NCBI RefSeq assembly: GCF_000373105.1
Contig: NZ_KB890421.1
Span: forward strand, 1 to 64,000
Direction of reading: 5' to 3'
DNA from: Neolewinella persica DSM 23188
GTDB taxonomy: Bacteria > Bacteroidota > Bacteroidia > Chitinophagales > Saprospiraceae
Length of the DNA stretch: 64,000 nucleotides
Positions within the stretch are counted from its first letter, which is position 1, and each line of letters opens with the position of its first letter. The notes under the pieces were generated by a model. It saw only the letters and a program-made list of their open reading frames with translations, searched no databases and was not told where the DNA came from. This document shows, piece after piece, positions 1 to 64,000 of the stretch. The translations under genes were made by a program, and so were the position numbers.

Positions 1-3000
1 GTAAAGGTTTTCGTACAAGTAGCGGACTGGTTACAAGCATCGGTCGCATTGTAGACGACCGTTACCGTGCCTCCTACACATACATCTGGTGCGGTATAAC
101 TGGCAGCGAAAGCACCAGATCCGGTACAACCATCTGAAGTGCTAAAGCCATTCAGGAAATCGGTAAAGGCCGTATTAACTACGCCTTGGGTCATGCACGC
201 GGCTATGTTTACATCATCCGGACAGCTGACCGTCAGCGCCGGGGGGGTAACCTCAAAGTCCCGCGATTTCATAATCTTTCTTCCACAGGGTCCCGTGTAG
301 GTCCAATTCTCGATGTAGCTACCTAAACAACCAGCGTTGGGGTCGAAAGTGACCGTCGAGTTAACAAATCCAGCGATCGCACATTCCTGCTGATCAGTTA
401 TATCCAGGATTTCAATGGCCTTAATGGCTGGGTTCTCAATAATTGTTTGGAAATCAATATCCAGATTGGCATCACCAGCATCATAGGTGTAAGCCAACAT
501 CAGGCCCGTTTTAAAACCAACAATTGCAAATTGATCAACATCCGCATAGCTGGCGGGAACAGCGCCTTCGATGGCAACTTCAAGTAGGCGGCTACCATTT
601 GCGGCTGCTCCGTTGAAGATTTCCGCAAAGTAGAGGCGTACTTCGTACTTATTGCCCGCAGTAACGGGGAAGTCCCAAGACATGTCACCGTAGCGCTCGG
701 TCTTGAATATATCTACCGGAGTTCCAGGAGGTAAAGAAGGATGACCGGTACTGTAAGTGCCTCCAGCAACACCGTATTGGCTACCCGAAGTTCGGTAAGG
801 AGAAGGCGATCCATTAGTGTCGTTGTCCCAGCCAGCAACGCCCGAGCCACCCGCATTTACCCGGTACGCTACAGTTCCCATATTAAAGCCACCATTCGTG
901 AAGTAGCAGGGGGTTGGTAAGGGAGCGTCGTCGTTGCAGGCCAGTGTTTCATCGCCAGGATTTTCCGTAAATACAGGGGGAGCTGCCGGAGCGGTCGTAA
1001 AGACTTGCTCACAGCTGCCTTCTAACATGCAGTCTCCCTCAACACTATAGGTTCGCGTAATCGTGTAACCATCGCAAAGGTTACCGTTTAATTCGTCCAT
1101 GCTACTTATCGTAACTGCTGCATTGGGGTTGCAATTTCCCATAACACTACCACCGGCGGCCTGAAAGGCTGCAGCCGTAGTATATGGCGCCGGAGGGTTT
1201 TCCCCACAGGCCAGACTATTATCATCAGGTGGGCAGGTTACATCGAGTGATCCCGTCTCCTCCGTCCAGGTGTAGGTTATACTTACCGGCTGAGCATCAT
1301 TAAGACACGCGTCGGTGTAGTTGGCCGTCCAGGTTTGGGTGCGGGCGCAGGGTAGGCCAGATGGGCCTGTGGTCATTGGCTGTACCGCTACATCCACGGC
1401 CAGGCAGTTATCGCTGGCCGTAAAGGTGGGGGTGGGAATCGTTGTCGGGTTACATCCCAGATCGCCGCCTATGTCCGTAGTGCTAATAATGGGTAATTCG
1501 GCATCAACAGCAACGCTAAACTCAACCGCAGTAGTGACGGGGGTAGTACAGTCGTCAGAATAGGTGTACTGTACGGTAGTGGTGCCACCACATCTGTCCG
1601 GGGCGGTATAAGCAGCCACGAACGCATCCATGGTGTTACAACCGCCGGTGACGGAGAATTCATCCAGGAAGTCCTGAAAAGCGTCATTAATGTCTGCTTG
1701 AACGAGGCATGACCCCAAAGACACCGGATCAGGACTGGTAACGGTAATCGGTGTATAGACGATGTTCAAGGTTTGTGTACAAGTCTCCGAATCCTCACCA
1801 GTATCAAAGGTGCCATTGGAGTTTTCGTCGATGAATACGGTATATTGACGGGTAGCGGTGCCAGTTTGGCAATAGTCGACGGCAGGGGTGGCTGACAACA
1901 ACACTGCAGTGCCACAACCATCATCATTTACCAAGCCGCCTAGTGCCTCGAATTCTGCAATGGTAGTGGCCGCAGCAGGAATTTCGTTGATACAACTGTA
2001 GTTAATCGGATCGATCGGACAGGAAATCGATACCTCACAACAACCTGTAGGCGGATCCACTGTGAAGTCACAAGTGCTGGTGCAGTCCTTGTCATCCGTT
2101 ACCGTTATCGTATAACTGCCAGCGGGTATATTATTGATGAATGGATTGGGTGCTCCAGCAGAATAATTGCCGGAAGCTAAAGTGGAATTGTCTCCATCAT
2201 TTTTGATCTCGTAACTATAATCCGGATTTCCGTCATTGATCGAAAAGGTCATATTGCCCAGTACGTCACATGCTTCGTCATTAACGTTTTCAATTTGACA
2301 AACCGGACTGCTTCCTTCGATGGTTACTGTACACTCACCATCACGGAAGCAAGGGCTTACGGACTCTACATTGATAGTATATGTCCCATCAGGTAATCCA
2401 GTTACTATGTAAGGATTATCGTTTGTTATAATGGGCGTACCGTTATTTATCACAATCGTATAAGGAGCATTGGCATCGCTGGCAATGCCGATAGTGAGAG
2501 TTCCCTCACTTTCCCCTAGACAAGGGTTGGTGGAGGCACATTCAACAATCAATGGACAAAGGTTATTCGCGAAGTTTGCCAAACATTCCTGTAATGCGTC
2601 GAAATCAGGCTCAAGAGCAAAATCTGCCGTTGCTATTTGTGTTTCATCGCCAGTCCCGTTAGGATCGTAGGCGGCTCCTCCATTACCGAGGGTCTCAGAT
2701 ATATCATGAATGTTAGAAGCCGCAACATTGCCTACTCCGAGGATAAACATGTGAGAACCTTCCCCTTTGATCTTATTTGCGAGTTGAACCGCATTATAGA
2801 TCTCTGCTTCCTGGGTTGAACCCCCAAATCCGCAAAAATCGTAGTTGCCTGGGTCAGAAGGACCATCGGCAGGGTCTTCAAGATAGGTTGTTGGATTGCC
2901 ATCGGTGAAGAAAAGAACCAAGTCTGGTGCGGGTAAGTTGTCAACATTTGTCAATGCTGCTTGCCAGTTTGTTCCTCCGCGATTACTATTTCCATCAGGT

Positions 3001-3470
3001 GGGATAGTGTAGATTTGGTTGTTAAAAGGTCCTGCATTTGTCCCAGTACCGTCGAAGTAATTTTGCATGCCACCAACCAGGTCGCTAACTGGGGTATAGC
3101 TGTCGACTACGTACCTTGAAATGGAACCGAATTCTATAACGGCTGCCTGCGCATTTGTACAAGTTAACTCATTCAAGAAGGCCAATACGCCTGCTTTTAC
3201 TTCCGCCTCGAATCCTTCAATGGAATTAGACTCATCGATAACGATCGCAATAGTAAGAGATGTCTGACAGTTTGCTATCAGATCGGGGTTGCTTGAGGTG
3301 CTGTAATTAGGGCAATTGTTGCAACTGCTGCCCACGTCATTGGGGCATGCAAGCTGAGCCGCTAAAGGCGAAGAAGCAATTAATAAAAAGCAAATCAGTG
3401 TGATGAACTGTCTTGCAGTTTGTCGAGCGGATACCCGTGAATGAGAGATGTTGTTGTTGTTGTTGTTCAT
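1..3470 (-). CDS. Giant secreted vWA/malectin-domain surface protein (3' end outside window)
   Basis: The frame is open from the ATG at 3470 down to the window edge, giving about 1,156 residues without a stop. Residues 1-38 form a signal peptide that begins with six asparagines encoded by a GTT/AAC trinucleotide run. Residues about 65-290 are a von Willebrand A domain with a MIDAS-type motif DESNS at 79-83. Then follow Cys-rich SprB/HYR-like modules (repeated patterns such as CPDDVN, SYTAPD, GGTxTVxY) and, at about 855-1015, a malectin-like carbohydrate-binding domain (YRVNAGG, ERYGDMSWDF, YEVRLYFAE). HYR-like modules resume afterwards. The architecture fits a T9SS-exported adhesin of the cell surface; the sorting domain would lie off the left edge. 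Ligand unknown. Family-level call is firm; role as adhesin is inferred. Confidence 0.85.
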   Translation of the reverse strand, partial: MNNNNNNISHSRVSARQTARQFITLICFLLIASSPLAAQLACPNDVGSSCNNCPNYSTSSNPDLIANCQTSLTIAIVIDESNSIEGFEAEVKAGVLAFLNELTCTNAQAAVIEFGSISRYVVDSYTPVSDLVGGMQNYFDGTGTNAGPFNNQIYTIPPDGNSNRGGTNWQAALTNVDNLPAPDLVLFFTDGNPTTYLEDPADGPSDPGNYDFCGFGGSTQEAEIYNAVQLANKIKGEGSHMFILGVGNVAASNIHDISETLGNGGAAYDPNGTGDETQIATADFALEPDFDALQECLANFANNLCPLIVECASTNPCLGESEGTLTIGIASDANAPYTIVINNGTPIITNDNPYIVTGLPDGTYTINVESVSPCFRDGECTVTIEGSSPVCQIENVNDEACDVLGNMTFSINDGNPDYSYEIKNDGDNSTLASGNYSAGAPNPFINNIPAGSYTITVTDDKDCTSTCDFTVDPPTGCCEVSISCPIDPINYSCINEIPAAATTIAEFEALGGLVNDDGCGTAVLLSATPAVDYCQTGTATRQYTVFIDENSNGTFDTGEDSETCTQTLNIVYTPITVTSPDPVSLGSCLVQADINDAFQDFLDEFSVTGGCNTMDAFVAAYTAPDRCGGTTTVQYTYSDDCTTPVTTAVEFSVAVDAELPIISTTDIGGDLGCNPTTIPTPTFTASDNCLAVDVAVQPMTTGPSGLPCARTQTWTANYTDACLNDAQPVSITYTWTEETGSLDVTCPPDDNSLACGENPPAPYTTAAAFQAAGGSVMGNCNPNAAVTISSMDELNGNLCDGYTITRTYSVEGDCMLEGSCEQVFTTAPAAPPVFTENPGDETLACNDDAPLPTPCYFTNGGFNMGTVAYRVNAGGSGVAGWDNDTNGSPSPYRTSGSQYGVAGGTYSTGHPSLPPGTPVDIFKTERYGDMSWDFPVTAGNKYEVRLYFAEIFNGAAANGSRLLEVAIEGAVPASYADVDQFAIVGFKTGLMLAYTYDAGDANLDIDFQTIIENPAIKAIEILDITDQQECAIAGFVNSTVTFDPNAGCLGSYIENWTYTGPCGRKIMKSRDFEVTPPALTVSCPDDVNIAACMTQGVVNTAFTDFLNGFSTSDGCTGSGAFAASYTAPDVCVGGTVTVVYNATDACNQSATCTKTF

Positions 3471-4557
3471 GTGTATATAGTGTGAAATGCAAAAAAGGAC
3501 TAGGTGTACTTGCCTGCCTACAGGACAGGAGTAGGAAATAAATTGAGTTTTTTTCAATAGTGTGTACCCTTAACCGAAGTTGTATTCGATTAATTAGTAT
3601 ATTAAACTATTTGATTTGTTGCCTCTGTATTGTGTGTTCGCACGAATATCAAACATGCCCTAACTGCCCGGTAAAGGGCAGGTATTCAGGGGCCATATCA
3701 CTTCCCATAAAGGGGGTGATAAGGGACCACCTTGTAAAGCTCACGGAGCAAACATGAACGCAATGGACATTGAGGCTTTACCTCAACGGTTTACGTTGAA
3801 ATGTTTGCGACCGCCAGGCTTAGTGGGCAATCGTCTTTGTAGCAGGATTAATGCTACCAAAACTATGTGAAGTAGGAATTCGTGTTGTTAATTTGGAACG
3901 ACGGTATTCAATAAAAACAATAGGTGGAGATTATAATGTCCGTCTGATTCAATAGTGTTAGTAATAAAAAAGTCTCGTTAATTCACCCACAAGATACGGC
4001 GGAACTTGTTAATGCAACAAATTTTAGAAGAGAAAACCTTGTCTGACCTTCAGTTAGTTGAGAGGGGATTCAGACGCCAGGCTTATCGGTTCAGGGTTTC
4101 ATGCCGGGGTTGATGTTAGCTATAGACCAACGGCTAATTAGGCCCCCGCTGAGGCATGGTTGATTCTTTGGGTGATTACCTCCGTTATTTGGGGGACTTG
4201 AAATTTCAGGCTTCAATTAGCTATGCGCAATAGTTACCTGATGATCGCGCTTGACGCTTCAGGTTTTGAGGGGGACAAGGCGCATATAAAACATGGCTCT
4301 TTGGCGTAAGGAAATCGTTTGACGGCCTCTATCAGGCCTCAAAACTACTATCAATGTGCTTGGTCGCTGCTCTTTGGCAAGTCCATTTGGTTGATTGAAG
4401 AGGTAGGGGCAAGGCTGAACTTACGACGATTACTTTGTCCTTGCCTGCCAGACGGTTGTATCGCATTAAGAGGAACTCTTTGGAAATAATGGCCTGTGAA
4501 TAATCGGTTAGATTTCACGAAAGGTTTAGCCCTACATTCGCCAACAGAATTTCTCCC
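3471..4557. other. Gene-free stretch of about 1.1 kb
   Basis: Lies between the divergent adhesin and outer-membrane receptor genes, so it should carry both promoters. Only short, unconvincing open frames are present (the longest plausible one has no recognisable composition or domain). A small inverted repeat, TGCCC/GGGCA, sits near 3667. I see no RNA gene and no convincing TTG/TAnnTTTG promoter pair. Confidence 0.5.
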
Positions 4558-7113
4558 ATGAATCATGAGCACTTACTCTTTGCGCTATTGTTGCAGCTTC
4601 TTTCGTTCAGTTGTTTCTGCCAGGCTACCTTTAACATTAGCGGGACGGTCATCGATCACGATTCTGGAGTTGGGGTCGAATTTGCCACGGTGAGTTTGTT
4701 AAATGCAATCGATTCAAATTTAATTACGGGCACGGTTGCAGGTACAAACGGTGCTTTTGAAATCAGCAAAATTTCTAAGGGGAAGTTGGTATTGCTGCAG
4801 GCCAGTTTTATTGGCTACGAGTCGGTGTATTCCGATGCCATACTGGTGGACCGCAATGCCTCCAACCTTACTTTGCACCTGCGCTCCGGCGCCCAAATCC
4901 TGCGGGAAATCGAAGTGACGGGTAAGAAGCTTACTGACATCCATAGACTGGATCGCCAGGAGTTCGACGCAGACCAGTTCACTAACGCCGCTGGTGCTTC
5001 CGCTGTCCAACTCATCGGGAACCTGCCCGCCGTCAGCGTTAATGGGCAAGGGGAAATAACGGTGCGGGGAGCCACAGGTTTTCTGCTCCTGATCGACGGT
5101 CGGCCGGTACAAACCGATCCAGCTGCCATGCTCGCCCAATTACCCGCCAACGCCATTGAAAAGGTGGAGATCATCACGACTCCCGGAGCGAAATATGACC
5201 CAGACGGCAAGGCTGGTATCCTCAACATTACCACCAAAAGCGGTAGTCTGCAAGGTTGGAGTGCTGCCGCCAATTTAAATCTTGGCTTGCCTGCCATTCG
5301 TGATTTCGACGCTGCTGAACCCCAACGCCGCTACGCCGCCGATTTTAGTGCAAATTACCGTACCGGAAAATTAGACATCGGCCTGGGGGCCGATTATCGC
5401 AGTGATGATACCGGCGGCCAACGGGACGGCTACGTCAACACCATTACTGACTTAAGATTGGAAGGTGCAACACTTACCGAATTTCCCAGCTTTGGCGAGC
5501 GTAGCCACGACCGGGAGAACTACTCCGGCCGCCTGTCGGTTAACTACGCACCAAGTAGCAATACTGCCCTGCGCGCCGGCTTGTTTGCCGGGAAACGAAC
5601 AGTGCACCGGACGGCGGACATTCTGTACCGCGACCAAACGCGCTCCTTTTTGCCTTTTGGGGGCGTCGTCGGTGGTGGCGAACCTATTCCCGAAAGCTAC
5701 TTCATGGCTTATCAGGAGCGCGGCAACGAACCCAATGAAGGCGTAATTGAGAACCAACGCACCTTTTTCAACGAAAACCTCCGCGTACGCCGGGGGGACT
5801 TCTTCATCGCAACGCTGGATTACGAAAGAAAGCTAAGCAGAGACCGGAAAATATCCGTCTCCGGACTCTACGAGCGCACCGTCCTTGGCGGTCCAACGGA
5901 CAATACGGTACTTGATTTTCCGTCGCTGGCAGACACGCTACAGTACCAGTTCAACACGAATGACAATCCCCTGGACGGTTACCGTTTCAATGCGGACTAC
6001 TCGGCCAAAATCGGCGAAGCGACCTGGGAGAATGGCTATCAGTTCCGCTACCTGAAGCACCCTGGAGAATTTCTTTACCTCGACCGTGATTTTGCCAACA
6101 ACAGGTTCGTTACCAATCCGGAATTTACCAACGGCATACTCCTGCGACGGGATGTACACGCAGTCTACAGCCAAGTGAGCGGGGCTTCGAAGAAATTGCA
6201 GTATTCCGCCGGCCTGCGGCTGGAATATTTTGACCGTACCGTCCGGCTGAATCAACCCGACACCACTTACCGGCTCGACCGCCTGGGGCTGTACCCTTCG
6301 GCCAACCTGAAGTACCAACTAAGTGAAGGCCTGAGCGCCAAAGCTGGCTACAGCCGCCGGATTGACCGGACGACGACCTTCAAGATGACTCCTTTCCCCG
6401 AGCGGGAGCACAATGAAACCCTGGAGCAGGGTGATGCCGAATTGCTTCCGGAACTAACGGACCTGTTTGAAGTTGGCCTTGTCTCCAACTTTGGCGATAA
6501 TTCCGCCTTCGCAACCGCTTACTACCGCCATACCCGGGACGTAATTAACCGCGTTAATACTATCTACAACGATACCATCCTTAACCGGATCTATACTAAC
6601 GTGGGCAACGCAAATGCGCTGGGATTAGAGCTGGGGCTGACGGTTTTTCCCGTTGACGATTGGCGGATCTATCTGGGCGGTAACATTTTCAACTACCAGC
6701 TTAACGGAAGTTTATTTGGTGACGAAGTCACCACAAGTAATTGGGTGTACAGTATCAACACGGCTACGGACCTTAACCTTTTTAGTTTTGCGGACCTGCA
6801 GATAGGCGTCAACTACCTCTCCGAGCGCGTTACGGTGCAGGGCAGCGACGGGCGTTTTTTTAACCCTTATTTGAGTTTGCGCCGGGAGTTTCCGCAGCAA
6901 CGACTGACCATCACTTTTCAGTGGCAAAACATAAGCCTTGGAATATGGGACAATAACCAGCAGAGAATTACGACCTCGAAGAGGGACTTCTATACGACCA
7001 CTAATTACATTTATGAAACGGACATTCTTCGCCTTGGCGTAGGTTACCAATTTACGAAGTTGAAGAAGGACGTGAAGGTGCCAAAGAGCGAATTTGGGGA
7101 TAAAGAGTTTTGA
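4558..7113 (+). CDS. TonB-dependent-receptor-like outer membrane beta-barrel protein
   Basis: 851 residues. A signal peptide (1-23) is followed by a carboxypeptidase-regulatory-like beta-sandwich (about 25-110: ISGTVIDHDSG, FATVSLLNA, FIGYES), a plug domain (about 125-230: GNLPAVSVNGQGEITVRG, then LLIDGRP and EKVEIITTPGAKYDPDG) and a C-terminal barrel rich in alternating aromatic strands. This order matches the Bacteroidota 'outer membrane beta-barrel family' (the group of PF14905), related to TonB receptors but usually without a SusD partner; none is next door. The substrate cannot be read from the sequence. It is monocistronic: the preceding gene is divergent and 400 bp follow it. The barrel would sit in the outer membrane. 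Confidence 0.88.
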   Translation: MNHEHLLFALLLQLLSFSCFCQATFNISGTVIDHDSGVGVEFATVSLLNAIDSNLITGTVAGTNGAFEISKISKGKLVLLQASFIGYESVYSDAILVDRNASNLTLHLRSGAQILREIEVTGKKLTDIHRLDRQEFDADQFTNAAGASAVQLIGNLPAVSVNGQGEITVRGATGFLLLIDGRPVQTDPAAMLAQLPANAIEKVEIITTPGAKYDPDGKAGILNITTKSGSLQGWSAAANLNLGLPAIRDFDAAEPQRRYAADFSANYRTGKLDIGLGADYRSDDTGGQRDGYVNTITDLRLEGATLTEFPSFGERSHDRENYSGRLSVNYAPSSNTALRAGLFAGKRTVHRTADILYRDQTRSFLPFGGVVGGGEPIPESYFMAYQERGNEPNEGVIENQRTFFNENLRVRRGDFFIATLDYERKLSRDRKISVSGLYERTVLGGPTDNTVLDFPSLADTLQYQFNTNDNPLDGYRFNADYSAKIGEATWENGYQFRYLKHPGEFLYLDRDFANNRFVTNPEFTNGILLRRDVHAVYSQVSGASKKLQYSAGLRLEYFDRTVRLNQPDTTYRLDRLGLYPSANLKYQLSEGLSAKAGYSRRIDRTTTFKMTPFPEREHNETLEQGDAELLPELTDLFEVGLVSNFGDNSAFATAYYRHTRDVINRVNTIYNDTILNRIYTNVGNANALGLELGLTVFPVDDWRIYLGGNIFNYQLNGSLFGDEVTTSNWVYSINTATDLNLFSFADLQIGVNYLSERVTVQGSDGRFFNPYLSLRREFPQQRLTITFQWQNISLGIWDNNQQRITTSKRDFYTTTNYIYETDILRLGVGYQFTKLKKDVKVPKSEFGDKEF

Positions 7114-7511
7114 GATTGCCTCGAATCCTTCCACTAGTAGGTTGATTAAGAAATTTTGCGATTTATTCCGTACGGACATGGCTTGCCCCCGTCCGCACCG
7201 GCATCCTGAAAACGCTTTATTGGTTCGCTTAGCGAACGAAGAGAATGGCACTTTTCCACAGGGGCGGGGGCAAGCCCCGCCCCGCAGGTTTACCTTTATT
7301 TACGAAACTTTTGAATCAACCCACCAGGCGGAATAGCTAACTTATTCTGCACCTGCGGCCCCGCCACCTCCGAAGGAAGCAGCGAAGCTAAAAAGACTTT
7401 ATGGCACACATTAAAACACTGGTGGTAGAACCAGTTTACCCCTAATTCGAGCTGCAATCCCGGTGGGAACTATCTTGCGCGCCACTTAGCAGACCATTAG
7501 ACCCATATTTC
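7114..7511. other. Intergenic region with GC-rich hairpins and a dispersed-element copy
   Basis: 398 bp without a gene. It holds a perfect mini-palindrome GTTCGCTTAGCGAAC near 7223, a GC-rich hairpin around 7262-7290 (GGGGCGGGGGC folding on GCCCCGCCCC), and one copy of the window-wide GC-rich element at 7348-7365. The hairpins may serve as terminator for the upstream receptor, but no clear T-tract follows. Confidence 0.5.
7348..7365 (-). repeat. Dispersed GC-rich element, copy 1
   Basis: TGCACCTGCGGCCCCGCC, the reverse complement of the consensus GGCGSGGNCGCAGGTGCA. Intergenic. Confidence 0.75.
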
Positions 7512-9200
7512 ATGCATCGCTACCTACCACTCCTACTTCTATTTGTCGCCTGTTCTTCGGACCCGCTTGCCTTGCACGAGGTTACTGTTTCTCAGGCGGT
7601 GGTGTCCGATGGATTATCGGAGGTCATTTTCGAAAATGACGGACCAATTAAGGGCGTCAAAGAGCTTCTCCCCGCTCATGAAGACCTCAATTTGAAGCTT
7701 TCTTTTCGCGCGGACGCAGGTGCAAAAGCAGACCTGATGGTGCAGGGTAAGTACACCATAGAATTACCCTCCCTGGCCGTTGCCGGCGCAGAACCCAGAA
7801 TTGCCCCGGCCACCAGCCCCGGCGTCTGGCAGGATCTGGAGATTGTCTTCATCAGCGCTAAAGACGATAAGCCAGCCATTTTTCCGGCAGTTTACCTCAA
7901 CGGCACCCTCGTCTATTATCAAACGCCGTTGGAGGCCGTAGCAGGAGCTTCCACTGGTCCTCTTACCCTGAACGTCAAAAGTGGTAATGTAGAGTTGACC
8001 GACCTGCGGCAGTCCGATCAGGGCGGAAAAGGGTCAGTAATAAATGCTGATGGAAAGGTCGAACTCAATATGCCACTGATGGAATATGAGTTATACGAAT
8101 TACCCACAGGCACCGTCGAGGTGACCAACTGGGGCCAGCTGACACCCAAGAAAACAGGCTATATTAATCGTTTTGATCTACATGCCATTCGGGAGACCGG
8201 CTCCATGTATGCCATTCGCTTTTTCGGCACATTGGATATTCCTCAAGCCGGAGAATACAGTTTTACTTCTTCCAGCCCGGCTTCTACCCAGGTGTATGTC
8301 GACGGACAAAAGATCATCGATCAATCAGGCAGACATCCATTTATTCATACGGAAGGATTCATCGAATTAAGCAAAGGTCCGCACGAGGTTCGCGTTGATT
8401 ATTTCCAAAACGGTGGCTGGCATAAATTCGATTTGGCCTATAAAACACCTGACGGCAACTCTGGATTTCTGAACACCATGGAAGAGAAAAAAACCATCGC
8501 CACCGCCGGCGCTACTAATCCTCAGGTATTGGAGACCGACGATTATCCCTACCTGCTTCGCAGTTTCCTTTACTTTCCTTCGCCCAAAGTTTACGACATC
8601 GCCACCAAACGTACTCACGTGATCAGCGTTGGAGAAGCAGATGGGCCTCATTATTCACTTGACTTGCAAAACGGTGCCCTGCTCCAGGCCTGGCGCGGTG
8701 GCTTTGCCGATACCTACGAGATGTGGGTTGGCCGCGGGGAGCCGCAGGTGATGCGCCCGCTGGGCCCGATCATCCCATTCGACGGAACGCCGCAATGGGC
8801 AGATATTAAGGGAGACGACGACCCATGGCCAATGGAATTGGCAGCGTCGGATGATTTTAGTCATTCTCAGCATAGCCTGGACGAAGCCGGACGACCGACT
8901 TTCATCTATACGATGGGGCAGCATTCGTTAGGGGATAAACTCACACCTACTGAAACGGGGCTGATTCGTGAATTGACCCATAATGTTGGCGGTAACGGGA
9001 CTATTTTTACTAAGGTCGCCTCAGCGCGCCAGATCGAAGAGACGGCCCCAGGGGAGTATCAACTTCGTGGCCCTGGCCTGAAACTTACCATCCAGAGCTA
9101 CGATGGGAATCGGCTGGTGCTGCAGCACGCTAACGGCAATGACCGCCTTCTGGCCGAGCTGCCGGCCAAAGGGCACCTTACTTATCTGATGGAGTGGTAG
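7512..9200 (+). CDS. Lipoprotein with 3-keto-disaccharide-hydrolase-like and PA14 domains
   Basis: 562 residues. The N-terminus (MHRYLPLLLLFVAC) ends in a lipobox with acceptor Cys14, so it is probably a membrane-anchored lipoprotein. Residues about 45-165 resemble the jelly-roll of DUF1080/3-keto-disaccharide hydrolases (LKLSFRADAG, QGKYTIELP, VWQDLEIVF). Residues about 200-320 are a PA14-type carbohydrate-binding fold (YAIRFFGTLDIPQAGEYSF, VYVDGQKIID, GPHEVRVDYF). The last 240 residues (LLRSFLYFPSPKVY, LDLQNGALLQAWRGGFADT) resemble a region found in planctomycete and Bacteroidota proteins fused to cytochrome c (possibly DUF6797; not certain). The next gene begins 96 bp downstream and encodes a propeller-cupredoxin protein, so the two probably act together on a sugar-derived substrate in the periplasm. 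Substrate unknown. Confidence 0.7.
   Translation: MHRYLPLLLLFVACSSDPLALHEVTVSQAVVSDGLSEVIFENDGPIKGVKELLPAHEDLNLKLSFRADAGAKADLMVQGKYTIELPSLAVAGAEPRIAPATSPGVWQDLEIVFISAKDDKPAIFPAVYLNGTLVYYQTPLEAVAGASTGPLTLNVKSGNVELTDLRQSDQGGKGSVINADGKVELNMPLMEYELYELPTGTVEVTNWGQLTPKKTGYINRFDLHAIRETGSMYAIRFFGTLDIPQAGEYSFTSSSPASTQVYVDGQKIIDQSGRHPFIHTEGFIELSKGPHEVRVDYFQNGGWHKFDLAYKTPDGNSGFLNTMEEKKTIATAGATNPQVLETDDYPYLLRSFLYFPSPKVYDIATKRTHVISVGEADGPHYSLDLQNGALLQAWRGGFADTYEMWVGRGEPQVMRPLGPIIPFDGTPQWADIKGDDDPWPMELAASDDFSHSQHSLDEAGRPTFIYTMGQHSLGDKLTPTETGLIRELTHNVGGNGTIFTKVASARQIEETAPGEYQLRGPGLKLTIQSYDGNRLVLQHANGNDRLLAELPAKGHLTYLMEW
7708..7727 (+). repeat. Possible dispersed-element copy inside coding sequence
   Basis: GCGCGGACGCAGGTGCAAAA, identical over 18 bases to the copy at 26382-26405 (reverse strand). 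It encodes RADAGAK in a region of the lipoprotein that looks family-like in length, so chance plus codon choice cannot be excluded. Confidence 0.45.
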
Positions 9201-9264
9201 TCGAGGTGTCAGGTTATCAAGTTGTCAGGTTGTCGAGTTACCAGGTTATTGAGTTATCAGGTTG
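9201..9264 (+). repeat. Octamer tandem array directly after a stop codon
   Basis: Eight 8-bp units of consensus TCRRGTTR (for example TCAGGTTA, TCAAGTTG, TCGAGTTA) fill exactly the 64 bases after the TAG of the lipoprotein gene. A three-unit copy of the same octamer lies at 14385-14408. Confidence 0.85.
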
Positions 9265-9295
9265 TCTTCATGGCGGCCCACAAAAAAATAGAATC

Positions 9296-11209
9296 ATGAG
9301 ATTTTTGCCCTTATTCGTCTTCTTTTGTGTCTGTTGCAGCCTCTTTGCTCAGCAGGAATCCGATTACTATGTCCTTACGAAAGTCAACATCCCCGAGGCG
9401 ATAAAGCTAGAAGTTGGCGGGATGGACTTTATGCCCGACGGTCGACTGGCCGTTTGTACCCGCCGGGGGGAAGTCTGGCTGATCGGTGATATGGCGGAGA
9501 ATGAGCCAACCTACCAACTCTTTGCCCGGGGACTTCATGAGCCGCTTGGCTTAGCGGTAAAGGACGGTGCGATCTACGTTTCCCAGCGTGGAGAGGTTAC
9601 CAAACTTGAAGACACGAATAATGATGACCGGGCAGATGTCTTCGTAACCGTGTATGAGCTTCCCCTTACCGGCAATTACCACGAATACCACTACGGTCCA
9701 CTTTTTCGCCCCGATGGTTCCATGCTTTCTACCCTTAACGTAGGTTGGGAAGGTGGTGGCGTCAGCCGGGTGCCCTGGCGCGGTTGGATGATGCGGTACG
9801 ATAATGAAGAAAATAAGTTGGTGCCTTATGCCGCTGGCCTTCGTTCCCCGGCAGGTTTCGGTACGAACATCGAAGGAGACGTTTTCGTCGCCGAAAACCA
9901 GGGGGACTGGATCGGTTCGGGGCGAATCACTCACCTGGAGGAAGGAGACTTCGCCGGGCACAAAGCCAGCCTGAACTGGGCCGATCAACCGGGCTCCAAA
10001 GTGACGGTACGGCCTGATGACATCAACGATGATTACAAAACCATGTACGCTGCCAGGGCCAAAGTACCTGGAGTTAAATTACCGGCCGTTTGGTTCCCGC
10101 ACGGTATTCTGGGGATCTCTACGGCGGCGATTATCGCTGATCGTACAGAGGGAGGTTTCGGTCCGTTTGCCGGACAGTTGTTCGTCTCCGATCAGGGGCA
10201 AAGCAAGATTATGCGCGTAGCGATGGAGAAGGTAGATGGCGAGTACCAGGGCGCGGTCTTTCCTTTTCGCGAAGGTTTCTCCTCTGGACTTCTGCGGCTG
10301 AATTTCGACAAGAACAACGTAATGTATGCCGGGCAAACTGCCCGGGGCTGGTCTGCAACCGGTGGTGAACAGTTTGCGCTGGAAGGGTTGGAATGGACGG
10401 GTGACGTACCGTTTGAGATGAACCGGATTAAAGCAACTGAGGAAGGGTTCGACGTGGAATTCACCCTGCCGGTCAATCCGGTGTCGGTAAAGGCTTCTGC
10501 TTTTACGATTCAAAACTTCACTTATATCTATCACCACAACTACGGGAGTCCGGTGGTGGACATCGAAGACAATAAGATCACCTCCGCCACGGTATTGCCC
10601 GACGGTAAGACGGTACGGTTGGTACTGGATAAGTTGCGTCCGGGATACATCTATGAGGTGAAGTTGAAGGGACCCCGTGCAGCTGATGGAACGAACTTAC
10701 TGCACGATTTTGGCTACTACACCCTGAATGCGATTCCGGGGGGCGCGGCCGCAGGTGCAGTGGAAGCCGGAGGTGCAGTCGCCGCCGAAAAAACGGCCGC
10801 AAAGCGGCCAACGACCATGCCTCCTTCCTGGAACGGAAAGGTCGACGAGGAGCTCCTGCTGGAGACCGAACACGGGATGAAGTTTAAGCAAACCTTTATT
10901 ACAGTAAAGGCCGGGCAGAACGTCCGGCTTACCTTCCGTAATCCGGATGATATGCAGCACAATTTCGTTTTGACTTCCGGCAAAAAAGGCGACGTCGTCG
11001 GAAAAGCTGCCGATGGGCTCGGCCTGAAGGGGCTGGCATCGGGATATATTCCGGAGATCGACGAAGTTTTGGTTCACACCGGCCTCATTGAACCGGAGGA
11101 ATCTGATGTGATCTATTTTACGACGCCGTCTAAGCCTGGATTGTACGAGTTCGTATGTACGGTGCCGGGGCATTATATGTCTATGCGGGGGGTGTTGCAG
11201 GTGGAGTAG
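9296..11209 (+). CDS. Secreted beta-propeller dehydrogenase-like protein fused to a type 1 copper (azurin/auracyanin-like) domain
   Basis: I chose the ATG at 9296 (637 residues) because it gives a clean signal peptide (MRFLPLFVFFCVCCSLFAQ); the longer frame from 9194 translates the octamer repeat. Residues about 30-400 form an NHL/soluble-glucose-dehydrogenase-like propeller (GGMDFMPDGRLAVCTRRG, GLHEPLGLAVKDGAIYV, HYGPLFRPDGSML). An Ig-like segment follows (about 400-480), then an Ala/Gly/Lys linker, then a cupredoxin at about 518-637. The four copper ligands are visible: His555 (MQHNFVL), Cys621, His626 (CTVPGH) and Met630, in azurin spacing. Known cupredoxins shuttle single electrons, so the fused domain probably accepts electrons from the propeller's oxidation reaction or passes them on. 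Partner is the upstream lipoprotein. Substrate and any propeller cofactor are not evident. Confidence 0.8.
   Translation: MRFLPLFVFFCVCCSLFAQQESDYYVLTKVNIPEAIKLEVGGMDFMPDGRLAVCTRRGEVWLIGDMAENEPTYQLFARGLHEPLGLAVKDGAIYVSQRGEVTKLEDTNNDDRADVFVTVYELPLTGNYHEYHYGPLFRPDGSMLSTLNVGWEGGGVSRVPWRGWMMRYDNEENKLVPYAAGLRSPAGFGTNIEGDVFVAENQGDWIGSGRITHLEEGDFAGHKASLNWADQPGSKVTVRPDDINDDYKTMYAARAKVPGVKLPAVWFPHGILGISTAAIIADRTEGGFGPFAGQLFVSDQGQSKIMRVAMEKVDGEYQGAVFPFREGFSSGLLRLNFDKNNVMYAGQTARGWSATGGEQFALEGLEWTGDVPFEMNRIKATEEGFDVEFTLPVNPVSVKASAFTIQNFTYIYHHNYGSPVVDIEDNKITSATVLPDGKTVRLVLDKLRPGYIYEVKLKGPRAADGTNLLHDFGYYTLNAIPGGAAAGAVEAGGAVAAEKTAAKRPTTMPPSWNGKVDEELLLETEHGMKFKQTFITVKAGQNVRLTFRNPDDMQHNFVLTSGKKGDVVGKAADGLGLKGLASGYIPEIDEVLVHTGLIEPEESDVIYFTTPSKPGLYEFVCTVPGHYMSMRGVLQVE
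10741..10760 (+). repeat. Dispersed GC-rich element, in-frame in a domain linker
   Basis: GGGCGCGGCCGCAGGTGCAG, a perfect core. It encodes GAAAGA in the low-complexity linker joining the Ig-like segment to the cupredoxin domain. Confidence 0.8.
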
Positions 11210-11300
11210 GGGAGGTGAAATACTTTGAATTTTATAGCAACCTGTACTTCTACGGAAGCTGAGAGACAGCCGATGATTTGCCACTTGATTACCTGGAATG

Positions 11301-11339
11301 AGTTGCGTGATTGCCCAATATTTTCAATATCACGCAACT
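11301..11339. terminator. Perfect 11-bp stem hairpin downstream of the cupredoxin gene
   Basis: AGTTGCGTGAT pairs with ATCACGCAACT around a 17-nt loop. It lies 92 bp after the stop and marks the start of the AT-rich island. The T-run after it is short, so it may be a terminator or a boundary palindrome. Confidence 0.4.
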
Positions 11340-11471
11340 TCTTTAGGATTGTACCTTAGTGATATTTACAATTACGCAAGTCTTTCTCTATCCAACGGCT
11401 CGGTTTTATTGTCTTTTGCGTAGATTTGGTGCGTAGGTAAGTGGTAATTACGCAATGCGGTTTTGACTGTG

Positions 11472-11512
11472 TTGGAGTGAAAGTCTTTGCTGCGCTCCGA
11501 CTTCCACTCCAA
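11472..11512. repeat. Imperfect 14-bp inverted repeat in the crp leader
   Basis: TTGGAGTGAAAGTC pairs with GACTTCCACTCCAA with one mismatch around a 13-nt loop. It ends 27 bp before the Crp/Fnr start codon. It could be a 5'-UTR hairpin, an operator, or a boundary mark of the island. Confidence 0.6.
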
Positions 11513-11539
11513 CGAAGTTGCACGCAATAAAGGATAATC

Positions 11540-12130
11540 ATGAATTTCGAACAGATTAAAGAAACCTTAAGGCTCATAATTAACAAGGTATCACCTGTCT
11601 CTGAGGGGTCGTTAGATCTGGTGAATGACTTGATTGTAATCGAAGTTTATGAAAAAGGAGATGTTTTTATCGATAGAGGAAAAAGAAATAACAAGGAATA
11701 CTTCGTTTACGAAGGTATTTGCCGAAGCTTTTTGCTAAGCCCGGAAGGTGAAGAAATAACCATATCTTATTTTCTTGAAGGCAGTGTTCTCTCTCCGAAT
11801 AAAACAAGAACGGCTAATCAAATATCTCATCTCAACTTTCAAGCGCTTACAAAGCTAACAGTTGCCAGTTTGAACGCTGACAAGTTTGAGCAATTAATGA
11901 TAAATCACATTGATATACGCGAGTTTGGGAACATGGTTTTACAAAATGAGCTCCTTGCAAAAGTTGAAAAAGAGATAGGCCTTGCTTCCTTGAATGCTAA
12001 AGAAAGGCTCATTCTTTTTAGAGAAAAATACCACTTTTTGGAAAATATAATCTCACATGTTGACATTGCCTCGTATCTGGGAATTACAAATGTTACCCTA
12101 AGCAGACTTCGTAAAGGACTCATGGAATAA
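11540..12130 (+). CDS. Crp/Fnr-family transcriptional regulator
   Basis: 196 residues, the usual length of short Bacteroidota Crp/Fnr proteins. Residues about 20-115 match the cyclic-nucleotide-binding beta-roll (YEKGDVFIDRGKRNNKEYFVYEG, GEEITISYFLEGSVL). A long helix follows (EFGNMVLQNELLAKVEKEIG) and then an HTH near 160-193 (DIASYLGITNVTLSRLRKG), typical of this family. No Cys cluster for an Fe-S centre is present, and the effector is unknown. The gene sits in a stretch of clearly lower GC than its neighbours and is followed by an Lnt-like gene whose upstream region carries a dyad of Fnr-box geometry (12141-12154), so it may regulate that gene. Confidence 0.85.
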   Translation: MNFEQIKETLRLIINKVSPVSEGSLDLVNDLIVIEVYEKGDVFIDRGKRNNKEYFVYEGICRSFLLSPEGEEITISYFLEGSVLSPNKTRTANQISHLNFQALTKLTVASLNADKFEQLMINHIDIREFGNMVLQNELLAKVEKEIGLASLNAKERLILFREKYHFLENIISHVDIASYLGITNVTLSRLRKGLME

Positions 12131-12140
12131 ATGCGATCCT

Positions 12141-12154
12141 TTAACAAATGTTAA
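12141..12154. promoter_or_regulatory. Candidate Crp/Fnr operator
   Basis: TTAAC-N4-GTTAA, a perfect 5-bp dyad with 4-nt spacer, the same geometry as the known FNR box TTGAT-N4-ATCAA. It lies 10 bp after the Crp/Fnr stop codon and 54 bp before the start of the Lnt-like gene. Confidence 0.4.
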
Positions 12155-12208
12155 TGGATTTGGAATCAGTATCATCAATCTTTGTAGTGAAATTAAAAAC
12201 AAAGAGAG

Positions 12209-13681
12209 ATGAAAAATTTGTCAAGCACCCTCACACAAGGATTTAGTGTAAATAAAATTAGTCCACTATGGTATCTCGCAATTGGAGTAATTACCATGAC
12301 TCTAACTCACATGACCTTTAGTATTGAAGTCATGGCTTGGGTTTCAAGCGTTCCATTTTTAATATACCTAAGTCTCACACAAGGCTGGAAGTCAAGATTA
12401 ACCTTTTTTCTTGCTTTGGTTTTGGCTTGGACTTTGGTGGTAGCAAAGATAATTAGCGATCCAATTCCACTAATGCTGGTCTTCCTTTACTCGATTCCAA
12501 TTAGTTTATTTCACTTACCTGCTTACTTGTTCTGGAGTAAATTTAAGAATCAAAAATACGCACTATTTCTGTTTCCTGTTATCATGATCATTATGGAGTG
12601 GATTCAATACACCTTTACACCTCTGGCCAGTTGGGGAGTAGCTGCATATACCATGCATGATAATGTATCACTAATTCAAACAGTATCCTTATTTGGAATG
12701 GCTGGACTAAGCTTTCTGATTTATTGGGTTAATGTCTCAATTGCAAATATCATAATCAAAAGAAAAATCTCCATTTCAACATTTCATTTCCCGTTAATTT
12801 TGTTGTTCCTTTTAATTGTTTTTGGCTCCATCCGTTATGACATGAGCAAAGCTACCGGAATCGAAACGGTAACTGTTGCTGCTGTTGGAACAGACTCAGA
12901 GGTAAGTGGTTTACCATTGCCATCCAAGGAAAGTAATGAACAGACTAAAACAGCATTATTTAATCGAACAAGAACTGCAGCAGACGGTGGTGCTAAAATT
13001 ATAGCATGGAACGAAGCTGCCATATTCATAATGCCTGAAGATGAGAATGAATGGATTAACTCCATCAAGGAACTAGCCATTGAACTTAATATCACTTTGG
13101 TGGCAGCTTATGTGACACCGTTTTCCCAAACTCCCTTTAGGTATGAGAACAAGTACCAATTTGTCGATTCGTCAGGAAACATTACGCATTCATACCTCAA
13201 GCATCAACCCGTACCAGGCGAACCGGCCGTACAGGGAAAATTGCCTTTAAAAGTGGTGGATATAGCAGGAACAAGTATAGGGGCTGCAATTTGTTATGAT
13301 TATGATTTTCCATATCTGGCAAAAGGGTATGGAAAATTAGGAGCAGATATGGTTATAGTTCCCTCAAGTGATTGGAGAGGCATTGACCCTCTGCATACGG
13401 AAATGGCTGCGTTTAGAGCAGTTGAGCAGGGTCACTCTGTACTGCGTTCAACGCGTTTCGGGCTTTCCGCAGCAATCACACCATACGGTGAAATGGTTTC
13501 ACAAATGAGCAGTTTTGATGAAAATGACAAAATCATGTATGCACAAATGTCTGCTAAAGGTGTTACTACACTTTACTCCATTATACAAGATAGTTTTGTT
13601 TACCTGTCTATAGGGTTTTTACTGTTTTTCATGGTAATTACAGTTCGATCAAATAGTAGAAAACCGACTATCCAATTATAA
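12209..13681 (+). CDS. Lnt-like membrane protein with nitrilase domain
   Basis: 490 residues. The first 210 or so are a run of hydrophobic helices, as in apolipoprotein N-acyltransferase (Lnt). Residues about 220-455 are a carbon-nitrogen hydrolase domain with the full catalytic triad: Glu269 (WNEAAIF), Lys331 (YLKHQPVPGEP) and Cys362 (AAICYDYDFP). A last hydrophobic helix lies near 460-480. Lnt transfers an acyl chain to the N-terminal Cys of lipoproteins in the inner membrane. The matching layout suggests this or a related membrane acyl transfer, but the protein is diverged in the sequence around the Lys and may have another substrate. The DNA is AT-rich (18 G/C of 60 in 12541-12600), suggesting recent acquisition together with the upstream regulator. 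Confidence 0.72.
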   Translation: MKNLSSTLTQGFSVNKISPLWYLAIGVITMTLTHMTFSIEVMAWVSSVPFLIYLSLTQGWKSRLTFFLALVLAWTLVVAKIISDPIPLMLVFLYSIPISLFHLPAYLFWSKFKNQKYALFLFPVIMIIMEWIQYTFTPLASWGVAAYTMHDNVSLIQTVSLFGMAGLSFLIYWVNVSIANIIIKRKISISTFHFPLILLFLLIVFGSIRYDMSKATGIETVTVAAVGTDSEVSGLPLPSKESNEQTKTALFNRTRTAADGGAKIIAWNEAAIFIMPEDENEWINSIKELAIELNITLVAAYVTPFSQTPFRYENKYQFVDSSGNITHSYLKHQPVPGEPAVQGKLPLKVVDIAGTSIGAAICYDYDFPYLAKGYGKLGADMVIVPSSDWRGIDPLHTEMAAFRAVEQGHSVLRSTRFGLSAAITPYGEMVSQMSSFDENDKIMYAQMSAKGVTTLYSIIQDSFVYLSIGFLLFFMVITVRSNSRKPTIQL

Positions 13682-13852
13682 AAAACTAATAGAGTTGGGA
13701 AATTTTGTGAAGTAGATTGTTAATTTTCAAATTGGATTTTGTAGGCGTGAGCATTTATACATAAATAATCCAAAAGCGTACAACAATACCTAGGACGTCA
13801 ATGCCTCCTTCGTCGATCAACTGAATTTACTGTACACACTTCCCCAACCAAC

Positions 13853-14377
13853 CTACCCCCGCTCAACCCGATAAACAACACAAGCCTCAATCTCCGGATA
13901 CTCCCCCAACTCAGGATGCATAAAGGTGCAGAACCGTTCCATACCGATCTTCTCCATGACGCGTTGGGACGCAAGATTGACCAGCGGTGTTTCAGCATAG
14001 ATTTCAGTGAGGCCAAGCTTCTTGAATCCGAATTCAAGGCAAGCCTTGGCACCTTCCGGCGCAAGCCCTTTTCCCCAGGTGTCAGGATGCAACCGCCAAC
14101 CGATCTCTACACACGGAGCAAAGTTTACGTCTTTGTCGAGGTAAGACAGACCGATAAAGCCAATAACTTCGCCCGTAGCCCTAAGCTCTGCGGCAAAGAA
14201 ACAATACCCACGTTCCTGCTGCTGCAACTGCTGGCGACCAATAAAGGCCTCGACGTGTGCTTCATCTTGCGTTCCTGGAAAGTACTGCATGACGCGTTCG
14301 TCACCGCTCACGGCGGCCATGGCAGCCAGGTCGGTTTTGCGCCAGGGGCGCAGGAGGAGGCGGGGAGTGGTGATCAT
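13853..14377 (-). CDS. GNAT-family N-acetyltransferase (RimJ/RimL type)
   Basis: 174 residues, the typical size. The opening TPRLLLRPWRKTDL is characteristic of the RimJ/RimL/Acetyltransf_3 group. Motif A for acetyl-CoA binding is visible near 95-115 (EIGWRLHPDTWGKGLAPEGAKA), followed by LTEIYAETPLVNLASQRVMEKIGM, the usual end of the fold. It would acetylate an amine, either a ribosomal-protein N-terminus or a small molecule; the substrate cannot be told. It is the last gene of a minus-strand run that starts at mqnD, and is separated from the membrane-protein gene upstream by 34 bp containing three octamer repeat units. Confidence 0.85.
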   Translation of the reverse strand: MITTPRLLLRPWRKTDLAAMAAVSGDERVMQYFPGTQDEAHVEAFIGRQQLQQQERGYCFFAAELRATGEVIGFIGLSYLDKDVNFAPCVEIGWRLHPDTWGKGLAPEGAKACLEFGFKKLGLTEIYAETPLVNLASQRVMEKIGMERFCTFMHPELGEYPEIEACVVYRVERG

Positions 14378-14384
14378 CGCGTTT

Positions 14385-14408
14385 TCAGGTTGTCGGGTTA
14401 TCTAATTG
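14385..14408 (+). repeat. Octamer repeat, three units
   Basis: TCAGGTTG, TCGGGTTA and TCTAATTG in tandem between two minus-strand genes; same unit as the array at 9201-9264. Confidence 0.7.
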
Positions 14409-14411
14409 TTC

Positions 14412-15242
14412 TCAATTGATCAACCAAACGAAGAATAATGTCAGGCACGCAAAGAAAGCAAATAGTAATCCGATGGGGAGCTGAACTACCCGGATGGCTA
14501 TTCCCAGTATTTTGTCAACGATGCCTTGAAAGCCAGTGACGCCGGCCAGATACATGGGTAGGATCTTACCTTCGCCTCCGGCATCTGTGGCGGCGTTTGC
14601 AAGGTTGGTTTGGTCGAACCTGAATAAGTTGGTGAGCGTCCGTAATACACGTTGCACCAAACGCGATACCAGTCCGCCGATGAAAGGCACTCTGTTACCG
14701 ATCACGTCTCCGGTAACCGGTATGGTAATGATGTGCATGGTGCCCAGGAACAGCAATTGAAGTACTTCCTTGCGGTTCGCCGCGTCGGTGGTAGTGTTTA
14801 GTGCATCTACGTCTTGGACGATCCCCTTAAGGATGTCCATCGAATAGGTCATGATGGACCTGATGTCATTTCTGAAGCGAACGGTCAGGTAGAAGAGCCC
14901 CGCAAAAAGACCAGTGATCAGGAAAAAAACTAAGCCTAAAACTGCGTAAAGCAGGTATTGCACGTGCACTAAGTCTATGATGAAATAGCCGGCGATGTAT
15001 AGCACAAAGGCAAGGAGGACTGGTCGGACGGTCCAGGAAATTACGTAAATTGGAAAGACTAGCAGGCTCGAGATCTGCTCTACGACTTCTTCATTGCGGT
15101 ATTTACCAATGTCTACGCCTAGCTCGGTTTTTATCTTTAGGTTCAGGGCTTCTACGTCGGACTGGGAACGGATTTTCATGGGGGTGTCTTGTGGCAAGGT
15201 CTTTGGCAAATTTACAGCCAGCCGCTTACTGTTTAGTTCCAT
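14412..15242 (-). CDS. Membrane protein of unknown function
   Basis: 276 residues, not recognised. After a polar start there are hydrophobic segments near 60-82, 85-118 and 250-275. Between them lies an amphipathic region with Gly-Asp rich loops (IPVTGDVIGNRVPFIGGLVSRLVQRVLR). The ATG at 15242 is the first in frame; MKIRSQSD (residue 22) is an alternative start. It sits between a lipoprotein gene and a GNAT gene on the same strand, which says little about its job. Inner-membrane location is likely from the hydrophobic segments. Confidence 0.6.
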   Translation of the reverse strand: MELNSKRLAVNLPKTLPQDTPMKIRSQSDVEALNLKIKTELGVDIGKYRNEEVVEQISSLLVFPIYVISWTVRPVLLAFVLYIAGYFIIDLVHVQYLLYAVLGLVFFLITGLFAGLFYLTVRFRNDIRSIMTYSMDILKGIVQDVDALNTTTDAANRKEVLQLLFLGTMHIITIPVTGDVIGNRVPFIGGLVSRLVQRVLRTLTNLFRFDQTNLANAATDAGGEGKILPMYLAGVTGFQGIVDKILGIAIRVVQLPIGLLFAFFACLTLFFVWLIN

Positions 15243-15263
15243 ATTGGTGAGACGAGAGAATTC

Positions 15264-16055
15264 TTACCGTTTATCTCCGATTAATTTCTCAAGCAACTCA
15301 CAAACATTTTCTTTCCGGTATGACATTTGAGCACCGGTCGCGCTACTTGTTATCCCCGCAAAATAGAGGTGTTCTTTTCTTCCTGCATAATGTTTGAGCA
15401 CGGGTTCAAGCACTTCCAGCGGGGTGTTCTGGTCAAGGTAAACAAGTACCCTAAGTTTAGGCCGATCAGCTTCACGGACTTTGACTTCACGTTGGAGATC
15501 AAAAAGAAAAAACCGGGAGGTGTTTTCTGGATTGACGATGATGTCTCCCAAGGCGACCTGGATGCCACCAGGGTAAACTGATGAGAACTCTTCTTTGAGC
15601 GGGCCAACTGTTATATCGTGTACTAAGGCCAAAGGGCCGATGTCGGGAAGCCCATCCTTAAACACAGGTAATTCTATGGCAAACCTGGATTCCAGGAAAA
15701 GGTCATCGGGTGGGGAGCAAGAAGGCTTTCTTGTAAGTACGCCCAGTAGCACCTTCTCTCGGCGATCAAAAACTTCAATCTTGTTTCTGGAGATGATCCG
15801 GTACATCCAGTCTCCCATTATACACTCTCCGCCCCAATACATCGTCTGGCCCTTTTGGTCGAGAGAACCTAAGTGTCCTTCCCATCTTGGGCTTTGATCA
15901 TTGTAGGTGAATGTTGTATCCGATATGAAATCTACGTTCTGTACGTATGAATGGCCTTTGTCCACAGGGTGATAGTGCCAGTGCCCCGTCAAGCTGTTCT
16001 TGGATTCACAGCCGACTAAAGTGATAACCAGAACGGTGAATGAGAATAAGCGCAT
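15264..16055 (-). CDS. Lipoprotein of unknown function
   Basis: 263 residues. The signal peptide ends in a lipobox VGC with acceptor Cys16. Residues 20-110 resemble a small lipocalin-like or 'copper-resistance' beta domain (LTGHWHYHP, DTTFTYND, WEGHLGSLDQKG), though no family is certain. The C-terminal part (PKLRVLVYLDQNTPLEVLEPVLKHY) has the beta-alpha pattern of ExbD/TolR periplasmic domains, but there is no ExbD membrane anchor. Twenty-one bases separate it from the following membrane-protein gene, so the two may be cotranscribed. Confidence 0.6.
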   Translation of the reverse strand: MRLFSFTVLVITLVGCESKNSLTGHWHYHPVDKGHSYVQNVDFISDTTFTYNDQSPRWEGHLGSLDQKGQTMYWGGECIMGDWMYRIISRNKIEVFDRREKVLLGVLTRKPSCSPPDDLFLESRFAIELPVFKDGLPDIGPLALVHDITVGPLKEEFSSVYPGGIQVALGDIIVNPENTSRFFLFDLQREVKVREADRPKLRVLVYLDQNTPLEVLEPVLKHYAGRKEHLYFAGITSSATGAQMSYRKENVCELLEKLIGDKR

Positions 16056-16092
16056 GGAAGTAGGATGCTTATTTGCAAGAGAAAAGATGTAC

Positions 16093-17016
16093 TTACGCTA
16101 CAAAAATATCCTCCATCCCTGCAGGAATCACCCCCCGCTCCCGCCCCTGGGCCAGAAAACCGTTGACCGCCGCGCGGCCCTCCGGGCCGAGGTCCAGTGA
16201 GTAGTCGTTGACGTAAAGGTCGATGTGTTTGCGGCGTACTTCCGGGTCCATCTCCTGGGCGTGCGTGGCCACGTAGTCGGCCGAAGCTTCGGGGTTATCG
16301 AAGGCGTACTGCACTGATCGGGCCAGGACACGGTCAAAGGTTCGTTGCACCTCCGGCGGAAGTGATCGTTTGATGACGATGCCACCAAGGGGGATGGCGA
16401 ATCCGGTGTTGCCCTCCCAGAATTCTCCGAGATCCATGAGCTTATGCAGCCCGCGCTCGTGGTAGGTGAACCGATTTTCATGAATCAGCAGCCCGGCCGT
16501 GAACTCGCCAGAAAGCACCCGGGCTTCGATGTCGGAGAAAAGTACTTCCTGCTTATTAGCCAGTTCCGGAAAGGCAAGCCCCAGCAGGTAATTGGCCGTG
16601 GTGAACTTTCCTGGAATGGCAACTGAATTAATCCCCGACCCGGACCTCGAAGCGTCCCGCAGGGACCTTTGAGCGTCCACCGCCCCTTGCTCCTTCACCG
16701 CCTCCCCTTGCACCTGCGTCCCCGCCAGATAACCTTCCGCCAACGCCCGGTCAGCCGTCACCAGCAAAGGCCCCACACCGCGCCCCAGCGCGCTGCCGGC
16801 ATTCAGCAAGGCGTAGGTCCCGGTCAGATGACCGAAAGCATGGTAGCTCAGCTTAGTCGCATCCAATTCGCCGGCAAAGGCCAGTCGGTTGAGTTCCTCC
16901 ACGTCCCCTAAGCGGACGTTAAATTCAAGTCCTTCCGTATCGATCCGGCCATGGACCATGGCGTCGAAAATAAAGGTGTCGTTGGGGCAGGGGGAGTAAC
17001 CAAGGGTAAGACGCAT
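16093..17016 (-). CDS. mqnD: 1,4-dihydroxy-6-naphthoate synthase (menaquinone, futalosine pathway)
   Basis: 307 residues. MqnD converts cyclic dehypoxanthinyl futalosine to 1,4-dihydroxy-6-naphthoate in the cytoplasm. The hallmark start LGYSPCPNDTFIFDAM and the motifs LSYHAFGHL, VAIPGKFTTANYLL and GLLIHENRFTYHERGL are all present. Family members are usually about 270-285 residues. The excess is explained by a segment at residues about 96-128 (between GPLLVTADR and the VAIPGK strand) that does not look like MqnD and whose DNA contains a copy of the dispersed GC-rich element. It lies in a substrate-lobe loop, so the enzyme may still work. Other mqn genes are not in this window, which is common in Bacteroidota. 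The frame is intact throughout. Confidence 0.92.
   Translation of the reverse strand: MRLTLGYSPCPNDTFIFDAMVHGRIDTEGLEFNVRLGDVEELNRLAFAGELDATKLSYHAFGHLTGTYALLNAGSALGRGVGPLLVTADRALAEGYLAGTQVQGEAVKEQGAVDAQRSLRDASRSGSGINSVAIPGKFTTANYLLGLAFPELANKQEVLFSDIEARVLSGEFTAGLLIHENRFTYHERGLHKLMDLGEFWEGNTGFAIPLGGIVIKRSLPPEVQRTFDRVLARSVQYAFDNPEASADYVATHAQEMDPEVRRKHIDLYVNDYSLDLGPEGRAAVNGFLAQGRERGVIPAGMEDIFVA
16680..16726 (-). repeat. Extended dispersed element inserted in mqnD
   Basis: The core TTGCACCTGCGTCCCCGCC is at 16708-16726; similarity to the copy at 41577-41618 continues through a second purine-rich block (read on the minus strand: core, then GTGAAGGAGCAAGG). It is translated in frame. Confidence 0.8.
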
Positions 17017-17165
17017 AGCTGAGGAGGGCCTGAGCCCGTTTAGTGTAAAACTATGCCAGCATGTTTCTGGTTTAAGCTACCGGAAAATAACCGACCTTTG
17101 CGGTAAAATACGGGTTGGATAAACGGACCAATAGTCCAAAGGCCAACAGACCAAATAACTAAGCC

Positions 17166-17870
17166 ATGCACCTACAGGTCCTTTTCGAAGACAACCACCT
17201 CATCGCCGTCAACAAGCCAGCTGGCCTCCTTAGTCAGGGAGACAGCACCGGTGATACTACGGTGATGGATTGGACGAAAAACTACATCAAACTACGTTAT
17301 AATAAACCCGGTGATGTGTATCTCGGTGCCATCCATCGCCTCGATCGTCCGGTGTCTGGTGTCATCCTTTTTGCCCGGACCAGTAAGGCACTCACTAGGA
17401 TGAATGACCTTTTTCGGGACCGAAAAGTTAGCAAGACTTATTGGGCCATCGTTACGGATCAGCCCGACCCGATTGAAGGATCCTTGAAAGGTTTCATCTA
17501 TAAGGATAAGGACAAAAACCGTAGTAAAGTCTTACCTAAGGCTGACTCAAACCGATACCAGGGCGCTAAGTTGGCAAAGCTCGATTACCGCCTGTTGGGT
17601 AGGGTAGGGACCAACGTTTTGCTCGAGGTGAAACCGGAAACTGGCCGTCCGCACCAAATTCGGGTCCAACTGGCAGACCAGCTGAAAACGCCAATTCGAG
17701 GCGATCTCAAATACGGCTCCCGCCTGCGTAACGAGGACGGAAACATCAATTTGCACAGCCGGACCCTTGAGTTCCTGCACCCCGTAAAAAAGGAACCCGT
17801 AAAGATCGAAGCACCAATTCCCGAAATCGACCAGCTCTGGCAACTGTTTGCTGAGATGACGGATTGGTAG
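17166..17870 (+). CDS. RluA-family RNA pseudouridine synthase
   Basis: 234 residues. The catalytic motif HRLDRPVSGV is complete, with the nucleophile Asp60. FEDNHLIAVNKPAG and the C-terminal GRPHQIRVQLA are the other family signatures. There is no N-terminal S4 domain, as in the short RluA/RluC-like or TruC proteins; it isomerises uridine in rRNA or tRNA, target not predictable. The start ATG at 17166 is the first in frame and follows a spacer shared with the divergent mqnD. The stop codon is directly followed by a GTTGCAG heptad array. Confidence 0.9.
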   Translation: MHLQVLFEDNHLIAVNKPAGLLSQGDSTGDTTVMDWTKNYIKLRYNKPGDVYLGAIHRLDRPVSGVILFARTSKALTRMNDLFRDRKVSKTYWAIVTDQPDPIEGSLKGFIYKDKDKNRSKVLPKADSNRYQGAKLAKLDYRLLGRVGTNVLLEVKPETGRPHQIRVQLADQLKTPIRGDLKYGSRLRNEDGNINLHSRTLEFLHPVKKEPVKIEAPIPEIDQLWQLFAEMTDW

Positions 17871-17924
17871 ACAGGTTGCAGGTAGACAGGTTGCAGGTTG
17901 CAGGTTGCAAGTTGCAAGTTGCAA
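17871..17924 (+). repeat. GTTGCAG heptad array directly after a stop codon
   Basis: Units GTTGCAG and GTTGCAA repeat at 17875 and from 17890 to 17924 (three perfect or near-perfect in a row before drifting to GTTGCAA). Begins right after the TAG at 17868-17870. Confidence 0.85.
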
Positions 17925-17954
17925 CCACCAGCAATAGGAACGAAGTGATCCAAA

Positions 17955-19097
17955 ATGGCTGATTTTATAAATAATCGACTAGACAAAATCCGGGAAACCG
18001 GGAACTACCGTAAACTTGCTGGCACGGTGGAAGGGATAGATTTTTGGTCAAATGATTATTTAGGCTTGGCGCGGCCGCAGGTACAAAGTAAGGTGGTCAA
18101 GGGGCAAGGAGAAATGGCCAGCCCGGGACCCACCGGTTCGCGGTCTATTTCTGGTGATGCGGATGACTACCATGCGATTGAGCAGAAGATCGCCGATTAC
18201 CACGGTTTTAGTTCAGCCCTGGTCTTCAACTCCGGCTACACCGCCAACCTCGGCCTGCTTTCTTCCTTGTTGAAGCGCAACGACGTCATATTGTATGACG
18301 AATTGATTCACGCCAGCTGTCGGGATGGTATTCGCTTAGGTTTAGCTAAAGCTTTTCGTTTTTCGCATAACAATCTGGAAAATAGTTTATTAAGTAATCT
18401 GGGCAAAGTTTCGGGTGAAGGCCAACTATTTGTGCTTACCGAAGGCAGGTTCAGCATGGACGGTGACCTGGCGCCATTAATTGAGATAGCGGGCCTTTGC
18501 GAAATACATGGTGCTCACCTGATCGTCGACGAAGCTCACTCCGGAGGAGTTGATGGTCCGTATGGTGCAGGATTGGTCGCTCGATTTGGTTTGCAGGATC
18601 GTGTATTTGCCTCAATAATCACCTACGGCAAAGCTTTTGGCGCACATGGCGCTGCGGTGTTGGGTGATAAAGCTCTGAAGGAATACCTGGCCAATACCTG
18701 TCGTCCTTTCATTTATACGACTGGCCCGGCCCCGGCGCAATGGCTGGCGATTTCAGGGGCTTACGCCAGGCTACAGGCAGACCATGAAGCCCTGTCAGCC
18801 TTGCTTGGTAAGCGTATCCAACAATTCAATTCTGAAATGGAGGCCGCCGGATTAAGCGGCCTGCTCACCGGCGTTGAAGGACCGATTCAGGTCATCAGCG
18901 TCCCCGGAAACCAGGCCGTTATGGCTGCGGAGACGGCCTGCCGGGAGGCAGGCTTACTGGTAAAGGGCATTCGTTCCCCTACCGTTGCTGCTGGCAGCGA
19001 GCGGTTACGGATTTGCTTGCATGCGTTTAATACGGAGGTGGAGGTAGAGCGGTTGGTGACAACGTTGAAACAAGTGCTGCTGCAAAGACAGGATTAG
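17955..19097 (+). CDS. bioF: 8-amino-7-oxononanoate synthase-like PLP enzyme
   Basis: 380 residues, the normal length of the alpha-oxoamine synthase family. The PLP lysine is Lys226 in ITYGKAFGAHGAAV, the pyridine-binding aspartate is in LIVDEAHSGG, and FNSGYTANLGLLSSL and TGSRSISG are family motifs. BioF condenses pimeloyl-ACP with L-alanine in biotin synthesis; a KBL- or Spt-like amino acid/acyl partner is possible. The next gene is a ketoacyl synthase on the same strand, which fits acyl-chain supply. At residues 38-46 the DNA matches the dispersed element with one mismatch; the family motif after NDYLGLA is altered there but the length is unchanged. Confidence 0.8.
   Translation: MADFINNRLDKIRETGNYRKLAGTVEGIDFWSNDYLGLARPQVQSKVVKGQGEMASPGPTGSRSISGDADDYHAIEQKIADYHGFSSALVFNSGYTANLGLLSSLLKRNDVILYDELIHASCRDGIRLGLAKAFRFSHNNLENSLLSNLGKVSGEGQLFVLTEGRFSMDGDLAPLIEIAGLCEIHGAHLIVDEAHSGGVDGPYGAGLVARFGLQDRVFASIITYGKAFGAHGAAVLGDKALKEYLANTCRPFIYTTGPAPAQWLAISGAYARLQADHEALSALLGKRIQQFNSEMEAAGLSGLLTGVEGPIQVISVPGNQAVMAAETACREAGLLVKGIRSPTVAAGSERLRICLHAFNTEVEVERLVTTLKQVLLQRQD
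18068..18093 (+). repeat. Dispersed GC-rich element inside bioF
   Basis: GGCGCGGCCGCAGGTACAAA and then GTAAGG: one mismatch (A for G) to the consensus core, plus the extension AAAGTAAGG also seen at 35501-35525. Encodes ARPQVQSK. Confidence 0.7.
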
Positions 19098-19167
19098 GTT
19101 ATGGGCCTACTGTTCTGGATCGTGATAAATGGATATGGAGGTCAGGAACCTATATCTGTAAGAATCC

Positions 19168-19175
19168 TACCTTTG
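19168..19175 (+). promoter_or_regulatory. TACCTTTG -7-like box next to start codon
   Basis: Perfect match to the Bacteroidota -7 consensus TAnnTTTG, ending 7 nt before the ATG at 19183. A clear -33 TTG was not found. If used, the transcript would be leaderless or nearly so. Confidence 0.4.
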
Positions 19176-19182
19176 CGCCCCC

Positions 19183-20319
19183 ATGAACATAACCATCCAA
19201 GGACAGGGCGCTATTTCCGCCGCTGGCAGCACAGCTGCCGCAGCCTGGCAGCGCTACGTTTTGGGTGAACCATGTTGGGAGCAAAATACTGAAACCGGAC
19301 ACCCCGTTTACCGCATAGATGCGCTCCCCGTGAACCCGCAAGTGAACGCTTTTAGCGCAAAGAATCAACCAGATCGTTCAGCACTTCTGGCTTTGTACGC
19401 CGCGGATGAGGCCGTAAAACAAGCCGGTTGGGAAGGGAAAGACTTCGCCATTCTGGTGGGGTGTTCCCGTGGACCAACGCAAAGCTGGGAGGAAGGCTTT
19501 AGCCACTTTTCCGAGACGGGGGCTTCCGAAGTGCGTACCTCCCCAAAAACTACGTTGGGCAGTATCGGCTTTGCCCTTGCCGACTATTTCAGCACCGAAG
19601 CACTGGCTTCCAGCCTGAGTGTAACCTGTAGCTCGGGGATGCACGCCATCCTCCACGGCATCGCCTTGCTGCAGTCCGGGATGGCCGAACGCGTGCTGGT
19701 GGGTGGGGCAGAAGCGCCACTGACGACCTTTACCCTCCGGCAATTAGAGGCTCTCAGGATCGTCGCGCCGGTACCCGAAGTGTCCGCACACGCCTGCCGG
19801 CCAATGGACCAACCCGCAAGCGGTATGGTCATAGGCGAAGGAGCAGCCTTTCTGGCCCTTTCTCTGGCTGATCCGGCAAGGGACGCCGGTAAGCCTCACC
19901 TCACCGCTCTGGCACACGCCCGCGAAAAGCACACTTCTCCAACGGGCATCAGCCCAACCGGAGAAGGGCTACAGAAGACCATGCGCGCCGCCATTGCTCA
20001 AGCCTGTTGGCCAGACCTGATCATCGCCCACGCCCCCGGTACTAAAAGGGGGGATGCGGCCGAATTAACAGCGATTCAAGCTCTCTGCTCGGATGCTGGA
20101 AAAACGCCGTTTATTACTTCCTTCAAATGGGCAACGGGACATACGTTTGGCGCAAGTGGGCCACTGGCGATCAGCGCTGCTCTTGGTATTCTTGAGCATC
20201 GTGCTTGTCCTCCTATCCCTTATGCTTCTGATTGCTTTCCTACCCGGACCATCGAACGTATCCTGATAAACGCGACTGGTTTCGGAGGAAACGTGGTGAG
20301 CCTGATGGTTGGCAGGTAG
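19183..20319 (+). CDS. Beta-ketoacyl-ACP synthase-like (KAS I/II fold)
   Basis: 378 residues, shorter than FabF (about 410). The Cys-His-His triad is complete: Cys149 (SVTCSSGMHAI), His283 (IIAHAPGTKRGDAAE) and His320 (WATGHTFGASG). It therefore should perform decarboxylative Claisen condensation on acyl-ACP. The gene follows bioF by 85 bp on the same strand. In several Bacteroidota, as I recall, a FabF-like protein is encoded among biotin genes, so a role in making the pimeloyl-type chain for BioF is a reasonable inference; a secondary-lipid role is the alternative. The region upstream carries a perfect TACCTTTG box almost touching the start codon, suggesting its own promoter. Confidence 0.82.
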   Translation: MNITIQGQGAISAAGSTAAAAWQRYVLGEPCWEQNTETGHPVYRIDALPVNPQVNAFSAKNQPDRSALLALYAADEAVKQAGWEGKDFAILVGCSRGPTQSWEEGFSHFSETGASEVRTSPKTTLGSIGFALADYFSTEALASSLSVTCSSGMHAILHGIALLQSGMAERVLVGGAEAPLTTFTLRQLEALRIVAPVPEVSAHACRPMDQPASGMVIGEGAAFLALSLADPARDAGKPHLTALAHAREKHTSPTGISPTGEGLQKTMRAAIAQACWPDLIIAHAPGTKRGDAAELTAIQALCSDAGKTPFITSFKWATGHTFGASGPLAISAALGILEHRACPPIPYASDCFPTRTIERILINATGFGGNVVSLMVGR

Positions 20320-20421
20320 GCAGAGTGCCTGCTCGTCGAGATTTTGTCCTTGTTCGTCTGCCAGAGCCCGAAATGTTAATCTGAATTCCTAGATTAGCAG
20401 CCATAAATCACCCTACACCCT

Positions 20422-21183
20422 ATGTCGATAATACGCATTAAGAACCTGAGAAAATCCTACGGAAATAACGCCGTATTGAAGGGAATCGATTTGGAAGTTG
20501 CCGCCGGCCAGATCATCGGATACATCGGTCCTAATGGAGCGGGGAAATCCACCACCATAAGAATTTTGGCGGGGCTGGACAGCCAATTTGAAGGAGACGT
20601 AGAAGTTTTGGGCTACAACGTAAAAGACAATCCGCTGGAGGTGAAACGCCGTATTGGCTACATACCGGAGGCGGCTGAAATCTATGAGGTCCTTACCCCT
20701 ACGGAGTTTTACGAGTTGGTCGGTGGCTTGCAGGATTTGCCGTGGGAAATAACCTTAAAGCGGGCCCGCCGCCTGGAAGATTACCTCCAACTCAAATATA
20801 CCGATGATCAGCGCATCGATACTTTTAGTAAAGGTATGAAGCAAAAGGTTTTACTGATCTCCGGCTTGTTGCATGACCCGGAGTTGATCTTTTTGGACGA
20901 ACCACTGGCCGGCCTGGACGCCAACTCCGTTATCCGGGTGAAGGAATTACTTCAACAGCTGACCGAACGCGGGAAGACCATTTTCTACAGCTCCCACATC
21001 ATGGAAGTTGTGGAGAAAATCAGCGATCGGATCATTTTGCTAAACAACGGCACTATTGCCGCAAACGGTACTTTTGCGGAGATCAACGCCCAGGCCCACA
21101 GCGGTAGCCTCGAAAACTTATTCTCTGAACTGACCGGTGGTGGTACTGCTGCCTTGGACTTTGACTTCACCGCCGATGAATAA
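20422..21183 (+). CDS. ABC transporter ATP-binding protein
   Basis: 253 residues. All motifs are intact: Walker A GPNGAGKST, signature FSKGMKQK, Walker B LIFLDEPLAGLD and H-loop SSHIMEVVE. The family is the ABC-2 exporter type (DRA/CcmA-like). The stop overlaps the start of the next gene, an integral membrane protein, by 8 bp, so the two form a translationally coupled exporter pair in the inner membrane. Cargo unknown. A useful contrast to the degenerate ABC protein at 54502. Confidence 0.92.
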   Translation: MSIIRIKNLRKSYGNNAVLKGIDLEVAAGQIIGYIGPNGAGKSTTIRILAGLDSQFEGDVEVLGYNVKDNPLEVKRRIGYIPEAAEIYEVLTPTEFYELVGGLQDLPWEITLKRARRLEDYLQLKYTDDQRIDTFSKGMKQKVLLISGLLHDPELIFLDEPLAGLDANSVIRVKELLQQLTERGKTIFYSSHIMEVVEKISDRIILLNNGTIAANGTFAEINAQAHSGSLENLFSELTGGGTAALDFDFTADE

Positions 21184-22819
21184 GCTCTTCCTTTGGCTGG
21201 TGGGCCTCCTTAACCCATTCTGGCGCAAGTTTGGTGCCGACCCTAAAGCCATCAAGCTAATCCTTGCGGCCAAGCTTAAAATGGACGACCGTTCCGGCTT
21301 AGCTATGGGTGGCCAACGACAGCAGAAAAAGAAAGGGATGGAGTACCTCACCTATTTCTTCGTGGGGCTCTTTGGCTTGTTTCTTGTATTCCTGTTCAGC
21401 GTAGTTGAGGATACCGCGAGCGCTGTAGGACTTGGTTTCTGCATTTGGGTGTGCTACATCGGACTGATGCTGATCACTGAAATGAGCGAAAACCTTTTCG
21501 ATCAGCGGGATCTCTACGTATTGTTGAGTCGGCCGATCAACGATTATACCCTGAGTATTTCCCGCATTCTCCACATCACCGTTTTTGCCAGCAAGTTTGG
21601 TCTTTGTCTGGGCTTGCCATCTTTCGTTTATCTGGGGGTTACGGAAGGGCCATGGTCGGCCATTGCTTATTTTCTGGTCAGTGTGGTGGCGATCGTAATA
21701 ATTATGACTGGCACCTTGGTTTTCTACCTTGTCCTACTGCGGAAAGTACCGGCCAACCGGCTAAAGAAAATCGTCGGTTATTTTCAGATTATTGCTGCTT
21801 TTGTCTTTTTTACAGCCTATCAACTACCAAGCTTACTGGGAGACCTTGACGCAATTGAAGGCTTTATCTTAGTGGATACCGCCGTAGGCTTTTCATTTCC
21901 CGGTCTGTGGCTGGGAGGACTTTTTAAGGCGGTAACGACCACTTCGTTAGGTTGGATGGCCTACGCTCAGGCCGCGCTGGCCTTGTTGGCGGCAGGCTTC
22001 GGTAGCTGGTTTTACCTAAAGCAAAGTGCTGGCTATTCCGAGCGCCTGCTATCACTTAAGCATGCAGGTTCCGTTGATGCTCATGAAGAGATAACCGCAA
22101 CCCGTAAACCTGGGGGCAGATCGCCGGTTCGGGACCGTCTGGCAAGATGGTTTACCCGGCCCAATCAGGAACGCGTTTCCTTCAACTTTCACTGGAATGT
22201 GATGATGCGCGACATGAGCTTTAAACAGCGGACGTACCCAACGCTGGTTTACCTGCCGGTTATTCTGGCCATTACCGTTTTCCGGGATGTTATTACGGGG
22301 GAAGAAGACTTTTCCGTTGGGTCCGGTACTATGCTGATGATCTTATACTTCCTGATGTGGATCGTAATTATCCCGCTTGGACAAACGAAAATAAGCGAAA
22401 ACTATCGGGCTGCCTGGATATTCGATGCGACACCAAATGCGTACCCTTTCCGAATCGTATACGGTCAGGTACTCGCGGTCATCGGTATGTTCTACCTTCC
22501 AATGGCAGTGCTGGTGTACACCTCTGTTTTTGCTCTTCAAGGTCTTGACTTTTTGCCAGATATTGCGTTGGCGAGTGGAGGCACATTGCTATTTTCTTTT
22601 CTGTACAATCTGGTGGACAAAGGCCATCCTTTCTCAAGAGCTAAGGACGACTCCAAATTCTCGAATTTTGGTCCTTTCTTGTTGATCAGCTTCCTGGGAG
22701 GTATGTTGTCTGTAGGACACTGGGCCTTGCGGTCTCTGCCCTATGTGATACCGGTGGCAGCCGTGGTGGTCTGGATACTGTTGCTCGCATGGGTTATGGT
22801 GCTAAGGCGCAAATCGTAA
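21176..22819 (+). CDS. ABC-2-type transporter permease
   Basis: I place the start at the ATG at 21176 (547 residues, MNKLFLWLVGLLNPFW), overlapping the ATPase gene by 8 bp; the GTG at 21137 would only add a translation of the overlap. About ten to twelve hydrophobic helices are visible in two halves, separated by a charged stretch near 300-350 (ITATRKPGGRSPVRDRLARW). It supplies the membrane channel for the ATPase encoded just upstream. Nine bases after the stop is a copy of the dispersed element. Confidence 0.85.
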   Translation: MNKLFLWLVGLLNPFWRKFGADPKAIKLILAAKLKMDDRSGLAMGGQRQQKKKGMEYLTYFFVGLFGLFLVFLFSVVEDTASAVGLGFCIWVCYIGLMLITEMSENLFDQRDLYVLLSRPINDYTLSISRILHITVFASKFGLCLGLPSFVYLGVTEGPWSAIAYFLVSVVAIVIIMTGTLVFYLVLLRKVPANRLKKIVGYFQIIAAFVFFTAYQLPSLLGDLDAIEGFILVDTAVGFSFPGLWLGGLFKAVTTTSLGWMAYAQAALALLAAGFGSWFYLKQSAGYSERLLSLKHAGSVDAHEEITATRKPGGRSPVRDRLARWFTRPNQERVSFNFHWNVMMRDMSFKQRTYPTLVYLPVILAITVFRDVITGEEDFSVGSGTMLMILYFLMWIVIIPLGQTKISENYRAAWIFDATPNAYPFRIVYGQVLAVIGMFYLPMAVLVYTSVFALQGLDFLPDIALASGGTLLFSFLYNLVDKGHPFSRAKDDSKFSNFGPFLLISFLGGMLSVGHWALRSLPYVIPVAAVVVWILLLAWVMVLRRKS

Positions 22820-22827
22820 CCTTTTTT

Positions 22828-22845
22828 GGCGGGGCCGCAGGTGCA
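22828..22845 (+). repeat. Dispersed GC-rich element, 9 bp after a stop codon
   Basis: GGCGGGGCCGCAGGTGCA, exact core, between the permease and the next lipoprotein gene. Confidence 0.75.
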
Positions 22846-23029
22846 TAGATAGGGTACACTTATCAGGAAACTTTGGCTTGTTCAAGCCTGAAATTGGACA
22901 CGCTCTAAGCATTGCCAGGCATCTGGGTTCTGCAGTTTTTTGGAGGTTTCATCCTCAACCCTTAATTTACCTGACAATCCGCCTTGATTTAGCAGGTGGA
23001 GTTTTCCTGACCTTTTAAACCCAGTTTTT

Positions 23030-24070
23030 GTGAAAACCTTTTCCTTATTAACCCTACTAGCTCTTTTTGTCGGGCTTTCGTCCTGCCTTCCAGAGGCATC
23101 GCTTACGCTCGCCCCCGAAATACCCGAAATCGTCGAAACTCCCACCGTTGAGACCAACTTTCAGGTAAATGGAAATTCGTTACAAATCGACCATGGCTAC
23201 CTGTTTACGTTATCCGAAGATGTAGTGGGGCGTAGACAGCATCATCTTGTCCTGGCTAACCGTGACGTCCGGGAGGACGGTGCCTTTTCCGGATCAAGTG
23301 AAGCTATCACGATCACGATTGCGACGGAGGATACTGGAGATCTCAGCGGCGAGTACGTCTTGGAAGGGTCTGCTGATGATGAAAGCGTCGCTTCGGCAGG
23401 CCGTTATTATCAGCGTCTTCGCTTTAACCAGACGACAAATTATGAGCAGGGGTACTTTAATGAGGGCTCCGTATTGATCAGTCGCCAGGGAGAAGAGTAT
23501 ATTATTTCCTTATTCCTATCCACTTCATTTGGTGGTACAGAGTTGAAGGGTACCTTCCAGGGTATACTGCCAGAAATTGACCTGACCGAATCTGAGCCAG
23601 TCGATGAAACGCTTTTGCAAGGACCCAATAACCTGAAATATGGTGAAAGTGAAGTGGAACTGAACCATGCTTACCTGGTCCAGCGTACTAACATTTCTTC
23701 TGGCCCACGTCAATATCGGCTGTACCTCTCGGAGAACGAAATTGCTCCTGATGCGGCCACGCTCACCGGTCGTAGCGACCTTATTTTCTTCTACGTGAGT
23801 GAGGGAGCAATCAGCGAAGGCGGGCAGTTTACCCTGGCGACGAGTGAATACGATTATTTAAGCAAATTCCGCAAGCAGGTAGATACCGGCTACTACTGTA
23901 AGAACATGGATTTTACCAGGAACACGGCAGATGAGGACGTTCCGGTGCCCAAAGGTCAGCTGACGATCAAAGACGAAGACGGAGAAATCGTCGTTGCCTT
24001 TTCTGCGGAAACCAATGCCGGAACTACTACATCCGGCCTTTACCGGGGCACAATGATTCGGATCGATTAG
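23030..24070 (+). CDS. Lipoprotein with two tandem copies of an unknown domain
   Basis: 346 residues from a GTG start, chosen because it gives a complete lipoprotein signal peptide with acceptor Cys19 (LFVGLSSC). The mature part holds two related halves, about 45-175 and 200-345. Each begins with a short strand pair ending in a 'NHAYLxx/DHGYLF' motif, continues with RQYRLYLSENE / RQHHLVLANRD and ends with a strand 'GTFQGIL / GLYRGTM'. The family is not recognised. A strong hairpin terminator follows at 24134-24165. Location is probably the outer-membrane surface or periplasm. Confidence 0.75.
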   Translation: MKTFSLLTLLALFVGLSSCLPEASLTLAPEIPEIVETPTVETNFQVNGNSLQIDHGYLFTLSEDVVGRRQHHLVLANRDVREDGAFSGSSEAITITIATEDTGDLSGEYVLEGSADDESVASAGRYYQRLRFNQTTNYEQGYFNEGSVLISRQGEEYIISLFLSTSFGGTELKGTFQGILPEIDLTESEPVDETLLQGPNNLKYGESEVELNHAYLVQRTNISSGPRQYRLYLSENEIAPDAATLTGRSDLIFFYVSEGAISEGGQFTLATSEYDYLSKFRKQVDTGYYCKNMDFTRNTADEDVPVPKGQLTIKDEDGEIVVAFSAETNAGTTTSGLYRGTMIRID

Positions 24071-24133
24071 GCTGCCAGAAGATGATATGACGGATTGAAA
24101 GGAGGGAGTCCTCTTTCAGTGGAACCCATCCTG

Positions 24134-24165
24134 CCGGGAGACGAATAACAGTATTCGTCTCCCGG
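24134..24165 (+). terminator. Rho-independent-like terminator
   Basis: Perfect 14-bp stem CCGGGAGACGAATA / TATTCGTCTCCCGG with a 4-nt loop, 64 bp after the stop of the duplicated-domain lipoprotein gene. It is followed by a T-rich run. Confidence 0.75.
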
Positions 24166-24325
24166 TTCAGTTTATATATCCACCACGAAATGGTTTGAAA
24201 AACTACGCGGCGCTGAGCACCTGCAGGCGCTGGCGATTTCAAGTCAGTTGTATCCCAAATCTTTCAGGTCGTGTATAGTTTGCGAATGGCTTCAATGTAA
24301 AGACGAAGTTTTTTCCTAAGTGAGA

Positions 24326-24844
24326 TTAAAGCTTAATGAGATCCATTGAGGATAAAGCCCTGATCGCTTTCTGGACCCTGCCTGCTCCGCTGATCACTAC
24401 TGCATCGGGTAACAACTCCTGGTATCGTGTAAAGAGCGCTTCACGACGTTTGCGGTCGGGGGCTTCCCGAAGCGGATCGGGGGTCCAGGGAAGGTCGGGG
24501 GTACAGAGGAGGATGAGGTCGTACGCTCGTTCTGTACAGGCGTGTAATACCTCCGGTGGGCACTGGCCGTACTTTACCTCCGCCCATATCCGGATAACTT
24601 CGGGACCGGTATCACAAACTACGAAAGAAGCCGAAGAGGCCCGGGCGGTGTCTTCGGCTTTTGCCTGTTGTTGCCAGATAAGTGGCAGGTCCGCTTCAGC
24701 GTATTCTCCGTCAAGTTGTTCCAGGTAGTCTCTGGCCGCTTCGGCAACGAACCATCCGTCCAATGTCCAGGCTAATTGACGGGCCAGGGTGGTTTTACCA
24801 CTTGATTCGGGGCCGGTTACAAGGATAGTGAAAGGAGAAAGCAT
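24326..24844 (-). CDS. NadR-like AAA-type NTPase/kinase
   Basis: 172 residues from the ATG at 24844 (MLSPFTILVTGPESSGKTTL); the longer frame only adds terminator sequence. Walker A is GPESSGKTT near residue 9. Later segments (FVVCDTGPEVIRIWAEV, YDLILLCTPDLPWTPDPLRE, RKRREALF) match the ribosylnicotinamide-kinase-like domain of NadR and the AAA_28 group. It would phosphorylate a nucleoside or nicotinamide riboside; there is no NMN-adenylyltransferase half here, so the NAD role is uncertain. A perfect TACTTTTG box ends only 4 nt before the start codon, so the transcript is probably leaderless. Confidence 0.8.
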   Translation of the reverse strand: MLSPFTILVTGPESSGKTTLARQLAWTLDGWFVAEAARDYLEQLDGEYAEADLPLIWQQQAKAEDTARASSASFVVCDTGPEVIRIWAEVKYGQCPPEVLHACTERAYDLILLCTPDLPWTPDPLREAPDRKRREALFTRYQELLPDAVVISGAGRVQKAIRALSSMDLIKL

Positions 24845-24848
24845 TGCG

Positions 24849-24856
24849 CAAAAGTA
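24849..24856 (-). promoter_or_regulatory. TACTTTTG -7 box for the NadR-like gene
   Basis: Perfect TAnnTTTG on the minus strand, 4 nt upstream of the ATG at 24844. Transcription start would fall at or next to the start codon. Confidence 0.5.
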
Positions 24857-24874
24857 CACTGTATTGAAAAACAG

Positions 24875-24908
24875 AAAAGCCCGTCGGAAATACATCCGAC
24901 GGGCTTTT
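24875..24908 (-). terminator. Bidirectional hairpin terminator
   Basis: AAAAGCCCGTCGGA pairs perfectly with TCCGACGGGCTTTT around a 6-nt loop. It lies 21 bp after the stop of the stomatin-like gene and ends in TTTT on either strand. Confidence 0.9.
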
Positions 24909-24929
24909 CGCATTCAGGTTGAAGAGACC

Positions 24930-25889
24930 TTACCGCTTTAAGGCAATTTTCTCTTTGGCCTTCTTTGCCTTGAGGGCATCGGTAGAAGCCTTCATCTCTT
25001 CTCCCATTTGCTGGCTGGCGATGAAGCTGGCCGTCATCTGAGATAGCATGTCGGAGCCCGCTGTTGGTGCGTTCGGTAGCATGATCAGGTTAGAGTTGAC
25101 GTTTTCGCCCATGCTCTGCAGTGTGTCGTAGTGCTGCGTAACAACGATCAGCGCGGAAGCTTCCTGGCTGTTGATACCTACAGAGTTGAGGATGTCTACA
25201 GACTCTTCCAGACCCTTAGCGATCTCACGACGCTGATCGGCAATACCCTGGCCCTGAAGGCGCTTAGATTCAGCTTCGGCCTTGGCCTTGGCTACGATGC
25301 GGATGCGGTCGGCTTCGCCTTCGTATTCGGCGGCTAGCTTCTCCCGTTCGGCGGCGTTGATCCGGTTCATGGCCGATTTTACCGTTGCATCGGGGTCGAT
25401 GTCAGTTACCAGGGCACGGACAATTCTGTAGCCATAGTTATCCATGGCTTCCTGCAATTCGGATTTGATGGCGTTGGCGATGTCGTCTTTGCGTTCGAAA
25501 ACATCATCCAGCTTCATCTTAGGCACTTCGGCCCGGACGACGTCAAAGATGTAGGAGTTGATCTGCTCGTCTGCGTTTGCGAGTTTGTAGAAAGCATCAT
25601 AAACGCTTTCTTCATCGACAACGTACTGTACGCCAACTTTAAGTTTAACGAATACATTGTCTTTGGTTTTGGTTTCAACATTTACGTCGAGCTGGCGAAC
25701 CTTCAGGCTCATTTTACCCGCCACCTTATCAATAAAGGGGACTTTGAAGTGTAGGCCCGGCCCTTTTATACTGGTGAATCTTCCAAGCCGTTCGAGTACG
25801 GCCATCGACTGCTGCTTGACGGTGTAGAAGGCACCGTTAAAGACAAGAAAGAAAAATAAGGCTACTATGCCCAGAATTGGTAATTCCAT
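24930..25889 (-). CDS. SPFH/stomatin-like membrane protein
   Basis: 319 residues from the ATG at 25889 (MELPILGIVALFFFLVFNG), which puts a single N-terminal membrane helix at 4-20; the longer frame adds a polar tail. The SPFH (band 7) domain follows: VKQQSMAVLERLGRF, PFIDKVAGKMSLKVRQLDV, and then a long coiled-coil rich in Ala/Glu (MNRINAAEREKLAAEYEGEADRIR is the typical junction). The family forms oligomeric rings on membranes and often organises proteases. No NfeD partner is adjacent. A strong terminator follows the gene. Confidence 0.92.
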   Translation of the reverse strand: MELPILGIVALFFFLVFNGAFYTVKQQSMAVLERLGRFTSIKGPGLHFKVPFIDKVAGKMSLKVRQLDVNVETKTKDNVFVKLKVGVQYVVDEESVYDAFYKLANADEQINSYIFDVVRAEVPKMKLDDVFERKDDIANAIKSELQEAMDNYGYRIVRALVTDIDPDATVKSAMNRINAAEREKLAAEYEGEADRIRIVAKAKAEAESKRLQGQGIADQRREIAKGLEESVDILNSVGINSQEASALIVVTQHYDTLQSMGENVNSNLIMLPNAPTAGSDMLSQMTASFIASQQMGEEMKASTDALKAKKAKEKIALKR

Positions 25890-26404
25890 GGAGTTGTAAT
25901 GTTTTGTGTTGCCAATATAATGGTTAATCAAGCAACTTGTTTCTTTTCTTCGATTAGTGTTTGCATTTACGCGATGATTGACTGGAATTCCAGTAGCCAT
26001 TAAGGTTATTCAGGCATTAAGTTTTTGGGGGCGGGGGCGCAGGTGCAGGGGATGGTTGAGGGCTTGCACCCCAGGGTGTCCAGTCTGATAGCAATCCTCC
26101 CCTACGTTTTTTAGTCTCGCAATGCTTCTAAACGATGAGAATACTCCGTCTACGTGGCATCCCGTCATACCTGCCTGCCGGCGGCCTACTTTTCATGGGA
26201 AAAGTAGCAAAACCCTTAGGCTGTGTCCCCGGCTGATCACAAATGCCGCCCCTACCTTGCACCCCGAACGCGAACTGGGCCGCAGGCTCTTGGAGCAGGT
26301 AACTCCGTAGGGTTGGCACCGTGGTACCATCCAAAATCGCTGCGCTCCCTTGAATGGATCGGGCTACAAGCCCTCAACCCGTTTTGCACCTGCGTCCGCG
26401 CCCC
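25890..26404. other. Gene-free stretch holding an inverted pair of dispersed elements
   Basis: 515 bp. Two extended element copies face each other at 26026-26068 and 26367-26405, both sharing the block GGTTGAGGGCTTG after the core. Between them are a palindrome CTACTTTTC-N4-GAAAAGTAG (26186-26207) and no convincing gene. The whole may be one mobile or hairpin-forming unit of about 380 bp. Confidence 0.6.
26026..26068 (+). repeat. Dispersed GC-rich element, left member of inverted pair
   Basis: Core GGGGGCGCAGGTGCA near 26032-26046, followed by GGTTGAGGGCTTGCA, the same extension as the copy at 26367-26405. Confidence 0.8.
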
Positions 26405-26405
26405 C
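26367..26405 (-). repeat. Dispersed GC-rich element, right member, touching a stop codon
   Basis: Read on the minus strand it begins immediately at the TAG of the strictosidine-synthase-like gene and runs GGGGCGCGGACGCAGGTGCA, then GGGTTGAGGGCTTG. Confidence 0.8.
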
Positions 26406-27457
26406 TATTCCGGTACTTGAATACGACCAATACCCGCCTCGTCCAAAGTGCCAAAATAGAGGTAATCTCCAACCCGTTCAATCGAACTGATGCTAGAGAA
26501 ATCCGGCGTTTTATTCATCCAGTCATGGACAATTGTGCCGGTTTCGTCCAGCGCCAAAATTCGATTCTCCTTTACCGGTTTCGGCAGGAAAGACTTGGGT
26601 AGTTTAGTGACCAGTCTTCGGGTCCAGGGCCGGGGCAGGATGAAGTCGTGCATGGAAGTCCGTGGGCTGATGAGCGTGACGTAAACCAGCCCGTCACTTC
26701 CCCGGCTGATGCCGTCGGGCCAGCCGGGAAGACCTTCAATGAATATTTCCGTACTTCCGGCCTTCGGCCCGGCCATCCAGTGTTTCTTAATACGAAAAGC
26801 ACCAGTTTCAGCTACAAGTACGTAAGCTTCGTTGGCATCGACGACGACACCGTTGGCGAAGTGTAAATGGTCCACCAGCCGTTCTGTTTCTCCGGTCGCT
26901 GGCAGGTAACGGTACAGTGCGCCATTGGGCCTCCCTTGCAGGATATCGTACTGCAAATCATCATCCCCATAGGCATCAGAAGCATCGGTGAAGTACACAT
27001 TTCCACTACCCGCCACATCGAGATAATCAATCAGCATAAAGGTGGTGTCGTTGAAGGAGTTAACGACTATTTCGTAGGTTCCTTGGCGTAAATCTACTTT
27101 CGCAAGTCCTTCATGCTCTACGGCTACCCAGGCCATACTATCTCCCATGACTTCCAGGCCGAGCGGCCTGCCTTTGAACTTTAGCACTTCCGTCAATCGA
27201 GATCCGCCATTAAGCGGGAATTTCTTCAACGTGCCATCCCGGTGACCGGCATAAAGGTGCCCCAGACCGTCAAAGGAGATGTCTTCGCAACCCTGGCAAA
27301 CCACGGGGAAGAGCACTTCTATTTTTCCCAGTTTTTCATTATCCGCCAGTTCCAGCTTCGGGAAATTTAACGCCACTGGATCAATTGGAGAGGGGGCCAG
27401 AATGAGGTAAAGGGCCAGTAGACCGAAAATCGATGGTGCAGCTTTTTTAATGGACAT
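26405..27457 (-). CDS. SMP-30/strictosidine synthase-like beta-propeller
   Basis: 350 residues. A hydrophobic N-terminal helix (FGLLALYLILAPSP) anchors or exports it. Repeated propeller strands follow: EDISFDGLGHLYAGHRDG, GNVYFTDASDAYG, FANGVVVDANEAYVLVAETG, GWPDGISRGSDGLVYV. The order matches strictosidine-synthase-like and lactonase/arylesterase proteins (APMAP type), which usually hydrolyse lactones or esters with a Ca ion. The substrate is unknown. The minus-strand sequence TACCTTTC lies 4 nt before the start, a near match to a -7 box. Confidence 0.82.
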   Translation of the reverse strand: MSIKKAAPSIFGLLALYLILAPSPIDPVALNFPKLELADNEKLGKIEVLFPVVCQGCEDISFDGLGHLYAGHRDGTLKKFPLNGGSRLTEVLKFKGRPLGLEVMGDSMAWVAVEHEGLAKVDLRQGTYEIVVNSFNDTTFMLIDYLDVAGSGNVYFTDASDAYGDDDLQYDILQGRPNGALYRYLPATGETERLVDHLHFANGVVVDANEAYVLVAETGAFRIKKHWMAGPKAGSTEIFIEGLPGWPDGISRGSDGLVYVTLISPRTSMHDFILPRPWTRRLVTKLPKSFLPKPVKENRILALDETGTIVHDWMNKTPDFSSISSIERVGDYLYFGTLDEAGIGRIQVPE

Positions 27458-27461
27458 TCGG

Positions 27462-27469
27462 GAAAGGTA
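27462..27469 (-). promoter_or_regulatory. Near-consensus -7 box adjacent to start codon
   Basis: TACCTTTC on the minus strand (TAnnTTTG with the last base changed), 4 nt upstream of the ATG at 27457. Confidence 0.3.
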
Positions 27470-27480
27470 GGGCTTATCCT

Positions 27481-28788
27481 TTAGTGCGTCACAAAAGTCA
27501 GGGTGTAAGGAACCAATCTGATTCCATTCTCCATCCGGTAACCGCTTCCAAGCGTGAACTGGTATTTCTTTCCGGGGTCCAGATTAACCTGATAGGTTAT
27601 CGACAGGCCATCTTCTGCGGTGGTCGCTCCCTCTATTTTGGGCACGTAGTCTTCTCCCAACGGTCCAAAATCAGTGTTTTTGAAGTAGGTGTTGAGGGGT
27701 TTTGAAAAATGGAACGTGATCTCCTTCAGGTTGGGGTCAACGTTTGTTGCGTTGTTCTCAAATTGGGATAGGTGCGTCACGCTTGGCCGCCTTGCTTCGT
27801 ATTGAGTTAGGTACTCGTTTACTGGTCGGTCAAAGTATCCAAGCTGGTCTACGAATTGATTGACGGTGGCTGGGTTGTTGTAATCCATTTCGACCAGATT
27901 TTTGATCGCCGCCTGTTTGTCCTGGGCTGCCTTATAGTACTGCTCCACCATATCGAAACCGATATAATACACAAGATCACGGATGCCGAATTGGTTATCT
28001 GCATCCCAGGTCCATTTGTCGAAGTATTCGGCGCCCATATCCCTGGCAAAGGCTGCTTTGACTTTAGCCTCGTTTGCTTTTCCATATGCGATGGCAGGGG
28101 TGGTGGATGCCTGTTCCAACGCCAGCGTAGCCATGAACTCCGGGACACCTTCAAAAATGGATTGGCCAAGTAGGTTGTAGCCCTGGCGACTAGGTTGTTG
28201 AGTATGCACAAATTCATGGGTGTTGAGGAATACCAGGTTCTCCATCGGGCTACTTTCCATGTAAGGTCGGAGGCCATCCATACGTTCAGGCCACTCACTC
28301 AGGTCAACTCCTGGCCCGGCGAGTGCCAGTTCAGTGCCTATAAGTAGTAGGCTGTCGACAATGGTCCCATTAGTCCGAAAACAACCTACGGTAAAGTAGA
28401 CTTCTGCGGGTAGTTGCTGCGGGTATATGGAGAAGAATTTTTCGCCCCCCTCCTTTATCTGACCTGCCAGATCAGGGGCTTTCAACATATTCTCCCGCAT
28501 CGAGCGCCAGAATTTCGGATAGGCGTTGATGCTCTGTCGGTACTCCTCTTTCGTGTAACGGCGGGCACCCATAATGGCGGCCAGGCCAGGAGTGCCAGGC
28601 GCGAAGAACTCCCTTTCAAGTATTTCGGCTTGTGAAGCACTATCGGGAGTTGACGTTACCAGGTCGTAGGCTTTCCAGAAGTTTTGGACATCAGAAGCTA
28701 CAACAGTGATTTCATTCTTGTTTTCATTTGAATTGCAAGCAGTAAAGAGGACTGAAAGAAGGAAGAGCGGAAAAGCATAGCGCTTCAT
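27481..28788 (-). CDS. GldB-like HExxH lipoprotein with C-terminal SbsA Ig-like domain
   Basis: 435 residues from the ATG at 28788, which gives a lipoprotein signal peptide with acceptor Cys18 (SVLFTAC). The central motif NTHEFVHTQQP (HEFVH) is a zinc-metallopeptidase HExxH; the surrounding sequence (IFEGVPEFMATLALEQ, VYYIGFDMVEQYYK) resembles DUF2268/gliding-motility GldB-type proteins, where the peptidase activity is unproven. The last 100 residues (LKEITFHFSKPLNTYFK, YQVNLDPGKKYQFTLG, PYTLTFVTH) form a bacterial Ig-like (SbsA/Big_5) domain. It should be anchored in an envelope membrane. GldB itself is a T9SS-linked protein, so a motility or secretion link is possible but not shown. Confidence 0.75.
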   Translation of the reverse strand: MKRYAFPLFLLSVLFTACNSNENKNEITVVASDVQNFWKAYDLVTSTPDSASQAEILEREFFAPGTPGLAAIMGARRYTKEEYRQSINAYPKFWRSMRENMLKAPDLAGQIKEGGEKFFSIYPQQLPAEVYFTVGCFRTNGTIVDSLLLIGTELALAGPGVDLSEWPERMDGLRPYMESSPMENLVFLNTHEFVHTQQPSRQGYNLLGQSIFEGVPEFMATLALEQASTTPAIAYGKANEAKVKAAFARDMGAEYFDKWTWDADNQFGIRDLVYYIGFDMVEQYYKAAQDKQAAIKNLVEMDYNNPATVNQFVDQLGYFDRPVNEYLTQYEARRPSVTHLSQFENNATNVDPNLKEITFHFSKPLNTYFKNTDFGPLGEDYVPKIEGATTAEDGLSITYQVNLDPGKKYQFTLGSGYRMENGIRLVPYTLTFVTH

Positions 28789-28894
28789 ACAGATGAACTT
28801 TGGGTGATCATAATGCAAAATAGATACTTATTACCAGCCAGCATCAAAGGATGGATAGGCAACGCCAGTAGAGACTTGGTTTGAATTCATTCCG

Positions 28895-28924
28895 TTGCAC
28901 TTTATCAACGTAAATGTAACTTTT
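28895..28924 (+). promoter_or_regulatory. Candidate Bacteroidota-type promoter
   Basis: TTG (28895-28897), 19-nt spacer, TAACTTTT (28917-28924): one base off the TTG-N19-TAnnTTTG pattern. It would start transcription about 55 nt before the serine hydrolase gene at 28988. Confidence 0.4.
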
Positions 28925-28987
28925 TAAGCAGTGTACGCGTGGCTTATTTGAGTATCCTTTAGAAATCACTCCAACGACCAATTCAAG

Positions 28988-30100
28988 ATGAAACACACGT
29001 GTCCGTTTATTTTATTTCCCCTCCTGATGTTTCCGCTGCTTTTCCAGGCCCAGTCTAGGAATAGGATTGTTCTAGATCACCTGAAAAGCGAAATGCGGGA
29101 ACATAAAATCCCTGGCCTTCAACTAACTGTCATTAAAGAGAACAAGCAAATTTTGTCTAAAGCATTAGGCAAGGCCAATGTCCCCTTCGCTGTAAAAGCA
29201 GACAATAACAACATCTTTTCTATCAACTCCATTGCTAAGGTATTCGCCTCGGTAGCCATTCTGCAGTTGGTTGAACGAGGTGATCTTGATCTTGATAAGC
29301 CGATCAGGAATTATCTGGATGATCTGCCCCTTAACTGGCAAAGCGTGACTCTGATCCAACTACTCAGTCACACCTCCGGCCTGCCTGACGTCGAAGACCC
29401 GGAACGAGACGAGCTCGTCGGTGGCCAGGGGCAGGATTCTGCCTGGATACTGGTACGACAAATGCCCCTGCAGTTTCAGGCGGGTGAAAGTTTTAGCTAC
29501 AACGCTACCAATTATGGTTTGCTGCAAAAGATAATTGAGCGGTACGGTGAAGTATCCTTTGAGGCGTTCGTCCGGGAGCACCAATTCAAGGTGGCGGGCA
29601 TGGCATATACCTCCTTCGGAAACTCTTTCGAAGTAGCTGCTAACAAAAGCCCAACCTATTGTTACTATTACTTTGATGCGGCGGTAGGCAACTACGTAGA
29701 AGGCAAACAGCTACTGGAAGTAAGCGAAAAATTTCCGACCAGCCTTCGTGCCGACGCAGGTGCATTCAGCACCGCCGAAGACCTCGCCAAATGGATCATC
29801 GCGTTGCAAACAGGTAAGCTCCTGAAAAGCAAAGAGAGTATTGCTCAACTGTGGGAACCGGTACCGTTGAATAACGGTACTTACGATGGGTTTGGCGGCC
29901 TACTGAATGCTTACGCTCTAGGCTGGCCGGTCATCAGGCGGGAGGAGCATCCCGGGGTAGCCCCCATTGGCGGCGGGCGGGCCGCATTCATTATTTATCC
30001 AGAGGATAAACTGGCGATTGTTTTGCTGACCAATCTTTCGGGCGCTTCGCCCGAAGAAATAATTGAGGAGATCGCCAAGGTTTATTTAGCCGCTCACTAG
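28988..30100 (+). CDS. Beta-lactamase-fold serine hydrolase
   Basis: 370 residues with signal peptide 1-21. The SxxK nucleophile motif is SIAK at 81-84, and the following segments (LQLVERGDLDLDKPIRNYLDDLP, LIQLLSHTSGLPD) are typical of class C beta-lactamase-like/PBP4*-type hydrolases. The second motif, normally YxN, reads YNATNYGLL: the catalytic Tyr is kept but the Ser and Asn positions are changed. The KTG-equivalent box is a Gly-rich PIGGGRAAF. The family cleaves peptides or esters in the periplasm; the substrate is unknown. Alone on its strand, with a plausible promoter of its own. Confidence 0.85.
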   Translation: MKHTCPFILFPLLMFPLLFQAQSRNRIVLDHLKSEMREHKIPGLQLTVIKENKQILSKALGKANVPFAVKADNNNIFSINSIAKVFASVAILQLVERGDLDLDKPIRNYLDDLPLNWQSVTLIQLLSHTSGLPDVEDPERDELVGGQGQDSAWILVRQMPLQFQAGESFSYNATNYGLLQKIIERYGEVSFEAFVREHQFKVAGMAYTSFGNSFEVAANKSPTYCYYYFDAAVGNYVEGKQLLEVSEKFPTSLRADAGAFSTAEDLAKWIIALQTGKLLKSKESIAQLWEPVPLNNGTYDGFGGLLNAYALGWPVIRREEHPGVAPIGGGRAAFIIYPEDKLAIVLLTNLSGASPEEIIEEIAKVYLAAH

Positions 30101-30107
30101 GTGCAAA

Positions 30108-31313
30108 TCACTCCGCCCCCTTCAAAATCATCCATCCCCCTCTTTCCTCCTCAGTAAACAAGCGAAAACTATCCCCATAGGGTCGCTCCAATACTTCAGA
30201 ACGTTGGGTACCCAAATACCCGACTACCGTAACCCGGACGGATGCGTGCTGCTCCACATCCGGGTAAATTTCGACGGAGCCAGCCCTCGGCATGTAGATC
30301 AGGTAGTTTCCTTCACCGTCGGTAGCGCCGGAGGCCTGGGTTTCGACACCACCGAATAGATCGGGGGCAGGACTAAGGTCCTTGAAAGTAAAGAATCGCT
30401 CCACTACCCTGATTCCCCGGATACTCGCCAGGGCAAGACCGTTAATCCCATTACCATTCGGTGGAGCGGGGTGGGCCACAACCGGCTGGCCGCTCAGGAC
30501 TGTTTGGTTGAAGGTGGCAATGTCCATTCGTTGTGGCTCGGCAATACCGACGTTGATGTTAACCCGCTTGCCCATTTCTTCGGCCTTAGCTTCAGTATAT
30601 TTTCCCCAGTAGACCATCCAGGGGATGTGGAGGTTAGAAGGGACGACATAGTTGTAAATAACGTTGTTGAAATGAGCAGTCCTGGCCAGCAATTGGTCAA
30701 CAAAGGCTTCCTGAAATGGACGAATAAAACGATAATCGTTTAGGTAAAGCATCGCTCCGGGAACTGTTTGGAAGAAAGGATTTTCTCCAGGGAGAAAGTC
30801 CTTACTTAAAGGGTTTCCGTCATAGTTGATTTCTGAACCAGGACGGGTCCAGGCATTCATGTTCCAATTAGCTTTAGTGGCGTTAGGAAAGTCCCAGACG
30901 ACGATCTCAACCGCCACGCCGAGGTTTTCCGCATAACTGATCATATCCGACAGTTGGTCCCAGTATTCTTCCCTGTATTCAAGTAAGTTGAAAAATGCGG
31001 TACTGTCGGTCCAGACAAAAGGCGTCATTTCCCCATCGTCCAGCGTACGAAGGGTGCAGCGGAGGTAGTTCCCCCCGGTTTTTTGTAATACGGCAATTTC
31101 TCCCCTGAAATTGTCTTCTAAGAACAGCGCTTCACTGCTGCTGCCGCCGAGCAATAATTCCGGGGTTTTACCATCCCAGGTCCAGTAATTAGGGTCTTCC
31201 TCCCAGGGTTGAAGTTGGCCGGTAGGGCTGGCGGTGACGGTTAGTTGGCCGGGGTTACCGCAGCCAGACGCAAGGGCCAGCCACAGGCCAGCAAGTAAGG
31301 GGAGAAATTTCAT
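30108..31313 (-). CDS. Lipoprotein with glycoside-hydrolase-like TIM barrel
   Basis: 401 residues. Lipoprotein signal with acceptor Cys18 (LALASGC). The mature protein starts with PNYWTWDGKTPELLLGGSSSEALF, the opening strand of apiosidase/DUF4038/GH5-like barrels, followed by GGNYLRCTLR and a helix-strand pattern (LLEYREEYWDQLSDMISYAENLGVAVEIVVWDFPNA ends a barrel strand). The C-terminus (GNYLIYMPRAGSVEIYP) looks like a small beta-sandwich cap. Likely a carbohydrate-active enzyme of the envelope; the exact family and substrate are uncertain, and catalytic acids cannot be assigned with confidence. Confidence 0.6.
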   Translation of the reverse strand: MKFLPLLAGLWLALASGCGNPGQLTVTASPTGQLQPWEEDPNYWTWDGKTPELLLGGSSSEALFLEDNFRGEIAVLQKTGGNYLRCTLRTLDDGEMTPFVWTDSTAFFNLLEYREEYWDQLSDMISYAENLGVAVEIVVWDFPNATKANWNMNAWTRPGSEINYDGNPLSKDFLPGENPFFQTVPGAMLYLNDYRFIRPFQEAFVDQLLARTAHFNNVIYNYVVPSNLHIPWMVYWGKYTEAKAEEMGKRVNINVGIAEPQRMDIATFNQTVLSGQPVVAHPAPPNGNGINGLALASIRGIRVVERFFTFKDLSPAPDLFGGVETQASGATDGEGNYLIYMPRAGSVEIYPDVEQHASVRVTVVGYLGTQRSEVLERPYGDSFRLFTEEERGGWMILKGAE

Positions 31314-31505
31314 TGCCGGTAGGATGAATTTATTTGCGGGTTTGGCGGGTGAGATATGTGATGTGTGATTGGCGATACTTGATATTTGATTCGGCTACCG
31401 CAAGAAGGATGTTCGCTTCGCCCTTACGGTTGAACCGGTCTGAATTAACTCATGACAAGGGTTTTGTAGCCCGCTTCCTGATCGCTGAACTCTGAGGAAT
31501 GCTCC
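31314..31505. other. Intergenic stretch leading into a heptad array
   Basis: 192 bp upstream of the TIM-barrel lipoprotein gene and before the array at 31506. It should carry that gene's promoter. I see no RNA gene or clear promoter pair. Confidence 0.4.
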
Positions 31506-31624
31506 CTGAAACCTGAGTCCTGAAACCTGGAACCTGACCCCTGAAACCTGGAACCTGACCCCTGACCCCTGGAACCTGAAACCTGACCCCTGAGTCCTGG
31601 AACCTGAAACCTGAAACCTGCCCC
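31506..31624. repeat. 17-unit heptad array (CTGNNNC) ending at a stop codon
   Basis: Seventeen consecutive 7-mers that all begin CTG and end C; the commonest are CTGAAAC, CTGGAAC and CTGACCC. The array ends exactly at the reverse-strand stop codon of the ggt gene (31625). Confidence 0.9.
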
Positions 31625-33319
31625 CTAATACCCCGCCACGTCGTCATCCGCATTGCGCTCATCTGCTGCGGCCACTAAAGTGCCGTCTGGTAAGCGCTGG
31701 AGCGCTTTTATTACGGCCATAGAATTTACTTCCCGTAAGGTATAGCCCATCTCGATCAGCTCTTCCTTTACACCGTTACCCAGCGCAGCTTTTTCGTGAA
31801 CGATCACGTCTGGTAGCCATTGGTGATGAAAGCGGGGTGCATTGACGGCATCGGCCAGGGGCATTCCGTATTCTACCACGTTCAGGAAGGTTTGCAGGAC
31901 GGCCGTGATAATGGTGGAGCCACCGGGGGCACCCAAAACCATGAATATTTCTCCATCTTTCTCCACGATCGTGGGCGTCATACTCGATAACATTCGTTTA
32001 CCTGGATGAATAGCGTTGGCTTCTTTGCCCACCAGGCCGAACATATTCGGTACGCCAGGCTTCGCACTGAAGTCATCCATTTCGTTGTTCAGGAAGAAAC
32101 CTGCACCGTCAACCATGACTTTGCTGCCAAAATTACCGTTCAGGGTGGTGGTAATGGATACGGCGTTGCCTTCAGCGTCGATGATGCTGATATGGGTTGT
32201 TTCATAGCTTTCGCGGATGGTGGCCAGTCCGGCCCCGATAAAGTCAGAGGAACCGGCAGAGTCGGGGCGGTAGTCTGCCATCCGCCCAGCGAGGTAGTCG
32301 TCATTGAGCAGGGAGTCGATGGGTACGTGGTAGTAATCGCTGTCGCCCAGGTATTCCGCCCGATCGGCGTAGGCCCGGCGCATCACTTCCACGGTCAGTT
32401 GGGCGCTTGCAGTGGACTGAAAACCGAGATCCGAAAGTGGGAAAGGTTCCAGCATCTCCACCATCTGCGCCAGCGCCACGCCACCACTGCTGCTGGGCGG
32501 CATCGAGAGGATGGAATATTCTTTATATTCTTTTCGAATGGGCGTGCGCCAGGAAACCTCATAATCGGCCAGGTCTTTTTTAGTGATCAACCCGCCACCA
32601 GATTTCATTTCTTCCACGAATAGTTCGGCAGTCTTTCCCTGGTAAAACCCGGCTTTGCCCTTTTCCTTGATACGGGTTAATGTTCCCGCCAGGTTAAGTT
32701 GCTTTAGCAACTGGCCTTCCACCATCGTTGAGTCAGAAAACGGAGTAGTAGTATTAAACGCTTTGAAATCAGTGTGGTATCGCTTAAGGCGGTTGACCTC
32801 GGCCTGGCTGATCCGGTATCCGGTTTGAGCAAGCTTAATGGCCGGAGCAACCAGTTCTGCCCAAGGTTTGCTACCATACTTTTTGTGCATCGCTTCAATA
32901 CCAGCCACTGTTCCGGGTACGCCAACGGCAAGGTGGCCACGGGTGCTTAGGCCGGGAATTACATCGCCTTCTTCATCAAGATACATGTCTCGGCTAGCGG
33001 CCGCCGGTGCCCGCTCACGGTAGTCGAGCGCGTCGGTATTGCCGTCTTTATCGCGATATACCAGAAAGCCGCCGCCACCGATGTTACCCGCGCGGGGGTA
33101 AACGACTGCCATGGCGAACTGCATGGCTACCGCTGCATCTATGGCATTTCCACCGTTTTTGAGTACCTCTAGTCCAACTTCCGTCGCTTTCGGGTGAGGC
33201 CCCGAGATAGCCGCCTTCGAAAACGATCCGGTCTTTTCGGCTACGTAATCAATTTTTATTTCCTGGCGACAACCAGTCAGAAAAAGGCTGGCCGTGAGGC
33301 AGAGTAGAAGGAGACGCAT
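31625..33319 (-). CDS. ggt: Gamma-glutamyltransferase
   Basis: 564 residues. Lipoprotein-type signal peptide with acceptor Cys17 (LFLTGC). The enzyme is made as a precursor that self-cleaves at a Thr; the site is visible as ETTHISIIDAEGNAVS with the nucleophile Thr375. The family motifs GGNAIDAAVA, NIGGGGFLVYR, GVPGTVAG, MPPSSSGGVALAQMVE and LSSMTPTIVEKDG are present. GGT hydrolyses or transfers the gamma-glutamyl group of glutathione and related peptides in the periplasm. Heptad array at the stop codon; 430 bp of gene-free DNA precedes it. Confidence 0.94.
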   Translation of the reverse strand: MRLLLLCLTASLFLTGCRQEIKIDYVAEKTGSFSKAAISGPHPKATEVGLEVLKNGGNAIDAAVAMQFAMAVVYPRAGNIGGGGFLVYRDKDGNTDALDYRERAPAAASRDMYLDEEGDVIPGLSTRGHLAVGVPGTVAGIEAMHKKYGSKPWAELVAPAIKLAQTGYRISQAEVNRLKRYHTDFKAFNTTTPFSDSTMVEGQLLKQLNLAGTLTRIKEKGKAGFYQGKTAELFVEEMKSGGGLITKKDLADYEVSWRTPIRKEYKEYSILSMPPSSSGGVALAQMVEMLEPFPLSDLGFQSTASAQLTVEVMRRAYADRAEYLGDSDYYHVPIDSLLNDDYLAGRMADYRPDSAGSSDFIGAGLATIRESYETTHISIIDAEGNAVSITTTLNGNFGSKVMVDGAGFFLNNEMDDFSAKPGVPNMFGLVGKEANAIHPGKRMLSSMTPTIVEKDGEIFMVLGAPGGSTIITAVLQTFLNVVEYGMPLADAVNAPRFHHQWLPDVIVHEKAALGNGVKEELIEMGYTLREVNSMAVIKALQRLPDGTLVAAADERNADDDVAGY

Positions 33320-33749
33320 TTATGGATATTTCGTTGAGGGGGGAAGGTAGTAACTGTTTGACTAACCGACTGATTGAATTGAGCGCCTTTGGCGCGATCC
33401 GGGGGAGTAAAAGTCGCGCCGTTAACGTCGTATTTTTACACAAATTGAAGCATTTCGGCCCGAACTCCCACGGGGCACCTTCAGGGAACGAGGTGTTATT
33501 GGCGCGCGCGACTCGCTAAGGTCTCCTTAGCGTCGGCTAAACTCCGAAGCGAAGCGGAAGGGTTGGTTGCAGGAGGGCGTCCGAACGCAACCACCATCAG
33601 CTAGTGTATCTCGTTATATACACGATCGCGTCACAGACGCTCAACCCTCCGGTGAAATTTGCTATATTGTGATAGGCAAAGGAAGATTTATTCCGTCATT
33701 ACCAAGTTGCCCGTACTAACCCATTCGATCAAAACCAAAAAACCAAATA
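33320..33749. other. Gene-free stretch between divergent ggt and M28 peptidase genes
   Basis: 430 bp. It contains several mini-palindromes (GCGCC-N3-GGCGC near 33386, CTAAGG-N3-CCTTAG near 33518) and GC-rich short repeats of the CGAAGCG kind, but no convincing gene. It should hold the promoters of both flanking genes; I could not place them. Confidence 0.45.
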
Positions 33750-35336
33750 ATGAGAAACCATTTATTCCTCCTTCTTTTTCTGATGGTCGGCACCTTGTCG
33801 GTCGCCTCCGCTCAGGAGCAAGTCAACGAGGACATCAACACCATTATCCGCAAGCATGGTCTGGATAAAAGCCAAGCCATAGATGTGGCTGGTTGGATGA
33901 CCGACGTCTACGGCCCGCGTCTGACGGGATCACCGATGCTCGACAAAGCCACTGACTGGGCCCAGAGTACCCTGAAAGAATGGGGTATGAAGAACGTTCA
34001 CCTCGAAAGCTGGGGCCCATTTGGCCGGGGTTGGGAGATGAGCCACTTCGAGATGCACGCCACAAGTCCTAGTTACTGGCCAATTATTGCTTATCCCAAG
34101 GCTTGGTCACCGTCAGTAAAAGGTACGGGCGATGTTGTCTACCTTGCTGCGGAAACAATGGAAGACCTGGAGGCTTACCGAGGTAAGCTTAAGGGAAAAT
34201 TCATCCTGCTGGATACCATCCGGGAAGTAAACGAACTTTGGGAGCCTGACGCGAAACGTCACGATGCCGAAAGCCTGTTGAATCTGGCTAATGCACCGGA
34301 GCCAACCCCACGCCCACGCCGTAATTATAACCTGGGGGCCAGAGGTTTCCGCACCGCCCTGTGGGAACTGATGGAAAATGAAAAGCCATTAGCCATTCTG
34401 GACCGCAGCTATAAGGGTGACCTGGGTACCGTATTCGTTTCGGGTGCCCGGACTTCCGATGGAAGTGCGCGCGACAAAGACCAGAACGTCGTACCCCAGT
34501 TCACTGTATCTGTAGAACATTACAACCGCATCCTCCGTAACCTGCAGCGCGGCCTCAAGATGCAGCTGAGTGTTGACCTGGCGGCTAGCTACTCTAATCC
34601 GGACGGTATGGAGCACAACATCATTGCCGAGATTCCGGGAACTGACCTGAAGGACGAAGTCGTTATGTTCGGTGCCCACTTTGATTCCTGGCATACCGCC
34701 ACCGGCGCAACGGACAACGGCGCAGGTTCCACCGTAATGATGGAAGCAGCCCGGATCCTTTTGGAAACGATCAAAGAAAGCGGCGTTAAGCCTCGCCGTA
34801 CCCTGCGCCTGGCCCTTTGGACCGGCGAAGAGCAAGGTCTCCTCGGCTCACGTGGCTACGCAAAGGAACACTTCGCCGTTTTTCCACCCGACAGCTATAC
34901 ACCACAGAGCTTTAAGCCGGAGCAGGAGAAGATTTCCGCATACTATAACCTGGACAATGGCACGGGTAAAGTCCGCGGAATTTATTTGCAGGGTAATAAT
35001 GCCGTAGCGCCGATTTTCCGCGCCTGGTTGCAACCGTTCAAAGACCTGGATGCGAGCACCGTCAGCCTGGCAAATACCGGAGGTACTGACCACCTTACTT
35101 TCGACGCCGTTAATATTCCCGGTTTCCAGTTCATTCAGGAGCCGATGGCCTATTTCGCCCGGACCCACCATTCCAATATGGATAACCTGGACCACCTGGT
35201 GGAAGCAGACCTTGCCCAGGCGGCAACCGTTATTGCTTCTTTCGTATTCCATACCGCCATGCGGGATGAGATGCTGCCACGGAAGCCGATGGCAATGGAG
35301 GATGAGACAGAGGCTAAAGGCGCGGGTGAAAAATAA
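33750..35336 (+). CDS. Secreted M28-family zinc peptidase
   Basis: 528 residues, signal peptide 1-21 (LSVASAQ). The five zinc-binding positions of the M28 aminopeptidase family are visible: HFD in FGAHFDSWH, D in GATDNGAGS, EE in WTGEEQGLLGS, D in NLDNGTGK and H near the end in RTHHSNMDNLD. A PA-like insert precedes the catalytic domain (VVYLAAETMEDLEAYRGKLKGKFILLD). It removes amino acids from peptides in the periplasm or outside the cell. The Cterm PRKPMAMEDETEAKGAGEK is a polar tail, not a T9SS signal. A clear terminator follows at 35359. Confidence 0.92.
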   Translation: MRNHLFLLLFLMVGTLSVASAQEQVNEDINTIIRKHGLDKSQAIDVAGWMTDVYGPRLTGSPMLDKATDWAQSTLKEWGMKNVHLESWGPFGRGWEMSHFEMHATSPSYWPIIAYPKAWSPSVKGTGDVVYLAAETMEDLEAYRGKLKGKFILLDTIREVNELWEPDAKRHDAESLLNLANAPEPTPRPRRNYNLGARGFRTALWELMENEKPLAILDRSYKGDLGTVFVSGARTSDGSARDKDQNVVPQFTVSVEHYNRILRNLQRGLKMQLSVDLAASYSNPDGMEHNIIAEIPGTDLKDEVVMFGAHFDSWHTATGATDNGAGSTVMMEAARILLETIKESGVKPRRTLRLALWTGEEQGLLGSRGYAKEHFAVFPPDSYTPQSFKPEQEKISAYYNLDNGTGKVRGIYLQGNNAVAPIFRAWLQPFKDLDASTVSLANTGGTDHLTFDAVNIPGFQFIQEPMAYFARTHHSNMDNLDHLVEADLAQAATVIASFVFHTAMRDEMLPRKPMAMEDETEAKGAGEK

Positions 35337-35358
35337 CCCATGCTAAGTACGCTTTGCC

Positions 35359-35405
35359 GGGCCGGTAATTGAGCTTTATGGTTCGATTACCGGCCCGTTT
35401 TATTT
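35359..35405 (+). terminator. Hairpin terminator after the M28 peptidase gene
   Basis: Perfect 11-bp stem GGGCCGGTAAT / ATTACCGGCCC (35359-35369 and 35386-35396), followed by GTTTTATTT. Confidence 0.88.
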
Positions 35406-35424
35406 ATGGGGAATACTTTTTCGT

Positions 35425-35526
35425 GCGGGGTCGCAGGTGCAAAGTGAAAATTGCCAAAAGCAAGCCAATTATTCCGTTCTTTTCCCTTTGTGCTTTAAAC
35501 CTTTACTTTGCATCTGCGACCCCGCC
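35425..35526. repeat. Inverted pair of dispersed elements (MITE-like, about 100 bp)
   Basis: Left arm GCGGGGTCGCAGGTGCAAAG (35425 on) and right arm, read in reverse, GCGGGGTCGCAGATGCAAAG (ending 35526): one mismatch in about 21 bp, with about 58 nt between. The ends resemble terminal inverted repeats of a miniature element. No transposase is near. Confidence 0.85.
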
Positions 35527-35593
35527 TGATTAGTCAATGAGTCAGACACTCAGCTAGCCGATAGTTCAGCGTTTAAAAGTCGCCATCATCCCC

Positions 35594-36604
35594 ATGAAAC
35601 CCAATTATTCCTACGAAGACATTCTTGCACTTGATTTTCCTCCGGTTATCGTCTATGCTGCGCCGTTGTTGATATTTTTTGCCGTACTGGAGTGGTATTT
35701 GCGGCGGAGGGAATACCACCACCATCTGGAAGAGGCTCGGGGCGGTGTGTCTTCAGCGCTGGCCGAAAAGTATAAGTACGACGTGAAAGATGGTCTGGCG
35801 GGGGCCGGTGTTGGCTTAGGGTACCTGATTAGTACGGCCATGGTTAAAGCCCTCACTTTCGGCGTCATCCTGTACTTCTATAACCTGACGCCATTATACG
35901 TCCCGACGGCCTGGTGGAGCTTTATAGCCTGCTATATCGTCGTCGACTTTTGCCGCTATTGGGCCCACCGGATTGCGCATGAGCAGCGTTTTTGGTGGGC
36001 TACCCACGTAACGCATCACAGCTCAGAGCAATACAACCTGACCGTCACTTTTCGCCTCTCGTGGACGCAACACATCAAGGTCATTTTCTTTATTCCTGCA
36101 GCGCTGCTTGGCTTCGATCCCTTCGTGTTTTTTATTTGCATGCAGATTGGTGTTTTGTACCAATACTGGGTACACACTGAGCTGATCGGCAAGTTATGGG
36201 CGCCGATCGAGTACTTCTTTATCACGCCAAGCCACCATCGCGTCCATCACGGTTCTGAAGAGAAGTACCTGGACAAAAACTATGGTTCTTCGCTCGTTAT
36301 CTGGGACCGAATGTTCGGAACCTTTTGCGCCGAGGAGGAACGCCCGCACTACGGTATTCTGAAGCCGGTAAACAGCTATAATCCGGTCTACCTTGTCTTT
36401 CATGAACACATCGACCTGGTGCGGGATATGCTGAAATATCGCCACCCAAAGGCCTGGTGGCGGATTCTGTTTCACGGTCCCGGACTTACGCTCGATAAGG
36501 AGAAATACTACGGGTTTTATAAGCAGCAGGGCGGGACCGCAGGTGCAGGAAATCTGGACCAGGGAGCAGTGAGGGAGGAGACACCTGGAAACGTGGTGGT
36601 GTAG
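35594..36604 (+). CDS. Sterol desaturase/fatty acid hydroxylase family protein
   Basis: 336 residues. Membrane protein with the di-iron histidine boxes of the family: HRIAH, HVTHH and HHRVHH near residues 125, 138 and 213. It hydroxylates or desaturates a lipid substrate in the inner membrane using O2 and two iron ions. The frame ends with a tail after YYGFYKQQ that is encoded by a dispersed-element copy at 36529-36547 and following bases; related proteins would be expected to stop near there, so the last 24 residues look acquired. Convergent to the next gene. Confidence 0.88.
   Translation: MKPNYSYEDILALDFPPVIVYAAPLLIFFAVLEWYLRRREYHHHLEEARGGVSSALAEKYKYDVKDGLAGAGVGLGYLISTAMVKALTFGVILYFYNLTPLYVPTAWWSFIACYIVVDFCRYWAHRIAHEQRFWWATHVTHHSSEQYNLTVTFRLSWTQHIKVIFFIPAALLGFDPFVFFICMQIGVLYQYWVHTELIGKLWAPIEYFFITPSHHRVHHGSEEKYLDKNYGSSLVIWDRMFGTFCAEEERPHYGILKPVNSYNPVYLVFHEHIDLVRDMLKYRHPKAWWRILFHGPGLTLDKEKYYGFYKQQGGTAGAGNLDQGAVREETPGNVVV
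36529..36547 (+). repeat. Dispersed GC-rich element at the 3' end of a coding sequence
   Basis: GGGCGGGACCGCAGGTGCA. It is read in frame and encodes GGTAGA in the extra C-terminal tail of the desaturase. Confidence 0.75.
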
Positions 36605-36723
36605 TAAGGAAGCGGCGGTTTTTGTCAACCATTAATGGTCGACTGTGCAGGAGTTGATGAACGATGATCGTGAGCTCCAAGCTGGCCTGTCAACTAATCC
36701 GCAACTGACTAATAAAGCGCAGT

Positions 36724-37683
36724 CTACCATCCGATATGAAACAAAGCATCCCCCTGGCTGACCACCGCACTATTGGTGTGCCCGATGATGAAGCCGTCCC
36801 GGGGAGAAAGTAGTCGCTTGTTTGCTTTGCGAGACTTTGGGTCGGCAATGAAACCGATGGGCTCTCCTTTTCTTACGAAGAATCCGGATTTTTTGGTCCA
36901 CTGAAAGAGGCCGGCCCTGCCGGCCCGAATCCATGCGCTGTGATTCACAATTATGGCCGGCTTATTATTTTCTTCCGGTCTTTGGGTCAGCATTTTCTGA
37001 TCAAAAAGTAAGCGTTTAATTCCGGCGACGCCGACGTCGATACTGTGGGCATCATACCGTAGATTTTCACCGCCTTCGAAGGTGAGTACCGGTAATTGGT
37101 GATTTTTGTAAGTTGTTCTGCGCAGCGATTTAGCTGGTGCCCGGTTGGCAAATATTAGAGGGGGAGCAAAGGCCTTTGCGGCAATGGCTGCTTTTTCATC
37201 CTCCGTATTGTAACGTATTTGTGGGAAATTATAGGTGCCCCGGCCACCGGTGTGGAAATCTACCGCAAGGTCAACGTGTGGCAGAATGTTCCGGCTTAAA
37301 CCATTGGCGATCCGGCTGGCCAGTGAACCCGTGCTGGTGCCCGGAAAACTGCGGTTGACGTCCTTACCGTCGGGAACGTCCCGACTGAAGTTGTTGAATC
37401 CGTACACATTCAGCAACGGAATGGCAATAACCGTACCCGTTTCTATTTTTTCGAAGATCTTTTGCTCAATGCATCTCCGGACAATCTCCACCCCGTTTAT
37501 TTCATCGCCATGCACTCCGGCAAGGAACAATACAACCGGCCCTGGCTGATAAGCACGGAAAACCCTGGCACTTATGGAGACCTGGTTGCCACTGGGTAGT
37601 TGGCCAGCGACTACTTCAACAGAACCACTTTGGCCGGGATAAAACTCGCCATTGGCAATGGTCATTGGTTGGATATCGTTCAT
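36724..37683 (-). CDS. Succinylglutamate desuccinylase/aspartoacylase-family zinc hydrolase
   Basis: 319 residues. The zinc-binding motif HGDEINGVE (His and Glu) and later DFHTGG (His) identify the AstE/AspA branch of M14 carboxypeptidases; DVNRSFPG and RDGFIIGHTNSAVV are also typical. It cleaves N-acyl amino acids. Its start overlaps the RimK-like gene by 4 bp (ATGA), so the two are translationally coupled; this pairing is common and suggests that one adds and the other removes or trims glutamate residues. Confidence 0.85.
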   Translation of the reverse strand: MNDIQPMTIANGEFYPGQSGSVEVVAGQLPSGNQVSISARVFRAYQPGPVVLFLAGVHGDEINGVEIVRRCIEQKIFEKIETGTVIAIPLLNVYGFNNFSRDVPDGKDVNRSFPGTSTGSLASRIANGLSRNILPHVDLAVDFHTGGRGTYNFPQIRYNTEDEKAAIAAKAFAPPLIFANRAPAKSLRRTTYKNHQLPVLTFEGGENLRYDAHSIDVGVAGIKRLLFDQKMLTQRPEENNKPAIIVNHSAWIRAGRAGLFQWTKKSGFFVRKGEPIGFIADPKSRKANKRLLSPRDGFIIGHTNSAVVSQGDALFHIGW

Positions 37684-38576
37684 GAAATCAGCTGTTTTTT
37701 CTTGTGTGCTTTAGCTACGGCATAATCAATAATGGCACCGGCAATGTCTACTCTGGTCGCCTTTTCAATACCTTCCAGCCCGGGGCTGGCGTTAACCTCC
37801 ATTAGCAATGGCCCGCGGTCACTAGGCAGCAGATCAACCCCGGCCACTTCTACACCGACAATGGCGGCAGCACGAAGCGCAAGTGCTTCGTCTTCGGGGC
37901 TAAGGGTGACCGCACGAGCCGTTGCGCCCCGGTGCATGTTGGCCCGAAACTCGCCTTCCCCTGCTTTACGCTCCATAGCCGCCACTACTTTTCCTCCTAC
38001 TACCAGCGCACGGACATCACGTCCGTCGCTCTCCTCCACAAATTCTTGTAAGATGACCCGATCCTGAATCCGAAGGAAGCCCTCCGCAATCCGTTCAAGC
38101 TGGTAGGGGGTATTAGCGAGCGCAACCCCAACGCCATGGGTGCTTTCCAGCAGTTTCACGACGATAGGGTAGTTGGCCATGGCCCGGCCGGCCATACGTA
38201 CCTCCCCCAGGGTGAAACAAAGGACAGTTCGGGGCACGGCAACGCCGTGACTAGCCAATACCTGTAACGAGGACATCTTATCCCGCGCCAGCATTAAGCC
38301 CTCCGCATTCATGGTGTGAGGTACGCCCAGTACGTCCAGTTGTCGGATGATAGCTACTCCCCGACTGGTAATATTCGCGCCAATCCGTGGAATGGCCACC
38401 CGTGGTGGCTCCCAAGGCTGCCCATTTAGAAGAAGGGCTGTCTTACTACCATGCAGTGAGGGGCTGCACAGGCCATGGTCCGTGACTTCGATAAAATGTC
38501 CGCGTTCCTTGCCAGCTGCAACGAGTCGTTGTGTGCTGTAGAGGAAGGGCCCTCTGGAGAAGATGGTGATGCGCAT
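37680..38576 (-). CDS. RimK-family alpha-L-glutamate ligase (ATP-grasp)
   Basis: 298 residues from the ATG at 38576 (MRITIFSRGPFLYSTQRLV), rejecting a longer frame whose first 48 residues do not look like the family. ATP-grasp motifs are present: YPIVVKLLESTHGVGV, VILQEFVEE, DVRALVVGGKVVAAMERKAGEGEFRANMHRGA and LLMEVNASPGLEGIEKAT. RimK-type enzymes attach glutamate to the C-terminus of ribosomal protein S6 or build short poly-glutamate. The coupled aspartoacylase-type gene and its position point to a paired ligase-hydrolase system; the substrate is unproven. Confidence 0.88.
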   Translation of the reverse strand: MRITIFSRGPFLYSTQRLVAAGKERGHFIEVTDHGLCSPSLHGSKTALLLNGQPWEPPRVAIPRIGANITSRGVAIIRQLDVLGVPHTMNAEGLMLARDKMSSLQVLASHGVAVPRTVLCFTLGEVRMAGRAMANYPIVVKLLESTHGVGVALANTPYQLERIAEGFLRIQDRVILQEFVEESDGRDVRALVVGGKVVAAMERKAGEGEFRANMHRGATARAVTLSPEDEALALRAAAIVGVEVAGVDLLPSDRGPLLMEVNASPGLEGIEKATRVDIAGAIIDYAVAKAHKKKQLIS

Positions 38577-38772
38577 AGGGTAGAGTAGTTCGGTATTGGC
38601 GGCAAGGTAAGTAATGTGGTGAAGTTGGGGGCAGTCTTCGAAATAATGGATGGTATAAGATCCCCAAACCGTGATGTTTTGGGGTACAGTTGACCTGAGT
38701 TCAACAGCGTTTGCCGGCACTTAGCGCCACGTAATTTCCCGAACTACTTCGTGATGGCTATATCTCAAGTAG

Positions 38773-39330
38773 GAGTGCCTGAAATCTACCGTCAAAGACT
38801 ACCCCGAGGGCGCTGGCCGCGATGGCTGGTTTAAAGTTTATCAAAATGTACGGAACGACTGGACCTGGGACGCCAAGACAAATGACAACGATCCCTACCT
38901 TATCTATGTCCGGTACGATACAGTGGGAGATTATCGTGTGCAAATCGCCGGTCGTTCCAAACATCATGCAATCGATCGTGTCGTACTTTATCACTCCGAC
39001 GTAAGTTCCCCTAGTGCCCTGCGTCTTAGTCGTCCGGTTTCTGAATACATCAATCCGCCGGTATCAGTAACTGATCTTGCCGTAGAACGATTAAAAGTTA
39101 GCCCTAACCCAGTCACTACGGAAGTTTCGGTTCAACTACCGTCAGATATCACCACGGGCACTTACGAGGTAAGGATCGTCGGCTCTGACGGAAGAGAGTT
39201 TGGCCGACAGCCTTACCGGCTTTCTCCGGGAGGGACGTTGCAAATGCCCGTAGCAAAGCTACCCGCCGGTCATTACATGTTTCATTTTTCAGTACCCGGT
39301 AAACATTATACCGGCCGGTTTATCAGGTAG
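38773..39330 (+). pseudogene. 5'-truncated remnant of a T9SS cargo gene
   Basis: An open frame runs from just after an in-frame TAG (38770-38772) to the stop at 39330. It starts mid-domain (ECLKSTVKDYPEGAGRDGWF) and continues DWTWDAKTNDNDPYLIYVRYD, a lectin-like or GH-associated strand region with no start. It ends in a type A T9SS sorting domain (VSPNPVTTEVSVQLP, GSDGREF, LPAGHYMFHF). There is no signal peptide. A GTG at 38923 could start a short product but would still lack export. It looks like the 3' end of a larger exported protein whose 5' part was deleted. Confidence 0.7.
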
Positions 39331-39360
39331 TCGTCTTACCTTTCGGGTTCAAACTCTGCT

Positions 39361-40287
39361 ATGCGAAAATTGCTTTGGACCCTGGCCATACTCATCATTA
39401 TTTACCTTGGCGTAACCTGGTTTTTTAGTGGGTTAATTCTTCATACGCCTGACCGTGACTACGCCACCGTCTTACAAATGAATAAGGACCGATGGGGGCT
39501 GGACCTGGATAGCTTACAGGCAACCTTACCTTCCAAAGAGGAGATAAGCTTCGAAAGCCCCGTTGATGGAATCACGCTAAATGGTTGGTTGTACCGACCA
39601 GACAGTGCTCAGTGTGGTGTGGTTATGGCCCACGGATACAGTGTTAACCGCGCCAATATGCTAAAGTATGCGCCCATCTTCGATAGCTGCCGCTGTGCGC
39701 TGCTGCTGTACGATCATCGGGGGCACGGCACTTCCAGCCCGGAATCTTTTGGCACCGGAGGATTTCATGAAGCTAGTGACTTTCTGGCCGCTAACGATTT
39801 TCTACTGGAACAATCGGGTCTTTCACAAGACCAGATCGGCTGGCTTGGGGAGAGCTGGGGAGGAGCCACCGTCCTGCTGGCCGCCGGCCGGGAAGGTGCC
39901 GCGCAACCAGCCTGGGTTATTTCTGAGAGCTCCTTTGCTAATTGGGAAAGCGCAATAATGGAACGTGGCATAAAAGACTACGGAAATGGGCTTAATGCGC
40001 TCACGCCCGGTGCCTTTACGTGGGCTGAATTCCGGGCCGGAGTAGTTTTTGATCAAGTTAGTCCTTTACTCGCGGCACCAAAAATTAAAGTTCCCGTATT
40101 GCTCCTTCACTCTGCCGCAGACACCCTCACTTACCCCGTACAATTCGATCAACTTGTAGCAGCGTTCAATCCGGCAATTCTTACCGCCCGTAAACTGGAT
40201 TGGGGGGCGTGGCATGCACACAACATCATTTGGCGCAGGCAGGAATACACAGATATGGTTCTTGATTTTATTGGTGACTGGAAGTGA
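39361..40287 (+). CDS. Alpha/beta hydrolase (serine aminopeptidase/S9 type)
   Basis: 308 residues with an N-terminal membrane helix (LWTLAILIIIYLGVTWFFSG). The nucleophile elbow is GESWGG with Ser165, the oxyanion region is MAHGYSVNR, the acid is in LLLHSAADTLTYP and the His in GAWHAHNI. This matches the Bacteroidota/Bacillus group related to YqkD- and BAAT-like hydrolases. It probably faces the periplasm on a membrane anchor and cleaves an ester or peptide. The substrate is not known. Confidence 0.85.
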   Translation: MRKLLWTLAILIIIYLGVTWFFSGLILHTPDRDYATVLQMNKDRWGLDLDSLQATLPSKEEISFESPVDGITLNGWLYRPDSAQCGVVMAHGYSVNRANMLKYAPIFDSCRCALLLYDHRGHGTSSPESFGTGGFHEASDFLAANDFLLEQSGLSQDQIGWLGESWGGATVLLAAGREGAAQPAWVISESSFANWESAIMERGIKDYGNGLNALTPGAFTWAEFRAGVVFDQVSPLLAAPKIKVPVLLLHSAADTLTYPVQFDQLVAAFNPAILTARKLDWGAWHAHNIIWRRQEYTDMVLDFIGDWK

Positions 40288-40436
40288 ATTTGAGGAATAG
40301 CCACTTTGGCTGATTTCTTCCTCTGTTTTTTTCAAGATGGGCAAGCGCAGCTTCACTACGACAAATGCGGTGGCTCACTTAGCCCTTTTCCCAATCAAAC
40401 ATTGACTACATTCAGCCAGAGAAACAACCCATTGTT

Positions 40437-41513
40437 ATGCTGAATCAACGAATAGAATCCGTTGACATCTTGCGGGGCATTACGATTGCCGCCATGATGT
40501 TGGTCAATAACCCAGGTAGCTGGGGTAGTGTCTATGACCCCTTATTACATGCAGATTGGCATGGTTATACACCAACGGACCTGGTGTTCCCTTTCTTTCT
40601 CTTTATTGTGGGCTGTTCGATTGCCTTTGCTTACCGTGGTAAAAAAGCTACGGGAAAGACCTATCAAAAGATCAGCATCAGGGCACTGAAACTGATTGGC
40701 CTGGGTATCTTTTTGGGCGCATTTACCCTAACTTTTCCCTTTTTTAAGGAATGGGAAAGCATTCGGTTACCCGGCGTGTTGCAACGGATCGGCCTGGCGT
40801 TTTTCTTTGCTGCCATCATTGCGTTGAACGCTAATTGGAAAGTCATCATCGGGGTCACGGCAGCTTTATTACTAGGCTATTGGGGCATTATGGGCTTTCT
40901 ACCGCTCCCTGATGGTAGTGCTCCGACTTACGAGCGGGCTGCGAACAACTGGGCAATGTATTTCGATAAAGCCATCCTCGGCAGCCATACCTGGAAACCA
41001 GACTACGATCCTGAAGGTTTGCTAAGTACCCTGCCAAGTATTGCCACGGCATTATTGGGGGTATTGGCCGGAAGGTTGCTTATCTCCAGCCGCGCCGACA
41101 AATTGATAATATTGGGTATTGGAGGAATCGTCCTCCTTATTGCAGGTCACCTTTGGGGGTTAACTTTTCCCATCAATAAAGCCCTTTGGACCAGTAGCTT
41201 TGTATTGGTGACCGCCGGATGGGCCTGCATTTCGCTGTGGGTAATCAGTTACTTCAAGGACTTTCGTAATGCCAGGTTTGGAGACATTTTCAAGCGGGTG
41301 GGCGCCAATGCACTTATCCTGTATTTCCTGTCCAGCTTCATCGCTAAGATATTTGGCATGACGGGCCTCCATGAATGGTTATACGAGCACCTATATGTCC
41401 ACGATTTTATACCGGCGAAGCTGAGTAGCTTGCTCTACGGCTTATCCGTTGCCGGGTTTTATGTATTGCTTGGGCTCTTCCTTTGGAAGCGGAAGATATT
41501 TATCAAGGTATAA
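40437..41513 (+). CDS. NagX/HGSNAT-type membrane acyltransferase (DUF5009-like)
   Basis: 358 residues with about ten membrane helices. The opening RIESVDILRGITIAAMMLVNNPGSW and DLVFPFFLFIVGCSIAF are characteristic of heparan-alpha-glucosaminide N-acetyltransferase relatives (NagX), which acetylate glucosamine across a membrane using cytosolic acetyl-CoA. In Bacteroidota such genes often occur near chitin or glycan use genes; here the neighbours are a hydrolase and a vWA protein, so the exact glycan is open. Confidence 0.88.
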   Translation: MLNQRIESVDILRGITIAAMMLVNNPGSWGSVYDPLLHADWHGYTPTDLVFPFFLFIVGCSIAFAYRGKKATGKTYQKISIRALKLIGLGIFLGAFTLTFPFFKEWESIRLPGVLQRIGLAFFFAAIIALNANWKVIIGVTAALLLGYWGIMGFLPLPDGSAPTYERAANNWAMYFDKAILGSHTWKPDYDPEGLLSTLPSIATALLGVLAGRLLISSRADKLIILGIGGIVLLIAGHLWGLTFPINKALWTSSFVLVTAGWACISLWVISYFKDFRNARFGDIFKRVGANALILYFLSSFIAKIFGMTGLHEWLYEHLYVHDFIPAKLSSLLYGLSVAGFYVLLGLFLWKRKIFIKV

Positions 41514-41576
41514 GCAGCTAAAATCCAGAAACCAGGGAAGTAGTTACCAGTTCTCTAGCTTCTGGTTACGAAATAA

Positions 41577-41618
41577 GGGCGCGGCCGCAGGTGCAATGAG
41601 AAGGTTTAAGGAGCAAGG
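41577..41618 (+). repeat. Dispersed GC-rich element with second conserved block
   Basis: Core GGGCGCGGCCGCAGGTGCA (41577-41595) followed by AAGGTTTAAGGAGCAAGG (41601-41618). The same second block, with changes, follows the cores at 16680-16726, 18068 and 35501. Intergenic. Confidence 0.85.
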
Positions 41619-41690
41619 TCAGCTAAGGGCTGATTCCCTTCTACTTTATGTATTCCTTCCCTTTAGTGCATCAACCTTCCAAAAGAAGTT

Positions 41691-43496
41691 ATGCGCCCTC
41701 TGTTGATCCTGTTTTATACCGCCCTAAGTCTATCTCTTTTCGCCCAATCTACCTTTAGTGGCTGTGTCACCGACGAGTTGGATGAGCCGTTGATCGGTGC
41801 TGCCATTAGTCATGGTGCCGCAGGAACGGTTACGGATGTTGATGGCTGTTTTTCCCTGGAAGCAAGCGGTGACTCGGTATTGCTAAAGTTGTCCTACACG
41901 GGATACGTCGAGCAAAAGGTGATGGTTTATGCAGGTAAATCGCTGACTATCCAGATGGTGAATAAGACTGAACTTCTGGAGGAAGTGGTGGTGACCGAGT
42001 ATCGTGTTCCACTTGTTGAAATGGACCGTACGACCACTGGTTATACGGTTACAGATGAAGTACCCGGGCCATTGCCGGCATACAGCACAAGCAGAAAAAG
42101 AGAACATGCAAGTGCCTCTCCTGGCAGAAGTGAATCAGCTTTTGCTGATGAAGCTCCTGGTGCCTCAGCCGCCCAAGCAGCTGGCCAACTCACCGCCGGC
42201 GAATCTAACGATTTCGGAAAATGGGACCTTTGGGAAGACATCAGTAAAGAAGACCTGGCCGAGTTTCGGGACATCTGGCAGCTGTACCCCGACAATCGGT
42301 ACGCCGTTCAATTAACCTATCCTGGTGGCAGCCCTGCTGTTGATGTTGAGGTAGAATTGCGAGATGGGCAAGGGGGAATCGTCTGGGCAGCCAGAACAGA
42401 TAATCAGGGGCGGTCAGAGCTCTGGCGGGGCATGATGAACCCCAAAGCGAACGAGCAGGCACAACTGCAATTGGTGGCCTCTGTTTTTGGAAAGGAATAC
42501 GCATTGCCCACTAGCCATCACTTTAAAATGGGACTAAATACGCTCGAGCTGCCAGTTCCTTGTGAGCGGCGCACGGAAGTTGATATTGCCTTCGTCGTAG
42601 ACGCAACGGGAAGCATGGGAGATGAGATCAGCTACCTGAGTAGTGAGCTCTCCGATGTGATATTGAGGACGCAAGCCAACTTAAAAGATGCTGACCTCCG
42701 AACGGCAGCTGTTTTTTATCGGGACAGTACAGATGCCTATGTGACCCAGCACCAGCAGTTTGCCAGTGATTATGCGGAGACAGTAGCTTACGTCAATAAA
42801 CAAACCCATGGCGGTGGCGGCGATCATCCCGAAGCAGTTGACGCAGCTCTTGAAACCGCCCTTATTCAATTGGAATGGCGGGAGACCGCTGCCTCCAGGT
42901 TGTTGTTTTTGGTGCTTGATGCGCCGCCCCACCAAGACGCCGATAATGTCAATCGACTGCAGGAAATGACGGCGCTGGCCGCGAAACAGGGTGTTCGGAT
43001 TATACCGATCGTGTGTTCAGGGATGACCAAAGATGGAGAGTACTTGCTTCGCTCTATTGCCCTGGGAACAAACGGAACCTATGTTTTCCTCACTGACGAT
43101 AGCGGAATTGGCGGCACCCACCTCAAACCCACTACCGACAGCTACGACGTGGAGAAGTTGAACGATCTGATGGTGCGGGTGATCCGCCAGTTTAGTGAGA
43201 CGCAGGAATGTGGAGCTGAGATAAACGAAAATAGCTTGGTAAAGGCCGACCAGACTAAAGTGGAAATCAAATTTCGTGCCTATCCAAACCCCACCAGTGG
43301 ACCGGTCACGGTCAAACTTCCCGAGAGCAGTGGAGAGGTATTTGTATTGGATATGCTGGGGAAGTTGCTCCGGAGAATTCCGATCAACGCGCGTAAGCAG
43401 ACCATTGATCTCGGAGGGCTGGCCAGCGGAACTTATTTGTTGCGGTACGAGGACGGCGACAAACTAGGTGCGCAAAGGATTGTGTTGACCCGGTAG
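41691..43496 (+). CDS. T9SS-exported vWA protein with carboxypeptidase-regulatory domain
   Basis: 601 residues. Signal peptide 1-18; a carboxypeptidase-regulatory-like domain at about 22-100 (SGCVTDELDEPLIGAAI, TVTDVDGCFSL, LSYTGYVEQKV, LLEEVVVTEYR, the same beginning as TonB receptors but with no barrel). A VWFA-like domain follows at about 295-500: VDIAFVVDATGSMGDEISYL carries the DxTGS form of the MIDAS. The last 80 residues are a type A T9SS sorting domain (YPNPTSGPVTVKLP, LDMLGKLLRRI, LASGTYLLRY). It should be exported and attached to or released from the surface. Binding partner unknown. Confidence 0.88.
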   Translation: MRPLLILFYTALSLSLFAQSTFSGCVTDELDEPLIGAAISHGAAGTVTDVDGCFSLEASGDSVLLKLSYTGYVEQKVMVYAGKSLTIQMVNKTELLEEVVVTEYRVPLVEMDRTTTGYTVTDEVPGPLPAYSTSRKREHASASPGRSESAFADEAPGASAAQAAGQLTAGESNDFGKWDLWEDISKEDLAEFRDIWQLYPDNRYAVQLTYPGGSPAVDVEVELRDGQGGIVWAARTDNQGRSELWRGMMNPKANEQAQLQLVASVFGKEYALPTSHHFKMGLNTLELPVPCERRTEVDIAFVVDATGSMGDEISYLSSELSDVILRTQANLKDADLRTAAVFYRDSTDAYVTQHQQFASDYAETVAYVNKQTHGGGGDHPEAVDAALETALIQLEWRETAASRLLFLVLDAPPHQDADNVNRLQEMTALAAKQGVRIIPIVCSGMTKDGEYLLRSIALGTNGTYVFLTDDSGIGGTHLKPTTDSYDVEKLNDLMVRVIRQFSETQECGAEINENSLVKADQTKVEIKFRAYPNPTSGPVTVKLPESSGEVFVLDMLGKLLRRIPINARKQTIDLGGLASGTYLLRYEDGDKLGAQRIVLTR

Positions 43497-43630
43497 TATT
43501 AAGGAAAATGTAAGCCAGCAGGCTTTATTCAAATTGTTTTGTTAAAAGAGGGGTATCCCCTGCGGTTTTGGGTGCTTTTAGGTGTCACTTGTTTGAAAGC
43601 GAATTCTTATACCTATAAATACCCAACATC

Positions 43631-44818
43631 ATGTACACCATTAACCCTACTCGGGCCATTTTTGTGGCCCTGTTTTTCACCCTGTTTTCTACCGCAAGCC
43701 TATTTGCTCAAAATTGTGCTCATCCGGATTACTCCTCCCTGGAAGAGCTTTACAACGCTACCGGAGGAGACGATTGGGCCAACAATAATGGTTGGCTCAC
43801 CAGCTGCGAGCCATGTACCTGGGCTGGTATCGGCTGTGACGAAAATAACCGTGTCACCAGTATCATACTTCGTGGCAATGGCCTGACGGGGGCGCTACCT
43901 GTCGATATTGGTGATTTCGATCAACTACGTGTAATCAACCTGGCTTATAACGAAGTGGCCGGTGAATTGCCAGCCTCCTTGTTTACTATTGCGTCCCTCC
44001 GTGACATCAATTTTAGTGGCAACCGGTTTTCCGGAACCCTGCCTGCTACCATTGGCGAGCAGCCACTCCTGGAGAACCTCCGCCTGAATAATAACCAGCT
44101 GGCGGGAACATTGCCGGAAGCACTTTCTACCTTCTCCCAGATGAAAATCCTGACGCTGAATAACAATGGCTTCACGGGGTCGGTGCCTGCAGGCTTAGGT
44201 GACCTTGCCTTTCTCTTTAACCTGGACGTAAGCCAAAACAACCTGTCCGGTTGTTTCCCTCAAGACCTGGAGAACCTCTGCGGTAACGCCAGAATGCGTT
44301 TTGGTGGAAATTCATCGCTGTCCTGGTCCGGTGATTTTGCGACCTTTTGCTCCAGCGGATTCGCTACTGAACAGGTAGGAGCTCCCTGTGATGACGGTAT
44401 CCCGGAAACGGAAGGTGACGTAATCACCTTTGATTGTGGTTGTAGTGGAGAATTAAATCCCAATGGATTTACGGGTGCCGGACTGGAAAGCATTTATGAA
44501 CCGGATGTAGCTGAGCGGGATGAGCAAATCCGAACACGCCCTGGCTTAGGCCGCGTTCTACCGTCGTTCCGCCAGGAAATTACTCAACTTACTGTATTTC
44601 CTAATCCAGTGGTTGGCGATAACCTTTCGGTTCGTTTACCTCTAGGTTCACAAAACTCGCAGCTGCGACTTTTATCTTTAACGGGTCGCGTAATTATCAA
44701 TACGACAATGGATGGACCAACAACTGAACTGCTGTTGCCTCGCCTTACTGCAGGCGTATACCTGCTGGAGTCAGTTACTAACGGTGAGCGCTCTGTTCAG
44801 CGGGTTGTTGTTCAATAA
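43631..44818 (+). CDS. T9SS-exported leucine-rich repeat protein
   Basis: 395 residues, signal peptide 1-26. The N-terminal cap (LEELYNATGGDDWANNNGWL, CTWAGIGCDENNRV) and about six plant-type repeats (LxxLxLxxNxLxGxLP, for example LLENLRLNNNQLAGTLPEAL) match the Bacteroidota LRR surface family. A type A sorting domain ends the protein (VFPNPVVGDNLSVRLP, LSLTGRVI, LTAGVYLLE). LRR folds usually bind proteins, so adhesion is a plausible role. Two transcription units around it are likely: the vWA gene upstream is 134 bp away. Confidence 0.9.
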   Translation: MYTINPTRAIFVALFFTLFSTASLFAQNCAHPDYSSLEELYNATGGDDWANNNGWLTSCEPCTWAGIGCDENNRVTSIILRGNGLTGALPVDIGDFDQLRVINLAYNEVAGELPASLFTIASLRDINFSGNRFSGTLPATIGEQPLLENLRLNNNQLAGTLPEALSTFSQMKILTLNNNGFTGSVPAGLGDLAFLFNLDVSQNNLSGCFPQDLENLCGNARMRFGGNSSLSWSGDFATFCSSGFATEQVGAPCDDGIPETEGDVITFDCGCSGELNPNGFTGAGLESIYEPDVAERDEQIRTRPGLGRVLPSFRQEITQLTVFPNPVVGDNLSVRLPLGSQNSQLRLLSLTGRVIINTTMDGPTTELLLPRLTAGVYLLESVTNGERSVQRVVVQ

Positions 44819-44864
44819 CTTCGATTTGCTGCATGTTTTTAGTCTAAGGTTTTTTTTAACGCCA

Positions 44865-45959
44865 TTAACCCTTTTTAAGGAGGTATTCTTCCACTGTCAT
44901 CCCGGCAGCAGCGGCATCGGCTTCCAGTTTGGCGTCACGTTTATCGTGCTTAAGTACTCGCTTACGGCTTTTGAAGGGGACGTAGCGGTAAGGCTTGTCC
45001 TGGAAGTCGGTGGCAAGGGAATCAATCGAGCGAGTGGCTTCGTTGAGTTGGATGTACATTTTATCGTCACTAAGCAGCTTGCCCAATGTGCCCTTTCCGG
45101 AGTTAACGTCCTGCATAAGGGTATTCACCCCACCTACAGCTTTATCGGCCCGACTTAAGGTTCCCTGAAGGCTTTTAATGGTAGTATTAACTTCAGTCAT
45201 GGTCTCCTCCAGATCAATTTTACTCAGGCCCTCGGAGAATCCTTCTGCATTGTCGATCATCCCGGCAATAGATTCCTGCTTAGCGGCCAGAGTATTGGTC
45301 AATGCAGCGAGGTTTTCCATGGTGGTATTGATCTCTCCGGCATTAGCATCAAGAATACGCTGGAGGCGTGCGGTACTGGCCTTCAGATTTTCCATTGTTA
45401 TTGCCAGGTCGTTAGTAGACCGTGCAATGGGATTGTCGCTTTCGGGACTGAAGAGTTCATGCATAAGGCTATCCATGGTACTCTTGAGTGTTTCTTTTGC
45501 GGCGTCAACGGGGCTGACCTCATCATTGTCGCCAGTACCACCAGTAAAGGAGGCTAAGAGGCTTAGCACCCGTCCCTCCAATTCAGTTCCTTCTTCTGCG
45601 CAGTCGCCATCACCGAAACAAGGTTGGTCATAAGAAAGAATTACCGCTTTCTGCCCCATCACACTAACAGTGGCAATCAGGGCTTTGGTGTTTTTTGGAA
45701 TGTTGATACCTTTCTTAATGTCGAATGTGACCTTGGCTTTACTATCCTGTTGGTTCAACTCTATGCCATTGACGGAGCCGACGGAAACTCCACTAATGGT
45801 CACTGGCGTGCCCACCGTTAGCCCATCAACGCTGTCATAAATAGAGTAGTAGTAAGTTGAACTAGACAAAAGATTGCTGCCCTGAATGAACTTATAACCC
45901 CAGAACGCAAGGGCAATGGCCACAATGGCGAGGATTCCGATTTTAACTTCGTAACGCAT
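44865..45959 (-). CDS. MlaD/MCE-family lipid-transport protein
   Basis: 364 residues from the ATG at 45959 (MRYEVKIGILAIVAIALAFWG), which gives one N-terminal membrane helix; the longer frame is less likely. The MCE domain follows at about 37-115 (YYYSIYDSVDGLTVGTPVTISGVSVGSV, the canonical motif). The rest is a long, mostly helical coiled-coil rich in Asp/Thr/Leu, ending in a basic tail (SRKRVLKHDKRDAK). MlaD-type proteins form hexameric rings between inner membrane and outer membrane and carry phospholipids. The partner permease and ATPase are not adjacent. A TACTTTTG box lies upstream at 46042-46049. Confidence 0.9.
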   Translation of the reverse strand: MRYEVKIGILAIVAIALAFWGYKFIQGSNLLSSSTYYYSIYDSVDGLTVGTPVTISGVSVGSVNGIELNQQDSKAKVTFDIKKGINIPKNTKALIATVSVMGQKAVILSYDQPCFGDGDCAEEGTELEGRVLSLLASFTGGTGDNDEVSPVDAAKETLKSTMDSLMHELFSPESDNPIARSTNDLAITMENLKASTARLQRILDANAGEINTTMENLAALTNTLAAKQESIAGMIDNAEGFSEGLSKIDLEETMTEVNTTIKSLQGTLSRADKAVGGVNTLMQDVNSGKGTLGKLLSDDKMYIQLNEATRSIDSLATDFQDKPYRYVPFKSRKRVLKHDKRDAKLEADAAAAGMTVEEYLLKKG

Positions 45960-46041
45960 AAAGGGGCTGTATGGTAAATGAGGTAGCGACTTGATTTTGC
46001 CCGGCAGACAAATGTTAAGGAGGCTCAACCGGGATGGGCCG

Positions 46042-46049
46042 CAAAAGTA
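46042..46049 (-). promoter_or_regulatory. TACTTTTG -7 box upstream of mlaD-like gene
   Basis: Perfect TAnnTTTG on the minus strand, 82 bp before the ATG at 45959. No clear -33 TTG. Confidence 0.4.
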
Positions 46050-46135
46050 CGGTGCTGTAACGTGACGGAGGGGCTCTTGGTTTGATCTTTAATCGGGGGG
46101 ATGGTTTTTACTTCGTTTGCTTTCAACAATATGCC

Positions 46136-46155
46136 TTGCACCTGCGGCCGCGGCC
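46136..46155 (-). repeat. Dispersed GC-rich element, intergenic
   Basis: TTGCACCTGCGGCCGCGGCC, reverse orientation, in the divergent spacer between the MCE and cytochrome c genes. Confidence 0.8.
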
Positions 46156-46224
46156 AAAATTCCTAAACCCTCTTTCGTCCCAACCGTTATGAACCCATAA
46201 GTTTCATTGAAAATCTTTTCCACT

Positions 46225-46617
46225 ATGCGTTCATTTTTCGGTTTCCTGATTTGTGCGGCCATTTTATTGCTCGCAATTGCCTGCGGGAAAACTGAAAACG
46301 TTCAGGGCCACAGCTTGTATGACCAGCATTGCGCCAGCTGTCATTTCGAAGAAGGAACTGGTTTACGCCAGCTGATGCCGCCACTCGCAGGCTCCGATTA
46401 CCTGCGCGACCAACAAAAAGAAGTGGTGCGATCAATTCGTTACGGCCTGGCTGGGCCCATCCAGGTTAACGGCATTACTTATAACGAGGTTATGCCAGGT
46501 AACAAGGAACTTTCAGAGTTCCAGATCGTAAATATTGTAAATTATATCAACCAGGCCTGGGGGAATGATTACGGCAGAATATCGGTAGAGGACACCCGTC
46601 GATGGTTAGCAGAATAA
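46225..46617 (+). CDS. Small c-type cytochrome lipoprotein
   Basis: 130 residues. I chose the ATG at 46225 over a TTG six codons upstream because it gives a tight lipoprotein signal (MRSFFGFLICAAILLLAIAC, acceptor Cys20). One heme c site CASCH at 36-40; the distal ligand is probably the Met in NEVMPGNK. Length and spacing fit a mono-heme cytochrome c of the class I type. It would carry electrons at the inner-membrane outer face. Neighbours give no pathway. Convergent with the pirin gene. Confidence 0.88.
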   Translation: MRSFFGFLICAAILLLAIACGKTENVQGHSLYDQHCASCHFEEGTGLRQLMPPLAGSDYLRDQQKEVVRSIRYGLAGPIQVNGITYNEVMPGNKELSEFQIVNIVNYINQAWGNDYGRISVEDTRRWLAE

Positions 46618-46639
46618 ATCAGATGGCTCCCATTGAAGA

Positions 46640-47656
46640 TCAACTTCGTTCTTCGGTGGTACCATCAGGGTAGCGAGCAAACCGCCCACGATCGCGATCG
46701 TGGACATGCTCTTCTGATGGCCACGGCCAGCCACCAAATTGTGTTTTCCGGTATTCCGCAAAAGCCAGGGCAATTTCTTCTTGGGTGTTCATTACAAATG
46801 GACCATGCTGAACAACTGGCTCGTTAATTGGCCGGGCCTGTAATAATAGCATGGACACTGGCTCTTTTCCGGCGACCAGCGGGATTTCAGCGCCGCTGTC
46901 GACCTGAATAGCGTGGTAATTAGCCACTGATTGATCGGCGGCCTGCAATCGATCTCCGTTATACATGTAGAGGGCACGGTTGATGCCCGCAGCGGTTGCT
47001 GGTAAGGTCCACGACCCTCCTGGCTCCATGTTGATGATCCATACCGCAAGATGATTATTGGCATCAGCAGCCCAGGAGTGCGGAGGTGGGGCAAGTGAAG
47101 GAGTATCACCTAAGTCTCCGGCAATAATTTTTACGGTCGTTACTTTTCCCGCAGCATCCGGAAGCTTAACGACTGGAATGTCTTCTGACCAGAGCATCTT
47201 GTAGTTGGGAGAAACCATTTTGTTCTTCCGTGGGAGGTTGAGCCATATCTGGAACAGTTCCAGGGTATTGCCCTCCTTCTCATTGATAAGCGGGAACATT
47301 TCTGCGTGTAGTACGCCTTTTCCGGCGGTCATCCACTGAACGTCTCCTTTGCCAAATCTTCCGGTAGCGCCGAGGGAATCCGTATGGTCTGCATAACCTT
47401 GCTCCACCACGGTGATGGTTTCGAAACCCCGATGCGGGTGGTGAGGAAATCCCGGGACGGTTTGCCCATGATACATACTCCAACCATCCTTACCTCCAAA
47501 ATCCTGACCCATGCGGCGACCCGCTGTTCCCGGCAACGGTCCGAGCTGTTCATTGCCCTCCGGATAAAGATCGTGGTGGTGTACACTAAATAAAAAGGGA
47601 TCGAGGGTTTGCCAGGTAGGGCCTAAGGGAGAAATAGCCAGGATAGGATCAGACAT
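46640..47656 (-). CDS. Pirin family protein (bicupin)
   Basis: 338 residues. The N-terminal cupin has the metal-binding motifs of pirins, HHPHRGFETITVVEQG and GKGVLHAEMF (His, His, His, Glu). The second cupin region has PARPINEPVVQHGPFVMN. Pirins are iron proteins with quercetinase or redox-sensing roles; the particular role here is unknown. A divergent intergenic region of 225 bp separates it from the surface-protein gene. Confidence 0.9.
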   Translation of the reverse strand: MSDPILAISPLGPTWQTLDPFLFSVHHHDLYPEGNEQLGPLPGTAGRRMGQDFGGKDGWSMYHGQTVPGFPHHPHRGFETITVVEQGYADHTDSLGATGRFGKGDVQWMTAGKGVLHAEMFPLINEKEGNTLELFQIWLNLPRKNKMVSPNYKMLWSEDIPVVKLPDAAGKVTTVKIIAGDLGDTPSLAPPPHSWAADANNHLAVWIINMEPGGSWTLPATAAGINRALYMYNGDRLQAADQSVANYHAIQVDSGAEIPLVAGKEPVSMLLLQARPINEPVVQHGPFVMNTQEEIALAFAEYRKTQFGGWPWPSEEHVHDRDRGRFARYPDGTTEERS

Positions 47657-47816
47657 AATCGGAGTACTTTGAATTGCATAATTCCCTTGTCCTCAACGGA
47701 AAGCAGGGCGATGATAAATTAACGTAGGTACATCAAAATGGTTCTTTCTATTTAGCGGCTTCCCGACTGGGTGTTAATCTGTACCGATAGGCAGCCTTGG
47801 GAGTTGGTAAAATTCG

Positions 47817-47823
47817 TACTTTG
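47817..47823 (+). promoter_or_regulatory. Candidate promoter for the type B T9SS protein
   Basis: TTG at 47797-47799, 17-nt spacer, TACTTTG at 47817-47823 (one base short of TAnnTTTG). It would give a 5' leader of about 50 nt for the gene at 47882. Confidence 0.35.
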
Positions 47824-47881
47824 GCGGGACCAAACGGCGCAGCTTTCCTACGCCGTAACCTAAACCAGCGGCGGCTTACCT

Positions 47882-50224
47882 ATGAAGAACCGTTTATTCG
47901 TACTACTTACCTCCCTTTTCTGTTGTGCTTCTGCCTTGTTTGCACAAGTCCCAGACGTTGCTATCCTGAACCCTGATACCGTTAACATTTGCCGTGGAGA
48001 TACCCTGCAATTGCTTACCACGGATAATGGAAGCGGTGCTGTTATCACCTGGCAGACCACCAATGGATTTTTGGACGCGGCAACAACACCTAACCCTCGC
48101 GCAATCCCTGATTTCTCCCGCTACTACGTCGTAGCTGCCGGAAATACCCTGGATTCTATCTATGTCGACGTTGATGTATTTGTTGTTCCTCAGCTGATTA
48201 ACGATACCCTGGTCTGCCAGGGCTATCCATTATTGTTGATTACCGACTCTGTAAATAACAGGGGGAATACCCTTTATGACTGGAGCCCCGGCCGTTTCCT
48301 CGATGATTCCACGGACGTTAACGCCGTCTACATTTCACAATCAGCTATTGATACCGTTTTTACGCTTGTCTCCACTGCGGCGAACGGTGCTTGTGCAGAT
48401 ACCCAAATGGTCCGGGTAGAGATTATCCGGAGCGATTTGAGCATCTTTGGCGAAGACTCCATTTTCCGATGTCTCGGTGATGAAGTACAGGTTCTTGAAG
48501 TCTCGGCTGATCCCTCTGCGGGGGCCAGCCCAACCTGGTTCCCTACTACGGGCGCTGTAGGGAATTCAGACGGGTTCACCTTTCGGGTCAATCCAATGGA
48601 AAACACCACTTACTACGTTGAAGATGTCCTGAACGGATGCTACCAGATCGACTCCGTATACGTGCGTATCGATTCTCTTCCCGACATGACGCTTACCGTG
48701 GACCCAATGAAGGATCCTTACTGCCAGGGAGATACCTTTTTTATCAGATCCCCCACTTATGACGCTGGAGATTATCAACTGATTACCCACGACTGGACCG
48801 TGGCTCCGGGTATCGCAAGCCCAAATGAATTGTACAATGCGGTGTTTTTTGCCAGCGATTCAGCTTTGGTCACCCGGGTAACGGAAAACGGTGGTTGTTC
48901 TCAGACCGATACGGTACAAATCAACGTGATAAAGCCACCAATTCTCATTTTTGACCCTGATCCGGCCATGGTCTGCCCGGGCGAAGAATTACAAATCAAC
49001 GTTACTTTCGGAGACGGTGGACCGCGCGGTGAACTTGAATGGGAAGACCCGAACAGTACGCTTAGCTGTACGGATTGTCTCGATCCCATCGCTACCGTTA
49101 CCGAGCCTACTACTTATATGATTACCGTTACGGCGGAAGGCTCCAATTGTACGGAACCCAGTGAGTATACCATTGGTATCATTGAGGACCAACGCCCCGA
49201 ACTCAATCCAGAAACGCTGATCTGCTCGGGTGACGCCGCCCGGGTGATCACCGGAGGTATTCGTTCGGATTACTCCTACCGAATTACCGGTGGTGGCATA
49301 GACTCTGCGGACCCCCAGGTGGAAGTAACTCCAATGGCTAATAACACGACCTACACAGTAGTAACTACTGGAGAGTGTGGCGAACTTACTGACCAGATTA
49401 CCTTCCGATTTGCCGACGACTACACCCTGACCGCGACCGGACCGGAGTTCGTTTGTTCTGGCGAGGAGGCCCTGCTTACTGCTCAACTTAGTAATGACCG
49501 CTCAGGTAGATTCGTCTGGACGGTAGATGGTGAAGAAGTAGGCCAGGGTGTTCAGATCACTCAGAACCCTACGGAAGATATGACAACTTATGTGGTTACG
49601 TTTACTGATGACTTCGGTTGTGGTTCCGCGATGGCAGCGGTAACCGTTCGGGTCATTGAGGCAGACCTGGATCCGGTCATTGTAGCCACGATTGACGGCA
49701 CCCCCATCACCGGTGCTGTTTTCAGCGGCAATAACGTTACCCTTACGGCAACAAATATTCCTGCTGGGTTGAATATCTCTTATTCCTGGTCGGGCAACCT
49801 GAGTCCTGCTACAGCTACAGGAGAAAGCATTGTTGTGAGCGTTCCGCCTCCGGGGCAAAGTGCGCCAAGTGAGCTTCGTTATACTTTATCGGTGACTACT
49901 GAGAATGGAAGTTGTGTCTTTACGGACGAAATCCGAATTGCCATCGAAGAGTCTACGTTCCGTATTCCGGAATTGATCACTCCGAATGGAGATGGAACCA
50001 ATGATATCTTCCGGGTCTTCTACGGTGGTCAGATCACCGATTTTACCATGACGGTTTTCAACCGTTGGGGGCAGAAGATATTTACTTCCACAGACGTTGA
50101 CGAAGGATGGGATGGGATGAAAAATGGTACGGCCCAAAACACCGATACTTACCTCTACATCGCCAAGTTCCGAATCAACGGTTCCGAGGTGGAACAGGAA
50201 GGGCAGTTTAGTTTGATCCGTTAA
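47882..50224 (+). CDS. T9SS type B (gliding-motility-associated) sorting-domain protein with Ig-like repeats
   Basis: 780 residues, signal peptide 1-21. The body is a series of about seven Ig-/PKD-like modules of about 85 residues, each with a cysteine pair and phrases like VCQGYPLLLITDS, CPGEELQINVTF, VCSGEEALLTA. The C-terminus is a CHU_C/type B sorting domain: LITPNGDGTNDIFRV, MTVFNRWGQKIF, GWDGMKNG, DTYLYI. Type B cargo is exported by the T9SS; sometimes it needs a PorP/SprF partner protein, which is not next door here. Likely a large surface structural protein. Confidence 0.92.
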   Translation: MKNRLFVLLTSLFCCASALFAQVPDVAILNPDTVNICRGDTLQLLTTDNGSGAVITWQTTNGFLDAATTPNPRAIPDFSRYYVVAAGNTLDSIYVDVDVFVVPQLINDTLVCQGYPLLLITDSVNNRGNTLYDWSPGRFLDDSTDVNAVYISQSAIDTVFTLVSTAANGACADTQMVRVEIIRSDLSIFGEDSIFRCLGDEVQVLEVSADPSAGASPTWFPTTGAVGNSDGFTFRVNPMENTTYYVEDVLNGCYQIDSVYVRIDSLPDMTLTVDPMKDPYCQGDTFFIRSPTYDAGDYQLITHDWTVAPGIASPNELYNAVFFASDSALVTRVTENGGCSQTDTVQINVIKPPILIFDPDPAMVCPGEELQINVTFGDGGPRGELEWEDPNSTLSCTDCLDPIATVTEPTTYMITVTAEGSNCTEPSEYTIGIIEDQRPELNPETLICSGDAARVITGGIRSDYSYRITGGGIDSADPQVEVTPMANNTTYTVVTTGECGELTDQITFRFADDYTLTATGPEFVCSGEEALLTAQLSNDRSGRFVWTVDGEEVGQGVQITQNPTEDMTTYVVTFTDDFGCGSAMAAVTVRVIEADLDPVIVATIDGTPITGAVFSGNNVTLTATNIPAGLNISYSWSGNLSPATATGESIVVSVPPPGQSAPSELRYTLSVTTENGSCVFTDEIRIAIEESTFRIPELITPNGDGTNDIFRVFYGGQITDFTMTVFNRWGQKIFTSTDVDEGWDGMKNGTAQNTDTYLYIAKFRINGSEVEQEGQFSLIR

Positions 50225-50369
50225 AGGGACCGGCTTTTCTGTGGCGAAAAAAATAGTTGATTTACCGTTTATAATAACGAAATCATCGAGATGGAGGACT
50301 TCACCCCGAACCTCCGTTCATTGATTCAGCAGGGTTAGACAATACCGTTTAAACATAAATCCACTGCCC

Positions 50370-51731
50370 ATGAGATTCATCGTTCTTCTTCAACTCTGCT
50401 TATGGATAAGCTTCGTTGCTCATGGCCAGGATTTTACCACCGTTGGCCCGCTCTCAGTGGCGGATAACCTGATAACAACGGCCGATCTTAACGGAGATAG
50501 CTTTCCCGACGTCGTTTTCCTGAGAAGGAGCCCCACTCTGATAACCGACCAGCTCGTCAGGCTAATCAACAACGGAGAGGAAACACCAGGATTTACGGAA
50601 AGTGTCATCATTGCCTCTAACGAACTCAGGGGGAAACCCGTCGTTGCTGACTTTAATCAGGATGGATTCGTAGACATCATCTTCGCTGGAGGTGCTCAAA
50701 CTTTACTGTTGTTTCAAGGATCAGCGAACGGAGAACTTACCGAAACGGCAAGCACCCTGCTTATGCCCAGCAGGATGGCCACCGCCGATTTAAACGGAGA
50801 TGAGTTTCCCGATATAGTTGGCATCAGTGCTTCCGAAGACCTGTTTGTTGCTTACTTCAATACCGGCACCGGATTCATCCGGGATACGCTCTATAATTCA
50901 GGGGTGGAGCCAAGAGGCTTCGACGTAGTAGACATTGACGGCGACGGCGACAACGACGTCCTGTTCGGCACGGAGGACGATACGGAAGAATCTCTTGTGC
51001 TACTAATTAATGACGGTACCGGCAGCTTCACCTCGCAGATTATTGAAGACGCTTCCAGCACCGTCCGTCTGGTGAATGCCATCTCCTCCGGCGACCTGAA
51101 CGGCGACGGCAAAAAGGACTTCGTCATCGTGGCTTCCAACAGTTGCTTCTCATACCTGCAGGGGGACAACCTAACCTTCACCCGAACGGAACAGCTGGCT
51201 GCTACTGATCTGCTTCGTAGCGTGGTTGTCGGCGACTTCAACCGTGACGGCAGCGATGATTTTGTGATTGGGGGAAACGCTTCCATTGGCATCAATTTAT
51301 ACCTGAATGATGCCATGGTTTCGCCCTCTTTTCAGGCTACTGAAGTGGGTTCAATACGCCCCGTATTTACCCTGTTTGCCGCCGATATGAATAGAGACAA
51401 TGACCTGGATTTAGTTACCAGCAACGGCGATGTTTACGTCTTGGAAAATCAGATCGAGCAGGTTACTTCCGTCATTTCTGTAGGCCCTGTTTTGCAGGAA
51501 GTCCTGGTATTTCCCAATCCTGTAGGCGAAGATTATATTTTCCTGACGGGTGAGGTAATGGAAACAGCCAATGCCTACGAACTAATGAATATTTCCGGTA
51601 AACTAATTCGTAAGGGACGGCTTGACCGCTCCGGTAAGATCAGTATGCACGATGTCGCTCGCGGTAGCTACCTGATTCGACTTTTCGATGGGAATATCCT
51701 GACGGGAAGAGGGAAAGTTATAAAAAGGTAA
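50370..51731 (+). CDS. T9SS-exported FG-GAP/VCBS repeat protein
   Basis: 453 residues, signal peptide 1-19. The body has about six FG-GAP-type repeats with Ca-binding loops of the kind DLNGDSFPDVVF, DFNQDGFVDIIF, DIDGDGDNDVLF, DLNGDGKKDFVIV and DFNRDGSDDFVI, which form a beta-propeller like integrin alpha chains. The C-terminus is a type A T9SS sorting domain (VFPNPVGEDYIF, LMNISGKLI, VARGSYLIRLF). Its role is probably extracellular, with carbohydrate or protein binding unproven. It follows the type B protein by 145 bp on the same strand. Confidence 0.92.
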   Translation: MRFIVLLQLCLWISFVAHGQDFTTVGPLSVADNLITTADLNGDSFPDVVFLRRSPTLITDQLVRLINNGEETPGFTESVIIASNELRGKPVVADFNQDGFVDIIFAGGAQTLLLFQGSANGELTETASTLLMPSRMATADLNGDEFPDIVGISASEDLFVAYFNTGTGFIRDTLYNSGVEPRGFDVVDIDGDGDNDVLFGTEDDTEESLVLLINDGTGSFTSQIIEDASSTVRLVNAISSGDLNGDGKKDFVIVASNSCFSYLQGDNLTFTRTEQLAATDLLRSVVVGDFNRDGSDDFVIGGNASIGINLYLNDAMVSPSFQATEVGSIRPVFTLFAADMNRDNDLDLVTSNGDVYVLENQIEQVTSVISVGPVLQEVLVFPNPVGEDYIFLTGEVMETANAYELMNISGKLIRKGRLDRSGKISMHDVARGSYLIRLFDGNILTGRGKVIKR

Positions 51732-51940
51732 AGACTTGCTTCGCAGGACTTCGTGCTCCCGGATGTGTAAAAGTGCGGGGCGAAGGTCCACATTTTAAAA
51801 ATGTGTGTATACGGTGGCCCAAAGGGACGGCAACACAGTGAGTAGGGGTTACCGCAAGGCCTGCCTGTGAGGAGAAACCCTTCACCCTCTGCTTGGCTCC
51901 CCAAACCCTTCTCAGCATCCTGCGATCGCGCCAAATGGCT

Positions 51941-51986
51941 AAAAAAAGAAGCGGCCCCTAAAAGCTCAAAAGAACTCCGGGGCCAC
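51941..51986 (-). terminator. Rho-independent-like terminator for the sulP gene
   Basis: On the minus strand GTGGCCCC pairs with GGGGCCGC, followed by TTCTTTTTTT (51941-51950), starting 23 bp after the stop at 52009. Confidence 0.8.
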
Positions 51987-52008
51987 CTACTTAATACTTG
52001 ATAGTTTA

Positions 52009-53631
52009 CTAATGCGCTGGCACTGCCGGACGTAAGTTGAAGAACCTGAGATAACTGTCAGGATTCATCACTGTCTCTTTTTCAGAAATCAATTTGATGT
52101 CGATGTTTCGGTCCCGCGCCTTTTGAACGAAATCTTCAAGAATTTCAATCACGTCGTAATCCAGATACCTGGTTTTGGAAATATCCAGCTCGAGCATACT
52201 GTCTTCTGGCAGGTTATCAAGCTGCTTGAGGATTGCCCCCTTATTGAAGAAGGTTACTTCTTCCGCCAGGGTCATTTTGATCTGATGCCGACCATTACTC
52301 TTGTCTTCCATGTGCAGGAAGTGGGAGTTTTGGTAGCTTTTGTATAAGATAATCACAATGCCTACCATCATGCCAAGACTGATGCCAACGAGCAAATCCG
52401 TGAAGATGATGCCAACTACGGTGACAATGAAGGGAATAAATTGCTTTGGTCCTGTTTGGTAGATGGCTTTGAAAGTGCTTGGTTTTGCCAGTTTGAACCC
52501 TACGATGAGGAGTACTGCAGCCAGTACAGAAAGTGGGATCATGTTCAGCAGCCCAGGAATGAGGACAACTGAAATCAACAGCAGGAAACCATGGAAAATA
52601 GCGGAGACCTTGGTTTTTCCGCCCGACTGAATGTTCGCAGAACTGCGGACGATTACCTGGGTAATTGGTAAGCCACCGATCATGCCGGAAAGCACGTTGC
52701 CCGCTCCCTGAGCGAGAAGCTCCCGGTTAGTTGGGGTCACTCTCTTATCCGGATCAAGTTTGTCTGTGGCTTCAACACAAAGCAAGGTTTCGAGGCTCGC
52801 AACCAGAGCAATGGTGAAGGCAGTTACCCAGATGGCTGGATTGGTAATGGCACCAAAATTGGGTAGACTAAACTGGCCGAGAAAGGAGGAGAAATCTGTT
52901 GGCACAGGCACCTGTACCAAATGTTCGCTAGAGATGGCCAGCGTTTCGTGGCCTTTTGTTGTTACGTAGAAGAGTATACCCAGAGCAACCGCAACGAGTG
53001 GACCCTGAATAAGGGTGAATATTTTTCCTTTTTTACTCAGGACCTCACTCCAAAGAATCAGAATACCCAGGCTCAGAAAAGCAATTATGGTGGCACCAGG
53101 GCTGACGTTTCCAAAGACATTCATGATCTCAGAAAAGGTGTTCTCACCGTCAAACTGAAAGAAGGCAAGGTCACCTTCGGGATCTTTATCCCAGCCAAAG
53201 AAATGGGGAATTTGCTTCAGGATGATGATAATGCCAATACCTGTAAGCATCCCTTTGATCACTGATGAAGGGAAGTAATAACCAATGACACCAGCCTTGA
53301 GGACACCAAAAACTATTTGGATGACCCCCCCGAGAACTACGGCTAACAGAAAGTTTTCGTACCCCCCCAGGCTTCCAATGGCAGTTAGAACGATTGCTGC
53401 CAAACCAGCAGCAGGGCCGCTAACCCCAATATGGGATCCACTTAGGGCACCGACTAAGATGCCGCCGATGATTCCAGCGATGAGGCCGGAAAAAAGAGGA
53501 GCCCCACTTGCCAAGGCAATGCCAAGACATAAAGGCAGTGCGACGAAGAAAACTACAATACTAGCGGGTAAGTCATTCTTCCAATTGCCGAGCAATGATG
53601 GAGAATCAGATTTTTTTGACATGTTTTTCAA
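52009..53631 (-). CDS. SulP-family anion transporter with STAS domain
   Basis: 540 residues. The SulP membrane domain covers about 20-420 (SIVVFFVALPLCLGIALASGAP, SGLIAGIIGGILVGALSGS, GPAAGLAAIVLTAIGS, GGLPITQVIVRSSANIQSGGKTK). The C-terminal STAS domain is at about 435-535. SulP proteins carry bicarbonate, sulfate or other anions, and many Bacteroidota members pair with a carbonic anhydrase; none is adjacent here, so the ion is open. The upstream region shares the AGTAAAACTAT motif with the TetR/ABC divergent region, suggesting shared control. Two in-frame ATGs lie at 53631 and 53622; the first is kept. Confidence 0.93.
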   Translation of the reverse strand: MKNMSKKSDSPSLLGNWKNDLPASIVVFFVALPLCLGIALASGAPLFSGLIAGIIGGILVGALSGSHIGVSGPAAGLAAIVLTAIGSLGGYENFLLAVVLGGVIQIVFGVLKAGVIGYYFPSSVIKGMLTGIGIIIILKQIPHFFGWDKDPEGDLAFFQFDGENTFSEIMNVFGNVSPGATIIAFLSLGILILWSEVLSKKGKIFTLIQGPLVAVALGILFYVTTKGHETLAISSEHLVQVPVPTDFSSFLGQFSLPNFGAITNPAIWVTAFTIALVASLETLLCVEATDKLDPDKRVTPTNRELLAQGAGNVLSGMIGGLPITQVIVRSSANIQSGGKTKVSAIFHGFLLLISVVLIPGLLNMIPLSVLAAVLLIVGFKLAKPSTFKAIYQTGPKQFIPFIVTVVGIIFTDLLVGISLGMMVGIVIILYKSYQNSHFLHMEDKSNGRHQIKMTLAEEVTFFNKGAILKQLDNLPEDSMLELDISKTRYLDYDVIEILEDFVQKARDRNIDIKLISEKETVMNPDSYLRFFNLRPAVPAH

Positions 53632-53658
53632 GTTGTTGGCGGCGTTATACTTGCCATA

Positions 53659-53675
53659 ATGATAGTAAAACTATC
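53659..53675. promoter_or_regulatory. Candidate TetR-type operator upstream of sulP
   Basis: TGATAGT-AAA-ACTATCA, a perfect palindrome of 7-bp arms, containing AGTAAAACTAT. The same 11-mer occurs at 54440-54450 next to the tetR gene. Confidence 0.5.
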
Positions 53676-53744
53676 AGTTTAATAGACAACAACCATGGCC
53701 GATTGTTCGGCATTCGGTTCAAAAATCTTTTAAATCCTGAATGG

Positions 53745-54425
53745 TTATTTCGCCTGGAGCAGGTTGTCGACCCAAAACCATAACATCTCCTCCAGGCTGT
53801 TGCTGATGTCTTCACCGTGGTGGATATCCGTTAATTTTGGTAAGTGCTCAGCAAAGTAGGGGTGGTTGTGCGCCATCTCGAAAAGATTAGTCGCTAAAGC
53901 ATGTGGATAGGGGAAGTCCGGTTTGATTTCTAAGATGAGCACACTTATTTCGCTACTCAGGCTCTTATAGCCAAGAAAAAGCCCCTTATTGTTTTCCTGA
54001 TCAACGGCTTTCGTGTGATAGGCCTTTGAGCCTTCGTTGATCACGACCTGATGTAGTAACCGTTCATCGATGTAGGGGACTTCAGGATTGGCTACAAAAG
54101 GCTTGGTCAAAGACTTGATGGCGGCACGTAATCGCTCAGCTGCGGTAGACTTGCCAGCAACTGCACGATTGACCAGGTGATGTACCCAGTCCCAGTACCA
54201 GCTTACCAAATACAGTAATAGCTGGTGCTTATTACTGAAATAACGATAAATGCTTGCTTCTGCTGAACCTAACTCGGCCGCGAGCTTTTTAAAGGTGAAT
54301 GCCTCCAGACCCAACTGATCAAGTAGCTTGATGGACGTTTGGAGGATGCGGCGACCCAACTCAGTATCCTGAGGATCTCTGAGGGATAATTGTGGTGCGG
54401 GAAGAATTCTGACTTGAATGGCCAT
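53745..54425 (-). CDS. TetR-family transcriptional regulator
   Basis: 226 residues. The N-terminal HTH at about 25-72 is typical of the family (ILQTSIKLLDQLGLEAFTFKKLAAELGSAEASIYRYFSNKHQLL is its length and pattern). The C-terminal ligand domain is all helix and specific to Bacteroidota. It is divergent to the ABC-HlyD-TolC operon over a 76-bp spacer with two operator-like sites, so it is probably a repressor of that operon, and perhaps of sulP on its other side. The inducer is unknown. Confidence 0.9.
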   Translation of the reverse strand: MAIQVRILPAPQLSLRDPQDTELGRRILQTSIKLLDQLGLEAFTFKKLAAELGSAEASIYRYFSNKHQLLLYLVSWYWDWVHHLVNRAVAGKSTAAERLRAAIKSLTKPFVANPEVPYIDERLLHQVVINEGSKAYHTKAVDQENNKGLFLGYKSLSSEISVLILEIKPDFPYPHALATNLFEMAHNHPYFAEHLPKLTDIHHGEDISNSLEEMLWFWVDNLLQAK

Positions 54426-54439
54426 AAAGTATGAACGAA

Positions 54440-54450
54440 AGTAAAACTAT
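54440..54450. promoter_or_regulatory. Candidate TetR operator half, next to tetR start
   Basis: AGTAAAACTAT, identical to the core of the palindrome at 53659-53675. Confidence 0.45.
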
Positions 54451-54461
54451 TTTTGTTTAAA

Positions 54462-54483
54462 AGTATTACTATCAAGAATAGTA
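54462..54483. promoter_or_regulatory. Candidate TetR operator before the export operon
   Basis: AGTATTACTAT (54462-54472, two changes from the shared 11-mer) overlapping the palindrome TACTAT-N5-ATAGTA (54467-54483). It ends 18 bp before the ABC start codon and overlaps a near-consensus box TACCTTTA at 54482-54489. Confidence 0.45.
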
Positions 54484-54501
54484 CCTTTATCTCTCAAATG
54501 T

Positions 54502-56241
54502 ATGAGTAATTTTAATACCCCACCACTACGAAAGTTTTTCGCTCTCCTGAAACCGGATCGAAAAGACATCGGCTATGTGTATTTGTATGCCGTACTGATT
54601 GGTGTTCTTGCCTTGGTTGGCCCGCTTGGTGTACAGGCCATCATCAATTTGATTGCAGGAGGGACGTTTAACGCTTCTTTGGTGGTCCTCGTGGCAATAG
54701 TCACCGGTGCCTCCGTTTTGGTCGGTGCGCTAAAGGTGATGCAATACGTGATCGCGGAAACTCTACAGCGGCGATTGTTTACCCGGACTGCTTTTGAGTT
54801 TGCTTATCGCCTGCCAAGAATAAAGCTCTCCGCATTTCAGGCGCACTATCCCCCGGAATTGGTGAACAGGTTCTTTGATATAGTGACGGTCCAGAAGGGG
54901 TTGCCAAAAATTTTATTGGATTTCAGCGGAGCAGTTATGCAGATCATTTTTGGCCTGGTGCTGGTTTCCCTATATCATCCTTTTTTCGCCATTTTTGGTG
55001 CAGTGTTAGCTATTTTGCTTTTTTTGATCATGTATCTGATTGCTCCTGCTGGACTGGATACCAGCCTGAAAGAGAGTAAGTACAAATACCGTGTAGCTGG
55101 TTGGTTGGAAGATATTGGCCGGGCAAGTAACACCTTTAAACTCGCTGGCGGTGAGCGACTCACCATGCGGCGTACGAACGACCTGCTAACCGGCTATCTG
55201 GGTGCACGGAAAGCGCATTTTCGAATTTTGCTGTTTCACTACGGTGGGTTGATTATTTTTCAGGCCCTGGTTACGGCCTTTTTCCTTTTGCTTGGCGGTA
55301 AATTGGTGATCGACAATCAAATCAACATCGGTCAGTTTGTGGCTGCGGAAATCGTTATTCTTCTCATCCTCAGTTCCGCGGAAAAACTCATTTTCTCTCT
55401 TGATGTAGTGTACGACACCCTTACCGGGGTGGAAAAAATCAGTAACGTGACCGATCTCAGGTTGGAGGAGGGTGGAGACCTTTCTTTCGATGCCGTCGAT
55501 ACTGGTAAAGGAATGACGGTTACTGCCACTGACCTGCAATTCACCTATCCTGAAACAGGAATGAAAGCCCTTCGAGGCGTGAACTTCCGGTTTGAGGCCA
55601 ACGAACGAATCTGTATTGCTGGGTACAACAGATCTGGGCGCTCAACGCTGGTGCAGTGTTTGGCGGGCATGCATACGGACTATGAAGGGCTGCTGACATT
55701 TAATGAAACCCCAATGGGTAATCTTAAACTTAGTGAGCTGCGCAGAGTGATTGGGGATTACAGTCCGGAGGAAAGTATTATTCCTGGTAACCTGATTGAC
55801 AACATCTGTCTGGGCCATCCTGATGTAGATTTTGCCCGGATACAGTGGGCCTTAGGAGTGGCGCAGCTTGCTGGCTGGGTGTCTGAACAAGACAAGGGAT
55901 ACGATTTTGAATTAGTCGCTGAAGGGTTAAACGTGCCTCGCTCAGTACGGGTAAGGTTACTGCTTGCCCGGGCTATTGTACGCAAGCCTCGTTTGCTGGT
56001 TCTTGGAAACCTGCTGGATCAGCTGGAGCCAATCATCAGAAAAAGAATCATGCAGGAACTTACGGACCGGCGACAGCCGTGGACGCTAGCCATCCTCAGC
56101 AACGATCCATTTGTCGCAAACGCATGTGACCGGGTGCTGTTGCTCAGGAAGGGAGAGATTTTGCTTGACGACAAGCCCTCCGTTGTTCTGAACGATCCTG
56201 CTACAAATGACATCTGGGTCGCATCCCGCCCTGATATATAG
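54502..56241 (+). CDS. ABC-type export protein with degenerate, probably inactive, ATPase domain
   Basis: 579 residues: a six-helix exporter membrane domain (about 15-320), then an ABC fold at about 345-575. The fold is recognisable, but every catalytic motif is changed. Walker A reads GYNRSGRST at 374-382, with Arg380 in place of the lysine. The Q-loop Gln is Pro (about 422). The signature position reads LNVPRS (476-481) instead of LSGGQ. Walker B reads LLVLGNLLD, with Gly502-Asn503 where Asp-Glu are expected. The H-loop His is Asn534. There is no C39 peptidase domain. It is followed by HlyD and TolC genes. The reading frame is long and clean, so it is not a pseudogene. Role: a membrane scaffold or a transporter powered in another way; both are inference. 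Confidence 0.85.
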   Translation: MSNFNTPPLRKFFALLKPDRKDIGYVYLYAVLIGVLALVGPLGVQAIINLIAGGTFNASLVVLVAIVTGASVLVGALKVMQYVIAETLQRRLFTRTAFEFAYRLPRIKLSAFQAHYPPELVNRFFDIVTVQKGLPKILLDFSGAVMQIIFGLVLVSLYHPFFAIFGAVLAILLFLIMYLIAPAGLDTSLKESKYKYRVAGWLEDIGRASNTFKLAGGERLTMRRTNDLLTGYLGARKAHFRILLFHYGGLIIFQALVTAFFLLLGGKLVIDNQINIGQFVAAEIVILLILSSAEKLIFSLDVVYDTLTGVEKISNVTDLRLEEGGDLSFDAVDTGKGMTVTATDLQFTYPETGMKALRGVNFRFEANERICIAGYNRSGRSTLVQCLAGMHTDYEGLLTFNETPMGNLKLSELRRVIGDYSPEESIIPGNLIDNICLGHPDVDFARIQWALGVAQLAGWVSEQDKGYDFELVAEGLNVPRSVRVRLLLARAIVRKPRLLVLGNLLDQLEPIIRKRIMQELTDRRQPWTLAILSNDPFVANACDRVLLLRKGEILLDDKPSVVLNDPATNDIWVASRPDI

Positions 56242-56315
56242 TCGGCTCTCCCTCCAACCTGTCAAATGACTTTTACGGTAAATTTTCAATCCCGTTCCCC
56301 GAAATAACTGTTTCA

Positions 56316-57704
56316 ATGCTGAATTTATCTCCTCAATCTGTTCTGTCCGATGTACAAGGGATGGGCCTTTCCGCCCTCGAACAGGTAGACCTGCCTAATG
56401 GCCAGCGAATGTACCGTCGCTGGATGTTGGTCTTCATTGTCATGTCTCTGATCATAATATTCATGCCCTGGCGGCAGAACTTCCGGGCAAAAGGAACGGT
56501 GACGGCACTTGATGCGGCCGACCGACCTCAAAGTATCCACGCTACGCTGCCTGGCCGGGTAGAGGCCTGGTACGTTTTTGAAGGTGATACCGTAAGACGT
56601 GGAGACACTATTGCACGGGTCAGCGAGATCAAATCTGATTACTTTGACCCTGACTTGGTGGAACGTACCGGGGCTATCCGCGATGCTAAAACAAGTAGTG
56701 CCGAAGGCTACCGGGCGAAGGCCGCAGCATTGAGCCGGCAGATAGTATCGTTGGAACAGGAACGGGAACTGAAACTTAGGGAGTACCAGAATAAATATGA
56801 GCAAAGCCTGCTATACGTAACCACACTGGAAGCGGACCTTGTGCAGCAAATCGTGCAAGTCGATATTGCTGCCTATCAGGAGCGCCGGACGGATACGCTG
56901 AATGCCCGGGGCCTCAAATCACTGTCAGACCTGGAAACTAAACGATTGAAAACTCAGGAAGCTCTCGCTAAGAAAATAGCCATTGATAACAAGCTGGAAC
57001 AGGCGAAAACGGAGATACAGCAAACCCGAATTGCCCTTGAGTCTGTGGGACCTACTTACCGGGGAAAGATTGCCAAAGCGGAGAGCGATCGTCAAAGTGC
57101 GCTTACTTCCTACTACGGTAGCGTGGGGGACGCAACGAAGCTCGCCAGCGAGGAGACTAACTATCGGATTCGTAGAGATTTCGCGCACATCATCGCTCCA
57201 CAAGACGGTATCATCGGTAAAATACTAACTCCGGGTATCGGGGAAACGGTAAAGGAGGGAGAGGCCATCGTAACCATCCTGCCTAAGGGATTCCGGGCCG
57301 CCGTCGAGTTATTCGTTGATCCGTTCAACCTGCCACTGGTGCAGCAAGGGCAGGAGATCAGGTTCTTATTCGATGGCTGGCCAGCAGTTTTTTTCAGCGG
57401 TTGGCCAGGGCTTTCCTATGGCACTTTTAGTGGGGATGTAGTCGCCATTGACAACATTATCGACAGCAAAGGCCGCTACCGCGTCCTTGTTCGTCCATCC
57501 AAAGATGGTCGCCCCTGGCCCGAGGCACTGCGTCCGGGTTCCGGTGCAGAGGGCGTCGCGCTACTGGGCGAAGTCTCCGTTTGGTACGAGGTTTGGCGTC
57601 AACTTAACGCCTTCCCGCCAGACTATTATCAAAATGATCGCTACGTGAAAGAGTCTAAGGAAGGGGTTAAGTTTAAAGCACCAGCTAAAACGGTAATTAA
57701 GTAA
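56316..57704 (+). CDS. HlyD-family periplasmic adaptor
   Basis: 462 residues. A short cytoplasmic part precedes a membrane helix at about 36-52 (WMLVFIVMSLIIIFMPW). Then comes the first half of a biotinyl-lipoyl-like domain (KGTVTALDAADRP, LPGRVEAWYVFEGDTVRRGDTIARV), a long coiled-coil hairpin at about 125-285 and the second half of the lipoyl region (IIAPQDGIIGKILTPGIGETVKEGE). This is the standard adaptor layout that links an inner-membrane transporter to a TolC tunnel. It follows the degenerate ABC gene by 74 bp and precedes the TolC gene, so the three form one export operon. Confidence 0.92.
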   Translation: MLNLSPQSVLSDVQGMGLSALEQVDLPNGQRMYRRWMLVFIVMSLIIIFMPWRQNFRAKGTVTALDAADRPQSIHATLPGRVEAWYVFEGDTVRRGDTIARVSEIKSDYFDPDLVERTGAIRDAKTSSAEGYRAKAAALSRQIVSLEQERELKLREYQNKYEQSLLYVTTLEADLVQQIVQVDIAAYQERRTDTLNARGLKSLSDLETKRLKTQEALAKKIAIDNKLEQAKTEIQQTRIALESVGPTYRGKIAKAESDRQSALTSYYGSVGDATKLASEETNYRIRRDFAHIIAPQDGIIGKILTPGIGETVKEGEAIVTILPKGFRAAVELFVDPFNLPLVQQGQEIRFLFDGWPAVFFSGWPGLSYGTFSGDVVAIDNIIDSKGRYRVLVRPSKDGRPWPEALRPGSGAEGVALLGEVSVWYEVWRQLNAFPPDYYQNDRYVKESKEGVKFKAPAKTVIK

Positions 57705-57768
57705 TCAGGATTCAGGCCTCAGGGTCCAGGTATAGTTATCAGTGTTCAAGTCTCTGAATCTCATAACG

Positions 57769-57796
57769 CTGAATCCTGAAACCTGAGAACTGGAAC
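57769..57796. repeat. Short CTGNNNN heptad array between hlyD and tolC
   Basis: CTGAATC, CTGAAAC, CTGAGAA, CTGGAAC in tandem; the same type of unit as the array at 31506-31624. Confidence 0.7.
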
Positions 57797-57831
57797 CATA
57801 AGACTCCTTCCCGAATACTGAACACTAATCA

Positions 57832-59178
57832 ATGAAACCAATCTTTTTCCTTGCTTTCTTTGGCCTTCTCCTTGCACCTGCGGCCGCGCAAAATCTACCT
57901 TACGATCAGACGATTGATTGGGTACTGAACAATCACCCGCTTGCTGCTGCTGCTGACGCCGTAGAGCAAAGAGGTGCAGCGGAGCTGATGAAATTCCGTG
58001 GTGCCCTGGACCCTAAACTTAGTGTGAATTACGATCGCAAGGACTTTAAGGGGACAGAGTACTTCGACTACGGCGAAGCAGCCGTGGAGTGGCAAAGCCC
58101 ATTCGCCGTTAAAGTGGCCGGTGGCTACCAGCGTGCAGAAGGAACTTACCTGAATGCTGAGCGAACCATCCCGTCTGCCGGGCAGGGCTATCTTGCCCTG
58201 AAGCTGCCCCTGCTTCGCGGCCTGATGACCGACGCCACCCGCATCGGCCTGAAACGCGGAGAGTTGGCGGTTGACCGGCAAAGAGCGCTGGCAGACGTTA
58301 TACGAAACGAACTACGTTACGACCTGGCAGTTCGATACCTGCAGTGGACTTTCGCCGTCGAGGTGCTTGACCTGAATCGGGAAATGGAAACGACCATCGC
58401 TGAACGCCTGGCTAATTACCGCGTTTTGCTGCAACAGGGAGACAAGGCGGAGGTAGACACCCTCGAAGCTTCAGTTTATCTCGGGACACAACAACAGATG
58501 GTGCGGCAGGCAGAAATCGACCTGGTGTTGGCCCAGCAAGCAGTGGCTGAAATGTATTGGCCGATGACCGAAGGTGAAGTGCCGGTTACTTTACCCGCCG
58601 AATTTCTGGTGAACTTACCCGCGCCAGGCACGGTAGAAAGTCATCCGGAAATCCGGCAATTAGCGCTAAGTCTGGCCGATGCTTCATTGTCCCGTGACCT
58701 GAAGAGAGAACAACTGAAACCGGAGCTGAACCTAAGTTATTACCTGCTCGGCGATGGCTTCGCCCTGCCGGAAATGGATGCTAGTCCCTTCGCCGAAGCC
58801 TATAAGTTCGGCCTGACGGCGAGCTACCCCATACTCAACCGTAAAGCCCGTGCCGGTGCGCAACTCGGAGAATTGAAGGTCCTGGAATCCGAAGCAAAAC
58901 TCGGCGCCAAAACCCAGGCATTATTTACAAAAGCCGGGGCCTATTACGGGGCTTCCCGGCAATACCTGCAGCAACTTAATTCCGGAGAGATTTTGGCAAA
59001 TCAGGCCGCACAACTTTTGGCAGCAGAACGGGAACTGTATGACCTGGGGGAAAGCACCCAATTTGTTCTTAACCAACGGGAACAAGCACTGTTGAAGGCC
59101 CGGATGGACGTGGCTAAGTTACGGCTGTCCCGGGCTAAGGCAGTGGCTACTTATCGGTATTTACGGGCGGTTTGGTAA
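57832..59178 (+). CDS. TolC-family outer membrane efflux protein
   Basis: 448 residues, signal peptide 1-19 (FLAFFGLLLAPAAAQ). The mature part is mostly long heptad helices with two homologous halves, as expected for the periplasmic tunnel (VEQRGAAELMKFRGALDPKLSVNYD, TTIAERLANYRVLLQQGDKAEVDTLEASVYL, LLAAERELYDLGESTQFVLNQREQALLKARMDVAKLRLSRAKAVATYRY: give family-like outer-membrane factor signatures). Third gene of the TetR-controlled operon, providing the outer-membrane exit. The signal peptide is partly encoded by a copy of the dispersed element. Confidence 0.88.
   Translation: MKPIFFLAFFGLLLAPAAAQNLPYDQTIDWVLNNHPLAAAADAVEQRGAAELMKFRGALDPKLSVNYDRKDFKGTEYFDYGEAAVEWQSPFAVKVAGGYQRAEGTYLNAERTIPSAGQGYLALKLPLLRGLMTDATRIGLKRGELAVDRQRALADVIRNELRYDLAVRYLQWTFAVEVLDLNREMETTIAERLANYRVLLQQGDKAEVDTLEASVYLGTQQQMVRQAEIDLVLAQQAVAEMYWPMTEGEVPVTLPAEFLVNLPAPGTVESHPEIRQLALSLADASLSRDLKREQLKPELNLSYYLLGDGFALPEMDASPFAEAYKFGLTASYPILNRKARAGAQLGELKVLESEAKLGAKTQALFTKAGAYYGASRQYLQQLNSGEILANQAAQLLAAERELYDLGESTQFVLNQREQALLKARMDVAKLRLSRAKAVATYRYLRAVW
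57872..57890 (-). repeat. Dispersed GC-rich element in the tolC signal peptide
   Basis: TTGCACCTGCGGCCGCGCA encodes LAPAAA at the signal-peptide cleavage region; reverse orientation. Confidence 0.8.
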
Positions 59179-59224
59179 ACAAGTTGTACGATTGCAGATT
59201 TCAGGAGTTGCAGGGGTAATATCC

Positions 59225-61636
59225 TCAGAATTCAACCTCATTAGACCCCGTAGTAAGGAACACTTCTTGCTTGGACGCTCCCGTGATCAGTTGAATGCTT
59301 CCCGGACCAAAAGCGTGAAGGGTAACAGCCGTTATTTTATTGTCTTTCCAGGAAATATCAACTTCATGCCCCGTGCGCGTCCGTACCCCCCGGAGTGTTC
59401 CTTCCGGCCACGCATCCGGCAGCGCCGGCAGCAGCCGGATCTCGTTGGGGCCAGACTGTACGATCATCTCCAGAATTGCCGCTGCACCGCCAAAATTGCC
59501 ATCGATCTGGAAGGGTGGGTGCGCATCAAAAAGGTTGGGGTAGGTGCCGCCACCTTGTCCGCCGGTTTTGCCGGTAGGTTCCACGTAGCGAAGTAATTCC
59601 CGCAGCATCTTGTAGGCACGGTTGCCGTCCCACAATCTGGCCCACAGGTTGATTCGCCACCCCTTGGACCATCCGGTCGTCTCGTCTCCCTTTATCTCGA
59701 GAGTCTTACGGCTGGCAGCGGCTAGCTCCGGCGTCTTCTCCGGACTTAAATGATGCCCGGGGTGGAGCCCGAAAAGATGCGTTTGGTGGCGATGCCTGGG
59801 ATCCTGGTCCTCCCAGTCGTGGTACCATTCCTGCAGGTGGCCGTTTTTGCTGATTTTGTAGGGCAAGAGGCGTTCCTGCGCGGCTTTGATCTGGCTTTGC
59901 AGCCCCGGATCCATGCCTAGAATTTCACCGGCGGCCAGGGTCTGGGCAAAATTCTCCCTAATGAAAGCCATGTCGGCGGACCCTCCGTACAGCGTTGAAC
60001 CGGCGTAACCGTCGGAAGTGATGAATCTCGCTTCGGGGGAGGTGGATGGAGACGTGAGCAATTCTCCCTGTGGCCCTTCCGTCAGCCAATCCAGGCAAAA
60101 GCGGGTAGCGCCTTTCAGGATAGGGTAGGCCTTGGTTCGCAGGAATGCTTCATCGCGGGTGAAGAGGTAGTGCTCCCAGAGGTGGGTACTGAGCCAAACA
60201 CCTCCCATGTTCCAGTTAGCCCAATTGGGATCTCCCTGGCCGAAATCGCCAACGGGGTTGCTCATTGCCCAGATATCTGAGTTGTGGCAGGCTACCCAGC
60301 CGTCGGTGCCATAAAAAGTACGGGCAGTTATCGCTCCGGTCCTGGCCACGTTTTCGATAAAGCCGAGCATGGGTTGGTGCATTTCTGACAGATTGGCGAC
60401 TTCAGCTGGCCAATAGTTTTCTTCCGCGTTGATGTTGATGGTGTAGTTTGCGCTCCAGGGTGGTCGCAGGTAGGGATTCCAGATGCCTTGCAGGTTGGCG
60501 GGGACTTCGGGAGTACGGGAGCTCGAAATGAGCAGGTAGCGCCCGTATTGCAGATAGAGAATTTCGAGATTCTTGTCCTCCACACCCGTACCGTAGCGTT
60601 TCAGGCGTTCGTCAGTGGGAAGGTCAGGGGCGTTGGTGGGCCCGAGATCTAGCGAAAGGCGGCGAAAGAAGGACTGATGATCACGCAGGTGGTTTGTCCG
60701 TAGTTCGTGTACTGTCTTTTGGGCTGCTTGTTGGAGCTGTGTTTCGGCGATGCGCTTATGGTCCAGACCTTCGCGGGCAGGATCTTTATCAAAACCATTG
60801 AAGCTGGTGCTGATGGACACCAGAATGATGGCTTCGGTACCGCCAATGAACCGCATTTTTTCTTCTTCCACGGAGACGCGGCCATCGAAGCTTTTGATGC
60901 GGAACCGGCTGGTGAAACGGGTGCCGCGAGCGGGATCGAAACGGACGGCGTTTGGAATATCTCCCCGGTAACTTGGCTCGGCGTGGTAGGGGGCGTAGCC
61001 ATTCACGGCCAGGTCGGTACTCAGCGGATCAAATGTATGAGGGAGCTGGCTGGTGAAGCCGAGATCAAAGCTGAGCGCGCCTGTTTGACTGGCTTTCAAG
61101 CGAATGACCATTACTTTGTCGGGATGCGAAACGAAATATTCCCGGCTAAAATCAACACCGGCAAGGGAATAGGTTTGCGTGACGATGGCCCGGTCTATGT
61201 CCAGGGAACGCCGGTAGTTACTGACGGCCTTTTTTTGGCGCGGCCGCGGGTGCAGGGGGTGTTGAAAGGCAAGGTGTAAAGTCCCCAAAGGTGCATAGCT
61301 TTGGGAAAAGCTGCCTTGCAGGCCCCGCTGCAGGGAATCTGCTAAACGATAGTTCTCCGCCTTCAATGCGGCCCTGATGGCGGGGAGGGCAGTGCGCGCG
61401 CCGGGGTTCATGTTGGGGTCAACCGGCTCGCCGGACCATAAGGTGGCGTCGTTGAGGAAAATGCTGTCGTTCTCCATTCCGCCGAAGACGGATGCACCGA
61501 CTCGGCCATTACCCAATACCAGGGTCTCCTCGAAAGCTGTAGCCGGTTCGTCGAACCAAAGTTCGTGGGTTGATTGTGCCTTTAGTGCTGAGCAGATGGT
61601 TGAAATAAGGATTAGTAGGATGAACCTTGTTTGCAT
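59225..61636 (-). CDS. GH95-family alpha-L-fucosidase-like glycoside hydrolase
   Basis: 803 residues from the ATG at 61636, which starts a clean signal peptide (FILLILISTICSALKAQ). Family motifs: LVLGNGRVGASVFGG, FLNDATLWSGEP, SNYRRSLDIDRA, NIHEN-type core INAEENYWPAE, the acid region LLTSPSTSPEA and PPFQIDGNFGGAAAILEMI. GH95 enzymes invert alpha-1,2-linked fucose or galactose with a water activated by an Asp network. A segment before VSNYRR (HPLHPRPRQKKA) has no counterpart I know and is encoded by a dispersed-element copy, in frame. Exported; substrate likely fucosylated glycan. The neighbouring genes are not carbohydrate-linked. Confidence 0.9.
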   Translation of the reverse strand: MQTRFILLILISTICSALKAQSTHELWFDEPATAFEETLVLGNGRVGASVFGGMENDSIFLNDATLWSGEPVDPNMNPGARTALPAIRAALKAENYRLADSLQRGLQGSFSQSYAPLGTLHLAFQHPLHPRPRQKKAVSNYRRSLDIDRAIVTQTYSLAGVDFSREYFVSHPDKVMVIRLKASQTGALSFDLGFTSQLPHTFDPLSTDLAVNGYAPYHAEPSYRGDIPNAVRFDPARGTRFTSRFRIKSFDGRVSVEEEKMRFIGGTEAIILVSISTSFNGFDKDPAREGLDHKRIAETQLQQAAQKTVHELRTNHLRDHQSFFRRLSLDLGPTNAPDLPTDERLKRYGTGVEDKNLEILYLQYGRYLLISSSRTPEVPANLQGIWNPYLRPPWSANYTININAEENYWPAEVANLSEMHQPMLGFIENVARTGAITARTFYGTDGWVACHNSDIWAMSNPVGDFGQGDPNWANWNMGGVWLSTHLWEHYLFTRDEAFLRTKAYPILKGATRFCLDWLTEGPQGELLTSPSTSPEARFITSDGYAGSTLYGGSADMAFIRENFAQTLAAGEILGMDPGLQSQIKAAQERLLPYKISKNGHLQEWYHDWEDQDPRHRHQTHLFGLHPGHHLSPEKTPELAAASRKTLEIKGDETTGWSKGWRINLWARLWDGNRAYKMLRELLRYVEPTGKTGGQGGGTYPNLFDAHPPFQIDGNFGGAAAILEMIVQSGPNEIRLLPALPDAWPEGTLRGVRTRTGHEVDISWKDNKITAVTLHAFGPGSIQLITGASKQEVFLTTGSNEVEF
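61237..61254 (+). repeat. Dispersed GC-rich element inside the GH95 gene
   Basis: GGCGCGGCCGCGGGTGCA (one change, A to G, in the core). In the reverse reading frame it encodes HPRPRQ-type residues in the extra segment; similarity extends to GAAAGGCAAGG. Confidence 0.75.
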
Positions 61637-61842
61637 GGAAGGATAGGTGAGCGTGAGAAGAAAAGCTGAATTCAAGGTAAAAAATTATCGCGGGTAATTC
61701 TTTAGAATTGAATTGACGAAGAAACAGCGCTCCTTAATTTGGAGTATGGCGAACACAGATAGGTTTCCCTTGGCTATTAGACCGAAAGCTTCCACCCAGC
61801 TTCATTTGTCATTAAACGTATTGTTGTCCATATCTTCCCCTG

Positions 61843-61953
61843 ATGAAACCGATCCTACTAACCCTGCTGCTATTTGCCCTCCTTTGCACCTGCGGCCGCG
61901 CCCAGGAAATGCGCTGGGAGATCAAGGAAGCCCAGACGAGTTGCAGAGGGTGA
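61843..61953 (+). pseudogene. Remnant of an exported protein gene (signal peptide only)
   Basis: 36-codon frame: ATG, a complete signal peptide (MKPILLTLLLFALLCTCGRA, then Q) and a few residues before TGA. The similar start of the TolC protein (MKPIFFLAFFGLLL) and the shared element copy in the cleavage region suggest that it was once a secreted protein start, now cut off. A genuine micropeptide is possible but unlikely. Confidence 0.45.
61881..61903 (-). repeat. Dispersed GC-rich element in remnant signal peptide
   Basis: TTTGCACCTGCGGCCGCGCC encodes CTCGRA; the second signal peptide in the window that carries it. Confidence 0.8.
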
Positions 61954-62022
61954 GTTAGTTGAAGTGTCGCTACCTAAATACTTGTGAAGGAGCCGGAGGT
62001 CCAGATCCGATTTATTTGTAGT

Positions 62023-62075
62023 TTGCAACCTGCAACCTGCAACCTGCAACCTGCAACCTGAAACCTGCAACCTGA
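62023..62075. repeat. CTGCAAC heptad array abutting a start codon
   Basis: Five CTGCAAC units and one CTGAAAC in tandem from 62030; the array ends CTGA and the next base starts the ATG of the symporter gene at 62076. Confidence 0.9.
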
Positions 62076-63515
62076 ATGACCACTCAACGCATCGGACTAA
62101 TCCTAGGTCCCCTACTTTTTACCTTGCTGCTGCTCTTCTTCCGGCCTGCCGGCATGGAATTCACTGCGGTAGCCGTTCTGGCCACCACCCTTTGGATGGC
62201 GGTATGGTGGACCACCGAGGCAATTCCCATTGCCGTGACTTCCTTGCTGCCTGTCGTCCTTTTCCCCCTGACCGGCGTACTGGCAGCACCCGAAGCTACC
62301 GCTCCCTACGGCCATTATATTGTCTTCCTTTTTTTGGGAGGCTTCATGATCGCAATGGCCGTAGAGCGCTGGAACCTGCACCGACGCATCGCCCTGGCCA
62401 CCATTAACCTGATCGGCTCCAACCTTCGGATGATCATTCTGGGTGCGATGGTCGCTACCGCCTTCCTGTCGATGTGGATATCGAATACCGCTACTTCCGT
62501 CATGATGCTGCCCATCGCTATGGCTATAGCGAAACAATTAGCGGATGATCCAACTACGACCAAGGATGAAAACGCCATTTTCGGCAAAGCCCTCATGCTG
62601 GCCATCGCCTATTCCGCTTCCATCGGCGGTATGGCTACTTTGATCGGCACACCGGTCAATGGCGTATTGTTGGGGCAGGTAGAAACGGTCTTTGGCATCG
62701 AAATCGGGTTCATGGACTGGTTCAAAATCGGCTTTCCGATCTCCATGGCTTTGTTAGTGATCTGCTGGTGGTACCTGACTCGCGTAGCCTTCAAATTCTC
62801 GGCAGAGGCCTTCTCCGGTGGACGTGCGGAGGTACGTCGTCTTCAGAAAGAGCAAGGAAAAATTACCCGCGAAGAAATTAAGGTTTTGGTCATTTTTACT
62901 CTTACTGCATTAGCCTGGATATTCCGCCAGTCAGTACTCTCCCCAATACTTCCCGGCATAAACGATACCGTCATCGCTATGGCAGGTGCCACAGCGTTGT
63001 TCCTTGTACCCGGCAGGGAAAAGGGGACCCAATTACTGACCTGGAAGCAGGCCGTGAAGTTGCCCTGGGGAGTAGTTTTGCTGTTAGGGGGAGGTTTTGC
63101 TCTTGCGGAGGGGTTCGATGCCAGTGGACTGAAGGAGTATATTGCCGAGAACCTCAGTGTGCCGGGAACCATCGGCTTGCTGGTAATTACGCTCATGGTA
63201 GTAGCTGCCGTCAATTTCCTGACCGAAATCACCAGTAATGTAGCGACCACATCAATGCTCTTGCCCGTATTAGCAGTAGCTGCCGGCCCACTAGGCGTTA
63301 GCGCCTCTTCCCTGATGGTGCCGGCCACGCTGGCGGCCACATGTGCTTTTATGCTGCCAGTAGCCACGCCACCTAATGCCGTTGTATTCGGCTCTGGCTA
63401 CCTCACCATCCCCGATATGGCCAGGGCAGGTTTTCGTATGAACCTCATCTCAATTATGCTGATCAGCCTGGTTTGCTATTTCTTGCTGCCTTTTTTGTCA
63501 GCTTTTGCTTTTTAA
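62076..63515 (+). CDS. SLC13/DASS-family sodium-coupled anion symporter
   Basis: 479 residues with about 11-12 membrane segments in two repeats. The motifs of the family are visible: WWTTEAIPIAVTSLLPVVLFP, the SNT site WISNTATSVMMLP, and the second hairpin site ITSNVATTSMLLPVLAV. These Asn-Thr/Ser-Asn signatures bind substrate and Na. The family carries dicarboxylates, citrate or sulfate into the cell; the substrate is not told by the sequence. There is no normal 5' leader: a heptad array touches the start codon. Confidence 0.92.
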   Translation: MTTQRIGLILGPLLFTLLLLFFRPAGMEFTAVAVLATTLWMAVWWTTEAIPIAVTSLLPVVLFPLTGVLAAPEATAPYGHYIVFLFLGGFMIAMAVERWNLHRRIALATINLIGSNLRMIILGAMVATAFLSMWISNTATSVMMLPIAMAIAKQLADDPTTTKDENAIFGKALMLAIAYSASIGGMATLIGTPVNGVLLGQVETVFGIEIGFMDWFKIGFPISMALLVICWWYLTRVAFKFSAEAFSGGRAEVRRLQKEQGKITREEIKVLVIFTLTALAWIFRQSVLSPILPGINDTVIAMAGATALFLVPGREKGTQLLTWKQAVKLPWGVVLLLGGGFALAEGFDASGLKEYIAENLSVPGTIGLLVITLMVVAAVNFLTEITSNVATTSMLLPVLAVAAGPLGVSASSLMVPATLAATCAFMLPVATPPNAVVFGSGYLTIPDMARAGFRMNLISIMLISLVCYFLLPFLSAFAF

Positions 63516-63530
63516 GCTGATTTTATTTGC

Positions 63531-63751
63531 GTTGCAGGGCAGTCGCTTCGCGACTTGTTGCAGGGGTCGCTTCGCTCCCGTTGCAGTGCGCCTTCGGCGC
63601 GTTGCAGCTACCGTACCTGGCAGCTAGCTACGCTTGTCTGATATGAAATATGAGGCAAAGGCCTCTTGCAACCCTTTGCAACCGGAGCGAAGTGACCCTG
63701 CAACCCCTGCAACAAGGCGCGAAGCGACCCTGCAACCTGAGCAAAGCGCCC
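63531..63751. repeat. Two facing arrays of GTTGCAG words and mini-hairpins
   Basis: Left array: GTTGCAG at 63531, 63557, 63580 and 63601, each followed by a small palindrome with a TTC loop (AGTCGC-TTC-GCGACT; GCGCC-TTC-GGCGC). Right array, 63665 onward: CTGCAAC and TGCAACC words with GAA-loop palindromes, the mirror image. It lies between convergent genes, so it could end transcription on both strands. Confidence 0.7.
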
Positions 63752-64000
63752 CTACTGCTTATTCAACCCCCAATCATACTCCCGAAATCCAATTGTTGTT
63801 CCTTCAGGAATCTGGGTAGCAGCATACTTATTAAGGTAATCCCGTAAATCGCCGAAATCTTCTGCATACCAGTCGAAAATTTTGGATACGGCGACTGTTT
63901 CACCGATGGTGTTATAGGCGGGATTTCGGATAAAGTTGCGGGCGCGTGACTCCATCAAGCCAGTCAGGTTACTTGGCGTAAAAGCCATGTTTGGGATCGG
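63752..64000 (-). CDS. DUF547-family protein, C-terminal part (start outside window)
   Basis: The frame is open to the right edge; only the last 83 or so codons are seen. SKIFDWYAEDFGDLRDYLNKYA and RARNFIRNPAYNTIGETVAV match the conserved end of DUF547 proteins, a widespread family of secreted or periplasmic proteins without a known activity. The N-terminus, signal and operon context lie off the window. Confidence 0.8.
   Translation of the reverse strand, partial: PIPNMAFTPSNLTGLMESRARNFIRNPAYNTIGETVAVSKIFDWYAEDFGDLRDYLNKYAATQIPEGTTIGFREYDWGLNKQ

Follow-up and report, generated by a model that had tools for sequence, protein, structure and literature searches.

A dispersed sequence word with species dialects in Neolewinella resembles DNA uptake sequences

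Uptake by way of the DNA uptake sequences of the Neisseriaceae (DUS) and Pasteurellaceae (USS) relies on type IV pili, and to our knowledge these pilus-dependent words, found in two proteobacterial families only, are the ones with a demonstrated function. DUS measure 10-12 bp, have a 3-nt core in common and are recognised by a type IV pilin, whereas the Neolewinella motif described here comprises 16-18 bp plus a tail. The two are alike in copy number (around a thousand or more in each genome), in the presence of copies on both strands and within genes, in forming inverted pairs and phylogeny-tracking dialects, and in being conserved above their flanks. For DUS, published passages describe dialects that track phylogeny along with inverted pairs (PMC3630211), and conservation in permissive core regions (PMC2397512). 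They differ in that a Neolewinella dialect, CAAAGTAGCA, shows almost no shared core, and in that no PilT-type ATPase was found. USS consist of a core with a weaker tail on one flank, as does the Neolewinella motif. Further likenesses to USS are a bias to gene ends, a parallel among uptake words for which PMC2346458 can be cited, and the presence of the word in viral contigs, as Pasteurellaceae phages carry USS according to text in PMC6776037. The same source describes two main USS dialects across the whole Pasteurellaceae family, whereas several occur within the single genus Neolewinella, where we infer uptake.

Other iterated sequences compare less closely. REP/BIME elements with RAYT transposases are likewise short, dispersed and often arranged as oppositely oriented intergenic pairs, but half of the Neolewinella copies lie in ORFs, their origin at decidable sites was gapless, and their number showed no link with the number of Y1_Tnp genes. 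A MITE was rejected as well, as 14 pairs inspected by eye had no paired terminal repeats around a shared interior; in line with the original prediction, we could not fit the motif to REP, BIME or MITE. HIP1 of cyanobacteria is also a highly iterated word, but it is an 8-bp palindrome, GCGATCGC, whereas the Neolewinella motif is long, directional and divided into dialects; methyltransferases are named as a clue to HIP1 function in PMC4390886.

Within the window (the whole stretch of DNA analysed, 64 kb), the pattern GGCGSGGNCGCAGGTGCA gave 19 matches at up to 3 mismatches, against a mean of 0.34 and a maximum of 3 for the same search in 100 dinucleotide shuffles, a count as far above chance as had been claimed. 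Sixteen of the 19 carry 0 or 1 mismatch, and these are the very copies listed in the original prediction, each lying 0-4 nt from where it had been placed. The other three, at 4874-, 4729+ and 29747+, carry 3 mismatches each; the last two look like chance matches, and the first is a variant copy, which is given here with the others:

4874..4893, minus strand: variant copy longer by 2 nt, GGCGCCGGAGCGCAGGTGCA, with a normal tail; 3 mismatches; inside the TonB-dependent receptor gene 4558-7113; the same form is the main dialect of genome G371
7348..7365, minus strand: core copy, 0 mismatches; intergenic
7707..7724, plus strand: core copy, 1 mismatch; within gene 7512-9200 (PA14 domain)
10742..10759, plus strand: core copy, 0 mismatches; within gene 9194-11209, upstream of its cupredoxin domain
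16709..16726, minus strand: core copy, 0 mismatches; within menaquinone biosynthesis gene 16093-17016
18068..18085, plus strand: core copy, 1 mismatch; within aminotransferase gene 17955-19097
22828..22845, plus strand: core copy, 0 mismatches; begins 9 nt past the end of ORF 21137-22819
26030..26047, plus strand: core copy, 0 mismatches; intergenic, in + - arrangement with 26385
26385..26402, minus strand: core copy, 0 mismatches; directly past the stop of ORF 26405-27457 (minus strand)
35424..35441, plus strand: core copy, 1 mismatch; intergenic; forms the left arm of an inverted pair with tails inward
35509..35526, minus strand: core copy, 1 mismatch; forms the right arm of the pair with 35424
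36530..36547, plus strand: core copy, 1 mismatch; within fatty-acid-hydroxylase gene 35594-36604, among its last 75 nt
41571..41623 (core 41578-41595), plus strand: copy with the clearest tail, AAGGTTTAAGGAGCAAGG; its DNA matches other copies in at least 6 relatives among the matches listed
46137..46154, minus strand: core copy, 1 mismatch; intergenic
57873..57890, minus strand: core copy, 1 mismatch; antisense within outer-membrane efflux protein gene 57832-59178, among its first 60 nt
61237..61254, plus strand: core copy, 1 mismatch; antisense within glycosyl hydrolase family 95 gene 59225-61675; none of the relatives aligned here
61885..61902, minus strand: core copy, 0 mismatches; by eye, the stretch resembles the final part of a signal peptide that follows an ATG

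In the profile, a sharp core carries most of the information, and the consensus of the 18-bp core, read by eye, contains a short dyad, GCG-SGGN-CGC. The second block that several copies had been said to share about 6 nt on is real but loose: it corresponds to a degenerate, purine-rich tail of ~24 nt, roughly RRG.AAGGTT..AGGAGCARGG, whose spacing to the core is variable and which together with the core spans ~45 bp. The profile has no T-run 3' of the core, no Rfam family matched in a scan of the window, and a tRNA scan of the window returned nothing.

The whole genome holds 1,811 copies at up to 2 mismatches (903 on the forward strand, 908 on the reverse), compared to 6 (4 + 2) for the reversed pattern as a control; copies stand in both orientations, within and between genes. 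In a 464-kb sample, for which ORFs were picked by length without a gene caller, 67 of the 134 copies at up to 2 mismatches lay in predicted ORFs of at least 100 aa, which cover ~85% of the sample, 66 fell outside such ORFs and 1 lay on an ORF boundary, and copies were enriched between genes and at gene ends. More than 100 nt inside ORFs, we counted 48 of the 134, 25 in sense and 23 in antisense. The motif is also present in viral contigs, with 36 copies (up to 2 mismatches) in 17 viral stretches that were retrieved through an exact longer pattern.

Among 112 genera sampled, the motif is confined to Neolewinella: 18 of the 20 other genus members hold 102-1,550 copies and the remaining two 22 and 11, and no genome from the other 111 genera exceeded 25. 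The dialects differ between members of the genus, but their density is similar: de novo profiles for 11 genomes yielded 243-390 dialect sites per Mb in 10 of them, against 0-10 matches per sample for the control of one column-permuted profile per genome; the eleventh, G354, was weak (620 per Mb, control 12). The dialect of G377, GGCTnnCAAAGTAGCA, occurs 892 times in that genome, which joins the outgroup in the MtaB tree (0.99), and 0-7 times in each of the other 20. Between dialects the core differs once almost throughout (CGCAGGTGCA versus CAAAGTAGCA), and the two-base extension, shared by G363 and G371, which the MtaB tree joins as sisters (0.98), provides at least one further dialect difference within the genus. 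A candidate for the word of G371, GAATTGGTGAAT, was rejected as a tandem array at one locus, the dispersed word of this genome being the extended form. A dialect search in 10 other genera, at 40 kb each, found no comparable dispersed word, and the candidates inspected there were repeats of domain-repeat proteins or short intergenic clusters, e.g. AATCCTAATTCAAA.

Alignment with relatives bears on the origin of copies within genes. At the MtaB site, the best 80 of 587 relatives all aligned without gaps (80/80), with the motif in 2 and absent in 78, and at window position 7707 all three aligned relatives (G303, G345 and G335, with flanks 58-68% identical) were gapless and motif-free, with 8-11 mismatches. 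Because these homologous sites have the same length without the motif, the copies at decidable gene sites arose by substitution or replacement and not by insertion. The empty sites in relatives that go with REP/RAYT insertion were thus not seen at either place, and the original prediction's picture of a mobile element invading genes is ruled out for the decidable gene copies. Copies are not all fixed at conserved sites; from one species to the next, sites have been gained or lost. At 10742, six of the seven relatives that align carry the motif (0-1 mismatch) at the same place, with gapless alignment in 2; at 16709, the motif has 0-1 mismatch in two of four aligned relatives and 6-8 in the other two, with gaps in all four; at 18068, it is found in G345 (0 mismatches) and G335 (2) and is absent in G303 (6); and at 36530, it is absent in 6/6 aligned relatives, all gapped. 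Over all 81 pairs of gene site and relative, 41 were gapless, of which 28 keep the motif (up to 2 mismatches), 11 are without it (at least 6) and 2 fall between; the gaps in the other 40, many of them linker-like or at the C-terminus as judged by eye, are neutral on origin. One of 8 own-dialect sites of G377 in L199 could be aligned to relatives, and that one was gapped. In the one region used for an intergenic comparison the best congener pair was 85% identical. Synonymous sites in the motif are conserved: fourfold sites were identical in 230/275 cases, versus 2,616/5,886 in the flanks, in counts that comprise few sites from related, non-independent species, included whether or not they kept the motif.

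Close neighbours are inverted, as pairs within 250 nt were on opposite strands in 6/6 cases in stretches not selected for pairs and in 15/15 cases in samples of ten relatives. Since some stretches were picked for close + - pairs, which biases their pair and spacing figures, we also give values for an unselected subset, the 11 of 21 sources not picked in this way. Tails point inward in 14/15 pairs of this genome (stretches partly pair-selected) and in 5/6 unselected pairs, and without prevalence in relatives (9/15), where an exclusive + - arrangement therefore fails. The 14 tails-inward pairs are spaced 59-221 nt start to start, are not tight stem-loops, and showed by eye no shared interior between their arms. 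Copies exhibit a weak tendency to even spacing, with P 0.053 in the unselected subset and P 0.0075, 0.05, 0.16 and 0.19 in four relatives. Among terminal or intergenic copies, tails pointed away from genes in 55/86 cases (p 0.013), and in 34/50 (p 0.015) in the subset that was not pair-selected.

As to machinery, the PilT/GspE-type ATPase model TIGR01420 had no match in 21/21 genus genomes at E<=0.001, whereas it matched 13 of 14 controls, above its cut-off in 5. ComEC (PF03772) is present in 21/21 genus genomes, which is weak evidence because 10/14 controls have it as well. Copy number on both strands, lineage dialects, non-insertion copies at permissive gene sites and ComEC are features that the motif or its hosts share with DUS/USS; as none of the 21 genus genomes gave a match for a type IV pilus retraction ATPase, we suggest a likeness and claim no membership of that class. 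Y1_Tnp (RAYT-type) genes occur in 20/21 genomes, the exception being G379, 95% complete, with 0 matches yet 1,183 copies. A single exact copy lies near the best own Y1_Tnp gene, about as expected from overall density, and mobilisation by RAYT was rejected on counts, copy number being unlinked to the number of Y1_Tnp genes. Our literature search found no report on competence in this group and no description of this motif; for Riemerella, a preference for own DNA and k-mer counts are reported, with a role that the text concerned says needs further study (PMC7965970).

On balance, we consider it probable that the motif serves Neolewinella throughout its genome as a self-recognition word, in the manner of DUS in Neisseriaceae and USS in Pasteurellaceae, with DNA uptake as the presumed driving process. 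A putative DNA-binding receptor of the competence apparatus would favour fragments bearing the word, and word-bearing alleles would more often be taken up and recombined into relatives, so that copies mutated into being at permissive sites would spread by molecular drive; a change of receptor would then change the word, resulting in species dialects. Against the uptake reading, the motif (~33 bits) is longer than known uptake words, no PilT/GspE-type ATPase was found in the 21 genomes, 40/81 aligned pairs have gaps, and even spacing is weak. More tentatively, Neolewinella may possess uptake-type self-recognition without a recognisable type IV pilus, involving a long, structured word and genome-wide differences between congeners; our searches found no system of the uptake-sequence kind described in the phylum.

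A chromosome-maintenance word, that is, a site for a nucleoid, segregation or recombination protein (compare Chi, matS or bacterial CTCF-like systems) that is kept by selection on genome architecture and shifts in specificity between species, would accommodate the opposite-strand pairs, the tendency to even spacing, the 18-bp core with its dyad, the motif in viral contigs and the missing pilus ATPase. Chi, however, is strand-biased and matS sites are few, whereas strands here are balanced genome-wide and, among listed exact sites counted by hand, in contig C1 (25:27), though not in C2 (12:28); moreover, different words at ~900 or more places in congeners are explained more easily by drive than by site-by-site selection, and we regard this reading as unlikely. 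We give still less credence to the motif being a non-autonomous element (REP/BIME, MITE or RPE-like) that transposition has spread. While the length of core plus tail, the excess of copies in intergenic DNA and at the ends of genes, the inverted pairs, the wide occurrence of Y1_Tnp and the one copy near such a gene would suit it, relatives have gapless, motif-free sites (a point that concerns decidable gene copies; intergenic ones may be insertions), G379 combines many copies with no Y1_Tnp match, pair arms showed no shared sequence, the core is sharp where the tail is degenerate, and related species bear different words at similar density. Least probable of all, to the point of being barely credible, is a regulatory or RNA element (promoter, terminator or leader) at gene borders that is tolerated within genes: the outward orientation of tails speaks for it, but over a third of sampled copies lie deep inside ORFs in nearly equal sense and antisense numbers, and neither an Rfam match in the window nor a T-run after the core was seen.

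If the uptake reading is true, Neolewinella would offer a third, independent case of an uptake word, in Bacteroidota and with several dialects within one genus, that would show how words of this kind originate, drift and are superseded, would point to a hitherto undescribed DNA receptor, and would supply a sequence tag by which phages and transferred DNA could be assigned to hosts. Should uptake not be the cause, a word that differs between congeners at ~900 or more places in each genome requires some other drive. The 48 copies in ORF interiors prefer frames that yield Ala/Gly/Pro-rich peptides, with one of the six frames unused.

Copies of the dispersed 18-mer GGCGSGGNCGCAGGTGCA with 0 or 1 mismatch occupy 16 places in the window, the 16 positions that the original prediction had listed, and at up to 3 mismatches 19 matches were found compared to 0.34 expected from shuffles. 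Across the whole Neolewinella persica genome (7.08 Mb, 84 contigs), copies with up to 2 mismatches numbered 903 on the forward strand and 908 on the reverse, and a reversed-pattern control gave 4 and 2 matches. Within 464 kb of this genome (the window plus 20 further stretches), sites with 0, 1, 2 and 3 mismatches to the core numbered 77, 45, 12 and 15, indicating a sharp core with no decaying cloud around it. A T-rich stretch precedes the core, and a purine-rich tail of ~24 nt follows it at loose spacing. The copy at 10742 shows a partial tandem duplication with an 18-bp period (window 10744-10787).

We found the copies within genes to have arisen, as far as alignments could decide, without insertion. 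Upon aligning gene copies with the homologous loci of congeners, the motif codons of MtaB (GGC GCG AAC GCA GGT GCA), which encode GANAGA, aligned to K K N P D A of the congener G354, while G363, G377 and the outgroup G001 had different residues there. The 20 residues around this site were gapless in all of the best 80 of 587 public relatives, among which the motif occurred in the two closest only, N. agarilytica and a Lewinella metagenome-assembled genome (MAG). Similarly, the HisRS site was gapless in 11 of 13 aligned relatives, some with the motif and some lacking it. We examined 20 gene-tagged copies, from the window and two further stretches of the genome (L032 and L040), 13 of which had an aligned relative, yielding 81 pairs. 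Of these pairs, 41 were gapless around the motif, which was kept in 28, intermediate in 2 and absent in 11; the remaining 40 were gapped and decided neither way, two of them being MtaB pairs that are gapless at the protein level. At L040:15596, the motif lies ~27 nt from a copy common to several relatives, in a gappy alignment that looks as if the motif had been displaced by loss and gain. The notion of an element invading genes is thus contradicted at the decidable gene sites, several of which align gaplessly with motif-free relatives. Judging by these direct alignments, the word in genes is, at such sites, borne by substitution and dialect-forming, whatever its function may be.

Nucleotide conservation was compared at fourfold-degenerate codons sharing the same first two bases, using third positions in invariant motif columns and in flanks. 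Summed over all classes, irrespective of whether relatives carry the motif, third positions agreed in 230 of 275 comparisons inside the motif and in 2,616 of 5,886 in flanking sequence from the same genes; the P value of this test should not be taken literally, given the small number of sites and the relatedness of the species. In relatives lacking the motif, no clear difference was observed (31/58 versus 908/2,092). The 48 interior copies yield GAAAGA, APAAAP, xARPQVQ and similar peptides, leaving one of six frames unused.

Based on MtaB, which matches N. agarilytica at 90% and the Lewinella MAG at 91%, the host most likely belongs to the genus Neolewinella (Saprospiraceae). We counted the motif in 398 Saprospiraceae genomes from 112 genera, a draw from a larger group, and found it abundant in the host genus only; no genome of the other 111 genera exceeded 25 matches, most lying near the reversed-pattern control, and 40-kb samples from ten other genera contained no dispersed word of this kind. 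Two congeners nearly lack the word (22 and 11 copies), and a k-mer search showed that they have GGCGGCGGAGCGCAGGTAAAATGC (G363) and TTTTTTGGCTTCAAAGTAGCAATG (G377) instead. Iterative profiles recovered a word in each of 11 genomes, N. persica included; 10 of them had densities of 243 to 390 sites per Mb, compared to 0 to 10 matches per sample for one column-permuted control profile each, and the same samples served for both fitting and counting. The G354 dialect is weak (620 per Mb, control 12), that of G193 is GGCGCTGcCGCAGGTGC, and those of G371 and G363 are extended by two bases (GGCGnCGGAGCGCAGG). G377 has 892 copies of the GGCTnnCAAAGTAGCA form alone, versus 0 to 7 per genome in the other 20. 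The MtaB tree places G363 and G371 as sisters (0.98) and G377 with the outgroup (0.99), indicating that dialects follow descent, as far as one gene shows. By eye, the pattern GCG-(4 to 6 nt)-CGC ahead of AGGT fits the GC-rich dialects and ACT-(loop)-AGT fits the G377 word, readings from which the recognised feature may be a dyad or short hairpin; N. persica copies with a 2-base longer loop also occur.

As the 20 stretches were partly picked for close pairs, which biases pair and spacing figures for the full sample, we also used an unselected subset (11 sources not picked for pairs, 81 copies). Close neighbors (≤250 nt) are inverted, since no same-strand pairs occurred: the subset held 5 + - pairs (tails inward) and 1 - + pair, and samples of ten relatives 9 and 6, the tails-inward arrangement being a tendency of the N. 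persica genome only. Inspection of 14 pairs by eye revealed no shared sequence besides the motif. In the full, partly pair-picked sample, copies were spaced more evenly than at random (CV 0.69 versus 0.86, P 0.01), with the same but weaker direction in the unselected subset (P 0.053) and in the relatives G377 (0.0075), G335 (0.05), G116 (0.16) and G193 (0.19). For copies near gene ends, the tail was directed outward from the gene in 55 of 86 cases in the partly pair-picked sample (p 0.013) and 34 of 50 cases in the subset (p 0.015). Two minus-strand copies, at window 61885 and L040:1605, look by eye like the last part of a signal peptide.

Scanning 2.9 million viral contigs for exact matches to the core plus AARG returned 17 stretches from 16 contigs, holding 36 motif copies at up to 2 mismatches, which are not independent as many contigs are near-identical. 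None of these contigs matched the sampled bacterial loci at E 1e-15. One stretch has a long ORF, by eye a tail tape measure, with a motif copy on each side.

Work on the DNA uptake sequences of Neisseriaceae and Pasteurellaceae (DUS and USS) describes abundant copies balanced between the strands, an origin by substitution, conserved synonymous sites, use of permissive frames, pairs in inverted orientation, dialects and occurrence in phage DNA (PMC3630211, PMC2397512, PMC6776037, PMC2346458), with USS also accumulating in Pasteurellaceae phages (PMC6776037). The N. persica word shares each of these, its copies in viral contigs being the counterpart of the last. Because it shows the features that DUS and USS show, we lean slightly toward the word working like an uptake word. 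ComEC was present in 21/21 genomes and a PilT/GspE-type ATPase, the pilus ATPase found in known systems, in 0/21. We therefore do not file the word as a DUS/USS member and treat uptake as a putative role. The main rival, in which a chromosome or repair protein binds the word, appears rather unlikely to us. Genes of the Y1_Tnp (RAYT-type) transposase family numbered 0 to 7 per genome and did not track motif copy number.

Other repeats were present in the same material. A second dispersed repeat of ~100 bp (window 38660-38762), around the start of the ORF at 37680-38720, recurs in at least 13 other places of the genome at 77-87% identity among the matches listed, and the 464 kb sample is also enriched in GTTGCAGGGG, GAGCGAAGCG and ATTCTCGATT. 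Further arrays and clusters were as follows:
Window 31464-31634, 17866-17923 and 62009-62074: tandem heptamer arrays of the CCTGAAA / CAGGTTG / TGCAACC type
Window 63542-63737 and 17920-17951: repeats around GAGCGAAGCGACCC and TGCAACCCCTGCAAC
L205:15304-16375 (stretch of genome G371): GAATTGGTGAATTG units in a tandem array with spacers resembling CTCGCTGCGCTCG, forming two blocks of opposite orientation
L230 and L229 (stretches of genome G046): AATCCTAATTCAAA clusters in both orientations, 16 in 40 kb (up to 2 mismatches)
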